Part shown: one piece after another, positions 1 through 64,000 of the stretch
Layout of the letters: each line of letters begins with the position of its first letter
How positions within the stretch are numbered: position 1 is the first letter of the stretch
NCBI GenBank assembly: GCA_027972325.1
Contig: JAPMOS010000023.1
Coordinates: 134,001-198,000, forward strand
Direction: 5' to 3'
DNA: 64,000 bases
Source: Paratrimastix pyriformis
Taxonomy: Eukaryota > Preaxostyla > Paratrimastigidae
Notes under the pieces: generated by a model
What the model saw: the letters and a program-made list of their open reading frames with translations, nothing else
What the model was told of the DNA's origin: nothing
The model's database searches: none
Program-made: the position numbers and the translations under genes

Positions 1-500
1 GACGTTGATGGTGGTGGTTGCAAGGTGCCGTGGGTATTGCACCCAGGGGGATACAGACCATTGATGGAGATGGGGGGGGGGGGGGTGGAACAGACCGTCG
101 GCGTTGTAGATGGGGACGTCGGTCCCCCCGGTGGCCGCCCGGAGGGCCTCGCGCATCGAGAGCGGAATGTGCGCCGCGGGCTGCGGGCTGCCGCTGGGCG
201 AACGCGACCCTGCACGCGAGCACAACCATCACCCCCGGGAGGGGGGGGGGGGTGTTGGGGGATAGGCGAGTCAGCAATACAACGGGGCCGGCAATCCAGT
301 GCGCCCCCTGCTCGGCATAAATTGCGCCACCCCCCTGGGGGCCGCACGGTAGGAGGGGAGGACGGGGCGGACTGCTGCGGGGGCGGGGCGGGGGCACAGT
401 CCCGGTGCGGCCCATGTCCTTCGGGATCGCCTCCAGTTCCTCTTGGGGCGCCGCAGGCTGGCCGTACACGTCCCGGGCAGCACGGACGGCTGGGGCGGGA
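1..500. repeat. Segmental duplicate of part of the CUE2-like gene
   Basis: These bases repeat 24070-24565 almost base for base, in the same orientation. The shared stretch starts with the same GTTGATGGTGGTGGTTG string, and the two copies differ mainly in the length of G runs and in a few small indels near 245-345. The 24 kb copy lies inside the minus-strand CUE2-like gene and covers an exon encoding IPLSMREALRAATGG plus flanking intron. Similarity ends in a G-rich run near 500. On the left it may continue past the window edge, so this could be the end of a second gene copy or an isolated fragment. Because intron sequence is included, it is a DNA-level duplication rather than a retrocopy. Confidence 0.9.
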
Positions 501-547
501 GGGAGGGAGGGAGGGAGGGAGGGAGGGAGGGAGGGAGGGAGGGAGGG
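497..547. repeat. (GGGA)n microsatellite
   Basis: About twelve perfect GGGA units sit exactly where similarity to the 24 kb copy stops, so the repeat may mark the duplication breakpoint or have grown there. Confidence 0.9.
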
Positions 548-1470
548 TGGTGGCTATCACCCCGACCTGACTTGGGTACGAGGGCGTTGCGTGCTCACTT
601 CGTCCACGGACATGCCATCAATCGGCTCGTTCCTCCACCCCACCCCACCCCCCACTCCCCCCCCCAACCCCTCCATGAGGTGGGTATCTGCCGGACGGGG
701 AAGCGATGACGTGTCAGATGAGCCCGCCGAAACCCCATAATTCTGTAGACGTGATTCGAATGGCCAAGGCACGGGTTCGAATCCATTCAATCCCAGATAT
801 TTTCTGAATGGACAAAAAGAACCGCACCCGCGAGGGATCGAACCCATCGCCTTCAGTACACAGAACGAGCATCTTACCGTTGGACTCCAAGACCCGAAAA
901 ATTACGATCTTCAAAACCTGTATTTATAAAGAAGAGGATAGAACAGCGGGGCGGGGGTTACTGCGCAGCATGACGCGTGCAGGCGCTCACGCTGCAAGCC
1001 GACTCGTCTGTGGGGAGTGGTCGATGACGCGATGTGAGGGGCAGCGACGTGGGCGCGACGTGGGCGCGACGTGGGCGGAGGGGTGCGGGCGCTGAGAGTG
1101 AAGAAGCAAAGAGAAGAGAGGGTTGCGTGGCAGAGAGGGAAGGATGTTCGGAGGGTGAAGAGAAGGCGGTGGGGTGGAGGGGTGGGGGGCGGGCGGAGGG
1201 TCGGAGGGTCGGGGTCGGAGGGTCGGGGTGGAGGGGTGAACGGGCGATCAGGGTCAGAGGGTCGGAGGGGCGAGAGGGACGAGGGACGGGGCGGAGAGAC
1301 GAGGTGCGGAGGCACGGAGGGCCCAGGGGCGGAGGGACAGAGAGAGAAAGATGAGGGTGGAGGGTGGACGGAGGGGCGGACGAGCAGAGGGGCAGAAGAG
1401 CAGAGGGTAGGATGAGAGATGAGGGGCGGAGGTGCGGAGGTGCGAAGAGATGAGGGGCAGAGGGACGGAA
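548..1470. other. Gene-free stretch, nothing recognised
   Basis: There is no frame with protein-like composition. Two tRNA B-box look-alikes occur (GGTTCGAATCC on plus near 773; GGTTCGATCCC on minus near 836), but neither folds into a tRNA. From about 1080 the sequence becomes a purine-rich approach to the minisatellite that follows. Confidence 0.6.
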
Positions 1471-1479
1471 AGCAGAGGT

Positions 1480-2290
1480 GCGGAGAGGTGCGGGATGAAG
1501 GGGCGGAGGGATGAGGGGCGGAGGGGCGGAGGGATGAGGGCGGAGGGGCGGAGGGATGAGGGGCGGAGGGGCGGAGGGATGAGGGGCGGAGGGATGAGGG
1601 GCGGAGGGATGAGGGGCGGAGGGATGAGGGGCGGAGGGATGAGGGGCGGAGGGATGAGGGCGGAGGGATGAGGGGCGGAGGGATGGGGGGATGAAGGGCG
1701 GAGGGATGAGGGGCGGAGGGATGAGGGCGGAGGGATGAGGGGCGGAGGGATGAGGGGCGGAGGGATGGGGGGATGAAGGGCGGAGGATGAGGGGCGGAGG
1801 GATGAGGGGCGGAGGGACGGAGGGCGGAGGGATGAAGGGCGGAGGGATGAAGGGCGGAGGGATGAGGGGCGGAGGGATGAGGGCGGAGGGATGAGGGGGG
1901 GAGGGGCGGAGGGATGGGGGCGGAGGGACGGAGGATGAGGGCGGAGGCGGAGGATGAAGGGCGGAGGGATGAAGGGCGGAGGGATGAGTGGCGGAGGGAT
2001 GAGGGGCGGAGGGATGAGGGACGGAGGGATGAGGGCGGAGGGGCGGAGGGATGAAGGGCGGAGGGATGAGGGGCGGAGGGATGAGGGCGGAGGGATGAGG
2101 GGGGAGGGGCGGAGGGATGGGGCGAGGGACGGAGGGATGAGGGGGCGGAGGGGGGGAGGGATGAAGGGCGGAGGGATGAAGGGCGGAGGGATGAGGGGCG
2201 GAGGGATGAGGGGCGGAGGGACGAGGGGCGGAGGGACGAGGGGCGGAGGGATGGGGGGCGGAGGGACGGAGTGGGGGAGTCGGGGAGTAA
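1480..2290. repeat. 15-bp G-rich minisatellite
   Basis: Imperfect tandem units of about 15 bp (GGAGGGATGAGGGGC and close variants) run for about 800 bp, some shortened to 13-14 bp. The opposite strand has no stops and would read as endless Pro-Ser-Leu-Arg. I regard that as a by-product of the repeat, not a protein. The array ends just before the 3' end of the doubtful minus-strand gene at 2.6-4.7 kb. Confidence 0.9.
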
Positions 2291-2589
2291 GGCGTGCGGA
2301 TGTGCGGAGATGCGGATGGGCTGGTGACAGAGAGGGGGATGAGGGAAGGAGTGGAGAGGGGAGGGGCGGAGGGAGCGGGACAGAGGAGGATGAGAGGCGG
2401 AGGGACAGTGAGAGGAGGGGCGGACGGGGGGAGAGGTGAGGGGCGGGAGGCACCCAGGGGCGGACCAGCCCGACCTGGTCGAGATCGGTCCCCGGTGAAG
2501 CCCTCGTCGGCCCGGCCCTGGCGTCAGTTCTGGAACTGAACTGCGCAGCTTCGCCACGCGTGCGACAGCCGACCACCGAGGGTCTCACC

Positions 2590-4745
2590 GAGGGCGGCGA
2601 CAGTCTGCCCAACAGCGGCACCACCTCGCGGAGGACGGGGCGCCCGCGATGTGGATGGCCAAGTGACCGTCAGCCGCCTGCCGCCGACTTGGGCCGCCAG
2701 CAGCAGCGGGCTGACGGCCTCGTCGGTGCGCGGGCGCGCACCAGGGCCTCTTCAAGGTCCTCCGTGCGCTCGCCGTTCTCGCATACGTAACCCAGGCTCT
2801 TCGTGTCGCCCGCGGGACGGACTCTGAGCACACAAGGTGGGCAGCCAGGTGAGCACAACGGGGGGGGAGAAGAGGGAGGGAGGAGGAGGAGGGTATTCGT
2901 GGCAGTGGTGGCTGCACGTGGGAAGGTTCGCAGGCAGACCCTGGGGAGGGAACCCGGCGGCCTGTGCAAATTCCGGGAGGGCGGGGGCGGGACGCGGGCG
3001 GGGAGAGCGATTGAGTCGGGAGGACGAGCAGCAGCCGCACCAGCGGGATCGGGTGCTGCGGGTGCCTGTGCGGGACGGTCGAGAGCACGAGCAAGCAGGC
3101 GGCCGGGGTGGAACCAGCGAACTGTGTGTGTGTGTGTGGGGGGGGCGAATGATGGGAACGGAAGGATGATCAGGAATGGGATTCGGAAGGGGGCAGGGGA
3201 GGAGGGGGTGGAGAGGGGTGGAGAGGGAGAACCTTTGCAGCAGCTGGTGAACCCGTACGCTGATCGGGGCTGCGAGGCCAGCTGGCCAAAGACGAGCAGG
3301 CGAACGAGCTCTCAGGAGCAGGTCGTGGACGGCCTTCTCGATCGTCCTGCCACCGCAGCAACCACAGCCACCAGCCACCAGCCACCAGCCACCAGCCACC
3401 AGCCACCAGCCACCAGCCAGGAGGAGGGTGAGGTGGTGGGTGGTGTCATCTAAAGGGAAGAGGGTGACAGTGTGGAATGGGGATGAGCCACATAAGGGGA
3501 CGGAGGCATCTGGAGGGCACATGGGGGCACATGGGAGCATCTGGGGGTAGAGCCACATAAGGGCACCTGGGGCATAGACGGAACATCGGGGTATAGGGGG
3601 GGGGGGGGGGGGGGGGGCGGTCCCATGTTGTATTGCGGGTGCTGATGGCGGATGGTGGGTGTGCCTCCGTCTTTCTGCCTGCGGGGCGACTGCCAGTCAT
3701 GCCCACCACCCATCGGTCTGCTCGTCCCTGGGGAACATACTTCGTCTTTGTGGTGGGTACCAGAGGCGCAACTGCTGTGGGGAAGCTGCGCAGGCTGGGC
3801 AGCTGAGGGTAGGGGCGAACAGGGACAGAGATGGGGCAGAGGGGGCGAGTTCGACCACCGGCGCACGAGGAGCAGAGGGCAGGGCAGGGGCAGCAGGGCG
3901 GGACGGGAGAAAAGGGCGGGGGGGGTTGGGGGGTGGTGGTGGTGGGGGGGGGGGGGGGGGGGGGGGGGGGCGAGGACCGACCACCGTCGCATCGGCTGCC
4001 GAAGAGCAGCACCGAGTGGCACTCGCTCTGGACCGAAATACTGGAGGTGCACCCATCATCAAAGACAGCTTGGTGGCAGCTGCGGTGCCGGGGAGCAGGG
4101 AGAGGCGGGAGGAGATGGGGGCAGTAGGGAGGATGGCCGTATTATCCGGCTGATCATGCGATGTGTGGGAGAGGGGAGACGGGGTGGATGGCTATCTCTT
4201 CGGATGATCATGGGATGTGGGGGAGATGGAGGCGTGGTCAGGGTGACAGTCCCAAAGCAGTGTTGGGGAGGCGCGTGAGGCTGTGGTGGGGGGAAGGGGG
4301 ATGGAGGGAGGAGGAGGAGGAGGTAGGGCAGACAGTGGACGTCGATGATGAGCGCACCATCGGGACCCCCATTTGGGCTGATCCCGAGAAAAATCGTCCA
4401 ATATCGGCTCCATGACGCGGAGCTGACCGGATTGGCCACCTCGATCATGACGAAGACCAGGGTGTCGAGGGCCAGGTTGTCGAGAGATTGCTGATAGTCC
4501 GGAAACCCATCAACGGCCAGCACCTGGGTGCGCAGGACATCCGGTCGGAGGGGGGGGGGGGGGGGGGGGGGCAAGGCGCGGACCCTGGGCGAGACGGCCC
4601 ACCCGAGCGCGCCGGCGAATGACGACGGCATGGGCGAGCCGGGTGGCCGGCTCGGGTGAGCTCGGGTGCCGCGCTCACTGCCAGGTGAAGGTCGCCCGTC
4701 TGGCAGCCACGTGAGCATAATGATGGCAGGCATGATGAAGACTGG
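2590..4745 (-). CDS. Possible intron-rich gene with ankyrin-like segments
   Basis: I do not recognise this with certainty. On the minus strand, isolated blocks have protein-like composition separated by poly-C and repeat DNA. Around 4440-4530 there is VLAVDGFPDYQQSLDNL, continuing LALDTLVFVMIEVANP and preceded by a CAG acceptor. Around 3240-3340 there is IEKAVHDLLLRARSPARL. At 2770-2830 there is RPAGDTKSLGYVCENGE. At 2640-2720 there are DEAVSPLLLAAQ and DGHLAIHIAGAP, which resemble ankyrin repeats but lie in different frames. A one-base homopolymer loss or short introns would be needed to join them. Start, end and exon borders are guesses. Confidence 0.25.
3367..3419. repeat. (CCAGCCA)n heptamer repeat
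   Basis: About seven tandem heptamers. Every unit carries CAG, so on the plus strand they look like a row of splice acceptors. Confidence 0.8.
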
Positions 4746-4867
4746 AACGTAAAGAAACTTGTCGCGAAACAACGACACAGCCCGGCGTCGGGCAGGGATA
4801 ACCGGTCAGCACGCATCGCCCGGGGTTGCCACTGATCGCAAGGATGCGATGGTGGGGTGGGGTGGCT

Positions 4868-5310
4868 CATCGGTGGGGGAATAGCGGGGATCGGGCCAGT
4901 GGCGGACGGGGGGCTTTGGTGGGCCTCCCTTCGTCACGGTCGGCCACAGTGGGCAACCGAGGACACTGGAGGTGTGACGGGATGATGGGTCCCGGGAAGC
5001 GGGCAGGGCAGCACCAAGGGTCCCGACAACAGCCTGCCTGCCATGTGATAGGGGGACCGAGAGGGGCTGAGAGGGACTGAGAGGGGCTGAGAGGGGCTGA
5101 GAGGGACGAGTTGGGGGCTGAGTTGGGGGAGGGGGGAGGGGGGGTGGTTCAGCGGCGGGGGAATCGCGGGGGGCCAGCGGCGGACGGACACTGGGGCTTC
5201 GGTGGACCTCACTTCGCCACGGTTGGCCAGTGGGGCAACCGAGGACACTGGACGTGGCAGGATTGTGGCGGGATGCTGGGTCCCGAAAAAACCCGGCGGG
5301 CAGGAGGCGA
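4868..5310. repeat. Diverged 145-bp direct repeat pair
   Basis: The block at about 4868-5013 recurs at about 5148-5310 in the same order: a GGGGGAAT start, GGCGGACGG, a TTCG/TCACGG segment, GCAACCGAGGACACTGGA and GGGTCCCG. Identity is roughly 75-80% by eye. Between them lies a short GAGAGGGGCT tandem. No protein-coding logic is seen. Confidence 0.7.
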
Positions 5311-6380
5311 CCGTGGTAGGATGAACAGGCCGGCAGAAGTGGGGGGACTCCCCTGGAGAGGTGCGCTAGACTGGAGCTGGTCGATGAACCAATGGGATGG
5401 GAATCGTAAGGCGCAAACCGCCTGCAGGGCCCTGAACAAGGGGTGGCGGAGAGTCACTGGGATGGATTTCGTTGGACAGGATGTCGATCAGCATCTTCAA
5501 AGTCGAATTTGAAACACTTCCTGCTTTCTGGTATAGTTGAATAAGATTGTTCGCTCCTCAACCTTCTGATCTCGCCATTTTCAAGAGATGACCAAGCTAT
5601 TGGAACATCCGGAGCGAGCGGAGAAAAATGGGAGTACCTTAAATTTCTCTTTTTCTAATTTGGAGCCTCATCAGACGAAGCTCTCCTGCCGGGAGAATCG
5701 CCGACTCATCGAACGAGCCGCCGGAACCTTCTTCTTTTGGAGCACCAATTTGAGAGCCGGGGGGAGTGAGACTACCTTTGAAATTTCGGGGCCAGTTTCT
5801 TCGTGCTTTCTGTGCCAGTTTTTTCAGGTGAATCATCTTCCAATCAACGATTTTCATTGACAAGATCTTCATTTCATTGACAAGAATATTCTCCATTCTG
5901 CGGAACAAGGTCAAGCCGTGCCGAAGGTGATCAAGCCCACCGCTCTATCGTTACCTTCAAAAAAGATGCAGAGCATTTTGGCATTACCTAATATCAGGCA
6001 TGTATCAGTTTCAATTTTTTTTTGGCATCCGCATATCGGTGACGCCAGCCTGGGAGGGTCTGCAAAGAACGTGCTCACCCACTTTATGCAGCGAACTTCA
6101 GCCGCCTGTTGCCCGGACGCGGCATCGGTGGGGATCGACCAACTGGCCGTGGACATGGTGCGGACAGGTCGACCCCCCGTCCGGGGTCGTTTGTTCCCGC
6201 CACTGACCATGCGGGGGGGAGGTGGGGGGGGGGGGGGGGGGGGGGAGGGAGGGGGGGCATGAACGATGATGATGGGGGGTGGGGGTGGGGGTGGGGGTGG
6301 GGGTGGGGGGTGGGGGTGGGGGTGGGGGGTGGGGGTGGGGTGGGGGTGGGGTGGGAGGCCACCCCGCCTCATCACGGCCT
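5310..6380. other. Lower-GC intergenic stretch
   Basis: GC drops compared with the neighbours. A minus-strand frame at 5639-5914 and another at 5911-6100 have unremarkable composition and might be terminal exons, but nothing anchors them. 6216-6247 is poly-G and 6269-6351 is a GGGGGT repeat. Probably the 5' or 3' flank of the plus-strand gene that follows. Confidence 0.4.
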
Positions 6381-6958
6381 CCTCCCCCCGCGCCACGTGT
6401 GGTGACCTGCGCTCCTGCTGGGGTGGCTGCCCAGATCGGCGGGGACGGCGCCGCAGGGCGGTCTTCCGGGAGCTGCAGGAGGCCTGGGACTGCATCCAGT
6501 CCTGACAGGTCCAAGGCCTGCACCCAGGCCGCATCCAGGTCCGGCCGGCCGGCATGCCCCAGGCGCGGCCACCACCGCCGCCACCACCCGAACGAGGCGC
6601 CGTGGTGGCCCCCTTTGCCGACCTGCCTGCCCACCCCGATCCGATCCTGCTCTCCTCCGGGGGGCCGGGCGCAGGGCCTGGCCACCAACCGCGAGCTGCG
6701 CAGGGCCTCCGCCCCGCCAGCTGGCCGCCCGGGACGCCGTCACGGGGAGCCTACCCGCGCAAGGTCACACCCCGGCCGGCTGCCTCCCCTCCCCCTGGCT
6801 CCGTCTCCCCTCCATCCTCCTCCTCCTTCCCCCCCCTTCTCCTCCACACACCCCCCGCCACCCCACCCCCACCCTCCACCCCCACCCACCCACCCCATCC
6901 CTCCCCGCGCGTACCCGACCTGATTGGCTGGGTGGGGGCTGGGGCATGACGTGTGCAG

Positions 6959-10202
<3,244 letters not shown>

Positions 10203-10860
10203 CCCTGTCAAGCAGCTCCATGTGTGACTCCAAGGTGTGGTCGACCGAGCTGGATGGGGCCCTCTTCGACGCGCCGCTCACTATACTTCCCAGATGTCCT
10301 CTGGGGTGGGGTTCCGTGATGACGCCCACCACGCCCGCCCCCTCGGCCACCAGCACCCCCGCCCAGGCCGCCTCGCCCTTGCCCGCCGTCCACGGCTGCC
10401 CTCGGCCTTGGTCAACATGCTCCCAGCAGCCCTCCGTCCGAGGGCGCCCCCGCCGCCCAGCCGCTTCCGACGTCATGCAGCCCCTGCCCACGGTGCGACC
10501 GAGCCCAAGCCGGCCGAGGAGCAGCCGCGAGGAGGCAGTACCACGAGAACCTCCTCCCACCTCACGCGCCTCGTTCAAGATGGAGCCTCTGAAGCTTGCG
10601 CAGTCCTCGTTTGTCACAACCCCGATACACATTGCCTCGCTGCCACACCACAGCTCCTGTCCGGAACCTGTCGCGCTGGCCATCAAAGGTCGATGCGACC
10701 AGGGGGCTGGCCACCCTCTTGAGCCTCGTCGGTTTGTCCCCGAGGGCTTCCAGGCGGAGTCCGAGCGGTATTCGAATAACCCCGCCAGGTTGTGCATTTC
10801 GTTCGATCTTGCATCTCCCGCTCGACCGCATCCCTGCATCCGCTCCTCCTCCTCCCTCCA

Positions 10861-10892
<32 letters not shown>

Positions 10893-11090
10893 CCCACCCC
10901 CAACTCCACACCGCCACCCCACCCACACACGTGCAAGCGCATGGACACACGCGCACGGCCTGTTTTCCCGTCACGCAGCAATACAGTGTTTAGCGTTAGT
11001 CCGGTCAACAGGCAGCCTCAAGATAGAAAAAGATGTTGCGGAGAACGGGGGCAGGAAGCAACATTATTTGACAGAGGTTGTTCCAAAACC
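10203..11090. other. Open on both strands, gene uncertain
   Basis: High GC leaves long open frames on both strands, and neither has a recognisable domain. On plus, the frame after the TAG at 10187-10189 looks protein-like (SMCDSKVWSTELDGALFD). On minus, VLVAEGAGVVGVITEPH looks equally plausible. 10861-10889 is a poly-C tract of the kind common in introns here. Confidence 0.3.
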
Positions 11091-11097
11091 CGATCGT

Positions 11098-11165
11098 TAC
11101 GCTCGATCATACACGCTCGATCATACACGCTCGATCATACACGCTCGATCCGATCGAGCGTAGAC
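11098..11165. repeat. Triplicated 15-mer ending in a perfect palindrome
   Basis: CGCTCGATCATACA is repeated three times and followed by CGCTCGATC-C-GATCGAGCG, a perfect 9-bp-arm inverted repeat. GATCGAGCGTAG recurs near 11300. This could be a protein-binding site or a fold-back hairpin; no gene start is recognisable beside it. Confidence 0.7.
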
Positions 11166-11805
11166 CTGACCCCAAAATTCAAAATTTGAATTTTGGAAAT
11201 TGGAAGATCGGGACCCGAGGGGCCCCAAATACAAGCCTTTCTCGCTGCTGGGTCCGAACATCTGACGTGGAATCCGGTGGCGGGGCTCCGTTGCATTCCG
11301 ATCGAGCGTAGCAATATCGTACGGCTATCACCCCGGCCGATCGGCTTGGACACCAGGGCGCGGAGTGAAGGGGCCCTGTCTGGCAACATATTCAAAGGGT
11401 TACAGATCTTGAAAACGCATTTTGTCGCTGCGCTCGATGATACGCCCGACGTCGGATCGAGCTGACCCGACGTGCTATGAGGAATCAATGTGCAGCGATG
11501 AGATGTGTGTGTGGAGCAAAGGGACTGATCAATCGGACAGAAAGGGTCTCAAATGACGCACAGCTTGAGCGAACTTGGGGCCGGTGGCGAACAAGAATCA
11601 CAAAATTATGACTCGCAAAAAATCACACACAGACACGCACAGGGAGGCATGCAAGTGAGTCAAGGCGTTCACATCCGGGATCAAGGTCGGAGGGGGAGAG
11701 CGCGGCATGATATCTGCAGATCATGCCAATGAGATGTGAGATGTCTGGGAAGTTGGCAATGATGGCAATTCTGCAGCGGTATATCACGGCCAGAGGACAC
11801 CCCTT

Positions 11806-12939
11806 TTATTCGAGCCCGGGGCACTTCCGAGAAGGGATGGGGCGAGGAACAACAACAACGGAGGACTCTTCGAGCGTTGCCTTGAGGGTGACCATTGCGG
11901 CCTCGAGGCGCTGCTTCAGATCATTGAAGGACACCAACGGACCAGTCGGCCCCTGCTCAAGGACCATGATGACGCGGCGAAGGGCCTCGGACACACGAAC
12001 AGTGGTGGATGGAGGACGCGTTGGCATGCCGGTGGCAGTGGCAGTGGCAGTGGCAGTGGTGGCGATCGGGAGGGAAGGTACGATGTCTTCGGAGGGGGAG
12101 GGATCTGAGGTCACGGAGGTGGCGGCTGCGGGGGGGATTGGATCGAGTTTTTTGAGGAGCAGGGTCACTTGGTAGAGGCAGATGGCACTTGCGAGGGCTC
12201 GGAACTACCAGGTGGGAGTGAATATGTGAGCGAAATGGTCCCTCTCTGCTCAGACCCAAGGAACCTCCTCCGAGACCTTCGAAACTCGGTACGCATCAGA
12301 GATACCCAGTGACCGATCGAAGTCGATTAGCTGGATCGTCAACGCTTTCCTGTCAAGGCAAAAGTTTGGGCTACGAAGGTCGTTGTGCCCCACCCTTGCC
12401 TCGACGGTCCGCTGCACAAGGCCGATGATACCCATGACGACGGGAAGCAGCCATTCGTTGCTGGGCGGCTCCGCGAAGAGAGATGGGCCCGCATCGGGGA
12501 TCGAAACGAAAGAGTACGCCCAGTCGAAGATGGTCCACTACGAAGAAAGAGAGATAGGGAGTTGTGGTTCACTGCCCACGACCCAGTTTTCTTGTGCCAA
12601 TACAAGCGGGGTGGTGGCGGAGTTCTCGCGAATACCGACTTTGTCGTCTTCGAGGATTTTGTCGTAGGAGACTGAGTTTGTGGTGAAGGTGAGGCCAACA
12701 TTAATGGAGGGCTCAAAGCATGCTTTGGCGGCTTCTTGATGTTTTGTTTTGTGATTTTGGCAAGAACAAGAAGGGTGGATCCGGACCGACGAAATCAACA
12801 CTTGTTCAAGAATTCCCTCCGATTGCATGAAGACAGAAGACAACACAAGCTTTGCCCACCGAGTCCTGTCACGGCTCCGAAATAGGCTGCGCGCGGACAC
12901 GGGACCTGCGCAGAGCAAAGGGGTGGAAAATGACATCAA
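11806..12939 (-). CDS. Protein-kinase-like protein
   Basis: Minus-strand pieces in 5'-3' order. About 12840-12538 is an N-terminal stretch with TNSVSYDKILEDDKVG and APLVLAQENWVVG-like sequence. About 12533-12250 holds WTIFDWAYSFVSIPDAG, then VGHNDLRSPNFCLD and IQLIDFDRSLG. 12168-11806 is a tail with SEALRRVIMVLEQGPTG and FNDLKQRLEAAMVTLKATL. The middle block matches the catalytic loop and metal-binding pattern of the kinase fold (HxDL...N followed by DFD in place of DFG). The spacing is that of small atypical or fungal-type kinases. I do not see a glycine loop or the VAIK lysine, so activity is open and the N-terminus may be incomplete. Exon joins are approximate; the tail may belong to a separate small gene. 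Confidence 0.45.
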
Positions 12940-13141
12940 GATTTGAACGACACCATACCAGGCTGGGCAGGGAGGCGTGCCCGGCTACCAATGCACCCGG
13001 TACACAACAGGCCCCTGTCACCCCGACCGAACTCCCGCCACCACCACGGGAAAGTTTGGGAGCGGCCACTTCCGTGGAAAAACAAATCTGGGAAGTCTTC
13101 TTGTTTCTGGGGGTTTAAATTATGTGAAGTTTTCTTGTTTC

Positions 13142-13686
13142 TCATTTCACCACCCACTCTCCTGGGAGCTCCAACAGACCGTCCCGCGGAATGGGGGCAC
13201 TCTCGTGCACCCAGTCCTTGCCGTCGCCGATGAGCATCCAATCGGGAAGGATCCCGATATCTTTGGATGAACGAGTCATTTGCTCTTCCACCTTCGGGGC
13301 CGAGTAGAAGTGGCGCAGGGCCTCCAATGACGATCGAATCTGGTCCTTGTGCTGCTCCAGGAGTCCCTGGAAAAAAGCTCATGGATGAGCGAAGTGAGAA
13401 AGAGCGAAAGAGCAACGGACCGCCGCACATTGGCTGATCCTTGCGGCAAGGCCCAGTTCGGCGTCTGTCGGTTTTTTGTGCTTTGGGTTTTTTTCGATCT
13501 GCTCCAGTTCCTGGTCCAAGCAAAACGGGGTGATTGACGAAACGGCAGATGGGGGCGGACTTTTGTGACTTGAGCAATCATCTCCTCAGTCGCGACCGCC
13601 GGCACAGCCCGAAAACCAACCCGCTCGGAGTGGAACGAAACGCATCCGTGACGGAACTCGATGTGGCAATGCCAGAGAAGAGCACA
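13142..13686 (-). CDS. Three clean exons of an unrecognised gene (5' end missing)
   Basis: Exons 13686-13561, 13510-13421 and 13366-13142 join in phase 0 with donors GTCCGC and GTCCGT and CAG acceptors. They read ALLWHCHIEFRHGC... SERVGFRAVPAVATEEM, then ELEQIEKNPKHKKPTDAELG, then GLLEQHKDQIRSSLEALRHF and GILPDWMLIGDGKDWVHES, ending at a TGA. Most of the protein is charged helix. HSERVGFRAV faintly recalls the C-terminus of formylglycine-generating-enzyme-like domains and HCHIEF a multicopper-oxidase motif; neither is convincing. No upstream exon could be placed, so the start is unknown. The composition is good enough that I believe it is a gene. Confidence 0.5.
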
Positions 13687-13724
13687 CTAGGAAAAATAGA
13701 GGTCGCTGCTGTGAGACAATAGAG

Positions 13725-13775
13725 TGGGCGTGGGCTGCCCGTGGGCAGCCCGGGGGCATGCCCACTTGGACGGCC
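13725..13775. repeat. Unit of GCATGC/CCCGGG palindromic repeat family
   Basis: GGGCAGCCCGGGGGCATGCCC is followed by ACTTGGACGGCCG, the same end as the array at 14325. This is a single isolated member of that family. Confidence 0.6.
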
Positions 13776-14317
13776 GGTGAATTGCTGCCCCCTCTACCGT
13801 CAGCCGTTGAACGAGGGACGTTTGTACCGGCACCAGCTCGCTTTCCGGGCCCGCCGCGGAGTTCGTCGCCCAGGACCTCTCCGATCGCTGGTAGATTGTG
13901 GGTGCCCGTGTGCCCGTCCGTGTGCCCATGGGCAGGTCGATCGAACCCTTGGGTGGGAGCCGCAGGCGGGAACCCCCGCGCGGATGTGCTCCCACGATTG
14001 GTATCCAGTGCCGACCGGATTCGCCGCGATCCCCTCACCTCGATTTTTTGCCCGTCTGCCCGTCTGCCCGTGGGCAACACCCTCCATTGCCGTGGTACCT
14101 GCGACTAGATGTCCTTCTTTGAAACGCCCGATTTTGGGGTCTCCAACGGTGTCCATGTTGTGTCGATGGCACAACGAGCTGCAGGGGCCAAAGAGTGTGC
14201 AGGTACTAATTCACCCCCAAGATCATAAAGCCGATCCTCGAAAGAGATTTGATTGCGATCTGCCCGTCCGTGTGCCCATGAGAGCCTGGGCGCGGGAATC
14301 CCGCGGGCAACCGGGCA

Positions 14318-14445
14318 TGCCCGCTTCCCGGGGGCATGCCCGCTTCCCGGGGGCATGCCCGCTTCCCGGGGGCATGCCCGCTTCCCGGGGGCATGCCCGC
14401 TTCCCGGGGGCATGCCCGCTTCCCGGGGGCATGCCCACTTGGGCG
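14318..14445. repeat. 19-bp palindrome-rich tandem array
   Basis: Six to seven perfect units of GCTTCCCGGGGGCATGCCC. Each contains the self-complementary GGGCATGCCC and a CCCGGG core, so either strand can fold into a chain of hairpins. It is flanked by lower-GC DNA with no gene seen. Confidence 0.9.
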
Positions 14446-14449
14446 GCCG

Positions 14450-15845
14450 ATCGCTATCAGGCCCCCACTCCACCAGACGTCCGCCGCCGCACCCCCAACG
14501 TTCGAAATGGTGTCGCATTTTGGGGGGGACCCGCCCGTGAGCCCATTTCGACCTGCCAAACAAAACGTGACATCACACACATGCCCCATTTGGTGCGGCG
14601 AGCCTGAGCTCGCAGTGGGTGTGGGACAAAGCGAATGGTGGGTCGCCATCTAAGTTGGTCCCGAAGACCTTTTCCAAAAAAGCGCTCTGGAGCGCTCTGC
14701 TCTACCACAGTGGGTCTTCACTCCTAGCGTCCAAATGGGTCCTGCACCGACCGATCCCTGGGAAAATTGGAAATACGCTCCCACAGGAACCAGCCCGGAA
14801 AACAGAGTCGCTCTTCCCCCATACGCAATACTCGCTGTGTCAGGCTGATTTGCGTTGGTCTTTCCTACGGCTCCTTGCGTCTTTAAGGGGGTTTCTCACT
14901 GTTTCAGATATCCGATGGCCTCTTTCCATGTGGTAGGGTGTTGCCAATCACTTGTTCAGTTGAGGAAGGATCATCCGCATCTTTAGCCACGTACGATGGT
15001 GATTGCCCATCCGCGAAGCATGTTCTGATTTATCGAGGTTCGTTTCGATATTCGCTGCTCTGATATTGTCCCAAGTCCTGCTCATCTAATGCATGAGCCG
15101 CGGCCACTCTGTCTCGCTTTTGTGTGTTTTCTTGCACAACACGAGCACTATGTGCAATTTCTCGTTAATGCGTGCGTTTTTCATTGGTTTGTACTTTTCC
15201 AACACGTTGTGTGCCCCAAACTTACATCTCAAAAGAGAGCTTCTTGGTCCGCGGGGTTGAACCGGCTACCGCATTTTTTGAATGGTAGCTGTTTTGTTGG
15301 GCTTTCCGGGGGTCGGCTCTTTTTTGTGGCGGATGTTTTCTAGCCCTCCCGTTTCCTCTGTGTGATGGCATTCACTACATGTGTTTGGCACTCCACCTTC
15401 ACGACATCTCATTTAATTCCAATTTTCCCTGGGAAGTGTCATTTTCGGAGGGGGTCTCGCTTCGTCAATGCACTAGGTCATGGAAACTCTGGAGCGCTCC
15501 AGAGCCCTTTTCCAGATCCCTCCCTGTTCTCCGCACATCACATCGGATGCACCCGCACTTTGTTCGCCAGTTCCCCACACGTACAGGGCAGAGGATCACG
15601 GTTAGCAAACAACAATACCCCACCCACTCAGCTCGCACGGGGTGGCATGGGTTTGGGCACCCGGGCAGCGGCCCCCAAAATGCGACAGTTTCGGGACCCA
15701 TTTCGAACGTTGTCGCCGGGTTTTCTACCAACACCTTCTCAGAACCAAGCCCATTTTTTTTTTTTTGTAAAGAGATGAATGTTCTGTGCTTTCAGGAGCG
15801 GCGTTGGTAAAGAAGGACTGGCTGGGGTTGAGCGGCCGAACGAAG
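14450..15845. other. Lower-GC stretch without recognisable genes
   Basis: Composition falls toward 50% GC, with T-rich runs. Frames are short and have no domain-like content. I see no tRNA, rRNA or repeat structure beyond the bordering palindromic arrays. Confidence 0.5.
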
Positions 15846-15847
15846 AA

Positions 15848-15985
15848 GCGGGCATGCCCCCGGGAAGCGGGCATGCCCCCGGAAGCGGGCATGCCCGATT
15901 GCCCGCGGGATTCCCGCTTCGGGCATTTGCCCGCGGGATTCGCTTCCCGGGGGCAACCGGGCATTCCCGCGGGATTCCCGCGCCC
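15848..15985. repeat. Second, scrambled array of the palindromic repeat
   Basis: GCGGGCATGCCCCCGGGAA units in the opposite orientation to the 14.3 kb array, plus degraded pieces (GCCCGCGGGATTCCCGC). The GGGAATCCCGCGGGCAACCGGGCA motif adjoining the 14.3 kb array is also present here in inverted form, so the two sites share flanks as well as units. Confidence 0.8.
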
Positions 15986-16275
15986 AGGCTCTCAGGGACC
16001 TCCGACCTTAGTGGCCCACCGTTTCGTTGTCACCACACTTGGATCGTTCTTTTGAGCATTTTTTTCGGATTCCCGCTCACCCCCCTCCCATATGTGTATT
16101 GGAAGACGACAGAGCATCACCATCTGAACACTTTTTCTCTCATCCGCAATCTTCATCACGCCACCCCGGAGTGCCCAGGGATCTCCAACCATAGTGGCCC
16201 ACCGTTTCGTTGTCACCTCACTTGAATGCATCGATTTTTTCGGATTCCCGCTCACCCCCCTCCCAGGCCCCGGGG
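15985..16275 (+). repeat. 100-bp direct repeat pair
   Basis: About 15985-16090 and about 16172-16270 share AGTGGCCCACCGTTTCGTTG, then TCACC, a T run and CGGATTCCCGCTCACCCCC. They are separated by about 85 bp of unrelated sequence. No coding potential is seen; this may be a tandem-duplicated non-coding segment or part of an unknown mobile element. Confidence 0.8.
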
Positions 16276-16727
16276 GTGGCCGTTGCCCCCGCGGGACGCG
16301 GAAGAGGAAGAAGGAAGGAAGACGAAATGCCGCAAAAGCATACACTGGGAAGGAAGCGGGCAGAATGCCCGCCCGGGACAATCCACGTCCTTTTCGTTTT
16401 CATGGTGTGCGTTCAGTGCTGTTTTTTTCTTGCATTGTGTGCCCGATTCTTTAAACCACCCATACACTGGGGAACTCGTAGTTCTCCCAGGGCATGTTCT
16501 ATAAAAAACGGGGGGGGGGGGGGGGGAGGGGAGGAGGAGGAGGAGGAGGAGGAGGAGGAGGAGGGAGGAATCAGACCTGGTCGTCCACGTAAATCGAATA
16601 GAAAACGAGAGGCTGCGCGGGGACGTCGGAGGGGCCAGGAGAGTGAATCAAAGATGGCAGCGCTGAAAGAAACTGATACCTAACGAGTTGCGCCAAAGCC
16701 TCTGCGGTTCAATCGAAGAAGAATCGG

Positions 16728-17890
16728 TCAGATCAGTGTTAGCCTTTTCAGTGCATAACTTGGGAGTGCGGACAGACTTTCACGACTCTTTCGTGAGTTC
16801 ACCTCGAGGTGCAGAAGAGGGAAGGACTTCTCCTTTCCCTCGAGAATTTTTTTGAGAACCAACTGACCGTCAGAAGTGCCCGCGCCGCCACTCTCGTCCA
16901 CAGTCATATGGGGGTACAACTGGAAAAAAGCAGCGCGTGACTGTGAGCAGGAATCTTGGGGGAGACAACCCCACAAAAAGAGGAAGCCACAAAAAATATT
17001 GGAGTGTTTCGTGTCGCCTGCATATGGGACTGGGACTGGGCTTGGCATTCCTCATCCCTCCCGGACGAGTCTATTTGGGGGTGTTTTGAATAGCCGGCTA
17101 GCGAAGTTGTACCCGGTTTTCTACCCCCAACCTGGCGGCACCGAACCGCCGAAACACCAAACCCCGAGTGTTGGGTCGTTCAAAGGGGGTCATTTAAGAC
17201 GGGATTTTTTTGCTCAGACGGCGAAATGTGCGGGGAAGTTTGGTGAGGTCTGTGTGGGTCAATTGGTATTCAGGTGCGGGGGTCATTTGGGGGTTTTCGC
17301 AAGATCATCGGGGCCGTCCCGATATCGCCCATTTGTACGGGTTCCACGCTCGCTCGGACTCGGAGTCTGGCCAAACAACCGGTCCAAACAAAGCGGCGAC
17401 AGACCCAGTTTGATGGAAAGAGATCCACCATGTTCCGACCCTTCATCGCCGAGACCTCAGGTATGCCATCAGAGAGGGAGGAGAGAAGCGGCCGAACGGC
17501 CGTCACAATAAGTTGATGACGGTAGTTCTCCTTGGGGGCGTCTGTGGTCAAAAGTGGGACAGGGAACGCGGGACGGGAAACGGACGTTCCGGATCGAGTT
17601 GAGTTCCCGACAAGAGGTCAGTAACGACTTGCCTCGGTTCGATTGGAAGGGGGAGGTCTGCCGGATCAGCATGGGAGGACGTGCCCTTCACGCGGCTCGG
17701 AGTGGCGCTGGCGGACGAGGCGCCGCTGACAGAAGAGGCGGCAGTGGCGGACGAGGCGGCAGTGGCGGACGAGGCGGCAGTGGCGGACGAGGCGGCAGTG
17801 GCGGACGAGGCGGCGCTTGGGGGGGACGGCGATGCACTCGGGGGGGACGGCGATGCACTCGGGGGGACGGCGATGCACTCGGGGGACGGC
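16728..17890 (-). CDS. Probable small intron-containing gene, unknown
   Basis: The best exon is 16919-16728: after a TTTTTTCCAG acceptor it reads LYPHMTVDESGGAGTSDG, VLKKILEGKEKSFPLLHLE and LSALPSYALKRLTLI up to a TGA. Upstream on the same strand, 17890-17580 encodes an Ala/Ser-rich repeat (SSATAAS units, from an 18-bp tandem) followed by PIEPRQVVTDLLSGTQLDPE, with a GTCCGT donor. A short exon near 17455-17408 ends at a GTCTGT donor. I infer one gene running from about 17890 to 16728, but the joins between blocks are not proven and no family is recognised. Confidence 0.35.
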
Positions 17891-17907
17891 GATGCAGGGG
17901 GAGAGTT

Positions 17908-18676
<769 letters not shown>

Positions 18677-18677
<1 letters not shown>

Positions 18678-21050
18678 CTGATGTCGCAAACGCCTATGGC
18701 TACTTGAAACACAACCTCATCCAGTTCACACTGTGGTACTATCACGTCCCTGAGCCCATTGCCGACCTTGTGTACCACTACTACGAAGGTCTGGCTGCCT
18801 GTGTGAAGACACGGGAGTGGACCACGGGGTGGATTCCCTTCCTCTCGGGGTGTTCCAGGGTTGCACACTGTCCACGATCCTTTTGACGCAACCTACAACC
18901 TCCTTGTGGAGTGGCTGAAGAGTGTGGACGTGCCGGGGTACGCGTTCAAGGTCCCCGAGGGTACGGCCCCCATCACGGTCCGCGAGACCCTATACGCGGA
19001 TGACACAAAGTTCCTGACCCAAAATGAGAAAGACAACCAAATGCTCCTGGATGGAATGGACGCCTTTTGGGTGGTCGCGCTGTCTGCGGGCCAAGACCAA
19101 AAGTGCCTGACGTTCGGCATGAAAAGTTCAGGCGTGATGTCAAGGTGGTGCGGACTGTCACCCCACCACGAGCGCAGAGTACAGCCCGTATGACCCACGC
19201 CTGCACATTGGCCCCGAACCGATCCCGTTCCTGGGGGAGCAGCCCTTCAAATGCCTGGGCCGGTTGATCTATGTGAACCTGAGGGATGACAAGATCCGTG
19301 AGAAGGTGTCTGATGACTTGGGGGGATGCTGGAAAGGTGGATGCCCTGTCCCTGTCAGGACCCCAGAAGGCCTGGCTGTACAACCACGCCATCGCACCAC
19401 GGATGTCGTGGCCTTTCATGATCTATGAGTTCCCTCAGTCATTTGTGGAGCGGACCCTCATGCCCCCTGTGAAGGAGCGTCTGAAAGCCTGGTTTGGCAT
19501 GTCCAAGTGTGCCTCCCGACATCCTGTTCCTGGATCGGGCACAGAAGGGGCTGGGCTGTGTGGATCTGGGCGATCACTTGCGTGCGATGGGCACTGTGCG
19601 CTCACACCTGCTGAAACACTCCTCGGACCTGCGTGTCAACGACCTGTATGCATACATCCGGGGAGTGGAGTCCCGTGACCGAAAGCGGAAGTTCCGCCCG
19701 ACCGTCACCCTGGAAACGGCCGAGAGGACTGTCGAGCTGAACCGTCTGACGGAGCTCGGGCAGACGGGGAGGGCGGGTCTGGGGGCCGACCGCAAGAAGA
19801 AGCGGACCCCCCAGCCCGAGGAGGACGCGGCTGGGCACCGCACGCGGTCCTGGGGGTGGTGAAACAGGAACAGAACGAGGCACACAGGAGACACCTGCTC
19901 TCGCTGGCTGTGCAGGGCCGGTTTCTGCACTGGGATGAGTGCATGCATCAGGACCTCTCATGGAGCCGGCTCATCTATGACATGTCCCCGGCCCTTGTCA
20001 AGTTCTATCTGAATGCCACCCTTGACACTGTTCCCTCCCCCCTGAACCTGACCCGATGGCGGAAAACGGTGGATGACCGTTGCGCACTGTGTGGGAAAGC
20101 GCACTGTGGGCTCTTTCACATCTTGAGCTTCTGCGGGAAAGCACTCGAGCAGGGTCGATTCACGTGGCGTCACAATCACGTCTTGACCCCGGTTGCCGGT
20201 GCGATCCGGGACAAGGTGGAGAAATCCCGCACTCTGGCCCCCGTCAAGCGGGGCATCCGCTTTGTCAAGGCCGCTGCTGTTGTTGCGGCTGCCCCTGCCC
20301 CTGCCCCTGCCCCTGCCCCTGCTCCTGCTCCTGCTCCTGCCCCTGCTCCTGCTCCTGCTCCTGCTCCTGCCCCTATCCTTGCTACTGCTGCTGCTCTTGT
20401 TGCTGCGGCTGCTCCGGCTCGAACCCGTGCCTGTGTCCGCTTCGTGAAAGCTGCTGCTGCTGTGGCCGCAGCCAAAGCCCCTGCCCCGGTCCCTGCTCCT
20501 GCTCCTGTTCCTGCCCCAGCTGCTCCAGCTGTCCCGCCTGCTCCCGCCCCTCGCGCCCATGTCCCTGTCCCCGCCCCTGCTGCCGTCCCTGCTGCCGCTG
20601 CTGCCGCCCCGAGCCTCCTTGATCTGGCCCGTGACTGGGTGATGTACGTTGACCTGCCCGATTTCCCGAATGGTGTCCCCCTGGATGCTGCACTGGGGGG
20701 TGCCGGCGCCCGGACCTGGTGCTGCGCTCGGAGACACTGAAAAAGATTGTGCTCCTGGAACTTACAGTCCCCTCGGAGCACAATGTGAGTGCGGCACACG
20801 AGCGTAAAACAGCCCGCTATCTGGCCCTGACCCGCGACCTGGCGGTGAAGGGCTGGACGGTGGAGCTGGTCCCCTTCGAGGTGGGCTCCATCGGGTTCCT
20901 GACACGTTCCTATCATGCCATGACCCGGCTGCTGGGCATTGGCTCCAAAACCCTCTCCACCTCGATCTCTGGCACTGTCCTGCGCTGCAGTTACTGGATC
21001 TTCCTGTCCCGGGGCGACCAACATGGGCGATCCATCTGTAACTCAGCTGC
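18677..21050 (+). mobile_element. 5'-truncated R2-type (RLE) non-LTR retrotransposon
   Basis: The sequence starts in the reverse-transcriptase domain (DVANAYGYLKHNLI), continues through FQGCTLST and the catalytic YADDT at 18993-19007, then the thumb region (GQPFKCLGRLIYVN-like). A zinc knuckle follows at 20079-20134, CALCGKAHCGLFHILSFC, which is CX2CX8HX4C. An Ala/Pro-rich tract comes next at 20275-20600. The element then has a restriction-like endonuclease, PDLVLRSETL...LLELTVP (PD-X14-E), with a downstream ERKTARY. This order is that of R2-like LINEs. The frame changes several times; at least two changes (GGGG near 18849, TTTT near 18878) are one-base losses in homopolymers, so some breaks may be assembly errors. 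The 5' end is cut at a (TG)n tract. The 3' limit is not sharply visible. Confidence 0.8.
20275..20600 (+). repeat. (CCTGCT/CCTGCC)n tract inside the LINE frame
   Basis: Hexanucleotide-like repeats encode alternating Ala-Pro with Ala runs between the zinc knuckle and the endonuclease of the LINE. A spacer of this composition is not usual for R2-type elements, and it may have expanded after insertion. Confidence 0.8.
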
Positions 21051-21477
21051 CTGTCCTGACCCGTGTCCCTTGTCCCCTGTCCTGTCCCGTCCCGTCCCCT
21101 TGCCCGTCCCGTCCCTTGGCTTTGCTCGTCCCGTCCTGTGGTGGTGTGTGGCCGGGGGGGATCCCCCGGAGGTGGTGGCACTGCCCCTAGCGCTCCGATC
21201 AGTAGGCTCATTCTGGGTGCCACTACACTTTCCGGATCCACTCCCCGTCTCGTGGGGATGGACCGTTTTCTTTCTTCTTCCTGTCCCTACTTCTGCTCCC
21301 CCCCACACTCTCCACACCCCGGCCCCGTCCCGCCCCGTCCCGTCCCGTCCGTCCCGTTCTTCACCGTGCCCCTCTGTGCTACGTGCGGCCTGTCCTGGTC
21401 GTGCTGCCCCTACGTCCCGTCCCTGGTGCGCCGTCCCGTCCCGTTCGTTGCCGTCCCGTCCCGTCCGTCGTCGATGC

Positions 21478-22469
<992 letters not shown>

Positions 22470-22470
<1 letters not shown>

Positions 22471-23039
22471 AACTTTCACGTGTGGTGGTGGGTGTGTGGG
22501 AGTGGGGCCATCAACTCAACATCCGTCAGGAGATCATGGACACGGACAGCATGGTCAAATCGCTGGGGTTTGTTGCGCCGGGATAGCGGGAGCCCTTCGG
22601 CGGCGCCTTCGGAGCAAGTGTTGACGTGAATGAGAAGCATTGCGCGGCGGCAACAGACCATCACAGTTCGGTGACGGGTTCTTCTGGGCGAGAGGTTCTG
22701 GGACAGAGACCGATGTGTGAAGATCAACGGAAAGCGTGCAGACCGCCGCACCCTCCTCTGTTGCCGAACGTTTCGCCCCAGCGGGATGAATCCTCACAGA
22801 AAAGTCATCGGATGTCTGAAAAAGATTCAGCCATCAAGCATCATCAAAACGGATTGTCACCGACCGACTCCATTCGTTTTTTTTGTTTTTGAGCTCGAAC
22901 AACGTGTTGGCCCGGGGGAATAGAAACAAAGCCGGGTCCAGCATTTTGGTCGGAAGCAACAGAAAAGGGCCGTTTTTTCTCGGCTTGAGCATTCATTGCG
23001 GATGGAGCCAGGGAGAGAAGCTGTTCCAACTTGCTCTGC
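22470..23039. other. Intergenic, nothing recognised
   Basis: Moderate GC, short frames only, no repeats of note. It is the 3' flank of the minus-strand CUE2-like gene. Confidence 0.5.
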
Positions 23040-24788
23040 TCAACCGATCTCTGGAGGAAGCGACGAACACTGTGCCGTTGAATTAGGACTGAAGGCGGTG
23101 GCAACTGGGGGTGCGATGAAAAGCGGGTTCCGCTCGACATCAACGGACTGGAGGATCGACTGGAGGACCCCTCGCTTCAGGTGAAACAGGCTCTCTCGCG
23201 TATCAAATCGATCAAAAACGCGCCTATTTTCTCGACGTGTCCCAGCGGACGATGAAAAACCCATCGGGATTGAAAGAATAATGTGCTCTTTGACCCTAAA
23301 AGGAGCGGACAAAAAATGAAAAAGGATCAAATCGGAGGTAGTACAGACCTGCAGGAATGCTTCCACAGCTGGAACGAGTCGGGCGTGGCCCCTACTGTGC
23401 GAGCCGCGCCCTGTGATCAAGATGACACGCGGAGGGTGCTCAGGGGCATCGCGCATCAGCTGGAAATGGGCCTCCAGAACCCCCAGAGCCTCGTTCACAT
23501 GCAACCTGGACGCACGTAAGGAGAAGTGATACTGCCTTGAATGGCATGAGTTGAGCAGACCCGTGTAAGTCAATCGCATAGGAATCCCGAAGGTGTTCGT
23601 TCCTAGAGGGAATCACGCCGCCGTTGCGGCAACCGGCAGGGGTGAGCAGACCGGGCCGTGAAAATCGTGTTGAATGCGCGTTCTTGCTCAGGCCTCAGCT
23701 TGGCACGCAGCTCGCGCGCCTGTTGAGCCACCGAGAGACCGGCAGGTTGAAGCAGGGTTGGTGCCACTCAGCATCCTCCCCCCGAATCGCCCGTCGACCT
23801 CCCCTCCCTCCCCCTCCCCCCCCCCTCCCCCTCCTCCTCCTCCTCCCCCGGACCTTCCTGCTGTACTCGTGGGCGGCCTTGCCGTCGTGGTTCAGATAAG
23901 CCCGGGTGGCGCTCTCGGCGCAATGGGCGATGGCTTGCTGCAGCGCAGCGCACGACTCGCGGGCCGACCGGTAGAGGCCGTTGGTGTCTGGCCGGTGGGA
24001 ATCACCCCCCAGGGGGATGTCGGCACATGCACGTGACGCACGGGAAGGGTTTTGATTGGGGCCCGTGAATGACGTTGATGGTGGTGGTTGCAAGGTGCCG
24101 TGGGTATTGCACCCAGGGGGATACAGACCATTGATGGAGATGGGGGGGGGGGTGGAACAGACCGTCGGCGTTGTAGATGGGGACGTCGGTCCCCCCGGTG
24201 GCCGCCCGGAGGGCCTCGCGCATCGAGAGCGGAATGTGCGCCGCGGGCTGCGGGCTGCCGCTGGGCGAACGCGACCCTGCACGCGAGCACAACCATCACC
24301 CCCGGGAGGGGGGGGTGTTGGGGGATAGGCGAGTCAGCAAATGCAACAACAGGGCACTCCTGCTCGGCATAAATTGCGCTACCCCCCTCCAGCGGGGGGC
24401 CGCACGGTAGGAGGGGAGGACGGGGCGGACTGCTGCGGGGGCGTGGAGGGGGCACAGTCACGGTGCGGCCCATGTCCTTCGGGATCGCCTCCAGCTCCTC
24501 CTGGGGCGCCGCAGGCTGGCCGTACACGTCCCGGGCAGCACGGACGGCTGGGGCGGGGCGGGGCGGGAGGAGGGAGGGGAGGGGGGGGGGGGGGGAGGGG
24601 GGAGGGATGGGTGATGATGGTGATGATGATGGTGATTGATGGCGGTGATGGTGATGTTGTTAATGGTGCTGGCGGCGATGGTGGCGGTGGTGGCGATGGG
24701 GTGTGATGCAGACATGCCGAGAGGTCGCCCTGGCAGCCGCGGAAGATTTCCTCGAGCTGCTCGGGTGACTGCCCCGGGTAGAGTGACT

Positions 24789-24819
<31 letters not shown>

Positions 24820-25857
24820 GGCGGAGGATGGGGATGAGGGAGGGATGGAGGGCATGGAGGACCGGTGGAGGGCCTCTATCCAGCATGAGGTATGTGAAAG
24901 ACTGCGTTGGTGGTATTCCGGGGGGACCGGAGGGGATGGGGTGGGGGGGGGACCTTGAGCTTGTCCAGCTTGAGGCGGACGCGGAGCGATTCGCTCTCGG
25001 GGGCTGCCCAGGCCGACGGGCTGCGGACCGAGCCCTGGAAGGCCGCCAGCGGCATCTGAACCACCAGGCACACAGGTCAGGCAGGCAGGCAGACAGGCAG
25101 GCAGGCAGCCAGGTAGGGCAAGGCACAATGGAATAAGAACGAAATGGCTGGGGCCGAAAGGGAGGATGGGTGGGAGGAGAGAGGGGACAAGGGCGCTTCA
25201 GTGACCTTCTCGGCCTTGGTCTTGCGGGGTGACGCCGATGGCTGCTGCGGCTGCGGCTGGGCGTCCTGCGGCTGCTGCTGGCGCTGCTTCTGCTGCAGCT
25301 CGGCCTCCTCGGCCCCGAGCAGCTCCTCCGTGGCAGACTCCACGTCGCCCTGCGCCCACGCCACCAAGGCGGCACCCACCCCACATCCCCGGGGAGGAGG
25401 AGTGTGTGTTTGTGGTCATGGGGCATGGGTGGGATTCGGTCGATCCAACACACTCAAAAAGAGGTGGGATTGGATTTGTTGTGAGTGGCTGGTGAGTGGC
25501 TGGTGGCCTTGGTGGTGGGGCATGCGGACCTGGTGGGCGGCGAGGAAGCCCTCGAGGGTGACCAGATCGAAGTGCGGGAAGATCTCCGCCAGCTGCCCGA
25601 GCTGCCACACCCACGCGCCACCGCCCCCCCCCGAGCGCCCGCCAGGAAAACCATCCCCCATCAGCATCGTCAGGAAGACCATCCCCCATCAGCATCGTGG
25701 TGTCAGGGGAACAGCCACACAGGTCATCCTCTCCCATCCACACGCAACACACACCCGCTGCCGCAGCCCTGGGCTCGCATTCCAGGGGCGGGCGGGCATC
25801 CAAAGTGGCGCCACTTTTCTGGCTCATCTGCACCATGAGGAACCGACCTTGACATCG

Positions 25858-25898
<41 letters not shown>

Positions 25899-28743
25899 CG
25901 GCGGCCCCTCGCCTCCCGCTGCGACGACCTCGGCCCCAGCTGCCTGCAGGCCCTCATCCACCCAAGCCATCCCCCTGCCCAGCCGGGGCCAGGCGCGCCC
26001 ATCCTCCGGCACCTCCCCCGCCCCGCCCCCCGCCCCGCCCCCCGCGCCCTCCGGACGGCGCAGGGTCTGCAGGCGCTGCTGGCCAAACCAAGGGAACGCC
26101 GGCCCGGACTGGGCCGCCGCCCGCTGGAAGTCGCGGCTCTGGTCGCGGTGCGGGGGAGGCGAGAGGGCGCGCCGGCCGGTCGGGGGCGGGGCGGGGGAGG
26201 CGGCGGCGGTGGCAGGAGAGGGCGGCTCCTCGGGGGCCGACTGGGAGGCCAGGATGACCGAGGTCACGGCGTTCAGGTCCCCTCCGAAGTCCTGCGCCAC
26301 CCACACCAGGAGCGGCCGAGGAGGGAGAGAGGGGGATGAGCCGCCGGATTCCGTGCTCAAAGAATCGCCTTGTCCCCGCCCCCCCCCCCCCCCCCCCACT
26401 TGCATGATCATCCTCCAACCATCGAACCACAATTCCACTCATCCAATCATCCAACCATCTAACCATCCAATCATCATCGCCCCACTGGTCTCTGGGCGGC
26501 TGAGCGATCCCATCGAAGAACCGCACCCGATCGATGTGCACATCACCCAACCCAGCCCGACCCCACCACCCCAGGCCGCGGTCGGACCTCGTAGAAGAAC
26601 CGCACCCGATCGATGGACATCACCCAACCCAGCCCAGCCTGACCCCACCACCACCCCAGGACGAGGTCAGACCTCGTAGAAGAACCGCACCAAGTCGATG
26701 GGCATCGCGAAGAGCTCCGCCAGCCGGGCCACATCCCCATCGGGGTCCGACGCACCTGCCCCTGCTGCTGCCGCCTCGCCCTCGGGTCCGGCAGGCCCTG
26801 GCGGGGCTTCTAAATCCTCACCGCTGCCACTGCCGCTGCTGCCGACCGCCCCCATACAGTTTGTCGAGACGGAGGCTGCGAGGGGCAGCGGGCCGCTCGG
26901 TGTGGCTGGGGCTGGTGGGGCTGATGGCGGGCCCATCGCCCGGGCGGCGGCGATGGCAGCGAAGGTGAAGGGGGCACCGAGGGGAGGCTCGGCCGGGGGC
27001 GGCGGGGCGGGGGCGGCGGGCGGGCTGGCCGTGACGCAGCCCTTTTGCAGGATGCACCGGGACGCGTCCCCAAAGAGGATCTGCGGGGCAGCGGGGTTGG
27101 GTGTGTGTGTGGGGGGGGGGGGGGGGGGGGATGGCGGATCTGAGTGGTGGTGGATTGGGTTGTGCCGGCGGGTTGGAGCCACGCAGGGGGGGGGGGGGGG
27201 CGGTGGCCGTGAGGAGCGAGCGACCTGCTTGGCGAGGGTGTCCATCAGCCTCCATGGCTCCGCACCCAGGTCCACACCTATCAGAAAGACGCGTGCGTGC
27301 GTGTGCCAAGACAGGGCGTTTAGGGATGGCGCATCATGCGTGTATGCGTCAAGAGATGGCTCTGTGTGTGGAGCCCTTGGCGAGGCGGGGTGGGGTGGGG
27401 GGGGGGGGGGGGGGTGGTCGGGGTAGGGTCGGGTAGGGGGTGGAAGCGGACCAATGAGGCGACTCCGCACCTCCCGGGCGACATCGGCGGCGCTGCCGGC
27501 GGGCTGGGGCATCCCCGCACGGGCGAGGGCCTCCCTGCATCAAACACCCCGCAGGCCCCCCGCAGCAGGCGACATGAGCGAGACCATAGGGTGTGTGTGT
27601 GTGTGTGGGGGGGGGGGGGGGGTAAAGTTTGTCTGATGAGACGACAAGAGTTTTCTGGTGCATGGCCTCCATTACGGTGGAGGGGGTGGGGGGTGGGGGG
27701 GGGGGGGGGTACGGACGCGAGCAGCTGGGCGAGGCGTCTCTCGAACTCGGTGATGACCTTGCACGAAGCTGCGGCCAGCCAGAGGGACACAGGGCGTGAG
27801 CGGGGACGTGCGTGCGTGTGCGCGGTGGATGTGAAATGTGTGCTGTGCCAACAGACCCAGGTGGAGGGAGCCCTCATCCTGGGCGTCCGGGTGGCGACAC
27901 ACGGAGGCAGGTCCCGAGGTTTCGGCAGGTGGTGGTGGCGGCGGGTATGAGGCCGCCGGGGGCGGGGGCGGGGGCGGGGGCGGGGGCGGCGGGGGTACCT
28001 CGGGGCGGGGCGGCCGTGGCGGGCTTTTGAGGGTGGGGTTCTCTTGGCGCCCCTTCGCCGGCCGCAGTTTCTCGCATTTCGGGGGCTCTGAAGGCGCCGG
28101 GTGCGCGGCTGTGGCCGTGGCTGCGGAGGATGCTGGGGTGATGGTGGCATGTGCAGCCAGGGAGGAGGAGGAGGAGGCAGGGGGGACGGAGGAGGAGGAA
28201 GCTGATGATGAGGGGGCGCCGGTGGGGGCAGGGGTCGATTCTCCCGTGGGAACCTCCGAGGGTGGCGTGGGCTCCTTGGCTTTCACCTCCTCGGGCAACG
28301 GAACGGCGGCGGCGGTGTGAGGCTCCTTCACCGGGGAGGAGTCAGACTCTCCCATCTTGCCAAGCTGCTCGAGGGTCACATCGAAGTTCCAGCCAGATTC
28401 GCGAAAGAGCTTCCGGACTGTCTCGGCTGGAACCTGGGGGGCCAGAACGGAGGGATGAGTATGTGGTGATCCGACAATCGGTGTCGGTGCGGACCTCCCC
28501 GAAAAAGTGGAGAAGATTGCCGAATTCGTCGGAATGTGACTCGGGGACATCACAATCTTGTTCGGTCATCCCGGAGAGAAGGACCACGGTCGCATCAACC
28601 GATGAACTCGATTGCTTGTAGGCCGATTTGATCTCTTCCAGGCCCAATCGTGGGAATGCCTTTTGAAGTGAAATAATGTCCTTCTCAGTTTGTGAGGGCC
28701 CGTCAGGTTTTGACTGGGTTCCCGAATGCTTTTTCTTTCCCAT
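23040..28743 (-). CDS. CUE2: Cue2/N4BP2-like CUE-DUF1771-Smr endonuclease
   Basis: Members of this family bind ubiquitin on stalled ribosomes through CUE domains and cut mRNA with the Smr domain (no-go decay). ATG 28743 begins MGKKKHSGTQ. The CUE-like segments, in order, are IISLQKAFPRLGLEEIKSAY (exon 28743-28495), PAETVRKLFRESGWNF (from 28433), DVARLAELFAMPIDLVRFFY joined to GGDLNAVTSVILAS, QLAEIFPHFDLVTLEGFLAA joined to GDVESATEELLGAEE, and SPEQLEEIFRGCQGDLSA. DUF1771 is at about 23990-23860 (YRSARESCAALQQAIAHCAE), then ARELRAKLRPEQERAFNTIF. Smr consists of NEHLRDSYAIDLHG joined in phase to LHVNEALGVLEAH and VILITGRGSHSRGHARLVP (DLHG and GRGxHS motifs). The last exon (SLFHLKRGVLQSIL, TGA at 23040) is tentative. 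About 18 exons; introns are rich in poly-C on the sense strand. A (CAG)12 run near 25857-25893 encodes Gln. Confidence 0.85.
24620..24690. repeat. Degenerate GAT-type trinucleotide tract
   Basis: GATGATGGTGATGATGATGG-like runs fill an intron of the CUE2-like gene. Similar composition to the satellite intron at 7.4-8.4 kb, but without the 11-bp unit. Confidence 0.6.
26515..26705 (-). repeat. Triplicated exon-end/splice-donor segment
   Basis: Reading the minus strand, the exon end encoding IDLVRFFYE followed by donor GTCTGA (about 26700-26670) is followed by about 80-85 bp of intron. The same module then recurs twice: IDRVRFFYE with donor GTCCGA near 26600, and IDRVRFF without the donor near 26525. 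The intron sequence between copies (GGGTTGGGTGATGT) is repeated as well. This is a tandem duplication of an exon-intron junction inside the CUE2-like gene. Confidence 0.85.
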
Positions 28744-28852
28744 CTGACGAGATGAGTCGATCAAACCGAAAGGTGCACTCAGAGTCCTGTCATTTCAAAC
28801 TGGCTGCTGGGAACCTCATCCGGATCGGCAGCTGGAAAATCTCGGTAGTCTT
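28744..28852. promoter_or_regulatory. Short divergent intergenic region
   Basis: Only about 110 bp separate the ATG of the minus-strand CUE2-like gene from the first recognisable plus-strand megasynthase codons. Any promoters must be very compact or overlap the coding regions. No TATA box or other motif stands out. An ATG at 28752 opens a plus frame but does not fit the condensation domain. Confidence 0.35.
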
Positions 28853-30440
28853 TTGTGGCATCATTTTTTCCACGACGAATCATCAGGGAATGTCCTTTCG
28901 GCGGCCTTTCTCTGTCCCTGCAATGTTCATATCCCCACCCTGTTGAAGGCTTGTCAAGTGACTGTATCTCTTCATCATTCGTTACAATACTCGTGGAGCA
29001 TTCAAAGGTCTGCTGGGATCGCAACTTCCGACTCAAAACTCCTGCCATCAGTTCCCACTTGGTGCCGTCTGCGCAGCCTTTTCCGGCCGATTTTTTTGTC
29101 TACCCACCAACTGACCAACAATCAGCTCAACAAATGGCTTATCTCGAAACTTCATCCGGATTCGACTTGCCCCGATGTGCGCCCATCCGATTTCGGGTTT
29201 ATCCCCTGGTGGCTCCCTCCGACGACCGGTTCATCTTTTCGATTGCTACTCATCACAGCTGCGTGGACATCGCCAGTTTTATGGTTGTACTCGAGTCCGT
29301 AACCCGGGAATACTGCGCCGCCGGAGATCGAGAGCACCCTCTGCCTCTGCCGCTGGCTCCCGTGGGTCAGAGCGGCTGTCCGGCGCCTCCCTCGAGTTCG
29401 CATCCCACTTGCCAATGCGGTTCCTACCAGGAGTTTCTCAATGAATATGGCGAGAGCAGCTTCTCCGAGGGGGATGCCCGCTTTTGGGCGGCCCACGTCC
29501 GTGACGTCCCAAGGACTCTGCCCCTGCCGCACAGCAGTGCGTATCTGGCGACACCCCAGGACCCTGTCGCCCCTGCCTACGTCCGGCTACAGTGGTCCGA
29601 GGGCCTGGCCAGCTGGGTGGACGCCCTCTGCGCCCAGGTCGGGACGAGCCCCTTCGCGGCGCTGCTCGGGTGCTGGCAGCTGTTCCTGCATCGGCTCGTG
29701 GACCGTCCCGCCCTTGCCGTCTGGTACGCGGCCTCGCTGCGCGACCGGGCGCGCTTCCGGCACACGGTGGGATACTTCGCCAACGTGCTGCCGGCCATCT
29801 CGCGGCTCGCAGGGGCGACCACCTTCCGGCAGTACCTGGCCGCCATGCGGTCGGTCCACCAGGCCGCCAGCCAGCACAAGCGGTACCCGTCCACGCGCAT
29901 CATGGGCCTCTGCGCACCTGAGGAACACCCGGGCCTGGTGGGCATGTTTGGGCTGCACGAGGTGGCCCCCGAGCACGAGGCCTGGCTCGGGCCGGTCCTG
30001 ATGGCCCCCGGGTGGCGATGCGGCTTCCTCGGGGTCCCCTGTGAGGGCGTCCCCCTGTCCGCGTGCAACGTGCCTCCGGGGTTGTCTCTCCTGCTTGGCC
30101 ACGTGCGGCAGGTCTGGTCGCTGTGGCGGCATCAACGAAGAATCTTTCACACCCAACCACATGACACGCCCCCTGCCGCCCTGCCTTCTTCCTCTCTCAT
30201 CGTCTCATCGCACACCATCCCCTCGTCCATTTCCACCAGTCGCGGACCTACATGGGTGTCCTCCACCACGCGGGCCTGGGCTTGCCCGCCGCCACGGCCG
30301 CACAGTGGGCCGGCCTCTTCACGTCCTACGCGGAGCGGCTGCTGCAGCGACCCGACTCGCCCGAGGCCTTCGACTTGCTGCTTCCCGTCCCGCATCCGCT
30401 GCAGCCCCGCCCCACAAGCGACCAGCAGCGCTTCTTCGGC
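28853..30440 (+). other. Condensation (C) domain
   Basis: The active-site motif HHxxxD is intact as HHSCVD at 29251-29268, preceded by SGFDLPRCAPIRFRVYPL (the FDL..P.R region). VGYFANVLPAISRL further on fits the C-domain core near the latch. N-terminally, NVHIPTLLKAC and HHSLQYSW match the start of a C domain but sit in another frame. One extra T in the T7 run near 29092 would join them; a GTCTGC intron offers an alternative. Intron 30112-30239 leads into the C-terminal helices (TSYAERLLQRP). A C domain in first position suggests an acyl or upstream-loaded donor, as in fungal hybrid synthetases of the TAS1 type. Confidence 0.85.
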
Positions 30441-33400
30441 CAGGGCCCCACCGCGCCCGTTCTCCTTACCGAGTGCCCCCGACGCAGGCTGCTGGCTCAC
30501 TGCACCCAGACGCCCATCGCAGATGCCCTCTGGATGGCCGAGGGCGGCGGCTTGATGATGACCTACGCCGACCTGGCCATGGTGGCTTGCTACCTGCATA
30601 GCCAGCTGCCCGCCCTGGCCCGCTGCGCGCCGGGGGCAAGGGTGGGGCTCTGCTTCTCGCCTGGGGACGCCTACCACGCGGCCCTCCTGTGCGCCCTGTG
30701 GCTCTGGGGCCTGGCCGCCGTGCCCCTGGACCCAGCCGCCCCCACGGCCCGCCTGGCGGCCCTCTGTCAGCTGGCTCACCCTGGTCGGTTCGCTGGCCTG
30801 TCATGAGCTGCGTGGTGCCACCACGCAATTCATCATCTTCTCGCTGCCCTGCCTTCCAGCACTAGTCCTGACGCGGCCCGCCACTGTCAGCCGGCTTGAG
30901 GCCGCCGCCGAAGCCGCTCTTGGTTGCGGGGTGTCAGAGGCCCAAACGGACGGGTGGGTGGCGATTGGCCTCGAGGCCGACCTGGTCGCCCGGGCCCGCA
31001 GCTGGGCCGCCGCCAGTCCCGACACGGCCGCGGCCGTCCGGGCGGCGTTGGACGAGCTTCGTGTCCCAGGTCCGTCACTTTTCCAGTTCGCGTGGGTTGG
31101 AGAAGCGTGCTCCCATCCCACCGGAGGACCAACTGCACGAAGCGCACGAACTGCCCGAACTGCACGAACTGCACCGTCAATCGCGCCAACACCTCATTTT
31201 TCCGTTCCGTCCCTCCATCGCGTCTGCCCCAGACGATCTGGCCGCGACGGCGTACGTCCTGTTCACCAGCGGGACGACGGGGCAGCCCAAGGGGGTCCCC
31301 GTCACGGCCGGGGCCCTAGCCAACCTCATCGAGGCATACCGGGCGCCCCTCGGCGACCGCCCCCTGGCCCGCTGCGCCCTGTGGACGGCACCAACTTTCG
31401 ACGTGTCCGTGGCGCCTCGCATCCACAGGGTCCTTGTCCACACCCGGAATTCGCAAACCGCACAACTGAACTCTGTTGGCCTGGATGGCGTGGGGTGGTG
31501 TGGGGTGGCCCGGATGGCGTGGGTGGGCGGGTGGGCTGGCAGGTCCATGGCTGAGATCGGGTTGGCCCTGTGCAGCCGGGTGCCCTGCTGCCTGTACGTC
31601 TGCCCGGCTGAGGCCAGGATGGACCCCGCGGCCCTGCTGGCCTTCATGAGCCGGTCCGCCGCGATACCCCCCCCCGTCCCACAACCCCACATCCCCACAT
31701 CCCACCCCCCACAACCCACCCCGTCCACCAATCTCGTCCACCCATCCTCGCTCTTCATGCACTTGTTGCGCCACTGTTTCCTCCCACCCCATCGCCATCA
31801 ACCTGCACCGCCCCCCTTCCTGCTTGTCGCCGTCCCGTCCCGCCCCATTCATCCTGCACCTCCGCGTTGTATGCCTAGCCATGCCATCGAGGCGGCCTGG
31901 GTGCCGCCCTTCCTGGTCGATGGCCTTCTGACCCTCCTCACAGCCGCTATCACCCCGGCGCCATCCCCGGCCGCCATGTCCCCGGCGGTTATCCCCATGG
32001 CGGCCCCGGATGGTGCTGACGGGGTGGAGCCGCTCGACCTGCAGACCCTCCGCGACCTGCGGGCCGCCCTGGGGGCCCCGTCCTGCTGCATGGGTACGGC
32101 CCCACCGGTCCGCCTGCCTTCCCCCCCCCCCCCCCCCGGCCCTGCTCGTTGTCTTTGAACCGGCACACCATCGGCTTCGTTTCCTGATTCCCCCAAAAAC
32201 AAAATGGCTTCGCCACACCCCCTCCATCCTGTCTCCCATCCCCCCTCCTGCAGAAACGACCGTCTTCTCGACCTTGTTCGAGGTGCCTCCCTTCCTGCCA
32301 GCCGGGGTGCCCCGCCAGCGGTGCCCCATCGGGGCGCCCATCCGCAACACGGCCGTGGCCCTGCTCCAGCCGGGCCGCCCCTTCCTGGCCGGGGACGACG
32401 GCCGGCCCCGGTGCAACCACGTCCCGCTCGGCTGCCCCGGCGAGATCTGGATCGGCGGTCCGTCGGCCACCCCACCGCCTTCCTTCATCTGGGGGGGGGG
32501 GGGGGGGGGGGGGGGATAAAAAAGATGGGACCTGACCCAGAATTGGGATCTGGCTCAAAACCAGCCGGTTAAGGGTTGCTGTTATCAGTCGGGTCAACGT
32601 GAGCCCCAGCGGTGGAAGCGAATATCATCATCTGTGTCTCCACGTATCTCCGGTCGCTCCACGGCTCCACCCACCCAGGGCTCGGTGTCTCCCCAGGGTA
32701 CCTCCGACCCCCCGGCCAGGCCGATGATGGCCCGGCCCCAAGCCCCATAGCCTCTTCGACTGGCTGCGATGCCACAAACATTGGGCCGGGCCCCTTCTAC
32801 GCGGCCATCCCCGAGCCGTTCCCGGGCCCGTCCGGGGGCTGGGGCTGGTACCGGACGGGCGACCTGGCCCACTGGGACTCTGCCGGCCAGCTTGTCTTCA
32901 TCGCCCGGGCCGACCGGCAGGCCAAGGTGGCCGGGATCCGCCTGGCCCCCGAGGAGGTCGAGCGCGCCCTGCTCGCCCACCCCCGCGTCGCCCAGGCCCA
33001 CGTGGCGGCCGTCCCGAACCCCGACCCGGACCCTGCCAACCCCGCGGGGAAGACGCTGTTGGTGGCGCTGGTCCGCTGGACGGGGCCGCTGGCCGACTTC
33101 CGCCCGGTGGACCTGGCGGCCTTTGTGGAGGCCCGGCTGGGGCCGCGCATGGTCCCGGGCCGGTTCGTGGCCTGCACGGACATGGCCCAGGCGCCGGTAA
33201 CGGCTCACGGTCCGCCGCCACTCCCACCTTCCCCACGCTCATCCTCCCATCTCCCATGATCCTCCCTTCCCACTCCTCCCCATGATCATCCCTCCATCAA
33301 CCTCACGAACCCCCGGCAGGGAAATACGATTGGACGCGGATCCTGGCCGCATCGTCGCCCTGTCTTCCCGCAGCAGCCAGCGGCCCCTCGCCACCCCCGC

Positions 33401-36400
33401 CCCTGCCCCCGCCCTTCCAATCGGCCCCCGAAGAGGCCGTCATCTACGCGGCCCTGCGGGACATCCTGCCCCCGGGCCGCCTGCCTGCCCAGCCCGGCGG
33501 CCCGCTGGTCCAAGTGGGCTTCTTCCAGCTGGGGGCCACCAGCCTCGACCTGGTGCGTCTCTTCGAGCGGCTCGCTGGGGCCCGGCCCGAGTGGGCAGCC
33601 ATCCTACAGCCGGCCGACATGCTCCGCCACCCGTCCGTCGCCCGGCTGGCGACCCACCTGGCCGCGGCATCAACGGCTGCTGCTTCAACGAGTACAACAA
33701 GTGCAATCGCAACGTCAACCGCAGATGCCGGGTCAAGTGCCCCGATCGGACCATCTTCCGCGATCTCAGCGGCAGCAGCAGCACATATCGCCGCGACGCC
33801 TCAACTCCAGGTCACTTCGCCCCCGCCGCCGCTTGTTCCTGCCGCCGCCGCCCCGATCGCCATCATCGGACTGGCCCTGATGGCGCCTGGATGCCCGGAC
33901 CTCGACGCCTTCTGGCGCGCCATCGCCCAGCGGCGCGACTGCCTGGCGGGCAGCAGTGGGCCCCGGGGCAGCCTGGCCGGGGTGGACCGTTTCGACCCGG
34001 GCCCGTTCGGCCTCAGCCCGGCCGACGCAGCCTGCATGTGCTCCCAGCAGCGCCTCTTCCTGCAGGCATGTCGGGCCGCCTTCGAGGACGCCGGCTACCC
34101 GGGGCTGCCTGGGTCCCCCCGGGACGTGGGGCTCTACGTGGCCGGGGAGGAGTCCACCTACTTGCCGCCCCACTGGCGGCCCAACGGCAACCGGAGCCCC
34201 TTCGCCTTCCGGCTGACCAATGGCACATCGCGCGACGCCCTGGCCACCCGGACGGCCCATCTGCTTGACCTGCGCGGGCCCGCGGTGGCCGTGGGCTCCG
34301 CGTGTAGCGGCTCGCTGGTGGCCGTCCATCTGGCCTGCGCCGATCTGCGCGCCGGTGCATGCGGGATGGCCCTGGCGGGTGGGGTCTCCATCACCCTGCC
34401 TCAGCAGGCCCCCTTCGACCGAGTTGGGGCGCCCTACTCGCCCTCGGGCATCATCCGGCCCTTCGACAGGCGGCGGGACGGGGTCCTGCCCGCCAACGGG
34501 CTCGGCGTGGCCCTGCTCAAGCCACTGGGGGCCGCCCTCCGTGACAGGGATCATATTTACGCCCTGGTCGCGGGCAGCGCGGTCAACAATGACGGGGCCG
34601 CCAAGGCGGGATATACAGCGCCCTCGGCCGAGGGCCAGACCCGGGTCATCCAGCGGGCCATGAGCGGCGCGGGGTCCGTGGGGCAGAGTGGGATCCAAAG
34701 TGGAGGAACGGTGGTCGGCGTTGAGTATAGACGTTCATCATCATCATCAGCATCAGCATCAGCGCCAGCATCAGCATCATCCAATCATCATCACTACCTT
34801 CTCTAGGCTTGCGGACCCATCCCAAATTGGGTATCTGGAATGCCACGGGACGGCGACCACACTGGGCGACCCGATTGAAGTGCGCGCCGCGGCTGATGCC
34901 TACCTGTCCCTGGGTGGGCCGGCCCTCCGCGGGGCGGCCGCCACCCGGATCGGATCCGTTAAGGTCCCTCCGCCCAGCCATCTCCCCCCGGCCCAGGGCC
35001 ACCTCATCTGGGTGTTACCAACCACGTCCTCATGCGCAAACATCCAATCGGATAGGGCAATGTGGGGCACCTGAACACAGCCGCGGGGATCGCTGGCCTG
35101 GCCAAGGTGGCCCTGTGCCTGTGCGAGGGCCTCCTGCCGCCCTGCCCACCTCACACAGCGGCCCCCGACCCGGCCCTCCGCCTGGAGGACACGCCCTTCA
35201 TCCTCGGCGACATGGCTGCACAGCCCTGGCCTCTGCCCCCGACCGGGTGCCCGCCCCGCTACGGGGCCGTGTCGAGCTTCGGGATCGGAGGCACCAACGC
35301 GCATGCCGTGCTGCGCTCCCCACCACCGCCCCAACTCCCGCCCCAGTCATCGCCGCCAGGCGGGGAGTGCCTGATCTGCCTGGGGGGGAGCTCCACGACC
35401 CAGTGTCTGCGCCAGGCGGCCGACCTGCTGGCCTTCTTCGACCAGCCGGCCCCGCTGGGCGGTCTGCCCGCCCTGACCACTCTGGCCTTCACTCTGGCCC
35501 GTCGCCTGTCGGGCCACGAGTCCTGCCGCTGCGCCATCGGCGCAGCCACCATGGGCGCCCTCTGCACCCGGCTGGTCAGCCTCACCCCGCAGGCCGTCCG
35601 CTCGCCGCAGCCCCCGGTTCGGCACGACGAAGCGCTGGTTGTGGAAGTGGACCTCTCTGGGGCACCCCTGGCGGCGTCCCTCCCGGCCGGTCTCCAGTGC
35701 GTCGGGGATGGGCTGAAGCTGATCCGTGCAGCCCTCCACCCCGCCCAGCCCGTCATCCACCTGCAGGCGGCGGGTGACATGGCGTCGGCTCTGGCCGCCC
35801 TGCAGGCCATGGGGGCGCTCTCTCCGGCCCGGTGCAGTCTGGCCATGACTGGCGGCCCGGGGTCACTCCCAAGCATCGCTGCTGCTGAAATTGGCGCCTG
35901 GCTGCCTCTGTGGCGCCTCTCCATCGGGGACACCCCGTGTCCCGACCCGCCAACCCTCGCTGCCGCCCTGGCCGCCCTCCCCACTCCGGCGGGTGGGGCC
36001 CAACCTCCACATCTGGCCATCTCGGGCGGTGCGCACATCCCCCTGTGGGACCTCGAGGCTGCCTGCTGGCGCCCCCCGGCCCGCCCCCGCGTGGCGGAGG
36101 CCCTCTGGCTGGCCGGTTGGCCCCTCGCCGACCCGTGCTACGTCCTACCCGCCGACGCCCCGCTCCCCCCCGCCGTGACGCATCTGCCTGGAAGCCCCAT
36201 GCTGGGCCAGTCCTACTGGTACACTGATCTCCCTGCAGGCCAGTGGGAGTCCCTCGAGGCGATGTCTCGCGAGGATGACCGGGTCAGGGCGGCCGAGGCA
36301 CCGCCGCCCATCACCACCACCACGGCCCTGCTGCCCTGCCCGGCCGAGATCGCCCTCTCGCTGGCCGAGGCGCCCTGGCTCCGGGGTCACGCCCTCTGCC

Positions 36401-39000
36401 GACCCGCCGACAACGGGGGCCCCGTGCCCCTGGTCCCGTTCGGGGTGGCCCTGGGCATCTTCGTTCTGGCGGCGCACCACCTCCCGCGGCCCTCCGCCGA
36501 CCGGCCCACGTCCCTGGCCCTGACCGGTCTCACGGTGCGCCGGCCCCTGTTTCTGCAGCCCCAGACCCCAGAAGTCCGCCTGCGACTGGCCGCGCCGTCC
36601 TCCGCCCCCTCTCCCGCCTCCACCTCATCAGCAGCATCATCAGCATTGGCATCGATGACCTGGGAGATCACGGCCGATGGGGCGCCCTGGGCCAGGGCGG
36701 GCTTGGAGGCCGCACCGGACGGTGTGCCCGCCTTCCCGCCCGGCCTCCTGACGGATGATGTCGACGGGGAGCCCTGGCACGCGCTCGCCCTCCCATCGCC
36801 ACCCGCCCCTTCGTCCGGGGTCGGCGGCCCAGCAGCGGGGAGCATCATCTCAGCCTCCGGGGCCTTCGAGACCCTGCGTTCGTGTGCCGTCCGCCAATCC
36901 TGTCCCGGCGGCGCTGATGGCGGTCAGGCGGAACAAGTCCTCGTTTTCCGGGCCGCGGTGCGGGAGTGCCACACGGCAGGCCGCCTCGCCCGGCTGGGGG
37001 CCCTTGCGGCCTGTCTGGACGGGGTCTTCCAAGCCGTCCGAATCGCAGCGACCGAGGTGGCGGGACCGGCAGGGGCGGATTCGGGGGGACTGGGCCTGGC
37101 CCGGCTCGACCGCGTGGTGATTCTGGACGCCACCGGGACGGCGGTGGATCGGCTGGTCAGTGGCGGGGACGGGGACGGGTCGCTTACCCTGGACGTCCTG
37201 GGGCTGATCGATGCCGACGTGATGCCTGACAGCAGCGGTGGCAGCGGTGGCAGCGGTGGCAGCGGTGGCAGCAGCGGTGGCAGCAGCGGTGGCAGCAGCG
37301 GCAGCTCGTTGTTCCTGCCCGTCCAGCGGCTCGCCTGTCGGGTCTGGGTCAGGGCCGCCGGGCGGGATGTGCTCTTCCTTGAGGGGATCACCCGGGCCCG
37401 GGTCCCGGCTCCGCCCCCCGGCCATGCTGCTGCCGTCTCGTCTCATGTCCCGGAGGAGAAGGATCATCACGCGAGAGCGGGCGCAGACAGCACCGTCCCT
37501 GCCCCGCCTGGTCGGCCGCCGCAGAAGCAAGACGGGTCAGAGGTGCTGCCCCCTCCGTCCCTCCCAGTGGCTGCAGCCCCGGCCGAATCAGTGCCCCCCG
37601 ACATCACCACCAGGTCCACACCGTCGGCCTCGACCCTCACCGCCAGCTCGCAGGGGGGACGAGCTCCGCCGGTGTGTGAGTGCGTCCTGCTCCCGGCTCC
37701 CTTGCCGCCCCTCAGCCAGCAGGCCAGCCGGGCGCCCCAGGCCTTCACGCCAGTCATCATTGCCGAGGAAGGTCCGTTTGTGCCACCACGCGCACGCGCA
37801 CGCGCACGCTCCATTCGTCTCGCAAAGGCGCGGCATGCTCTCTCCTCGCATCTCACGAATTCTCATTCCCGCCTCCTCACCCCGCCCGCTGACGTCCTGC
37901 ATCTGTCTTTCCCTCGTGCGCCCCAGGGTGCCCCTTGCCCCCGGCCTTCGCCCACCTGGCGGCCATCGCGCCCGCCCAGCCGCACCCCCCCGTCCTGCCT
38001 TCCTTCCTCGCCACCCATGGGCCGCTGCCTCCCGGGTCGACGCTGCTCCTGCTGGCCCCGCCCAGCCCCTCCCGCACGGGCCTCCTGGACGCTCTGACCG
38101 CCTTCGGGCCCCTCCACGGGCGCCTCGTGGCTGGCCGGTGCCGCCTGCTGCTGGTCACCTGTGAGGGCGCCCAGCCCGACCCGGAGGCCTGCGGGCGGGC
38201 GCACGCGCTCTGGGCGGCCCTCCGAACCCTGTCGCTGGAGCTGCCCGCCCCGATGCGCGCCGGCTGCCGGGCCGTGGACGTGGCCCCGGACGAGCGGCCC
38301 GCCCTGGTGGCCCACTGGGTCCAAGCCGAGCTGCGGGACATGGCGATGGCGGCTATCCCCCCGGAGGACCCCACCCGCCCGGCCCCGGACCCGGACACAC
38401 CCGCCCTGGTCGCTTACCGGAGCAGTTTGCGCCACTGCCCCCGGCTGGTGCCGTTGCCCCTGTTCGCCACCCCGCCGACCCCCTTTGTGCCCTCGGGGCG
38501 CTCGTACCTCGTCACCGGGGCCAGCGGGGGCATCGGCACGCATCTGGTGCGCTGGCTGCTCGACCGGGGGGCCGCCCGCGTGGTGGCGACGCACTGCTCG
38601 TCCACTTCCCCGGCACCCCCCGACCCGACGGATGGGCGGGTGGTCTGGCTGAGGCACAGCTTCACCGGCGCCGCGCCCCTGCAATGGGCGGAGGCCGAGT
38701 GGGGGCCTCTGGCGGGGATCTTCCACCTGGCCGGGGCCAACCCCGACGGGACCCTGCCCAGGATGCGGCGGGCTGATGTCGAGCGCGCCTGGGAGCCCAA
38801 GGCGGACGGGACTCGGTCCGTGCCGACGCAGGCCCAGAGGTTGATGATGCGGGCAGATGCGCCGTGAGAGCAACAGGCATGTTTGCGAAGACTCTTTCTT
38901 CTCTGCACGGCTGGCTCTTCCCAACTCCCTTCCTCTTGGCAAGGGTCAAAACAAAAATACCAAAAACAATCCAACGCGCGACGGACGCTCACTGCCCACC

Positions 39001-39031
<31 letters not shown>

Positions 39032-41977
39032 ACGCGCTGGTGCTTCTCATTCCAGGGAAGTTCTCGCCCTGGCCCAGCGGCAGGCCTCCTCGGTTGCCTT
39101 CGTGGTGCTCTTCTCCTCGCTCGCCGGCACCTTCGGGGTGCCCGGCCAGTTCCCCTACGCGGCCGCCAACGGGTACTTGGACGGGGCTGCCCGGGGCTGC
39201 CAGGCCCTGCCCGTGGTCAGCATCGGGTGGAACGCCTGGGAGGCCACCGGCATGGCCGCTCGGGTGGTCTGAATGCACCCTCCTCCCCATGCTGCCTTCA
39301 TGTGTGCTGAAGGAGATCTTGAGGGACCCCCCTTGCCGTCGGGTTTTTGATGTTGTTTCCGCCTCTTTCTGCCCTGGCCGCCCCCCCCTCGCACCGCAGA
39401 GCTCCCCGGCTGGGCGCCGGTCGCGTGTGGGTTTCCTGGGCCCGCACCTGTCCCTGGCCAGCACCTCGCCCACCGTGGCCCTGCGGCTGCTCTTTGAGCG
39501 GCTGCTCCCCCTGGCACTAGCCACCCAGGCCCCTGCCCCCGCCTCCGCCAGGCGCCATCTGTTGGTCCTGCCGCTTTCGGGGCGGCCCGTCGATGTCCCT
39601 CCGCCGACAGCCTCCTTGCTCCGGGGGTACCCCATCCCCCCCTCGGCCGACGACCAACCCCCACCACCCCGACGAGCCGGCGAGGGCCGGCCATCCCCCA
39701 CCGCCTCCTCCTCTTCTTCCCAACCTCCCTCCTCCAGCCAGCGATGCAACAAGTGTCGCGGGCCCCCGGGGTGATGTCCACCAGGGTGATGTCCACCAGG
39801 GTGATGTCCACCAGGGTGATGTCCACCAGGGTGATGTCCACCAGGGTGATGTCCACCAGGGTGATGTACACCAGGGTGATGTACACCAGGGTGCTGCCGA
39901 TCGTACCCCGGCCCGGCCATCGCCTGCCCCCTCCGACGGGGTCGTGGCCGCAGCCGTGGCACAGGCGCTCCGCGGTGTGCTCCTTGGCCGGGACGACCCG
40001 GCCGTCGCGTGGGACGAGGCCGCCACCCTGGGCCAGGCGGGTCTCGACTCCCTCGGTCCGCCACCCCAGCTCCCACCACCCAGGCTCCATTCACATGCCG
40101 TCATCTCCTTTCCCCCATTTCACCCCCTCGCCCGCCGCTTCTGCTCCGTCTGCACCTCCCCAGGGGAGCTGATGCTGCGCAGCGACCTGGAGCGGCACTT
40201 GGGGCAGCCCCTGCCCCCGAGCCTGCTGGCACATCCGTTTGCCGCGTTGACCCGCTCCCAGCTTGCCGCCTTGCTCACAGCCCACATGCCCCGCCCCGCG
40301 ACCCCATCATCCCACCACCTTCAGCCGACTCAGCCACCCCAACCCCGGTCGTCCCAACCCCAGTCGACCCAACCCCAGTCGACCCAACCCCAGTCGACCG
40401 CAGCGGCCCCGGCGCTCTTCGATCCCCCGACCTCGATGGGGCCCCTCGCCATGTCGCCCTCACCACCGACCCTGCCAATAGCCCCGGGCGCATCCCCGGC
40501 CCCAGCCCAGGAGGTCCGGGCGGCACCTTCCATGGCGCCGGACGACTTCCGCGCGGCATGCGCCCGGCTGGCGCCCTACGCGCTGCACTGCTACCAGCAG
40601 GCACCCCGGCCAGCCGAGGCGGCCCAGATCTGGTTCTGCTGCGCGCCCTTCGCCAGCCGGGGCGATTTCTACCGGCGCTGGCTGCCCGCCCTGGGCCCCG
40701 ACACGCCCCTGTACGTTCTGGAGAACCCCACGCTGTACGGCCAGGCGGTGCCCTTCACGACCATGTCCCAGATGGCCCTGTTCCTGGCGGGCTGGTCCGG
40801 GACCAGGTCGGCAGTACCCACGGGGGCCAGGCGCACATGGGCCGGGTGGTGGTGGTGGGCCTGTCCTACTCGGCCATGCTCGCCTACCACCTGGGCCGCC
40901 ACCTCGAGGGGGCCACGGGCTGGCGGGGCGCCCTTGTCCTGCTGGACCCGGCCTGTCTGCCCTGCCTGGCCTGGTACCGGCACCGCCAGGCGGACCCCGG
41001 GGTGGCTCTGCCCAGCTACAGCACCGCCTGCACCCGGACCCGCATGCAAGAGTCGGACGAGGACGTCGAGGCGACATTCCTCTGCTACGTCGGCTTTGTC
41101 GTGTCCCGGGACCGGGCCCCCGACATCAGCCGGTCGGTGGTGGTGCTGGCAAAAACTGTGGCGAGTCAAAGAAGAAGAGGGGGAGTCGCGCTCCCGGAGG
41201 GCTGATCCTCATGTCATGGCGCACCCACCCCTTCCCGCCCTCGCCACCTTACTCTCTGCCTGTTTCGCAGCCTGCCGCTGACGATGGCCGACGTGGCCGG
41301 GCGGTTCCAGGAGGCCCTCAGAGAGGCCAAGGCCCAGGCCGCAGGTGGCCCTGCCGCCCCTGCCGCGCCCCTGAGGCAGCTACGGGGGGCGCTGTGGCCG
41401 CACTTCTTCGGGTCGCTGGGCCTCAACTACGGTTCCGAAGACTACCGAGGTCTGCACAAGGGAAGACCCCCTGCTGTGGGTTTGACTGAACGGAGTCCGT
41501 TGTCCACGCCGATCATCCATCGGCCACCGGTTGGTATGGGGGCGCGTGCAGCCCTGGAACCTCAGGCCGACTGCGCGATCTTTGACAATATGCTGACGGT
41601 CCGGCACAGCCTCCCCTCGTCGCACCCGCTGACCGTTGTTTTCACCGCAGGCATCCTTCGTCCCGTCGGCCGGGGACGAGGCCCTTCTGGCGGCCATCAT
41701 GCCGCCGTCCGCCGGCACTCCGGCGCTGCTGCCCGACCGGCCTCGGACCCGTATGGACCTGATGCTCGTCATGGCCCAGGACGCCCGCCCGCTCATGCCG
41801 GACTTGATCCCCGGCCCGGCCACGGGACTCCCCGGACTGCCGGACTGGGTGGCGATGACCGAGGGGACAGCCGCGGTCAGCTGCCTTCCTGGGAGCCACT
41901 TCACCTTCCACGTGCAGAACCTCGACGAGCTGATCCGGAGGGTGCGCCTGTACGCAGCCAGCAAGGGGGCGGCCTGA
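28853..41977 (+). CDS. Hybrid NRPS-PKS megasynthase, C-A-PCP-KS-DH-KR-ACP-TE
   Basis: One gene of about 16 exons encodes a full NRPS module followed by a reducing PKS module and a thioesterase. The expected chemistry is activation of an amino acid, one ketide extension, ketoreduction and dehydration, then TE release; this is inferred from domain order. In-phase exons I can place: 30240-30783, 30860-31069, 31233-31404, 31576-31653, 31879-32107, 32254-32457, 32679-33209, 33320-34673, 34807-34963, 35056-37771, 37927-38815, 39056-39263, 39400 to about 39770, about 39770-40055, 40164 on, about 41271 on, and the last exon from about 41648 to the stop at 41977. Nearly all donors are GTCCGT or GTCCGC. 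No acyltransferase is recognisable. Two or three one-base losses at homopolymers (about 29092, 32071-32075, 40788) interrupt the frame. The true start is uncertain because the first 60-100 residues of the C domain are poorly resolved. Confidence 0.9.
30441..33400 (+). other. Adenylation (A) domain
   Basis: Core motifs, in order: A3 LFTSGTTGQPKGV at 31259-31297; A4 region PTFDV spliced to RVPCCLYVCPAEARMDP; HAIEAAWVPPFLVDGLL; A5 YGPTETTVF created by splicing 32107 to 32254; GCPGEIWIGG spliced to LGVSPGYL; A7 WYRTGDL; A8 RADRQAKVAGIRL; A10 as AHGKYDW across the junction 33209/33320. The GGE-type helix before A5 is short, and one G must be added to the G5 run at 32071-32075 to stay in frame. The reconstituted specificity pocket cannot be read reliably, so no substrate is proposed. 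Confidence 0.9.
33420..33680 (+). other. Peptidyl carrier domain (PCP)
   Basis: LGATSLDLVRLFERL at 33529 onward carries the phosphopantetheine serine (AGC 33541-33543). The usual GGDS is replaced by GATS, a form more often seen in carrier domains feeding a ketosynthase. The following linker (AASTAAASTSTTS) leads straight into the KS. Confidence 0.85.
33840..35320 (+). other. Ketosynthase (KS) domain
   Basis: It starts at PIAIIGLALMAPGCPDLDAF. The catalytic Cys lies in AVGSACSGSLVAVHL (TGT 34303-34305), where most families have DTACSSS. The two catalytic histidines are present: ECHGTATTLGDP (CAC 34844-34846), and NVGHLNTAAG, created by the junction 34963/35056 (CAC 35068-35070). YGAVSSFGIGGTNAHAVL closes the domain. 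The triad is complete, so condensation activity is expected. The DT to GS change next to the Cys is atypical. Confidence 0.9.
35330..36225 (+). other. KS-AT linker and eroded or replaced AT region
   Basis: After the KS comes a clear KS-AT linker (ALTTLAFTLARRLSGHESCR), and at 36184-36222 the typical post-AT linker (LPGSPMLGQSYWY, compare LPTYPFQRERYW). The roughly 270 residues between hold no GHSxGE nucleophile motif, no GQGxQ start and no catalytic His motif. Length and composition suggest a degenerate AT remnant or a docking platform for a trans-acting acyltransferase. Confidence 0.7.
36290..37080 (+). other. Dehydratase (DH) domain
   Basis: The N-terminal hotdog motif is LRGHALCRPADNGGPVPLV, with catalytic His at 36388-36390. 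The C-terminal hotdog has LDGVFQA (DxxxQ) with Asp at about 37018-37020. Both catalytic residues are therefore in place. A Gly-Ser repeat (SGGSGGSGG, 37230-37300) follows as a linker. Confidence 0.75.
38000..39560 (+). other. Ketoreductase (KR) domain
   Basis: A structural half-domain (LLDALTAFGPLHGRLVAGRC) precedes the NADPH site YLVTGASGGIGTHLVRWLL at about 38504. IFHLAGANPDGTL and the catalytic FSSLAGTFG ... PYAAANGYLD (Ser and Tyr, with Asn) are split by intron 38816-39055, which contains a C29 run. WNAWEATGMAAR closes it before a phase-0 intron. The set of catalytic residues is complete. Confidence 0.85.
39772..39897 (+). repeat. 15-bp in-frame tandem repeat in the megasynthase
   Basis: Eight units of GGTGATGTCCACCAG, the last two with TACACC. 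Each encodes GDVHQ in the ACP frame. Each also contains a donor-like GTCCAC and an acceptor-like CCACCAG|G, so the array can be read as linker or as a ladder of splice sites between KR and ACP. Confidence 0.9.
39900..40320 (+). other. Acyl carrier domain (ACP)
   Basis: LGQAGLDSL carries the phosphopantetheine serine (TCC 40049-40051). The domain is split right after it by intron 40056-40163 (donor GTCCGC) and continues ELMLRSDLERHLGQPLP and LTRSQLAALL. Confidence 0.85.
40540..41977 (+). other. Thioesterase (TE) domain
   Basis: An alpha/beta-hydrolase pattern: WFCCAPFASRGDFYRRWLP, then VVVVGLSYSAMLAYHL with the nucleophile Ser at 40864-40866 (GLSYS in place of GWSxG), ALVLLDPA, and near the end LPGSHFTFHVQNLDEL with the catalytic His at 41897-41899. 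One G added to GGG near 40788 would join MALFLAG to LVRDQVGSTHGG. Two further introns split the lid region. The stop is at 41975-41977. Confidence 0.8.
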
Positions 41978-43262
41978 CCTTGCGAATGGGTTGAGCTTTC
42001 CCAATTGGGTGAGGAATTTGAATTTGCGAATCCTGGTTGGGCCGTCGTTGCGCCTGGGGGGGGGGGGGGGGTTAGCGGCCCGGGCACTCCCACGACTGGG
42101 ATGGCGCCCGGTCCGCCGGCAGCCACATGCCTCACGATGGAGTGCCCCCGTCGCCACGCCCCCGACCCTGCCCCCGGCTTCAGGAGGCCCATGCGTGACC
42201 GGGCCGCCGCGAGTGCGGGAGCGGAAGAGTTTCCTCTGTGCCACATGCCGCCCGCCCTGAGATGAGCGCCCGTGTTGCCGGCATGGGCATGAGGGGGTGA
42301 GGAAATGGGGTTCATTCATGACGGAACGCACGGAGGAGGGAGTCGCCTCGGGATGGGCGGCATGAGTGAGACGCGGCCGCGGGGCCGCAGAGCTGCGCCC
42401 GTCTGCCACAAAAAGGCGCTTTCCAAAGGCCAGGGTAGGGAGGAACAAAGGTCGGAGTTCCGGCCCCGGGGGGGGGGGGGGGGGGGGGGGGATCCGCAAG
42501 GGAAGAGGGGGAACAAGAAGGAAGAAGGTATCCACCAATATACACGGATTGGAGGCGGCACAGTGCGCTACTGCCGGATGCCCTTCTCCCGGGGTAATGT
42601 GTCCAATTTCTTGGTGGCGTTCGCCCCGTACAACGAATTGGTCGTGACGAAGGCAATTGAGCCGTTCTTCATTGTATCGTGTGTGATTTCTAGCGGATTC
42701 GGATGTGGGATTGAGAAAAAAGACACTCGCTGTGCAGACCTCGCCTCATGGTGTGGAAGTGATTGCAGAGAAATTCAGGAGATGGAGGAGGAGGAGTTTG
42801 CTGCCGAGCAGCAGCAGTTGCAATCGCTGCAGCAGATTGGGCACGTGTTGTGGCCGTGAGAGCCGGACGCTCCGGATTCTGCGCGTGGTGAGGAGATGGC
42901 TCGTGTCAAGTATGGGGGACAGACCAAAATCTGTGCTCGTTGATCATAAAAGTCTACGAGAACTCCGTAATGTGAATCCCATTGTTTACGGGCTGTCTCT
43001 TCGTGGCGGAGGCATGCACGATGAATTTCCGTCATGTGGACAACATTGTTCTTGTCGATTGAGCTATAAAACAATTGGAGGAGCTGATGGGAATTCCACG
43101 CGTGCAGACCTTTTCCTTTCCTGGGCTGCCATTTTTCTCGGAAATGAACGGCCGAGTAAGAGCCTGCTCGATACCGGCAAACGTGACACAATCGAGCTGC
43201 TATGAGGTTTGAATATTATTCCCTTCCTTGTTGCCCGAGTCGAGCTCTTTTCCGCCTTTTAG
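41978..43262. other. Region between megasynthase and LRR exons
   Basis: Contains a G12 run (42057-42070), a G23 run (about 42468-42490) and no recognised domain. Plus-strand pieces such as QLEELMGIPRVQTF (about 43072) and EIQEMEEEEFAAEQQQLQSL (about 42773) look protein-like and could be upstream exons of the LRR gene, but the phases did not fit when tried. Confidence 0.35.
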
Positions 43263-43828
43263 CGCACCGCCGCAAGGACTTGGAGCCATGTACCTCCAGA
43301 AATGCCATGATATGGGCATTACTCCGAACACTGTGCTCGCTTCCCAGGTCCGTCTCGATCGCACTGCAACTTCGATCTTGAGCACCCCCATTTGTTTTCT
43401 TCTAGTTTTCTTCTCCCACTATGCCCGAACGCTTTGATTTTCATACCAATTACATTGGGGACAGGGGTGTCCTTGCGCTTTGTGAAGTTCTGAAGAATGT
43501 TCCCCGAATTACTGCCATTAACATCAAAGATAATGGCATTCGCAATGCTGGCATTATTTCACTTGGTCTGTTCTCTTCAAGGGGTCCTTCCGATCATCAA
43601 CTCTTGGCACTTGGCGCGCTAGTTGAAGTCCTCAAAAAGCACCCCACTCTCGTCTCTCTCGACATCAGCTGCAACCAAATCTCTGATACTGGTGGGCTTG
43701 CAGTTCTCGATCTCTTGAAGTCCAATCAGAATCTGGTGGAACTCGAATTCTACAACAACAGAGTCGAGGCGAACGTTCGGTTGAAGATTAAAAAGGCCCT
43801 TGAGGAGAACAAAGCGCGACCCCATTGA
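43263..43828 (+). CDS. Leucine-rich-repeat protein (3' exons)
   Basis: Exon 43263-43347 (GAMYLQKCHDMGITPNTV, donor GTCCGT) joins in phase 0 to 43406-43828 (acceptor TCTAG). The protein has ribonuclease-inhibitor/Tcte1-type LRRs: GVLALCEVLKNVPRITAINI then KDNGIRN, and LVEVLKKHPTLVSLDISCNQ, LLKSNQNLVELEFYNNRV. It ends ...ENKARPH at a TGA. One repeat is longer than usual, with an insert (SSRGPSDHQLLA). The N-terminus is missing; exons probably lie upstream at 42.7-43.2 kb. It converges with the minus-strand Npr2-like gene across a 570-bp gap. Likely a structural or adaptor protein; nothing points to a specific role. Confidence 0.75.
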
Positions 43829-43829
43829 G

Positions 43830-44399
43830 GCTTCCTCTTTATAATCCGTTCACGCCGTCTGCTCGTCCATCCCGCACCCCCACCCGGGCTCACACACCCT
43901 TCCTTGCAGACCACCCCCGCAAGCGAGTTTCCTTTTCCACAGCATCTTCTCTTGCATGACACCCTTCCTCTCCATCCCCCTGGGCGGTTGCGGCTGTGCC
44001 TCTCCCTCCCCTCCGCTCCTCCCCCCTTCCCGTTGCGGTGGCGCGAGAGCGTGCGTGCCATTTGTTGGGTCAGTGTCTTGTTTTTTTGCCCCTTCCCCCT
44101 CTCCCGGGTGCCCCGTTCTCTGGCTGGGGCGTTGCGTCCATCCCCTCGGCGCTTCCGCCTGCCCCTGGCCGAGGATCTCCGACTCTTTCTTCTACTGCCC
44201 CTTCCCAGCGGCGTGTCGCTCTTGGTGGTTTTGGCTGGGTGGCGTGGGTTCCGTTGGTTGTGTTTATTCTTGCTCGAGTCTTCGTCTTCTTCCGTTGTGC
44301 GCTCCTAGTCGCTGTTTTGTAACAGTATTCACAAAAGCAAAACGTCCCCAAAAAAAAGCGAAAGGTCGAGCGCCAGAGGAGCAGGGGCGGGAGGTTTCT
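43830..44399. other. Convergent 3' intergenic region
   Basis: Pyrimidine-rich sequence between the converging LRR and Npr2-like genes. Open frames exist on plus but have no domain-like content. Confidence 0.5.
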
Positions 44400-44402
44400 T
44401 CA

Positions 44403-45563
44403 CTTCACTTGGGGGGCCGCACGGAGGCCCACCAGGCCCAGGCCGACCAGCTCCTTGACGGCCGCCTGCACCTGGCCCGGGGTGACCACGTCCACCAGGG
44501 GCGGGGCGTACTGGGGCACGATCCCGGGGGTGATGCCCGCCCGGAGGGCCTGCTTGACGGTGGCCATCATGCGCAGCTTGCGCAGGGTCATGAAGATCTC
44601 CCCGATGGTGGTGGCCCCGTCGATCCAGGGCCAGAGCAGCTCCGTGGCCATGTCCAGCCGGGCGTCATCGAACCGGGTCAGCAGGGCCCGCGCCTCTGGG
44701 GGCAGGTCGGCGTCGCGCTCACCCGGGCAGCACAGCGCCGCGGGACACTTGGCGGCCGGGGCAGGGACAGGGGGCCCGGCGAGGATGTAGGGGATTTGGT
44801 CGAGGGCCGGGAGGGTGGTGGTGGCCCCCCGGAGCGGGGTGGACGAGGGGGCGGGAGGGAGGCCTCGTGACTTGGTGGAGGTAGTGGTGGCGCCATGGCT
44901 GGGGCGGGTCGATGGGGTTACAAACTCCAGCGAAAAGTAGCCCGCCGGCCAGGCGGCCGGAAAGGGGATGCAGCAGGCATGCCACATGAGGCGGTGGTGG
45001 GGAGGGGGAAGGGCCTCGGCCTGAAGGCACGAGCTGTACACAGAGCCAAGAAAATCCGAAAGCGGATCGGTGGTCGGAGCCGCATGAGGCAGGCGGCGGA
45101 GGGCAGGCAGCGAAACTGCATACGGGCTGGTGGCGGTGAGAGCCCCGGTCTCAGTCTCCAGGGTCAGCAGGGTCGAGGCCAGTTTGTAGATGGCATCGAC
45201 AAAACGAGGCAAGTAACGAGAGCGATGGCCAGCAGGCGCGACTTTGTTGAGCCGACGTTTGTGGGCAGCCAGCATGCGGTCAGCGCACGCCTTATCGTAG
45301 GCGGCCACAAGAGAACAGCGGTAGACGCCGCGTGGATACCGGCTCTCGTCTCGCAGGAGAATCGGGAAAAAGAGAAACACGAGCGAGCCCATCAAAAGAG
45401 TACAGAGTTGCAGAGGACTTTCTCCATCGGTGGCGGGGGAGAAAATGAGCTCATCCGCCAAAAGAGAGAACCTTTCTTTGCCCACAGAATTCGCTGGAAA
45501 TTGGGCGCGCATTACAGGGCCAATATCTGTGTCGAACTCAATGAAAAAGAGGGCGCGAAACAT
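44403..45563 (-). CDS. NPRL2: Npr2/NPRL2-like GATOR1 (SEACIT) subunit
   Basis: The family forms, with NPRL3 and DEPDC5, the GAP complex that switches off TORC1 during amino-acid starvation at the vacuole or lysosome. A single uninterrupted frame of about 387 residues starts MFRALFFIEFDTDIGPVM, the longin-type opening of the family (FFxEFdxxxGP). RFVDAIYKLASTLLTLETE corresponds to the KLAxxLxxLExE helix. The C-terminal winged-helix part begins LLWPWIDGATTIGEIFMTLR and ends QAAVKELVGLGLVGL. A Pro/Ser/Thr-rich insert (about residues 210-290) replaces the usual connector. No intron is visible, unlike the neighbours. A non-ATG extension to 45626 is possible. The assignment rests on motif recall, not alignment. 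Confidence 0.55.
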
Positions 45564-45639
45564 CACCGCAAAAATGCCACGCCGCGGTGGCTGTCCCTCG
45601 TGGGGTTTGCCGATTGTTTCAGGCAAGAATTTTTGAATT

Positions 45640-46300
45640 GACCACGATTCCAGTGCACGATGATCAAACCTTCCTCGCAGATTCTCTCATCCACGCCGTT
45701 TCAGATGTTATTGTATTTTCACGGGTGGTACGACCTGATTTTCATTATCATAACTCTGATTCTCTACATTTATAAAGGTACTACTGCTTGTGTCCTTTTT
45801 TTTCTGCAACTTCCCCTGTGACCTAGCTGTATCACTACCTTATCCTGCTCTCCTTGCCCTGGAACTCTGTTTCTTGCTCATCGCAGCCCCACTTCTCGAG
45901 TGGGCTCGTCTTTACCTTGGTCCGTTTTGAACAATCCAGCTTCCCTTGTTGACTTCTTCAGGGACCCGAGGGAATCTCACTGAGCAAGTCCTTCCACTTA
46001 TTTTTTTCCTCGTCCTTTGTGTGCCCACGATCATGGGCCACGTCTATTTTCTGGCCTGGCAGGCCTACGTGTCTGGGCATTGTTTCTTTGATTTTCCCGC
46101 ACATCAAGCTGTAGTCTTCAAATAGAAATCCCGATGAACGCCATTTCACTGCTCTTCCTGCTTGCCGAGCTGATCTTTGCCATCATCTACATTATTGTCT
46201 TCCAGCGGAGCAATCTCTAAACATCTGGTTTCATCCCATCGTGTGTGTAGATTTTACTCAAAAACGATGGTCCCCGAACGCTGTATTGCCTGCGAAGAGA
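45640..46300. other. Intergenic, AT-richer
   Basis: 5' flank of the Npr2-like gene and 3' flank of the next minus-strand gene. T-rich, no repeats, no gene recognised. Confidence 0.5.
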
Positions 46301-46309
46301 AGGAGAAGA

Positions 46310-48138
46310 TTATGGCCTGCCCACCCCAGCAGCTGCGGTGGCCGTTGCAACGTTCGAGCTTCGGTCAATCTCCGCTGCAACCAGAATCGCGCCCACCATG
46401 CACCCAGACATGCCGCTCCCGCCAAGGCCCCACTGACCCGCTACCCAGAGGTGCGGGATGGCCGTCACGGGAGGGAACCGGCGGAACAGCCCATGGGCGG
46501 GCGTGTTGGCAGGGCCGTAGATCGCACCCAGAGGTGAACCCGTGTAGCGGGAGTATGTGCGATCGGTGGCCAATTCGACACACACCAATAGGCGCTTGAG
46601 GATGCCCCGCTGGAAAGGTCCCTCGCGCGGGTGGAGCGAGAGCAGACAGCGCTCCAGGCAGGCCAACATGCCCTCCAAACGGCGGGCCTTCCATTGGTGA
46701 TACGCCTCCTTGGTCAAGTCGTAGTTGCGCGAGGAAACTGGGCGAATAAAGCAACAACTCAAGACTCGGCTCGGCGCATCTGAGGCCGGAATGACATTAG
46801 TCACGAAGAGCGATGGTGGATGGTTATCGAGCACATCCTCGGGGTTGGCCTGCTCGGCACCCAGCAACTCGTCGAGAGCACGCTGAAAGGCGCGAGACAT
46901 TGACCGGGGATCAGAGAGCCCTGGACAGACCCTGTGTTCCTCGGAATTGTCGAAAGAAGGTTGGAACCAAGTTGAACGGGCAGTCAGTGGCGCCAGAAGA
47001 GTTGCTGTTTGTGGAGTATTGGCGAGCCCCACGTACAGCGAATCGCAAGTTGGGGAGAGCTCCATTTTCTCCAGATCGAGGGGGGGAGCGCCCTATGGGG
47101 AATTGATGAGATCGGGCGAAGACGAATGGGTGGGACTGACTTTCGGAGAGAGTTGCCGCAGGCCGCCAGGAACCATCTGCGCGAGAATTGGCAATGCGCA
47201 CGCTGAAACGACAACATCGGCCCGCAACCGGGTCCCGTTGGCCAGCTCCACCCCTCGTGCAACCTCCATGCCCTGATCGTTGGCCTCCAAGAGAATGCGA
47301 GCCACCTCGCCCTTCAAAATCACCTGGCCGCCGTGTTCACCGATGACCCGAGAATACTCGCCCAGAAAGCTGCAACACCACGGACGATGAACGCGGGACA
47401 AACAGTCGTGTCCAGACCTCTCCACCGTGACCCCTGGGCGGAGGACGAACATTCCTTGCTCCAAGGTTTTCCAGAGAATCGCCCAGTTCATCACGGACAT
47501 GTCACTGGGCTGTTCTCCCAAAAATCCCCAGAGCCCCGTCAGAACCAGCCGCATCTTGGAGTCCATACCGTGAGGGAAGTGGCGGTCAAGAAGCTGTTGA
47601 AGCGTCATCCGACTGTATCCTCTGCGCCAAAACGGGGTCGCAAAAAGTTGGGAGCACAACGAACAGACTCAGGGTCGCGGAGGATGTCCGCCATGGCCGC
47701 CTGCATCCCCCGTTCCATCAGGGCATCCTTGATATGCATGACCCACGACGCAATGTGGTCCAGGTCGTTCAGATAGGCCCGAATTCTTGGGGCATCCTCG
47801 GGAAACATGCTTTGGAGACGAGCTGCCATGGTCAGGACATTTGGCCCGCTTTCAAATTTGAATCCTTCACAGCACCACATGCCCAGATTTGGGGCTGGCA
47901 TGAGGTGGCGCATCAGCCGTCCGAGCATGTTTTCCCCTGTTGGTCGGTCGGGAAGTGCCAACAAATGAAAGGAGGCATCAAAGTCAACCCCAGCACGACT
48001 AAAATAACTCTGCATGCCACCGGCACGAGAATGCTTCTCACAAACGGTTACAGTCCATCCACGTAACGCGAGTTCACCAGCTGTATGTAGTCCACCAATT
48101 CCAGAACCAATAACGATTGCTGATTTAGTAGGTTGCAT
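46310..48138 (-). CDS. CrtISO/phytoene-desaturase-type FAD oxidoreductase, copy 1
   Basis: Five exons (48138-47669, 47612-47418, 47369-47141, 47068-46931, 46883-46310), joined in phase with donors GTCTGT, GTCTGG, GTCAGT and GTCTGT. MQPTKSAIVIGSGIGGLHTA is the N-terminal FAD site (GxGxxG), followed by EKHSRAGGMQSYFSRAG. VELANGTRLRADVVVSAC and the C-terminal LWVAGQWGLGGSGMSGCMVG (FAD-binding end) complete the fold. The family includes carotenoid isomerases, desaturases and retinol saturases. No substrate can be read from the sequence. The introns are only 48-72 nt. It is paralogous along its full length to the plus-strand gene at 52165-54493, but has one intron fewer in the first third and a less GC-rich sequence. 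Confidence 0.85.
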
Positions 48139-48358
48139 TCGACGAATGGGAAGAGCGAATTTTCATTTCCGGAAGGTCGCATCGTCCCCGGGCTCGATTT
48201 GCTCATCCCCAACAGTTAGCGGTAAGTCGTTTCGACTCTGCTGTCATTGGCACTGGCCGACGAGCCACCTCAACGCACGCCACGCAGTTCTGCATCTCTG
48301 ACAGCAAGATCGCCACGCAGTCTGTCTCCCGATCATCACCGCCAACCCACCATCATTA
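48139..48358. promoter_or_regulatory. Divergent promoter region
   Basis: 220 bp separate the ATGs of the minus-strand flavoprotein gene (48138) and the plus-strand proline-rich gene (48359). It must contain both promoters. No recognisable core motif was found by eye. Confidence 0.4.
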
Positions 48359-51300
48359 ATGGTAGTTCGCTCGGCAGACTTTTCCGATGTCACCCACAAA
48401 TTTCTTGTCGGCGGTCGATACAATAGTGGCCGTGTTCTAGACACCGAGTGTCCCACTCGCGACCAGGTGATCATGAGGACTTCCTTATCTCCCCGACGGG
48501 GAAAAAATGTCTTTGTGCAAGGGCACATGGAGATTCCGGTCATGCCCCGATCGCCCATGCATTTCTCAGACCCCTTTGAAATCTTGCACCGAGCGCTACC
48601 CAGCATAGCTGGTCCTCCGGGAGATAACCCCAGCGCCGAGGAGCCCTTCCCGGGGGGCGTTCCCCACATCCGGGCGTCTTTCTCTCCGCGTCGGATGAGT
48701 CAGCTCTCGCTTCCCCTGGCCGAGTTCACCAAGGCGATCAACGCCGCCCGTGAGCAGCTCGCGCCATCATCACCCCACCATCATCCCGCCGCCCCCCCGG
48801 CGCCACCACCACCCCCTTCAGCCCCCGCGCCTCCGCCCACCCCGACACCACTCGTCTCCCCCCGTCCGCCTGCTGTCGCTCCATCCCCCCGGCGCCAGCG
48901 GCCACACCCCAGCCCACGCACGGCCCCCATGGTGCCGCGCCTGCCCCTCCCCCCGTCCGGTCCCGCGGACGTCTCCTCCCCCAGTGGCTCCCTCCTCAGC
49001 AACCCCTCCCTCGCCGTCCCCTCGGCCGCGGCCACGCCCCCCAGCAGCCTGGCCATCCCCCCGCCTAGCCTGGAGAGCAGCGGGGCCACCGCAAGCACCC
49101 CAGGCGCAGCCGATAGCCTCGCGACCCCGCCGCACCCACCCACCCGTCCCCGGCCGCACGGGCCGCCAACATCCCCCCGGGTGGCCCTGCCCCTCGGAGG
49201 GGTGGTGGTCGAGGGGAGCCAGGCCATGCCCGTGGTTGAGTACCTGGAACACACCCTGGCTCAGCAGGGGGCCGCCCCCATCGATCGGATGGTCTTCCCG
49301 CTGATGCTCCTCCACCAGCAGCGCAGGTCCGCCCGCCGGCGCCGAGCCGATGCCGCAGTCACAGCCACCACGTCGTACACTTCACAGATTGTCCGGTGCC
49401 GCCATCAAGCATCGCCAGCCTCTGATCATTCAATCGCCATCATCATCCAGTCATCATCATCCAGTCATCACCATCCAGTCATCATCATCCAGCCATCATC
49501 ATCGTCATCGTCATCATCCAATCATCATCATCATCCAGTCATCATCATCATCCAGTCATCATCATCATCCAGTCATCATCGCCATCATCATCATCATCAG
49601 CATCAGCATCATCATCATCAGCATCATCATCATCCAGTCATCATCCAGTCATCATCCAGTCATCATCCAGTCATCATCCAGTCATCATCCAGTCATCATC
49701 CAGTCATCATCCAGTCATCATCCAGTCATCATCCAGTCATCATCCAGTCATCATCCAGTCATCATCCAGTCATCATCCAGTCATCATCCAGTCATCATCC
49801 AGTCATCATCCAGTCATCATCCAGTCATCATCCAGTCATCATCCAGTCATCACTTGTTTGCATCTCCTCGCCCTGCAGGCAGCGGGACGACCCCGGCGGC
49901 CAACGGCTGCTGAGCGCGGCCAGCCCCACCCTGCAGTTTGACGGCCCCCTGCCCCCCATCGCCTTCGTGGCCCCACCGCCCACCCCGCCCGCCATCCCCT
50001 CGGCCCGGCCCACAGACCCGGCCACCCCCCGGCCCACATCCCGCCGGCCGCCACCCCACCCCCACGGGATGGTGGTGCGTGTGCCCCGGGCGAGTGAACT
50101 GCAGGCCGAGATGACCGTGGACGCGGCCTCCCTCGAGGCGCCACCCCCCACCCTGGCCCTGTCCCAGTCCCAGCAGGACCGGCCCCCCTCGGCCTCGCCC
50201 GCCGCCTCGCGGCCCTCCTCCGCCCTGGGCGACATGCCCCTGCCTGCCGCCCCGCCCCCGATGCCCGAGGCGGGGATGGACGTGGCCATGACCCCGGGCA
50301 GGTCGACCTCCCCCCCGCGCGTCTCCTCGGCCACCCCGCCGCCCCTGGTGGCCCGGCCCGGGTCGGCACTGTCGACGGCCTTCCCCAGCCCGCCCTCGCC
50401 CACCCACGTCGAGCCGACCTGGGGGATGTGGGCCGCCCAGGCGCCCCTGCCGCCCCCGCTCGAGGACTCCCCGATGGCCATCCGGCGGGTCAAATTCCAG
50501 CCGCCCCAGGTGGGCACCCCGGCCCGGGGCCAGGCCTCCCACCCGGCCACCATGCCCGACGCGCCCCCGATCCCCACCCCTCCGCCCCCGCCCTACGGCG
50601 GCCCGCACCCCGCTCCCGGGATGGCCGCCAGCCCCACGCTGCTCTTCACGGCCCGGGCGCCCCGCATCCACACCTCGGCGCCCTCCCCCGTGCCCAGCCC
50701 GCCCGCCCCGCCCCCCTCGCCCAGCCCGCCGCCGCCGCTCGCTCACCGGCCTCCCCGCACCCCACACGCCCACATGCCCCTGCCCGCGTACCGCTACCCG
50801 TTCGCCCACGGGATCGCGCCCCGGGGCACCCTGGACGACGCCGTGCCGCCCGGGATGGGGTCCGACGCCCGCCCGACCGCGGTGGGGCTCGGCTCCATCC
50901 CGCCCTGCCTGGAGCGGGAGACCTACGGGCGGCTGGGCTGCATCGCGGGGGGCAGCGACGACCCGGAGGTCATCGAGGGCATCCAGGAGTACGGTCCGCC
51001 CAGTCCTGCCACCCACACAGCCACACCCACACCCACACCCCACACCCAGGGCACCTCAACCACAGCTGTCATCACCAAAAGCCAACCGCAGATCGACTCG
51101 CCTCATTTTGCGGGCCCTCACATGGATATCACCCACCCATCGCCCCCTGCAGGGATGGAGGCCATCCGGAACGCCCCGCTGGCCTCGCGGAGCCTGAGCA
51201 GGCGCCACGCGCTCTCTGTGGCCCACGCCTCCCTGCTGACGGCGCTGCCCTTCCACCCCAAGGAGTCGATGGTCTTCAAGAACGCCTGGGCGCCCCTGGC

Positions 51301-51952
51301 CACCGTGGTCGACAGCCCCCAACTGGCCGGCACGGCCACGCCCCGCACGCCCCGCACGCCCTCGCCCAGCGCCGCCGCCGGCCGCTCGTCCGCCATGCGC
51401 CGGAGCGGCAGCGGGCTGGTGCGCGGGGGCGGGTACACCCTGGTGGGGTTCCCCGGGGGCCAGACCTCCCCCGTGGGGATCGCCTCGGGCCGGATCCCCG
51501 TCGAGATTGTTGAGCGATGGGGGGCGGTCGGCCACACGGTCAGCCCCCGGCTGCGCCGGTCGCCCTCCCGGGCCATGACGGCCCCCCGGCCCGGCCGCCG
51601 GGGGCATGTCGACGAGCGGCTGCAGGGGCGCCGCATCGGCAGGCCCAAGACGAGCACCCCCAACAAGGAGCAGCCCCCCGCCCCGCAGGATCCGGCGAGC
51701 GCCTTGCAGGCAGACCTGAAGCCCGAGGACCTGAAGCCCGAGGACGATGCATTCACGCCCGCGGACGCCCCCCAGCAGCAGCAGCAGGGCGACGACCAAG
51801 GAGCGGGGATGACGGTGATAGGTGGCGAGGCCGCCGACAGGAGTCGTGACAATGAGCCCGCGGAGAGCGGCGCCGATGCTCAGAGCAGCCTGGGGGATAG
51901 CGACGATGTGGCTCCACAAGCCAGCCCCATGCCCACTCCTCGGCTCGGCTGA
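48359..51952 (+). CDS. Long proline-rich, largely disordered protein
   Basis: ATG 48359 starts MVVRSADFSDVTHKFLVGGR. About 900 residues after removal of two introns: 49327-49880 (donor GTCCGC after HQQR, acceptor CTGCAG, satellite-filled) and about 50994-51153 (donor GTCCGC after IQEY, acceptor CCTGCAG). The rest is dominated by Pro/Ala/Ser with short conserved-looking islands: LPLAEFTKAINAAREQL, MPVVEYLEHTLAQQGAAPID, AIRRVKFQPP (a VKF RVxF-like motif), MPLPAYRYPFAHGIAPRGTL and ESMVFKNAWAPLATVV. The C-terminus is acidic and Gln-rich. No known domain is recognised. A scaffold or regulatory role is conceivable but not shown. Confidence 0.65.
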   Translation: MVVRSADFSDVTHKFLVGGRYNSGRVLDTECPTRDQVIMRTSLSPRRGKNVFVQGHMEIPVMPRSPMHFSDPFEILHRALPSIAGPPGDNPSAEEPFPGGVPHIRASFSPRRMSQLSLPLAEFTKAINAAREQLAPSSPHHHPAAPPAPPPPPSAPAPPPTPTPLVSPRPPAVAPSPRRQRPHPSPRTAPMVPRLPLPPSGPADVSSPSGSLLSNPSLAVPSAAATPPSSLAIPPPSLESSGATASTPGAADSLATPPHPPTRPRPHGPPTSPRVALPLGGVVVEGSQAMPVVEYLEHTLAQQGAAPIDRMVFPLMLLHQQRRSARRRRADAAVTATTSYTSQIVRCRHQASPASDHSIAIIIQSSSSSHHHPVIIIQPSSSSSSSSNHHHHPVIIIIQSSSSSSHHRHHHHHQHQHHHHQHHHHPVIIQSSSSHHPVIIQSSSSHHPVIIQSSSSHHPVIIQSSSSHHPVIIQSSSSHHPVIIQSSSSHHPVIIQSSLVCISSPCRQRDDPGGQRLLSAASPTLQFDGPLPPIAFVAPPPTPPAIPSARPTDPATPRPTSRRPPPHPHGMVVRVPRASELQAEMTVDAASLEAPPPTLALSQSQQDRPPSASPAASRPSSALGDMPLPAAPPPMPEAGMDVAMTPGRSTSPPRVSSATPPPLVARPGSALSTAFPSPPSPTHVEPTWGMWAAQAPLPPPLEDSPMAIRRVKFQPPQVGTPARGQASHPATMPDAPPIPTPPPPPYGGPHPAPGMAASPTLLFTARAPRIHTSAPSPVPSPPAPPPSPSPPPPLAHRPPRTPHAHMPLPAYRYPFAHGIAPRGTLDDAVPPGMGSDARPTAVGLGSIPPCLERETYGRLGCIAGGSDDPEVIEGIQEYGPPSPATHTATPTPTPHTQGTSTTAVITKSQPQIDSPHFAGPHMDITHPSPPAGMEAIRNAPLASRSLSRRHALSVAHASLLTALPFHPKESMVFKNAWAPLATVVDSPQLAGTATPRTPRTPSPSAAAGRSSAMRRSGSGLVRGGGYTLVGFPGGQTSPVGIASGRIPVEIVERWGAVGHTVSPRLRRSPSRAMTAPRPGRRGHVDERLQGRRIGRPKTSTPNKEQPPAPQDPASALQADLKPEDLKPEDDAFTPADAPQQQQQGDDQGAGMTVIGGEAADRSRDNEPAESGADAQSSLGDSDDVAPQASPMPTPRLG
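49440..49858 (+). repeat. (CAGTCATCATC)n minisatellite and CAT tract in an intron
   Basis: CAT-type triplets (49440-49630) pass into about 20 near-perfect 11-bp units. The unit is the reverse complement of the 7.4 kb array. It lies entirely within the intron 49327-49880. Confidence 0.95.
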
Positions 51953-52164
51953 TCTGTGTCCTCAGGCATGCGTGCTTCTTTTTTGGACCCTCCTCCGAGT
52001 TATTCGGAGTTTCGCACGTGTATTTACTTCTCTGCCCTTCATCGTCCCGGGGCAACATGGTTTCTCCCTTCCATATGCTCGCCCACCACCAGGTGCTTGC
52101 AAAATTGGTGGGCCGTGTCATGGCTCTGTTGCCCCTGTTATATTCACCTCAACCGCTGCCAACG

Positions 52165-54493
52165 ATGAGTAACAACAAGACCGCAATCGTGATCGGTTCT
52201 GGGTTTGGTGGTCTGAACACTGCTGGTGAGCTGGCCCTGCGTGGATGGCGCGTTACTGTGCTGGAGAAGCATTCCCGCGAAGGTGGAATGCAAAGTTATT
52301 TTTCTCGTGCCGGCGTCGATTTCGATGCGTCGTTTCATTTCCTCTATCTCCCGGATCGCCCCACCCCCACGAACATTGTGGGGAGGCTTGTCAAGCATTT
52401 GATGCCAATTTCCAACATGATGACCTGGCGGGCCGAAGGTTTCTTGTTTTCATTCAACTCTTTGAAATGTACTTATGCAAATTTCCGAGAATAGACTTCT
52501 CCTTTGAGAGCGGCCCAAACCTGGGCAGCCTCGTGTCCGGACTGATTGCCCGGTTCCCCGATCAGGAGGCCGCCATCCGCGCCTATACCGCGGATCTTGA
52601 CAAGATTGCCAACCACTCCATGGAGGTGAAGACCATTTTGGTGGAAAAAGGCATGCAAGCTGCCCTGGGAGCCATGCAGAGCGACCCCGAGGCACAGGCC
52701 ATGGGCCAGCTCTCCGCCCAGCAGCTCCTGGATAAGCACTTCCCCGGGGGGATTGACCCCAGGTTGCTCATGGTCCTCATGGGTCTGTCGTCGTCACCAC
52801 CATCGTCATCATCACACATTCTCATCCATCTGGACGGACTACCGTATCCGACCCGCGCAGGCTTCCGGCGGTTCCTCGGCGAGCAGCCGGGTGAGCTGTC
52901 GCTGGTCAGCTGGGCCATCCTGTGGAAGTCCCTCGAGCACGGCGCCTGGATGTGCCGCCCAGGCTCGGGCGTCAAGCAGTCTGCGTGCGCATCCCATCCC
53001 CTGGGCCGGCACGACCACCTCACCGTCATCAGCACCCAATATAACCCCTCGTCACCTCCCCTCCCCCCTCCTCCCTCCACCTACTCTTTCCCACAGGCTG
53101 CTTGCCGAGTACCTCAAGCTGATCACCGAGGCGGGCGGCCAGGTGCGGCTGAACAGCGAGGTGAAGCGGATCCTGGTGGAGGCGACCCCCCAGGGCGTCG
53201 AGGTGGCCCGGGGAGTCGAGCTGGCCGACGGGACCCAGCTGCGGGCCGACGTGGTCGTCTCGGCCTGCGCCCTGCCCATCCTGGGGGCCATGGTCCCCGG
53301 GGGCATGCCCAAGCTCTTCGCGCCCAAGGTCCGCCATCCCCCCGCCCCTCCTTGCTGGTGGCCCAGCATGAACGGGACTCGGTTTCCATGCTCTGCTGCT
53401 CCTCTGATTTCCCAGCCCGCCCCCGAGGGCGCCGCCCCGGCTCAGGCCCCGGCCCCCAGGGGCCCCATGCGGCTCTCCCCCGCGTGCGACGCGCTCTACG
53501 TGGCCCTGCGGAACACCCCCCGCACGGCCGAGCTGCTGGCGCCCTTCCGGAGCCGCTCGATCTGGTTCAACTCGGCCGCGGACCTCGCTCAGGCCCAGAC
53601 ACACCTGGTCCGCAGGACCGCCACCCACCCACCCACCCACCACCACCCGGTCCTTTTTCGGCCGGAATGTTTGTTGTGTCTTCACGTAAAGGGAGATGTC
53701 ACCGGGAAATGGGGGGTAAAAATATGTGAGGGGTCGAGACGGCACTGCAACCGTGCGCACCGACCCCCCCCCCCCCCCGCCTTTCTCACGGTTCCCCACC
53801 TGGTGCCGGGTTGGATCGTCCTTGCCCAGGATGCGCTCAACGCGGAGCTGGGCGCCGAGGGGCGCGACCCGGAGGAAGTCCTGGACCGGCACCCGATGGG
53901 CCTCTTCGCCACCCTCACGGCCCCGCCCCCCGGCACCGGTCCGTCCGCCAGCCGCTGCCCGCAGTCCCCGCCCCCGCGTCCTCCCCCCTCCCCCACACCT
54001 CACCGCCACGCCCGCTCGCCGGCTTTGTGTCTGGCCTGCCCGACTAGATCGTGCCTACGTGCTGAGCTGCAGCTTCCACCACCCGGTCAGCCCGGCCAAC
54101 TTCCAGCTGTCGCCCGCCGCCTACGCGGCCTGGAAGCAGCGCCGCCTGGCGGGCATGCTGGCCGGCCTGGAGCGCTGCCTGGGCTCGCTGCACCCGGGCG
54201 GGGCCTTCGGGCGGGGCTTCCTGCACGAGATGACCCTGTGCGCTGAGCTGGCCACCGACCGGACCCTGCACCGGTACACGGGGTCCCCCCTTGGCTGCAT
54301 CTACGGCCCGGCCAACATCCCAGCCCAGTCGATCTTCTCCCGGCCCCCCGTCACCGCCATCCCGGGCCTGTGGCTGGCCGGCCAGTGGGCCCTGGGCGGC
54401 CCGGGCATGACCGGGTGCATGGTGGGCGCCGGCATGATCGCGGCCGAGATCGATCGGGCCGCCGCCGCCCCCGCGCCGGTCGCCGCCAATTAG
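52165..54493 (+). CDS. CrtISO/phytoene-desaturase-type FAD oxidoreductase, copy 2
   Basis: Seven exons: 52165-52438, 52495-52782, 52861-52978, 53097-53328, 53416-53607, 53830-53938, 54048-54493. Donors are GTTTCT, GTCTGT, GTCTGC, GTCCGC, GTCCGC and GTCCGT; all phases agree. MSNNKTAIVIGSGFGGLNTA is the FAD motif. DFSFESGPN, GFRRFLGEQPGELSLVSWAI, VELADGTQLRADVVVSACAL and LWLAGQWALGGPGMTGCMVG match copy 1 residue for residue in long runs. Compared with copy 1, exon GC content rises sharply after the second exon, and the introns are longer and G/C-rich (53608-53829 has a C14 run). Same family and same uncertainty about substrate. Confidence 0.88.
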
Positions 54494-54642
54494 GCCTGAT
54501 TTGGGCACGAGCGTATTTGGGGTGTGTAAAAAGATCTTTTTTCGGACTCGTTATCTCGCTCTCCCTCCCTCCCCCCCCTTGTTCACCGGACAACTTTCTA
54601 TTTTTTTCCGAACTCCCGAAAATGTTCGATTCCGAGTGTCAT

Positions 54643-56213
54643 TCAAATCTTCACCGGGAAAGCCGCCGTAGCCGCTTCGATGGCCTGCGCGAGATCTGCG
54701 ATGATCTCGTCCGGGTTCTCCAGGCCCACTGAGATTCGGATCAGACTCCTGCTCCTCCAATGAGCTCTACTAGCCTAGGAGGATGCCAAACCACAGACGG
54801 AGTGAGCCCTTGCTGCCGCATCAGATCAAGCGGAACGCCGCAATGCGTCATGGAGGCGGGGTGTTCGATCAGGGTGTCGACACCGCCCAGGGAGACAGCG
54901 ACAACAGCCAGGTGGACATTCTCGAGGAGGGCCTTGGCAGCATCGTAGCCTGCCTTCATCGTGAAGGAGAATGTTGAGCCAAATCTGCACAAAGTCCGAG
55001 AGATGATGGGAAGGGATCAATCGGCGGGATGCGGGGCAGGTCAAGACCCGCTCATCTGGCGCACGGCCACCTGGTGATTGGGGAAGTCGTCGAACACTGG
55101 ATGGAGAACCTGCTCAACGGCCGGGTGAGAGCGCAGGAAACGGGCAACAGCGATGGCGTTCTTGTTCAATTGCTCCATGCGGACGGGCAGGGTCCGTATG
55201 CCTCTGGGGGAGAGGTTGGGAGCCGCGGGGTGATCCAGGGGAGCCGGACCTCATCACCAAAAAAGCGTCAAGGGGCGAGAGAATCCCCCCTGTGTCCTTC
55301 CGCCAGGTTCGTACCGTGTTCACATGCTCTTCTTTCGCACAGGTCACAACTCCACCGACTACGACGACGGAAGATCGTCCGATTGACCATGTGAAGGGGG
55401 GGACAGACTCACATCGCCGTGACCGGCAATATACTGCAGGGACGTGGTCGGGGAGTGAGGATGGGCCAGGTGAGGCGGAGGCGAATGCTGGGAGGAGCAA
55501 GAGACCTTTGTGAGCGAATGCAGAGATAGGTCTGCCCCAAGGGCAAGGGGGCGCTGGAAGAATGGAGTCGCAAAGGTCGCATCAACGGCAACGAGCGCGC
55601 CAACTTCATGGGCTTTGGCAGAAACGGCTGCAATGTCTGTGATCTTGTTCGTTGGGTTTGCAGGAGATTCCAAATAAAGGAGCTTGGGGGGCGGAGAGGT
55701 GTGCAGGACTCGATCGATTTCCGACAGATTCCCCGAATCCACGATCAACACCGTGATCCCCCAGCGCGTGAGATACTTCTGTGCGAGGGAGATTGATGGA
55801 CCATACCTGCGGGCGGCGGCAAATAATCAGTGGACTTGTCGTTCTGGTGGTTCGACGGACATAGTATCGCCCAGAACCACAGAATCGCCAGCGCGGAGAA
55901 AGGGCATCAAACAACCCGTGACCGCTGCCATTCCACTGGAAAAGCCAACCGAACCGACCCCTTCATCGAGGTTGGCCATGAGACGTTCAAAGGCCTGGAC
56001 GGTCGGATTGCCGATCCGCGAGTAAATGTGTCCCTCGGCGCGACCAGCGAACAGGTCAGCACCGTGGTCGGGACTGTCAAACATGAAGGTCGAAGTCTGG
56101 AAAATGGGCCAAACATGGGAATTCATGGGCTTTTCGTGCCCATCCGCGTGGAGACAACGAGTCTCAAACGAAGACGTTCCGGGAGCATGCTCGGTCATTG
56201 CGTGCTCGGCCAT
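54643..56213 (-). CDS. Methionine gamma-lyase-like PLP enzyme, copy 1
   Basis: Cys/Met-metabolism PLP family (methionine gamma-lyase, cystathionine lyase or synthase). It starts MAEHAMTEHAPGTSSFETRC. Exons join in phase through donors GTCCGT, GTCTCT, GTCTGT, GTCCGG and GTCTTG, plus a 48-nt intron (GTCTGT) near the 3' end. FAGRAEGHIYSRIGNPTVQA, GLGDTM joined to YGPS (phosphate and cofactor loop), LYLESPANPT, and LHSLTK|YIAGHGDVIGG, where the PLP lysine is the last residue before an intron. FSFTMKAGYDAAKALL, VSLGGVDTLIEHPASMTH and SLIRISVGLENPDEII complete the fold. An S-x-x-TK context and GHGDV favour gamma-lyase over synthase. It lies head-to-tail with copy 2. Confidence 0.9.
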
Positions 56214-56480
56214 TGCAGGAATGTCGAGTCGGGCAGGTTCCGGCCATAGTATATCCCCTTGGGTCCTTCCTGTTGTCCTCTCGGATTTGAAAAATGGCCA
56301 GCTCCGAACTCTGTGTGTGCGCTGGAACCCAGCGCCCTTCACTTCCAGTCCAATCTCCCCTCACCACGGTTGTGGGGTGGTTGGGGTTAGGGGTGGTTGT
56401 CAAAATGCGTGTTAGCCGTGTTGGAGTCGCTCTAAAAGGGCCTGGCAAGGCTGGACAGCCTATCCATCGGATTACAGTAC

Positions 56481-57130
56481 AAGGCCAGTGGAGCGGGGCC
56501 CTCCTCGAGTCCCCGGTGGTGCAGCGCCTGGTCCAGGTCGGTCCCTCTCCGTCCTTCCCCGCCCGCCCGCCCGCCCGCCCGCCCGCCCGCCCCCCCCCCC
56601 CCCCCCCCCCCTCATCCCCGTCCTCATCCCCGTCCTCATCCCCGTCCTCATCCCCGTCCTCATCCCCGTCCTCATCCCCGTCCTCATCCCCGTCCTCATC
56701 CCCGTCCTCATCCCCGTCCTCACCGCTTGAGCGCAGTACTGGTATCGCACGGGGGCGCTCCAGTCCATCCGCGAGGGTCCCGGGGCACAGGCGGCCGCGG
56801 CGCTGCTCCAAGTGGCGACCGGAAAGGCGCCTCCTCCTGCCCCGGAGGTCCCCTCGGCCCCGCCCAGCTTCAAGGACACCTCGGAGCTGGCCGAGGAGGG
56901 CGGCGAAAGCGACGAAGGGGACGAGGGCGACGAAGAATATGCCGGCAGTCGCGGCCGGGGCCCCGCAGAGTCACCGTTCGCTCGGGGGAAAAAACTGCAG
57001 ACTTGGGGGAGGATCATCCAGCTTGTATCATCATTGCGCCTGAAGACGAGGACGGCCCCTGATTCACCTTCTCCTACATTGCCTCTGCCCCTGCTTCCGT
57101 CCCGAAGATCTGACCATTTTTCTTCAAGAC
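56481..57130 (+). pseudogene. Inverted duplicate of the 3' end of the 60 kb gene
   Basis: 56481-56973 is the reverse complement of about 60298-59797 (over 95% identical by eye), including one intron with the GGGGATGAGGAC repeat. It encodes QWSGALLESPVVQRLVQ, then after the GCGCAG acceptor YWYRTGALQSIREGPGAQAA and SFKDTSELAEEGGESDEGDE in one open frame. The source copy is 8 bp shorter at this place. Homology stops after GCAGAGTCACC, beyond which the frame runs through unrelated sequence to a stop near 57130. With no 5' exons it is a gene fragment, though its frame is the better preserved of the two. Confidence 0.75.
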
Positions 57131-57621
57131 GTCCAAGATGAAACCCCCGCAGCCGACACTGATCCCCGGGAAAGACTGCAGGGGGACGGCGAATCGAGGC
57201 GATTGTTATTCTCGTCGAGGAAAAAAGCCAAAGAGAAAACGGTCCTTGTGATACAACACCAACCCCACGCCTGATGAAATACATGTCCAAGCGGGGGGCG
57301 GAAGTGAAAAAAAACTGAAGAAAAAAAGACGCGCCGAGCATGAGAAGAGCGTTGAAGGTTCTTCTCCCGAGCACCACTCCGATGGCTGACCGGTTGGTCC
57401 CCTCCTTTGCCCATCGCTTGACCCAAAGACAGCGCACCAGCCCCGCAGCAAGCTGCATCTGGTCACCGAATGGTCCGGCGGATGGCACGGTTAGGAAGGA
57501 GAGGCGCGGAACGGGAGTGGCCGGTCCGTCCACGGGAAGGAAGAGGGGGAGTATGGAGCCGGAGGGGAGGGGGAGACGCCGTCTCCCCCACCCCCTCCTG
57601 CGCTCTCAAACCTCAACTCGT

Positions 57622-59195
57622 TCACTTCCGCTGGTCGACGAGGTCGAGGGCCCGGTGCAGGTCGGCAATGAGCTCGTCAGAGTTCTCCAGGCCGACCGAG
57701 ATGCGGACGAGGCTCCGGGTGAGGCCCGCAGGGAGCATATCCTCGGGGACGGCCGCGTGGGTCATGGAGGCGGGGTGCTCAATCAGGGTGTCGACACCGC
57801 CCAGGGAGACGGCGACAACGGCCAGGTGGACATTCTCGAGGAGGGCCTTGGCGGCCTCATAGGACTTCATCTCGAACGAGAAGGTGGAGCCAAAGCTGTT
57901 GGGGCAAAAAAAAAAAAAAAGGCGTGAGCCGCTGAGCCACCAGGACCGGGGGCAGACAGACCCGCTCATCTGGCGGACGGCAATGTCGTGGTTGGGGAAG
58001 TCCTCGAAGACGGGGTGGTTGACCTTCACAATGGCGGGATGCGACCGCAGGAACCGGGCGACGGCGAGGCCGTTCTTGTTGAGCTGCTCCATCCGGATGG
58101 GCAGGGTGCGCAGGCCGCGCATGACCAGGAAGGCGTCGTGGGGGGACATGATGGCGCCAATGTCCTTGCGCCAGGCCATCACCGCGCTGACTTGCTCCTT
58201 CGTCTTGGCCGAGACAACTCCACCAACAACATCGCCGTGGCCCGCAATGTACTAAGAGACATGATTGTTGGGATGTGATGATGCGTGGATGCAACAAACC
58301 TTAGTGACACTGTGGAGAACAAGATCCGCACCAAGAGACAGGCAGCGTTGGAAGTAAGGGGTCACGAAGGTGCAGTCAACACCAACCAGAGCGCCGTGCC
58401 GGTGAGCGATCTCAGAAATGGCGGCGATGTCAGAGATCTTGCAAGTGGGGTTGGCGGGAGACTCGAGGTAAACGTACTTGGCCTCGGGGTGCTCAGCAAA
58501 GGCGCGCTCGACATTCTCAGCGACAGAGGTGTCGACGGCAACTGGAGATCGATTTTACATGAATTTGGACAGCGAGCGGAGAAATTGACAGACCAGAGTT
58601 GATTCCAAAGCGAGGGTAGAAGTGAGTGAAGAGGGACACAGTGCACCCATAAAGAGTATCACCAATGAGGATTGTGTCACCAGCCTTCAGGAACGGAGTT
58701 GTGGCAGCAGAAACCGCACCCATCCCACTGCCGAAAGCAACTGAGCCGGCAGCCTCTTCAATGTTGGCCATGATCCGCTCGAACGCTTGGACAGTGGGGT
58801 TTCTATAAATGTGCAAACCCAAAAAATCAAGGCAATGATTGATTTCACGAGACAGACGCAATCCGAGAATAGATGTGGCCCTCGGCGCGACCAGCGAACA
58901 GGTCAGCGCCTTGGTCGGGGCTGTCGAACATGAAGGTGGAGGTCTGGAAAATGGGCCAAACATGGGAATTCATGGGCTTGTTGTGGCCATCAGCATGCAG
59001 GCACCGGGTCTCGAAGGAGAAGGAGTCAGGCAGTGCAGCCTCAGTTGCCTGGCACTGGCAGGGGGCGGCAACCGGTGAAGGATGGCCATGAGTGGGCGTC
59101 GCCATGGGGCCCATCCGGCAGGGGGCTTCGGGCTTGGAGCTACCGCAGCATGGGGAGCCAGGGTGGCTGCCAGAGATTTGAACTTGACCCATCAT
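57622..59195 (-). CDS. Methionine gamma-lyase-like PLP enzyme, copy 2
   Basis: It starts MMGQVQISGSHPGSPCCGSS, with a longer N-terminus than copy 1. Exons end with donors GTCTGT (58863), GTCTGT (about 58600), GTTTGT after the PLP lysine, and GTCTGT after AVRQMSG. HSVTK|YIAGHGDVVGGVVSAK places the PLP lysine at an exon end, exactly as in copy 1. FGSTFSFEMKSYEAAKALL follows a T13 run and CAACAG. SLVRISVGLENSDELIADL ends the protein. It is closely related to copy 1, so a tandem duplication is likely, with only about 60-70% identity in the variable parts. It is bracketed by the two arms of an inverted duplication. Confidence 0.9.
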
Positions 59196-59749
59196 TGTGA
59201 TTGTCGAGGAGGGTGGAGAGATTTGAGGGTGAGGGAGTGTCGCGCAAGATGCGGCTCTTGGGGAGCGTTCTATCGACTATGTCATCGTCACTTTAGGCGG
59301 GCAACCTGGTCCTTTCGGATTTCGTGAATTCGGCGCCCAGCGAAACGTCACGCTGTGCTGGGCAAACAGAAGAGGGACGCGCTCAGGGATGTTCCTCTGC
59401 TTCAGCTGGGCCCTTCCGAGGCTTCGTCGGGACAACGAGGGTTTCGCAGATTGGGGTTGAGGGTCGGATTGAGAATCGCTGAAGAACTGGGATCCAACGC
59501 GCCCATTTTGTGGCTGTGAGCCACCGCGATATTTTGGATGCCTCGCGCCGACTCGGTTGTTGGTTTTCCCCACCACATTCCCGAATCAAAATCTCTGAAG
59601 CGCGTGTGGGAAATGGGCATCTCCTGGGCCGAGATTTGGTAAAACGTACGTACGTATTCAGAGTTGCCGACGAACTCCCAGAAAAACCGGGAGAAAAGCA
59701 ATGCCACAAATAACAACAAAAAAAAGGTCATGAAGAAAAATGCGTCATC

Positions 59750-60150
59750 ATCCCCTCGACGTCTCTGCGGCCGCCGCGCCAGCCATACTGCCCCAGGGTG
59801 ACTCTGCGGGGCCCCGGCCGCGACTGCCGGCATATTCTTCGTCGCCCTCGTCCCCTTCGTCGCTTTCGCCGCCCTCCTCGGCCAGCTCCGAGGTGTCCTT
59901 GAAGCTGGGCGGGGCCGAGGGGACCTCCGGGGCAGGAGGAGGCGCCTTTCCGGTCGCCACTTGGAGCAGCGCCGCGGCCGCCAGGACCCTCGCGGATGGA
60001 CTGGAGCGCCCCCGTGCGATACCAGTACTGCGCTCAAGCGGTGAGGACGGGGATGAGGACGGGGATGAGGACGGGGATGAGGACGGGGATGAGGACGGGG
60101 ATGAGGACGGGGATGAGGACGGGGATGAGGACGGGGATGAGGACGGGGAT

Positions 60151-60182
<32 letters not shown>

Positions 60183-63100
60183 GGGCGGGCGGGCGGGCGG
60201 GCGGGCGGGCGGGCGGGAAGGACGGAGAGGGACCGACCTGGACCAGGCGCTGCACCACCGTGGACTCGAGGAGGGCCCCGCTCCACTGGCCTTGCTGGAG
60301 CTTGGCATAGAGGCTCTCACCCAGCCGGTACTCTAGACACGCCAAACAGACGCCGTGAAACGGGTGAACACCAGGTGGATGTGTCGCGCAGAAAGGAAGA
60401 GGTGAGCGCCATGGCACCCAAAGCAGGGCCACCGACCGAGCAGGGTGAGTGCCGGGGGCGGGTCGGCCCCCTTGGGCCAGGTCACCTCACTCATCCGCAC
60501 CGCCACGGCCACGAGGGGCTCCCTCTGGTCGGCTTCGGCCAGCCGGGCGAAGGCAGCCGCCGCGGGGATGGGCAACGGGGGCGGCGCGGGGGTGGGCGTA
60601 CTCGGGGATGCGTCCCCGGGCCGGGAGGCATCGGGCGGGGTCTGGGGCCGGGGCATGGCCGGGGCCAGGATGGCGTGTGGGCCCAGCAGCCGGGGCCAGG
60701 CGATCAGAGCCTGTGCTGCCGCCTGCGCAGCCTGAGCCGCATCCGAGCCTCCTCCAGGGCCGCCTGGGCAAGCGGATCCGCCCCCGGCCTGGGCGGCTCG
60801 GGCGGGGGACCGGAGGGACTCTGCACCCGGAGCAGCACCTCGGCGGGCGGCAGATTTGGGGGCGGGTGGGGTGGCGGTTGCGTTGAGGGGGGAGGAAGGC
60901 CCGGGAGAGGGGGGAGCAGCCTGCTGCGTGGGGAGTTGAGTGATGAGGGGGTGAGGGAGACGCGAGGAAGGAAGGGAGGGAGCATGAGGTGATCAGCGGG
61001 ATGCCGGATCAAACACACCCAGAGGAGAGGGTCATCCAGGGTCATATACCCTATATGGTCATACCCAGGTCATACGTTCGGAGGGTCATACCTTCAGAGG
61101 GTCATACACACCCCGAGAGGGTCAGACACGCACACACCACAGGGGAGGGAAGGTGGCGGGGCCGAGGTGCGGACCGGTGGGCGGGATGCGCCGGCCGGTG
61201 GGGGCGAGGGCGAGTCTCGGCCTCCCAGCCCTCCAGCCCGCCCGGCCCATCCAGGGCCACCAGCTGCCGGGTCGAAGCCGAGGCCGGCAGACTCGCCGGG
61301 GCCGCCCCGCCGCTCGCCCAGGGTGGGGCTGCCCACGAGCCGCTCGGGCCTTCCGCCTGCCCCCCCGCGGGCCTGGCCGAGAGGGGCGGCAGCAGGGAGG
61401 GCGACGGGCGGCTGGAGGATGCCCAGGCTGGGGGTGGTCGCGGTGGCGACGCTGACGTGGCGGGGCGGCGAGCGGCGGGCTGTCCGGGGGCCCCCGAGTG
61501 GCATGTTGGGGACGGTCGAGGGGCGCCCGAGGCCCGGCTGGGCTCCAGGGGCGAGGTCGGGACTGGGGGGGCTGAGGGGCGCGGGGGGGATGGACCCGGG
61601 GGGATAGGGGGCAGTGGCGCAGGGCTGGCCGGGGGATGGGGGGCTGAGGGTGAGGTCCCCGCCGGTGTCTGTGCCGGCGGCGGCTGCGGCTGGTTGAGGA
61701 GCAGCACCTGCAGGGCCTGGTTCATCAGCTCCACCATCCGCCTCTGGGCCGCCTGAGCCGAGTGATGCCGCCCCGTCGTCGTCCTCGTCCCCCCCGCTGC
61801 CCCCGCTGGCCTCCTCCTCTTCGTCGGCCTCGTCGTCCTCGGGGCCGGCTCCGTCGGCGGGGAGGGCGGCGGGCCCTTCGGGAGGGGCGCCGGGGGGAGG
61901 GAGAGGAGGGCCGCCCCACTGCGGTCTGGGCTGCTGCTGCTGCCAGGGGGGAGGGAGGTAGGAGGCGTCGGGGAAAGCGGGGGGGGCGCCGGGGGCGGCG
62001 GCGGGAGCAGCGAAGAACTGGGCGGGCCGGCCAGGGGTGCCGAAGGTGGGCTGAGGGGGCTGAAGGGGCGCCTCGGGGGGGAGGAAGGAGGCCGGGGGGT
62101 CGGAGGTGATGTCGGCCCCGAAGCCGGGGGGGAGAGCGACCGCTGCTGCTGCCCCCTTCTTCTTCTTCTTCTTCTTCTTCTTCCGTCGGACGAGGACTCT
62201 CTTCTTGCGTCGGGGGGACAGCCCGACGGTTCGTGTGGGGCCGCCGCCGCTGGTGCGGGGGGAGGTGAGGGCCGGGGGGGCGGCTGGGACCCCGGCAAAG
62301 GCGGCGATGGCGGCCGCGGGGCCTGGAAAGGCAGGGGGCCCGCCTGCCGCGAGGGGCCGGGCGGACCCGAGGCGGCCGGTTGGGGCCCGAGAGAGGCGGG
62401 AAAGACCTGGGATGCGCGGGATGGGAGGAAGGGTGGACAGGAAGGGGGCACGTGAGCGCGAGGAGGCCGCGAATAACAGAGCGGGCGGTGTGCCAACCCC
62501 CCCACTGGCACCCGTCATTGTTTTGCGGCCACCAGCCCACACGAATTCGAACCCACGGACGCTCATCCGATGCGATGGTTGACTGGACTTGGTCGCGAAA
62601 CGTCCCGCCCCGCGCGGCCCCGAGGCCGACAGTGCCGGGGCGGGTCCGGGGCGGGGACAGGGGAGTCGTGGAGGGCAGTCCGTCGTAGTCGTCGTCCGCC
62701 CCCCTGGCGAGGGCCACCGAGGCCGCCAGGGAGTGCGCCGTGCTGGTGCGGGTGGCAGGTGGCCCAGGGCGCGGCTCGCCGACAAAATCGGGGGCGACGG
62801 TGGCCGGGGTGGCGAAGATGTCCAGGGAGGAGGAGACCAGGCCCGGGGTGGCCGGGGTCAGGCCACCCGGGGTCAGGGGCATGTCCATCTGTGTGCCCGA
62901 AAAAAGCAGTGAGACGGCCGGGATTCCGCAGGCAGCTCGTCAGACCCGTTGCGAGAAAGCATCCGGAAAGGCGCCGGGGGTCGACCGGCGGCTGAGGGGC
63001 GGGTGAGCAAATGTGGCCGCGGTGGGGAAGTCATCCATCGAAAAGCCGGCGGGCGAGTCGGTTGATGAAAGGCCGCCGGATACAGGCCTCCGCTTGGTGG

Positions 63101-63395
63101 GGGTCGGCCGGAGTCGGGCAGGACCGGTGGGGGGTGGGGTGGGGAAATCGCTCGATAAACGGCTGGACACTTCCAGTGCCTGGAGTTGTTTGGCAAGCGA
63201 GGCGGACCCAACCTGTTTGATCAAGTGCTGAAGCGATCCGACAGCAGGCTCTGGCGGAGTGAGGCCACCCAACCCAGGCCGGCTGGCGAATGGAGGCGGA
63301 GGGAGATAACTTGGTGTATCGTCCTCAAAAAAATCGGTACTGGCACCTGCACCCACAGCCGACTTTTTCTTGCCTTTCTTACGCGGCTGAAGCAT
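59750..63395 (-). CDS. Long basic/acidic Pro-rich protein, unknown family
   Basis: ATG 63395: MLQPRKKGKKKSAVGAG, then FFEDDTPSYLPPPPFASRPG and LQHLIKQVGSASLAKQLQAL. After a CACACAG acceptor it continues MDMPLTPGGLTPATPGLVSS and VQSTIASDE (donor GTCCGT). A very basic stretch (RRKKRVLVRR and a Lys run) and an acidic one (EDDEADEEEE) follow, then a helix in another frame, AQRRMVELMNQALQVLLLNQ, so a splice or homopolymer error lies between. Near the 3' end, AFARLAEADQREPLVAVAVR and ALTLLEYRLGESLYAKLQQG (junction with GTCGGT donor) lead to QWSGALLESTVVQRLVQ, and after the 12-bp-repeat intron YWYRTGALQSIREG. An 8-bp deletion relative to the inverted copy then shifts the frame. The function is not recognised. 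Confidence 0.55.
59797..60298. repeat. Second arm of the inverted duplication
   Basis: Reverse complement of 56481-56973, and continuous with the exons of the minus-strand gene to its right. It therefore looks like the original site. It carries the 12-bp (GGGGATGAGGAC)n array at 60041-60153 followed by G/C runs. Confidence 0.85.
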
Positions 63396-63639
63396 ACGTG
63401 GGTGCCGGAAGCTGAACGCCCGGACAGTTTTCTCAGCCCAAGGGTTCTTGGCTCCAGATCATTTGAACCGCGATCATCCTCTTTTTTCTTTTCTTTTCAT
63501 CACCGAGTCGAATAAACACAGATGAGAAGCAGGAAGCAAGCGCACCATAAATCTCCTCTCAACCTCAAAAGACAACAAACAGATGATCAATCAGCAAACA
63601 TACAACCAGCACCGCGGGTCTGTTATTGGCGGTGTGGGT
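63396..63639. other. Short intergenic region
   Basis: Separates the start of the long Pro-rich gene (ATG 63395, minus) from the stop of the upstream membrane-protein gene (63640, minus). AT-richer than either gene. It must hold both a terminator and a promoter. Confidence 0.5.
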
Positions 63640-63960
63640 TTACTGGAGGGTGGTGGTGGGGACATAACCACCGGCGAAGTGCTCGTCCGCCGGGAGCTGG
63701 CTGTAGTTGCGGGCCAGCCGGCGCTTCTTCATCCAGCGCCAGCCGAAGAAGGCGCCGGCCCCGATGGCGCCCACTAGGCAGAGCATCCCGAGCACGAAGA
63801 ACACCACCCCGGCGGCCGACCAACCGTGGGGCACGGGTGTCGGGGTGGGGGGCACGCAGCTGTCAAAGGCCCACTGGTCGGCGGGGCAGACGGGGCTGAC
63901 CGGGGTCACGCCGGGCAGGGGGGTGGTGCCGTTCTTGGTGCCCAGGTAGCACTCCCTGTG
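63640..63960 (-). CDS. Type I membrane protein C-terminus (5' part outside window)
   Basis: The last exon starts after CCCCACAG at about 63957: ECYLGTKNGTTPLPGVTPV with a Cys-containing lumenal stretch (CPADQWAFDSC). One membrane span follows (AAGVVFFVLGMLCLVGAIGAGAFFGW, given here only as its ends AAGVVFF...GAFFGW), then a basic stop-transfer (MKKRR) and a cytosolic tail with YSQL, a YxxPhi sorting signal, and a short C-terminus ending TTTLQ. This layout recalls mannose-6-phosphate-receptor-homology sorting receptors such as Atg27 or Mrl1, but too little of the lumenal domain is visible to decide. Confidence 0.65.
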   Translation of the reverse strand, partial: HRECYLGTKNGTTPLPGVTPVSPVCPADQWAFDSCVPPTPTPVPHGWSAAGVVFFVLGMLCLVGAIGAGAFFGWRWMKKRRLARNYSQLPADEHFAGGYVPTTTLQ

Positions 63961-64000
63961 GGGAGGAGAGAAGGCACAGAAGGGTGAGCTTCCGGTCGGG

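Follow-up and report, generated by a model that had tools for sequence, protein, structure and literature searches.

Genes and introns of the window

The stretch of DNA analysed here (64,000 nucleotides, called the window) comes from the free-living protist Paratrimastix pyriformis (Preaxostyla, Metamonada) and belongs to a genome assembly of 56.06 Mb. Among its genes are a methionine gamma-lyase gene (P0001), a methionine gamma-lyase paralogue (P0003), a FAD-binding protein gene (P0241), a phytoene dehydrogenase-like paralogue (P0242) and an NRPS/PKS stretch (28–42 kb) in which alignments were too weak for use except at the ketosynthase; those of EntF, FabD and FabG to the window were likewise too weak and were left out. 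Nineteen introns in the first four genes were fixed without a donor model, by realigning the four proteins deposited for P. pyriformis to the DNA of the window, with identities of 450/450 (P0001), 435/435 (P0003), 552/552 (P0241) and 475/475 residues (P0242). Two more, neither with G at +5, were placed by homology only. In the following list the evidence is the realigned deposited protein unless homology is named.

58803..58857, minus strand: intron, P0001, donor GTCTGT
58542..58593, minus strand: intron, P0001, donor GTCTGT
58252..58299, minus strand: intron, P0001, at SVTK|YIAGHGD, donor GTTTGT
57896..57961, minus strand: intron, P0001, donor GTCTGT
55807..55860, minus strand: intron, P0003, donor GTCCGT
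55434..55505, minus strand: intron, P0003 gene, at SLTK|YIAGHGD, donor GTCTCT (homology to E. coli MetB)
55359..55408, minus strand: intron, P0003, donor GTCTGT
55204..55249, minus strand: intron, P0003, donor GTCCGG
54985..55047, minus strand: intron, P0003, donor GTCTTG
54749..54798, minus strand: intron, P0003, donor GTCTGT
52439..52494, plus strand: intron, P0241, donor GTTTCT
52783..52860, plus strand: intron, P0241, donor GTCTGT
52979..53096, plus strand: intron, P0241, donor GTCTGC
53329..53415, plus strand: intron, P0241, donor GTCCGC
53608..53829, plus strand: intron, P0241, donor GTCCGC
53939..54047, plus strand: intron, P0241, donor GTCCGT
47622..47668, minus strand: intron, P0242, donor GTCTGT
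47370..47417, minus strand: intron, P0242, donor GTCTGG
47093..47140, minus strand: intron, P0242, donor GTCAGT
46883..46930, minus strand: intron, P0242, donor GTCTGT
34964..35055, plus strand: intron, ketosynthase, at VK|GNVGH, donor GTCCCT (homology to E. coli FabF only)

The donors of the 19 realigned introns read GTCTGT (eight), GTCCGT (two), GTCCGC (two) and, once each, GTTTGT, GTCCGG, GTCTTG, GTTTCT, GTCTGC, GTCTGG and GTCAGT; position +3 is C in 17 and T in two, and +5 is G in 17. The homology-placed intron at 55434..55505 is 72 nt long, contains no stop, is kept inside the deposited protein P0003 and is missing from MetB. It shares its position with a P0001 intron and has apparently been retained in the deposited P0003 by mistake.

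The donor signal

Introns were called in the window and in conserved genes elsewhere by spliced protein-to-DNA alignment, a procedure blind to donor positions +3 to +6. Among 133 introns proposed, 76 were kept by source or flank score (57 homology-only introns with a flank score below 15 were dropped), and 60 of these, in 14 genes, are GT-AG; the other 16 (15 homology-only, one in GcvP1) are presumed to be alignment errors and were left out. Without the flank filter 89 of the 133 are GT-AG, and 71 of these 89 show GTYNG. Five CCT genes (L070–L074) were omitted because the scores of E. coli GroEL against them were too low for intron placement, and the alignment of IleS/ValS to L064 was dropped for its low score.

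The junctions are also supported by the GcvP1 protein P0121, 460 of whose 462 residues fit the spliced genome across seven GT-AG introns. The P1 protein EU086490 is reported to have been amplified from cDNA, and the primers printed in that report fit both ends of P0121 (PMC3596361); we take P0121 to be cDNA-derived and hence to confirm these junctions.

The 5′ splice signal of P. pyriformis is close to GTCTGT, as against the usual GTAAGT. An earlier note on this DNA had described an atypical donor consensus with C at +3 and G at +5, GTRAGT being nearly absent, and the larger sample bears this out: +3 is C in 49 of 60 donors, +5 is G in 55, and GTRAGT occurs in none of the 60 GT-AG introns. At +3, T is a regular alternative (9/60; A and G occur once each). 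Position +4 is loosely T or C (T 27, C 23, G 7, A 3), and C is its most enriched letter in the homology-only subset. The pattern GTYNG is found in 54 of 60 donors versus 13.2% of the 2,724 GTs in these gene spans that are not donors (binomial p ~6e-41). After correction for base composition the consensus is AAG|GTCTGT, which was recovered in 892 of 1,000 bootstraps when introns were resampled and in 914 of 1,000 when genes were; no letter is significantly enriched at +7 to +9 of the 60 introns. Eight pairs among these introns share short stretches, all of them simple sequence (T-runs, CCACC- and CCCC-type), and an introner origin was rejected. The branch-point motif CTRAY is present in 8 of 60 introns (6.3 in shuffles) and CTCAC in 9 (3.8 in shuffles).

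U1, U6 and U2 genes

Eight genomic U1 loci were identified with RF00003 (E-values 3.7e-13 to 2.0e-10, full model 1–166), 41 of 992 first-look candidates having been scored with the covariance model; their scores of 50.8–60.2 bits lie below the Rfam gathering cut-off of 69.5. All eight begin AUACAGACCUUG where the family consensus has AUACUUACCUGG, and the longer start common to all eight is ATACAGACCTTGCTTGG. Relative to the consensus, nt 5 is changed from U to A, nt 6 from U to G and nt 11 from G to U. The 5′ end of the RNA predicted from the genes is AUACAGACC, the canonical alternative being ACUUACCU. Since the literal canonical 5′ sequence AUACUUACCUG is absent from all eight copies, their assignment to the U1 family depends on the remainder of the molecule and on complementarity to the donors, and is in that sense putative.

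The exact canonical-start pattern ATACTTACCTGGCNNNGG, a narrow one, has no occurrence in the genome. A word from the U1 body, GCGATCACACAGGCGCTG, has eight exact genomic copies, which are the same eight genes; with two to three mismatches it gave 52 matches, versus 15 for the reversed control word. The two closest, with two mismatches, were tested and are not U1 by Rfam, nor is there ACAGACC or ACTTACC nearby; the other 50 have three mismatches, and one of them lies in L060. A U1 17-mer gave one match in viral and 11 in prokaryote collections, none a U1 at the Rfam gathering score, a weak test because that score would also exclude the U1s of P. pyriformis; these matches are read as chance.

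Upstream of the U1 genes, at −60/−61, lies TCCCATAA, which is also found at −59 to −61 of all eight U2 genes among the matches listed and at three of four U6 genes, the fourth carrying a one-letter variant. Because this element is common to U2 and U6 while the U1 flanks are otherwise visibly different, the U1 loci look like live snRNA genes. The Sm-type site before the 3′ stem-loop is AUAAUGUUUGGU in seven copies and AGAAUGUUUGGU in L008 (consensus AUAAUUUgUGgU). The loop of stem-loop I, which we take to be the U1-70K loop, reads GAUCACACAG and departs from the consensus GAUCAaGAAG, and stem-loop II, presumably the site of the U1A loop, closes on GAAA.

The ACAGAGA box is canonical in all four U6 genes, as is GUAGUA in all eight U2 genes among the matches listed. 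The earlier note had proposed a changed U1 5′ end and had suggested that this end and the U6 box be read: the first is altered in 8/8 genes found, which have AUACAGACCUUG and not AUACUUACCUGG as their start, a sequence able to pair with GTCTGT, and the second is unchanged. Minor (U12-type) introns have an AT/GTATCCTT donor and U11/U12 snRNAs. In the sample of 60, no donor starts with GTATCC; the 60 GT-AG introns among 76 kept, together with the canonical U6 and U2, agree with the major type.

Among the spliceosomal proteins, the zf-U1 profile has one match in the genome. It was rejected as U1C on its HERG..H spacing, by which we take the protein to be WBP4/FBP21. U1-70K gave no match in a genome search in which the controls gave none either. 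A partial match to the METTL16 family (PF05971, E-value 2.3e-16) is present, and loss of METTL16 was rejected as a cause of the donor change.

Predicted pairing of U1 with the donors

The donor consensus AAG|GTCTGT is the exact reverse complement of U1 nt 3–11 at 9/9 positions, two of which (G1, T2) follow from selecting GT introns. In register, 53 of 60 donors have a lower energy with their own U1 than with the canonical one, which the remaining seven prefer; the means are −6.0 and −2.2 kcal/mol, respectively (Wilcoxon p ~1e-9). By pair count the own U1 is favoured in 44 donors and disfavoured in three, with 13 ties. In the energy model the nt 6 change alone accounts for most of the gain (−5.3) and the nt 5 change alone for none (−2.2); since +4 is weak (T in only 27/60), 33 of 60 donors mismatch A5. 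The nt 11 change adds little because A at donor −3 is common in other eukaryotes too. When all 256 words at U1 nt 3–6 were ranked by raw energy, ACAG came 11th (6th in the exact set), after G-rich words, and canonical ACUU 90th (88th in the exact set), a ranking that we think is confounded by GC content.

Interpretation

We hold it very likely that P. pyriformis splices with the major (U2-type) spliceosome through a recoded U1 reader, and that its donors follow the U1 sequence. To judge from the genes, the U1 RNA would start at the A of the predicted 5′ end and pair with these donors in the cell. G6 would then face C at +3, or U at +3 as a G·U wobble, A5 would pair with U at +4, C4 with G at +5 and A3 with U at +6, and in a donor AAG|GUCUGU every letter would be complementary to U1 nt 11–3.

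With nt 5–6 changed from UU to AG, U1 and U6 both carry AUACAGA, and CUGU at donor +3 to +6 is the Watson-Crick complement of U6 ACAG, so that CUGU can pair with both RNAs. U1 and U6 could thus read one word, and the donor would be spared a compromise between two readers. A plausible order begins with a GUAUGU donor of the metamonad type, in which +4 is U; U1 A5 may then have come to match U+4, and U1 G6 and donor C/U+3 may have changed together. On balance we favour a wider reading, with appreciably less assurance than the recoding of U1 itself: that two codes of 5′ splice-site reading have merged, GUCUGU being a perfect partner of U1 for recognition and of U6 for catalysis, in a naturally recoded spliceosome whose U1 reader has lost its two pseudouridine positions and to which the donors of the genome have moved to match. 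No report of a recoded U1 with matching donors was found in the literature searched.

The earlier note had offered heavy reliance on U6 or exonic signals as an alternative, and the complementarity of donor CUGU to the unchanged U6 ACAG speaks for part of it. The donors would in that case have drifted to CUGU to complement the invariant U6, and U1 would be secondary or vestigial, having followed or stopped mattering as in U1-less lineages: Entamoeba is reported without a U1 RNA (PMC13292270), U1 was undetected in Amoebophrya (PMC7789003), and the metamonads studied are described as having almost no U1 proteins (PMC6679479). The single zf-U1 match and the silence of U1-70K, shared by its controls, would fit as well. 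Against this, U1 is kept as eight near-identical copies with an upstream element common to U2 and U6, the donor preference also covers −3, −2 and −1, positions that lie opposite U1 nt 11–9 and not the U6 box, and a vestigial U1 has no need to gain an exact complement. We rate a U6-driven change as improbable and below a changed U1.

It is more doubtful still that the eight genes are variants or pseudogenes, a working U1 with a canonical end being overlooked or missing from the assembly. BUSCO completeness is given as 76.3% (PMC10703272), the U1 scores fall under the gathering cut-off and searches for further copies were limited; yet 8/8 copies agree and share their upstream element with U2 and U6, neither the exact start pattern nor the body word revealed a canonical copy, and the canonical end fits the donors less well than these copies do. 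That GTYNG is a product of GC bias, of transposable introns from a single expanded family or of faulty alignment, with no link to U1, can practically be dismissed: the genome is GC-rich and eight intron pairs share short stretches, but GTCNG makes up 46/60 donors as against 7.8% of background GTs within the spans of these genes, no significant enrichment is seen past +6, 14 genes contribute, and the exact-reference introns taken alone give AAG|GTCTGT.

Comparison with known systems

With the U1 and GTRAGT donors of animals, plants and fungi, the recoded system shares a match to the U1 model, although below the gathering cut-off, an Sm-type site, a 5′ end able to pair with the donor, GT-AG introns, U6 ACAGAGA and U2 GUAGUA; it differs at U1 nt 5, 6 and 11 and in having a pyrimidine, not a purine, at donor +3. 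Parker et al. (2023) surveyed 240 genomes of yeasts and outgroups and describe a search for compensating U1 changes that found none, ACUUACC being invariant and U1 being found in 227/230 Saccharomycotina and 9/10 outgroups; they suggest that A at U1 position 5 could compensate for U at +4 (PMC10581693). The +4 A/U switch in Saccharomycotina is likewise a shift of donor preference between species, linked there to METTL16 (PMC10581693), whereas in P. pyriformis U1 itself is changed. Giardia lamblia, a metamonad, is alike in U at +4, G at +5 and the lack of a recognisable U1-70K site, but its U1 is reported to keep ACUUAC, with donors [G/A/C]UAUGUU and a tolerated U-U mismatch at +4 (PMC3510501). 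Streblomastix strix, an oxymonad (Preaxostyla), also has highly conserved +4 U and +5 G; in the 21 introns described +3 A is highly conserved too (PMC1501061), and the +3 change is thus not shared by all Preaxostyla. Entamoeba (PMC13292270), Amoebophrya (PMC7789003) and Cyanidioschyzon (PMC6461891) likewise depart from the standard U1/donor partnership, by reported loss or non-detection of U1, whereas in P. pyriformis U1 is retained and recoded.

Significance and gene finding

The 5′ end of U1 has long been regarded as fixed. In P. pyriformis the U1 genes carry a change matching the donors, so this part of the splicing machinery and the genes that it reads appear to have been rewritten in concert. 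Reader and signal appear to have changed together, a whole-genome counterpart of the classic compensatory-mutation experiment. This opens to testing how U1 and U6 share donors, whether the two U1 pseudouridines are needed, by what route a signal read at a very large number of sites can change, and to what extent the proteins in contact with U1 accept an altered duplex.

The donor consensus also provides a practical gene-finding rule for P. pyriformis and perhaps its relatives. The expectation that standard gene finders would miss these introns applies at most to untrained ones; the published annotation is described as the work of Augustus after retraining on curated gene models, with intron hints from RNA-seq (PMC10703272), and the junctions are present in all four of the deposited window proteins tested. 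As a bare word, AAGGTCYGY is a weak signal in the window, occurring six times where 2.1 are expected, a count reached by 5 of 100 shuffles.

Introns and donor consensus

Paratrimastix pyriformis is an anaerobic free-living flagellate of the Preaxostyla. Its introns were located by spliced protein-to-DNA alignment, with the intron start free, a fixed GT/AG preference and zero weight on +3 to +6. The exact references were four deposited proteins encoded in the window (the methionine gamma-lyases P0001 and P0003, the FAD-binding protein P0241 and the phytoene dehydrogenase-like P0242), which realigned over 450/450, 435/435, 552/552 and 475/475 residues, and, from outside the window, GcvP1 (P0121; 460/462 residues). 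E. coli DnaK, IleS and ValS, and two P. pyriformis HSP70s used on the others, served as homology-only references. Once spliced, the last methionine gamma-lyase gene of the window specifies a protein 100% identical to P. pyriformis methionine gamma-lyase over 333 residues.

The P1 protein of P. pyriformis has been amplified from cDNA using printed primers, with which the ends of P0121 agree (PMC3596361). We infer that P0121 is that cDNA record, since it is attached to no contig and carries two residues missing from the assembly. The assembly has a C-run at the eighth intron of the GcvP1 gene (L069), where this cDNA-type protein has its two extra residues; the discrepancy is an assembly or strain difference. 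Expression evidence consists of P0121 and the deposited RNA-seq-guided annotation.

Seventy-six of 133 proposed introns were kept, 27 with exact references and 49 homology-only with good flanks on both sides. Sixty of these, in 14 genes, were GT-AG (26 exact-reference, 34 homology-only); the other 16, GcvP1 intron 8 among them, were treated as alignment errors. The 14 genes compare with 10,815 predicted in the genome, whose published assembly has 633 scaffolds, 56,627,582 bases and a GC content of 60.94% (PMC10703272); the version searched here comprises 56,060,509 bases in 495 contigs.

The earlier note had claimed C at +3, G at +5 and near absence of GTRAGT, and the counts bear it out: +3 is C in 49 of the 60 GT-AG donors (T 9, A 1, G 1), +5 is G in 55, and GTRAGT occurs in 0/60. 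The last exon base is G in 44/60, and +6 is T 27, C 18, G 13 and A 2. Position +4 is poorly conserved (T 27, C 23, G 7, A 3), with only T significantly enriched over background. GTYNG begins 54/60 introns, compared with 13.2% of the 2,724 remaining GTs within the spans of these genes, and GTCNG 46/60, compared with 7.8%. The most enriched letters from -3 to +6 spell AAG/GTCTGT, while no letter was significantly enriched at +7 to +9. This string was recovered in 892 of 1,000 draws resampling introns and 914 of 1,000 resampling genes; exact-reference introns alone return it as well, and the homology-only set gives AAG/GTCCGT.

U1, U2 and U6 genes

The Rfam U1 model detected eight loci (E-value 2e-10 or better, all under the gathering score; 41 of 992 candidates scored). 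All eight start ATACAGACCTTGCTTGG and the Rfam consensus starts AUACUUACCUGG, so that nucleotides 5, 6 and 11 differ; the changed U1 5' end suggested previously is thus present at the DNA level. The U6 box, ACAGAGA, is unchanged in 4/4 copies, and GUAGUA is found in 8/8 displayed copies of U2. The exact pattern ATACTTACCTGGCNNNGG was absent genome-wide. Exact copies of a U1 body word are confined to the eight genes; there were 52 further matches, 2 of them with 2 mismatches and 50 with 3, against 15 for the reversed control word, and the two with 2 mismatches proved on fetching not to be U1.

An upstream element, TCCCATAA, lies at -60/-61 in all eight U1 genes, at -59 to -61 in eight of eight U2 genes, and in three of four U6 genes, with a one-letter variant in the fourth; in U6 it stands at -83/-84 from an internal anchor, about -67 from the Rfam match start. 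The arrangement recalls plant snRNA promoters.

In stem-loops I and II of the eight U1 genes, what we take to be the U1-70K loop is changed and the presumed U1A loop is replaced by GAAA. The U1 particle may therefore be not only recoded but also simplified. The zf-U1 profile had one match in the genome, which we take to be WBP4/FBP21; U1-70K gave no match in a search where no control matched either.

Pairing of donors with U1 and U6

The reverse complement of U1 nucleotides 3–11 matches the donor consensus at 9/9 positions, two of the nine, GT, having been set in advance. In a fixed register the 60 donors form on average 6.2 Watson-Crick pairs with their own U1 and 4.8 with canonical U1 (mean energies -6.0 and -2.2 kcal/mol), and 53 favour their own U1 against 7 the canonical one. 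Most of the gain comes from nucleotide 6 alone (-5.3) and none from nucleotide 5 alone (-2.2); T at +3 forms a G.U pair with G6. With C common at +4, raw energy would favour a U1 that has G at nucleotide 5 (ACGG). This preference and the weak conservation of +4 count against a simple reading.

The first seven letters of U1 (AUACAGACC) are identical to the U6 box and its flank (GAUACAGAGA), since canonical AUAC-UU-A required just UU to AG. The shared ACAG makes CUGU at +3 to +6 complementary to both RNAs. Pairing with ACAG covers the full four positions in 17 of the 60 donors, 13 of which use Watson-Crick pairs only, and three or more positions in 35; with the canonical ACUU the corresponding numbers are 0 and 2. 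We infer that donor positions +4 to +6 would already have suited U6 in this lineage, and that a change in U1 would have let it read this word as well.

Relatives lend support to such a starting point. Giardia keeps an ACUUAC U1, its donors are UAUGUU and it tolerates a U-U mismatch at +4 (PMC3510501), whereas nucleotides 5 and 6 are changed in P. pyriformis; in the oxymonad Streblomastix A, U and G are highly conserved at +3 to +5 (PMC1501061), in contrast to the C at +3 here. Given these donors, +3 probably changed on the Paratrimastix side. According to Parker et al. (2023), U at +4 could be compensated by A at U1 position 5; among their 240 yeast and outgroup genomes U1 was found in 227/230 plus 9/10, with ACUUACC invariant (PMC10581693). 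Nucleomorph U1s retain the conserved motif (PMC6461891), Entamoeba is said to be without U1 (PMC13292270), and a search of Amoebophrya did not detect it (PMC7789003). The snRNA candidates of Monocercomonoides are given as "data not shown" (PMC6679479), and the genome paper on P. pyriformis has in its main text "intron" twice, "splic" once and "snRNA" nowhere (PMC10703272). Searches of the open-licence PMC literature listed no paper describing an altered U1 5' end in Preaxostyla; an earlier description may exist elsewhere.

Other features of the window

28.8–35.3 kb (+), possible NRPS/PKS hybrid with condensation, AMP-binding and ketosynthase domains, in a free-living anaerobic protist
54.7–56.2 kb and 57.7–59.2 kb (-), adjoining methionine gamma-lyase paralogues with 63% identity across the part used as query
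56.56–56.73 kb, GC-rich tandem array seen in the sequence, unit close to CCGTCCTCATCC

The two paralogues are probably a tandem duplication. P0003 keeps a 72-nt in-frame intron (VSCSSQHSPPPHLAHPHSPTTSLQ) at 55434–55505 (-), a site at which an intron of its paralogue P0001 is spliced out, and the deposited annotation of P0003 looks wrong there.
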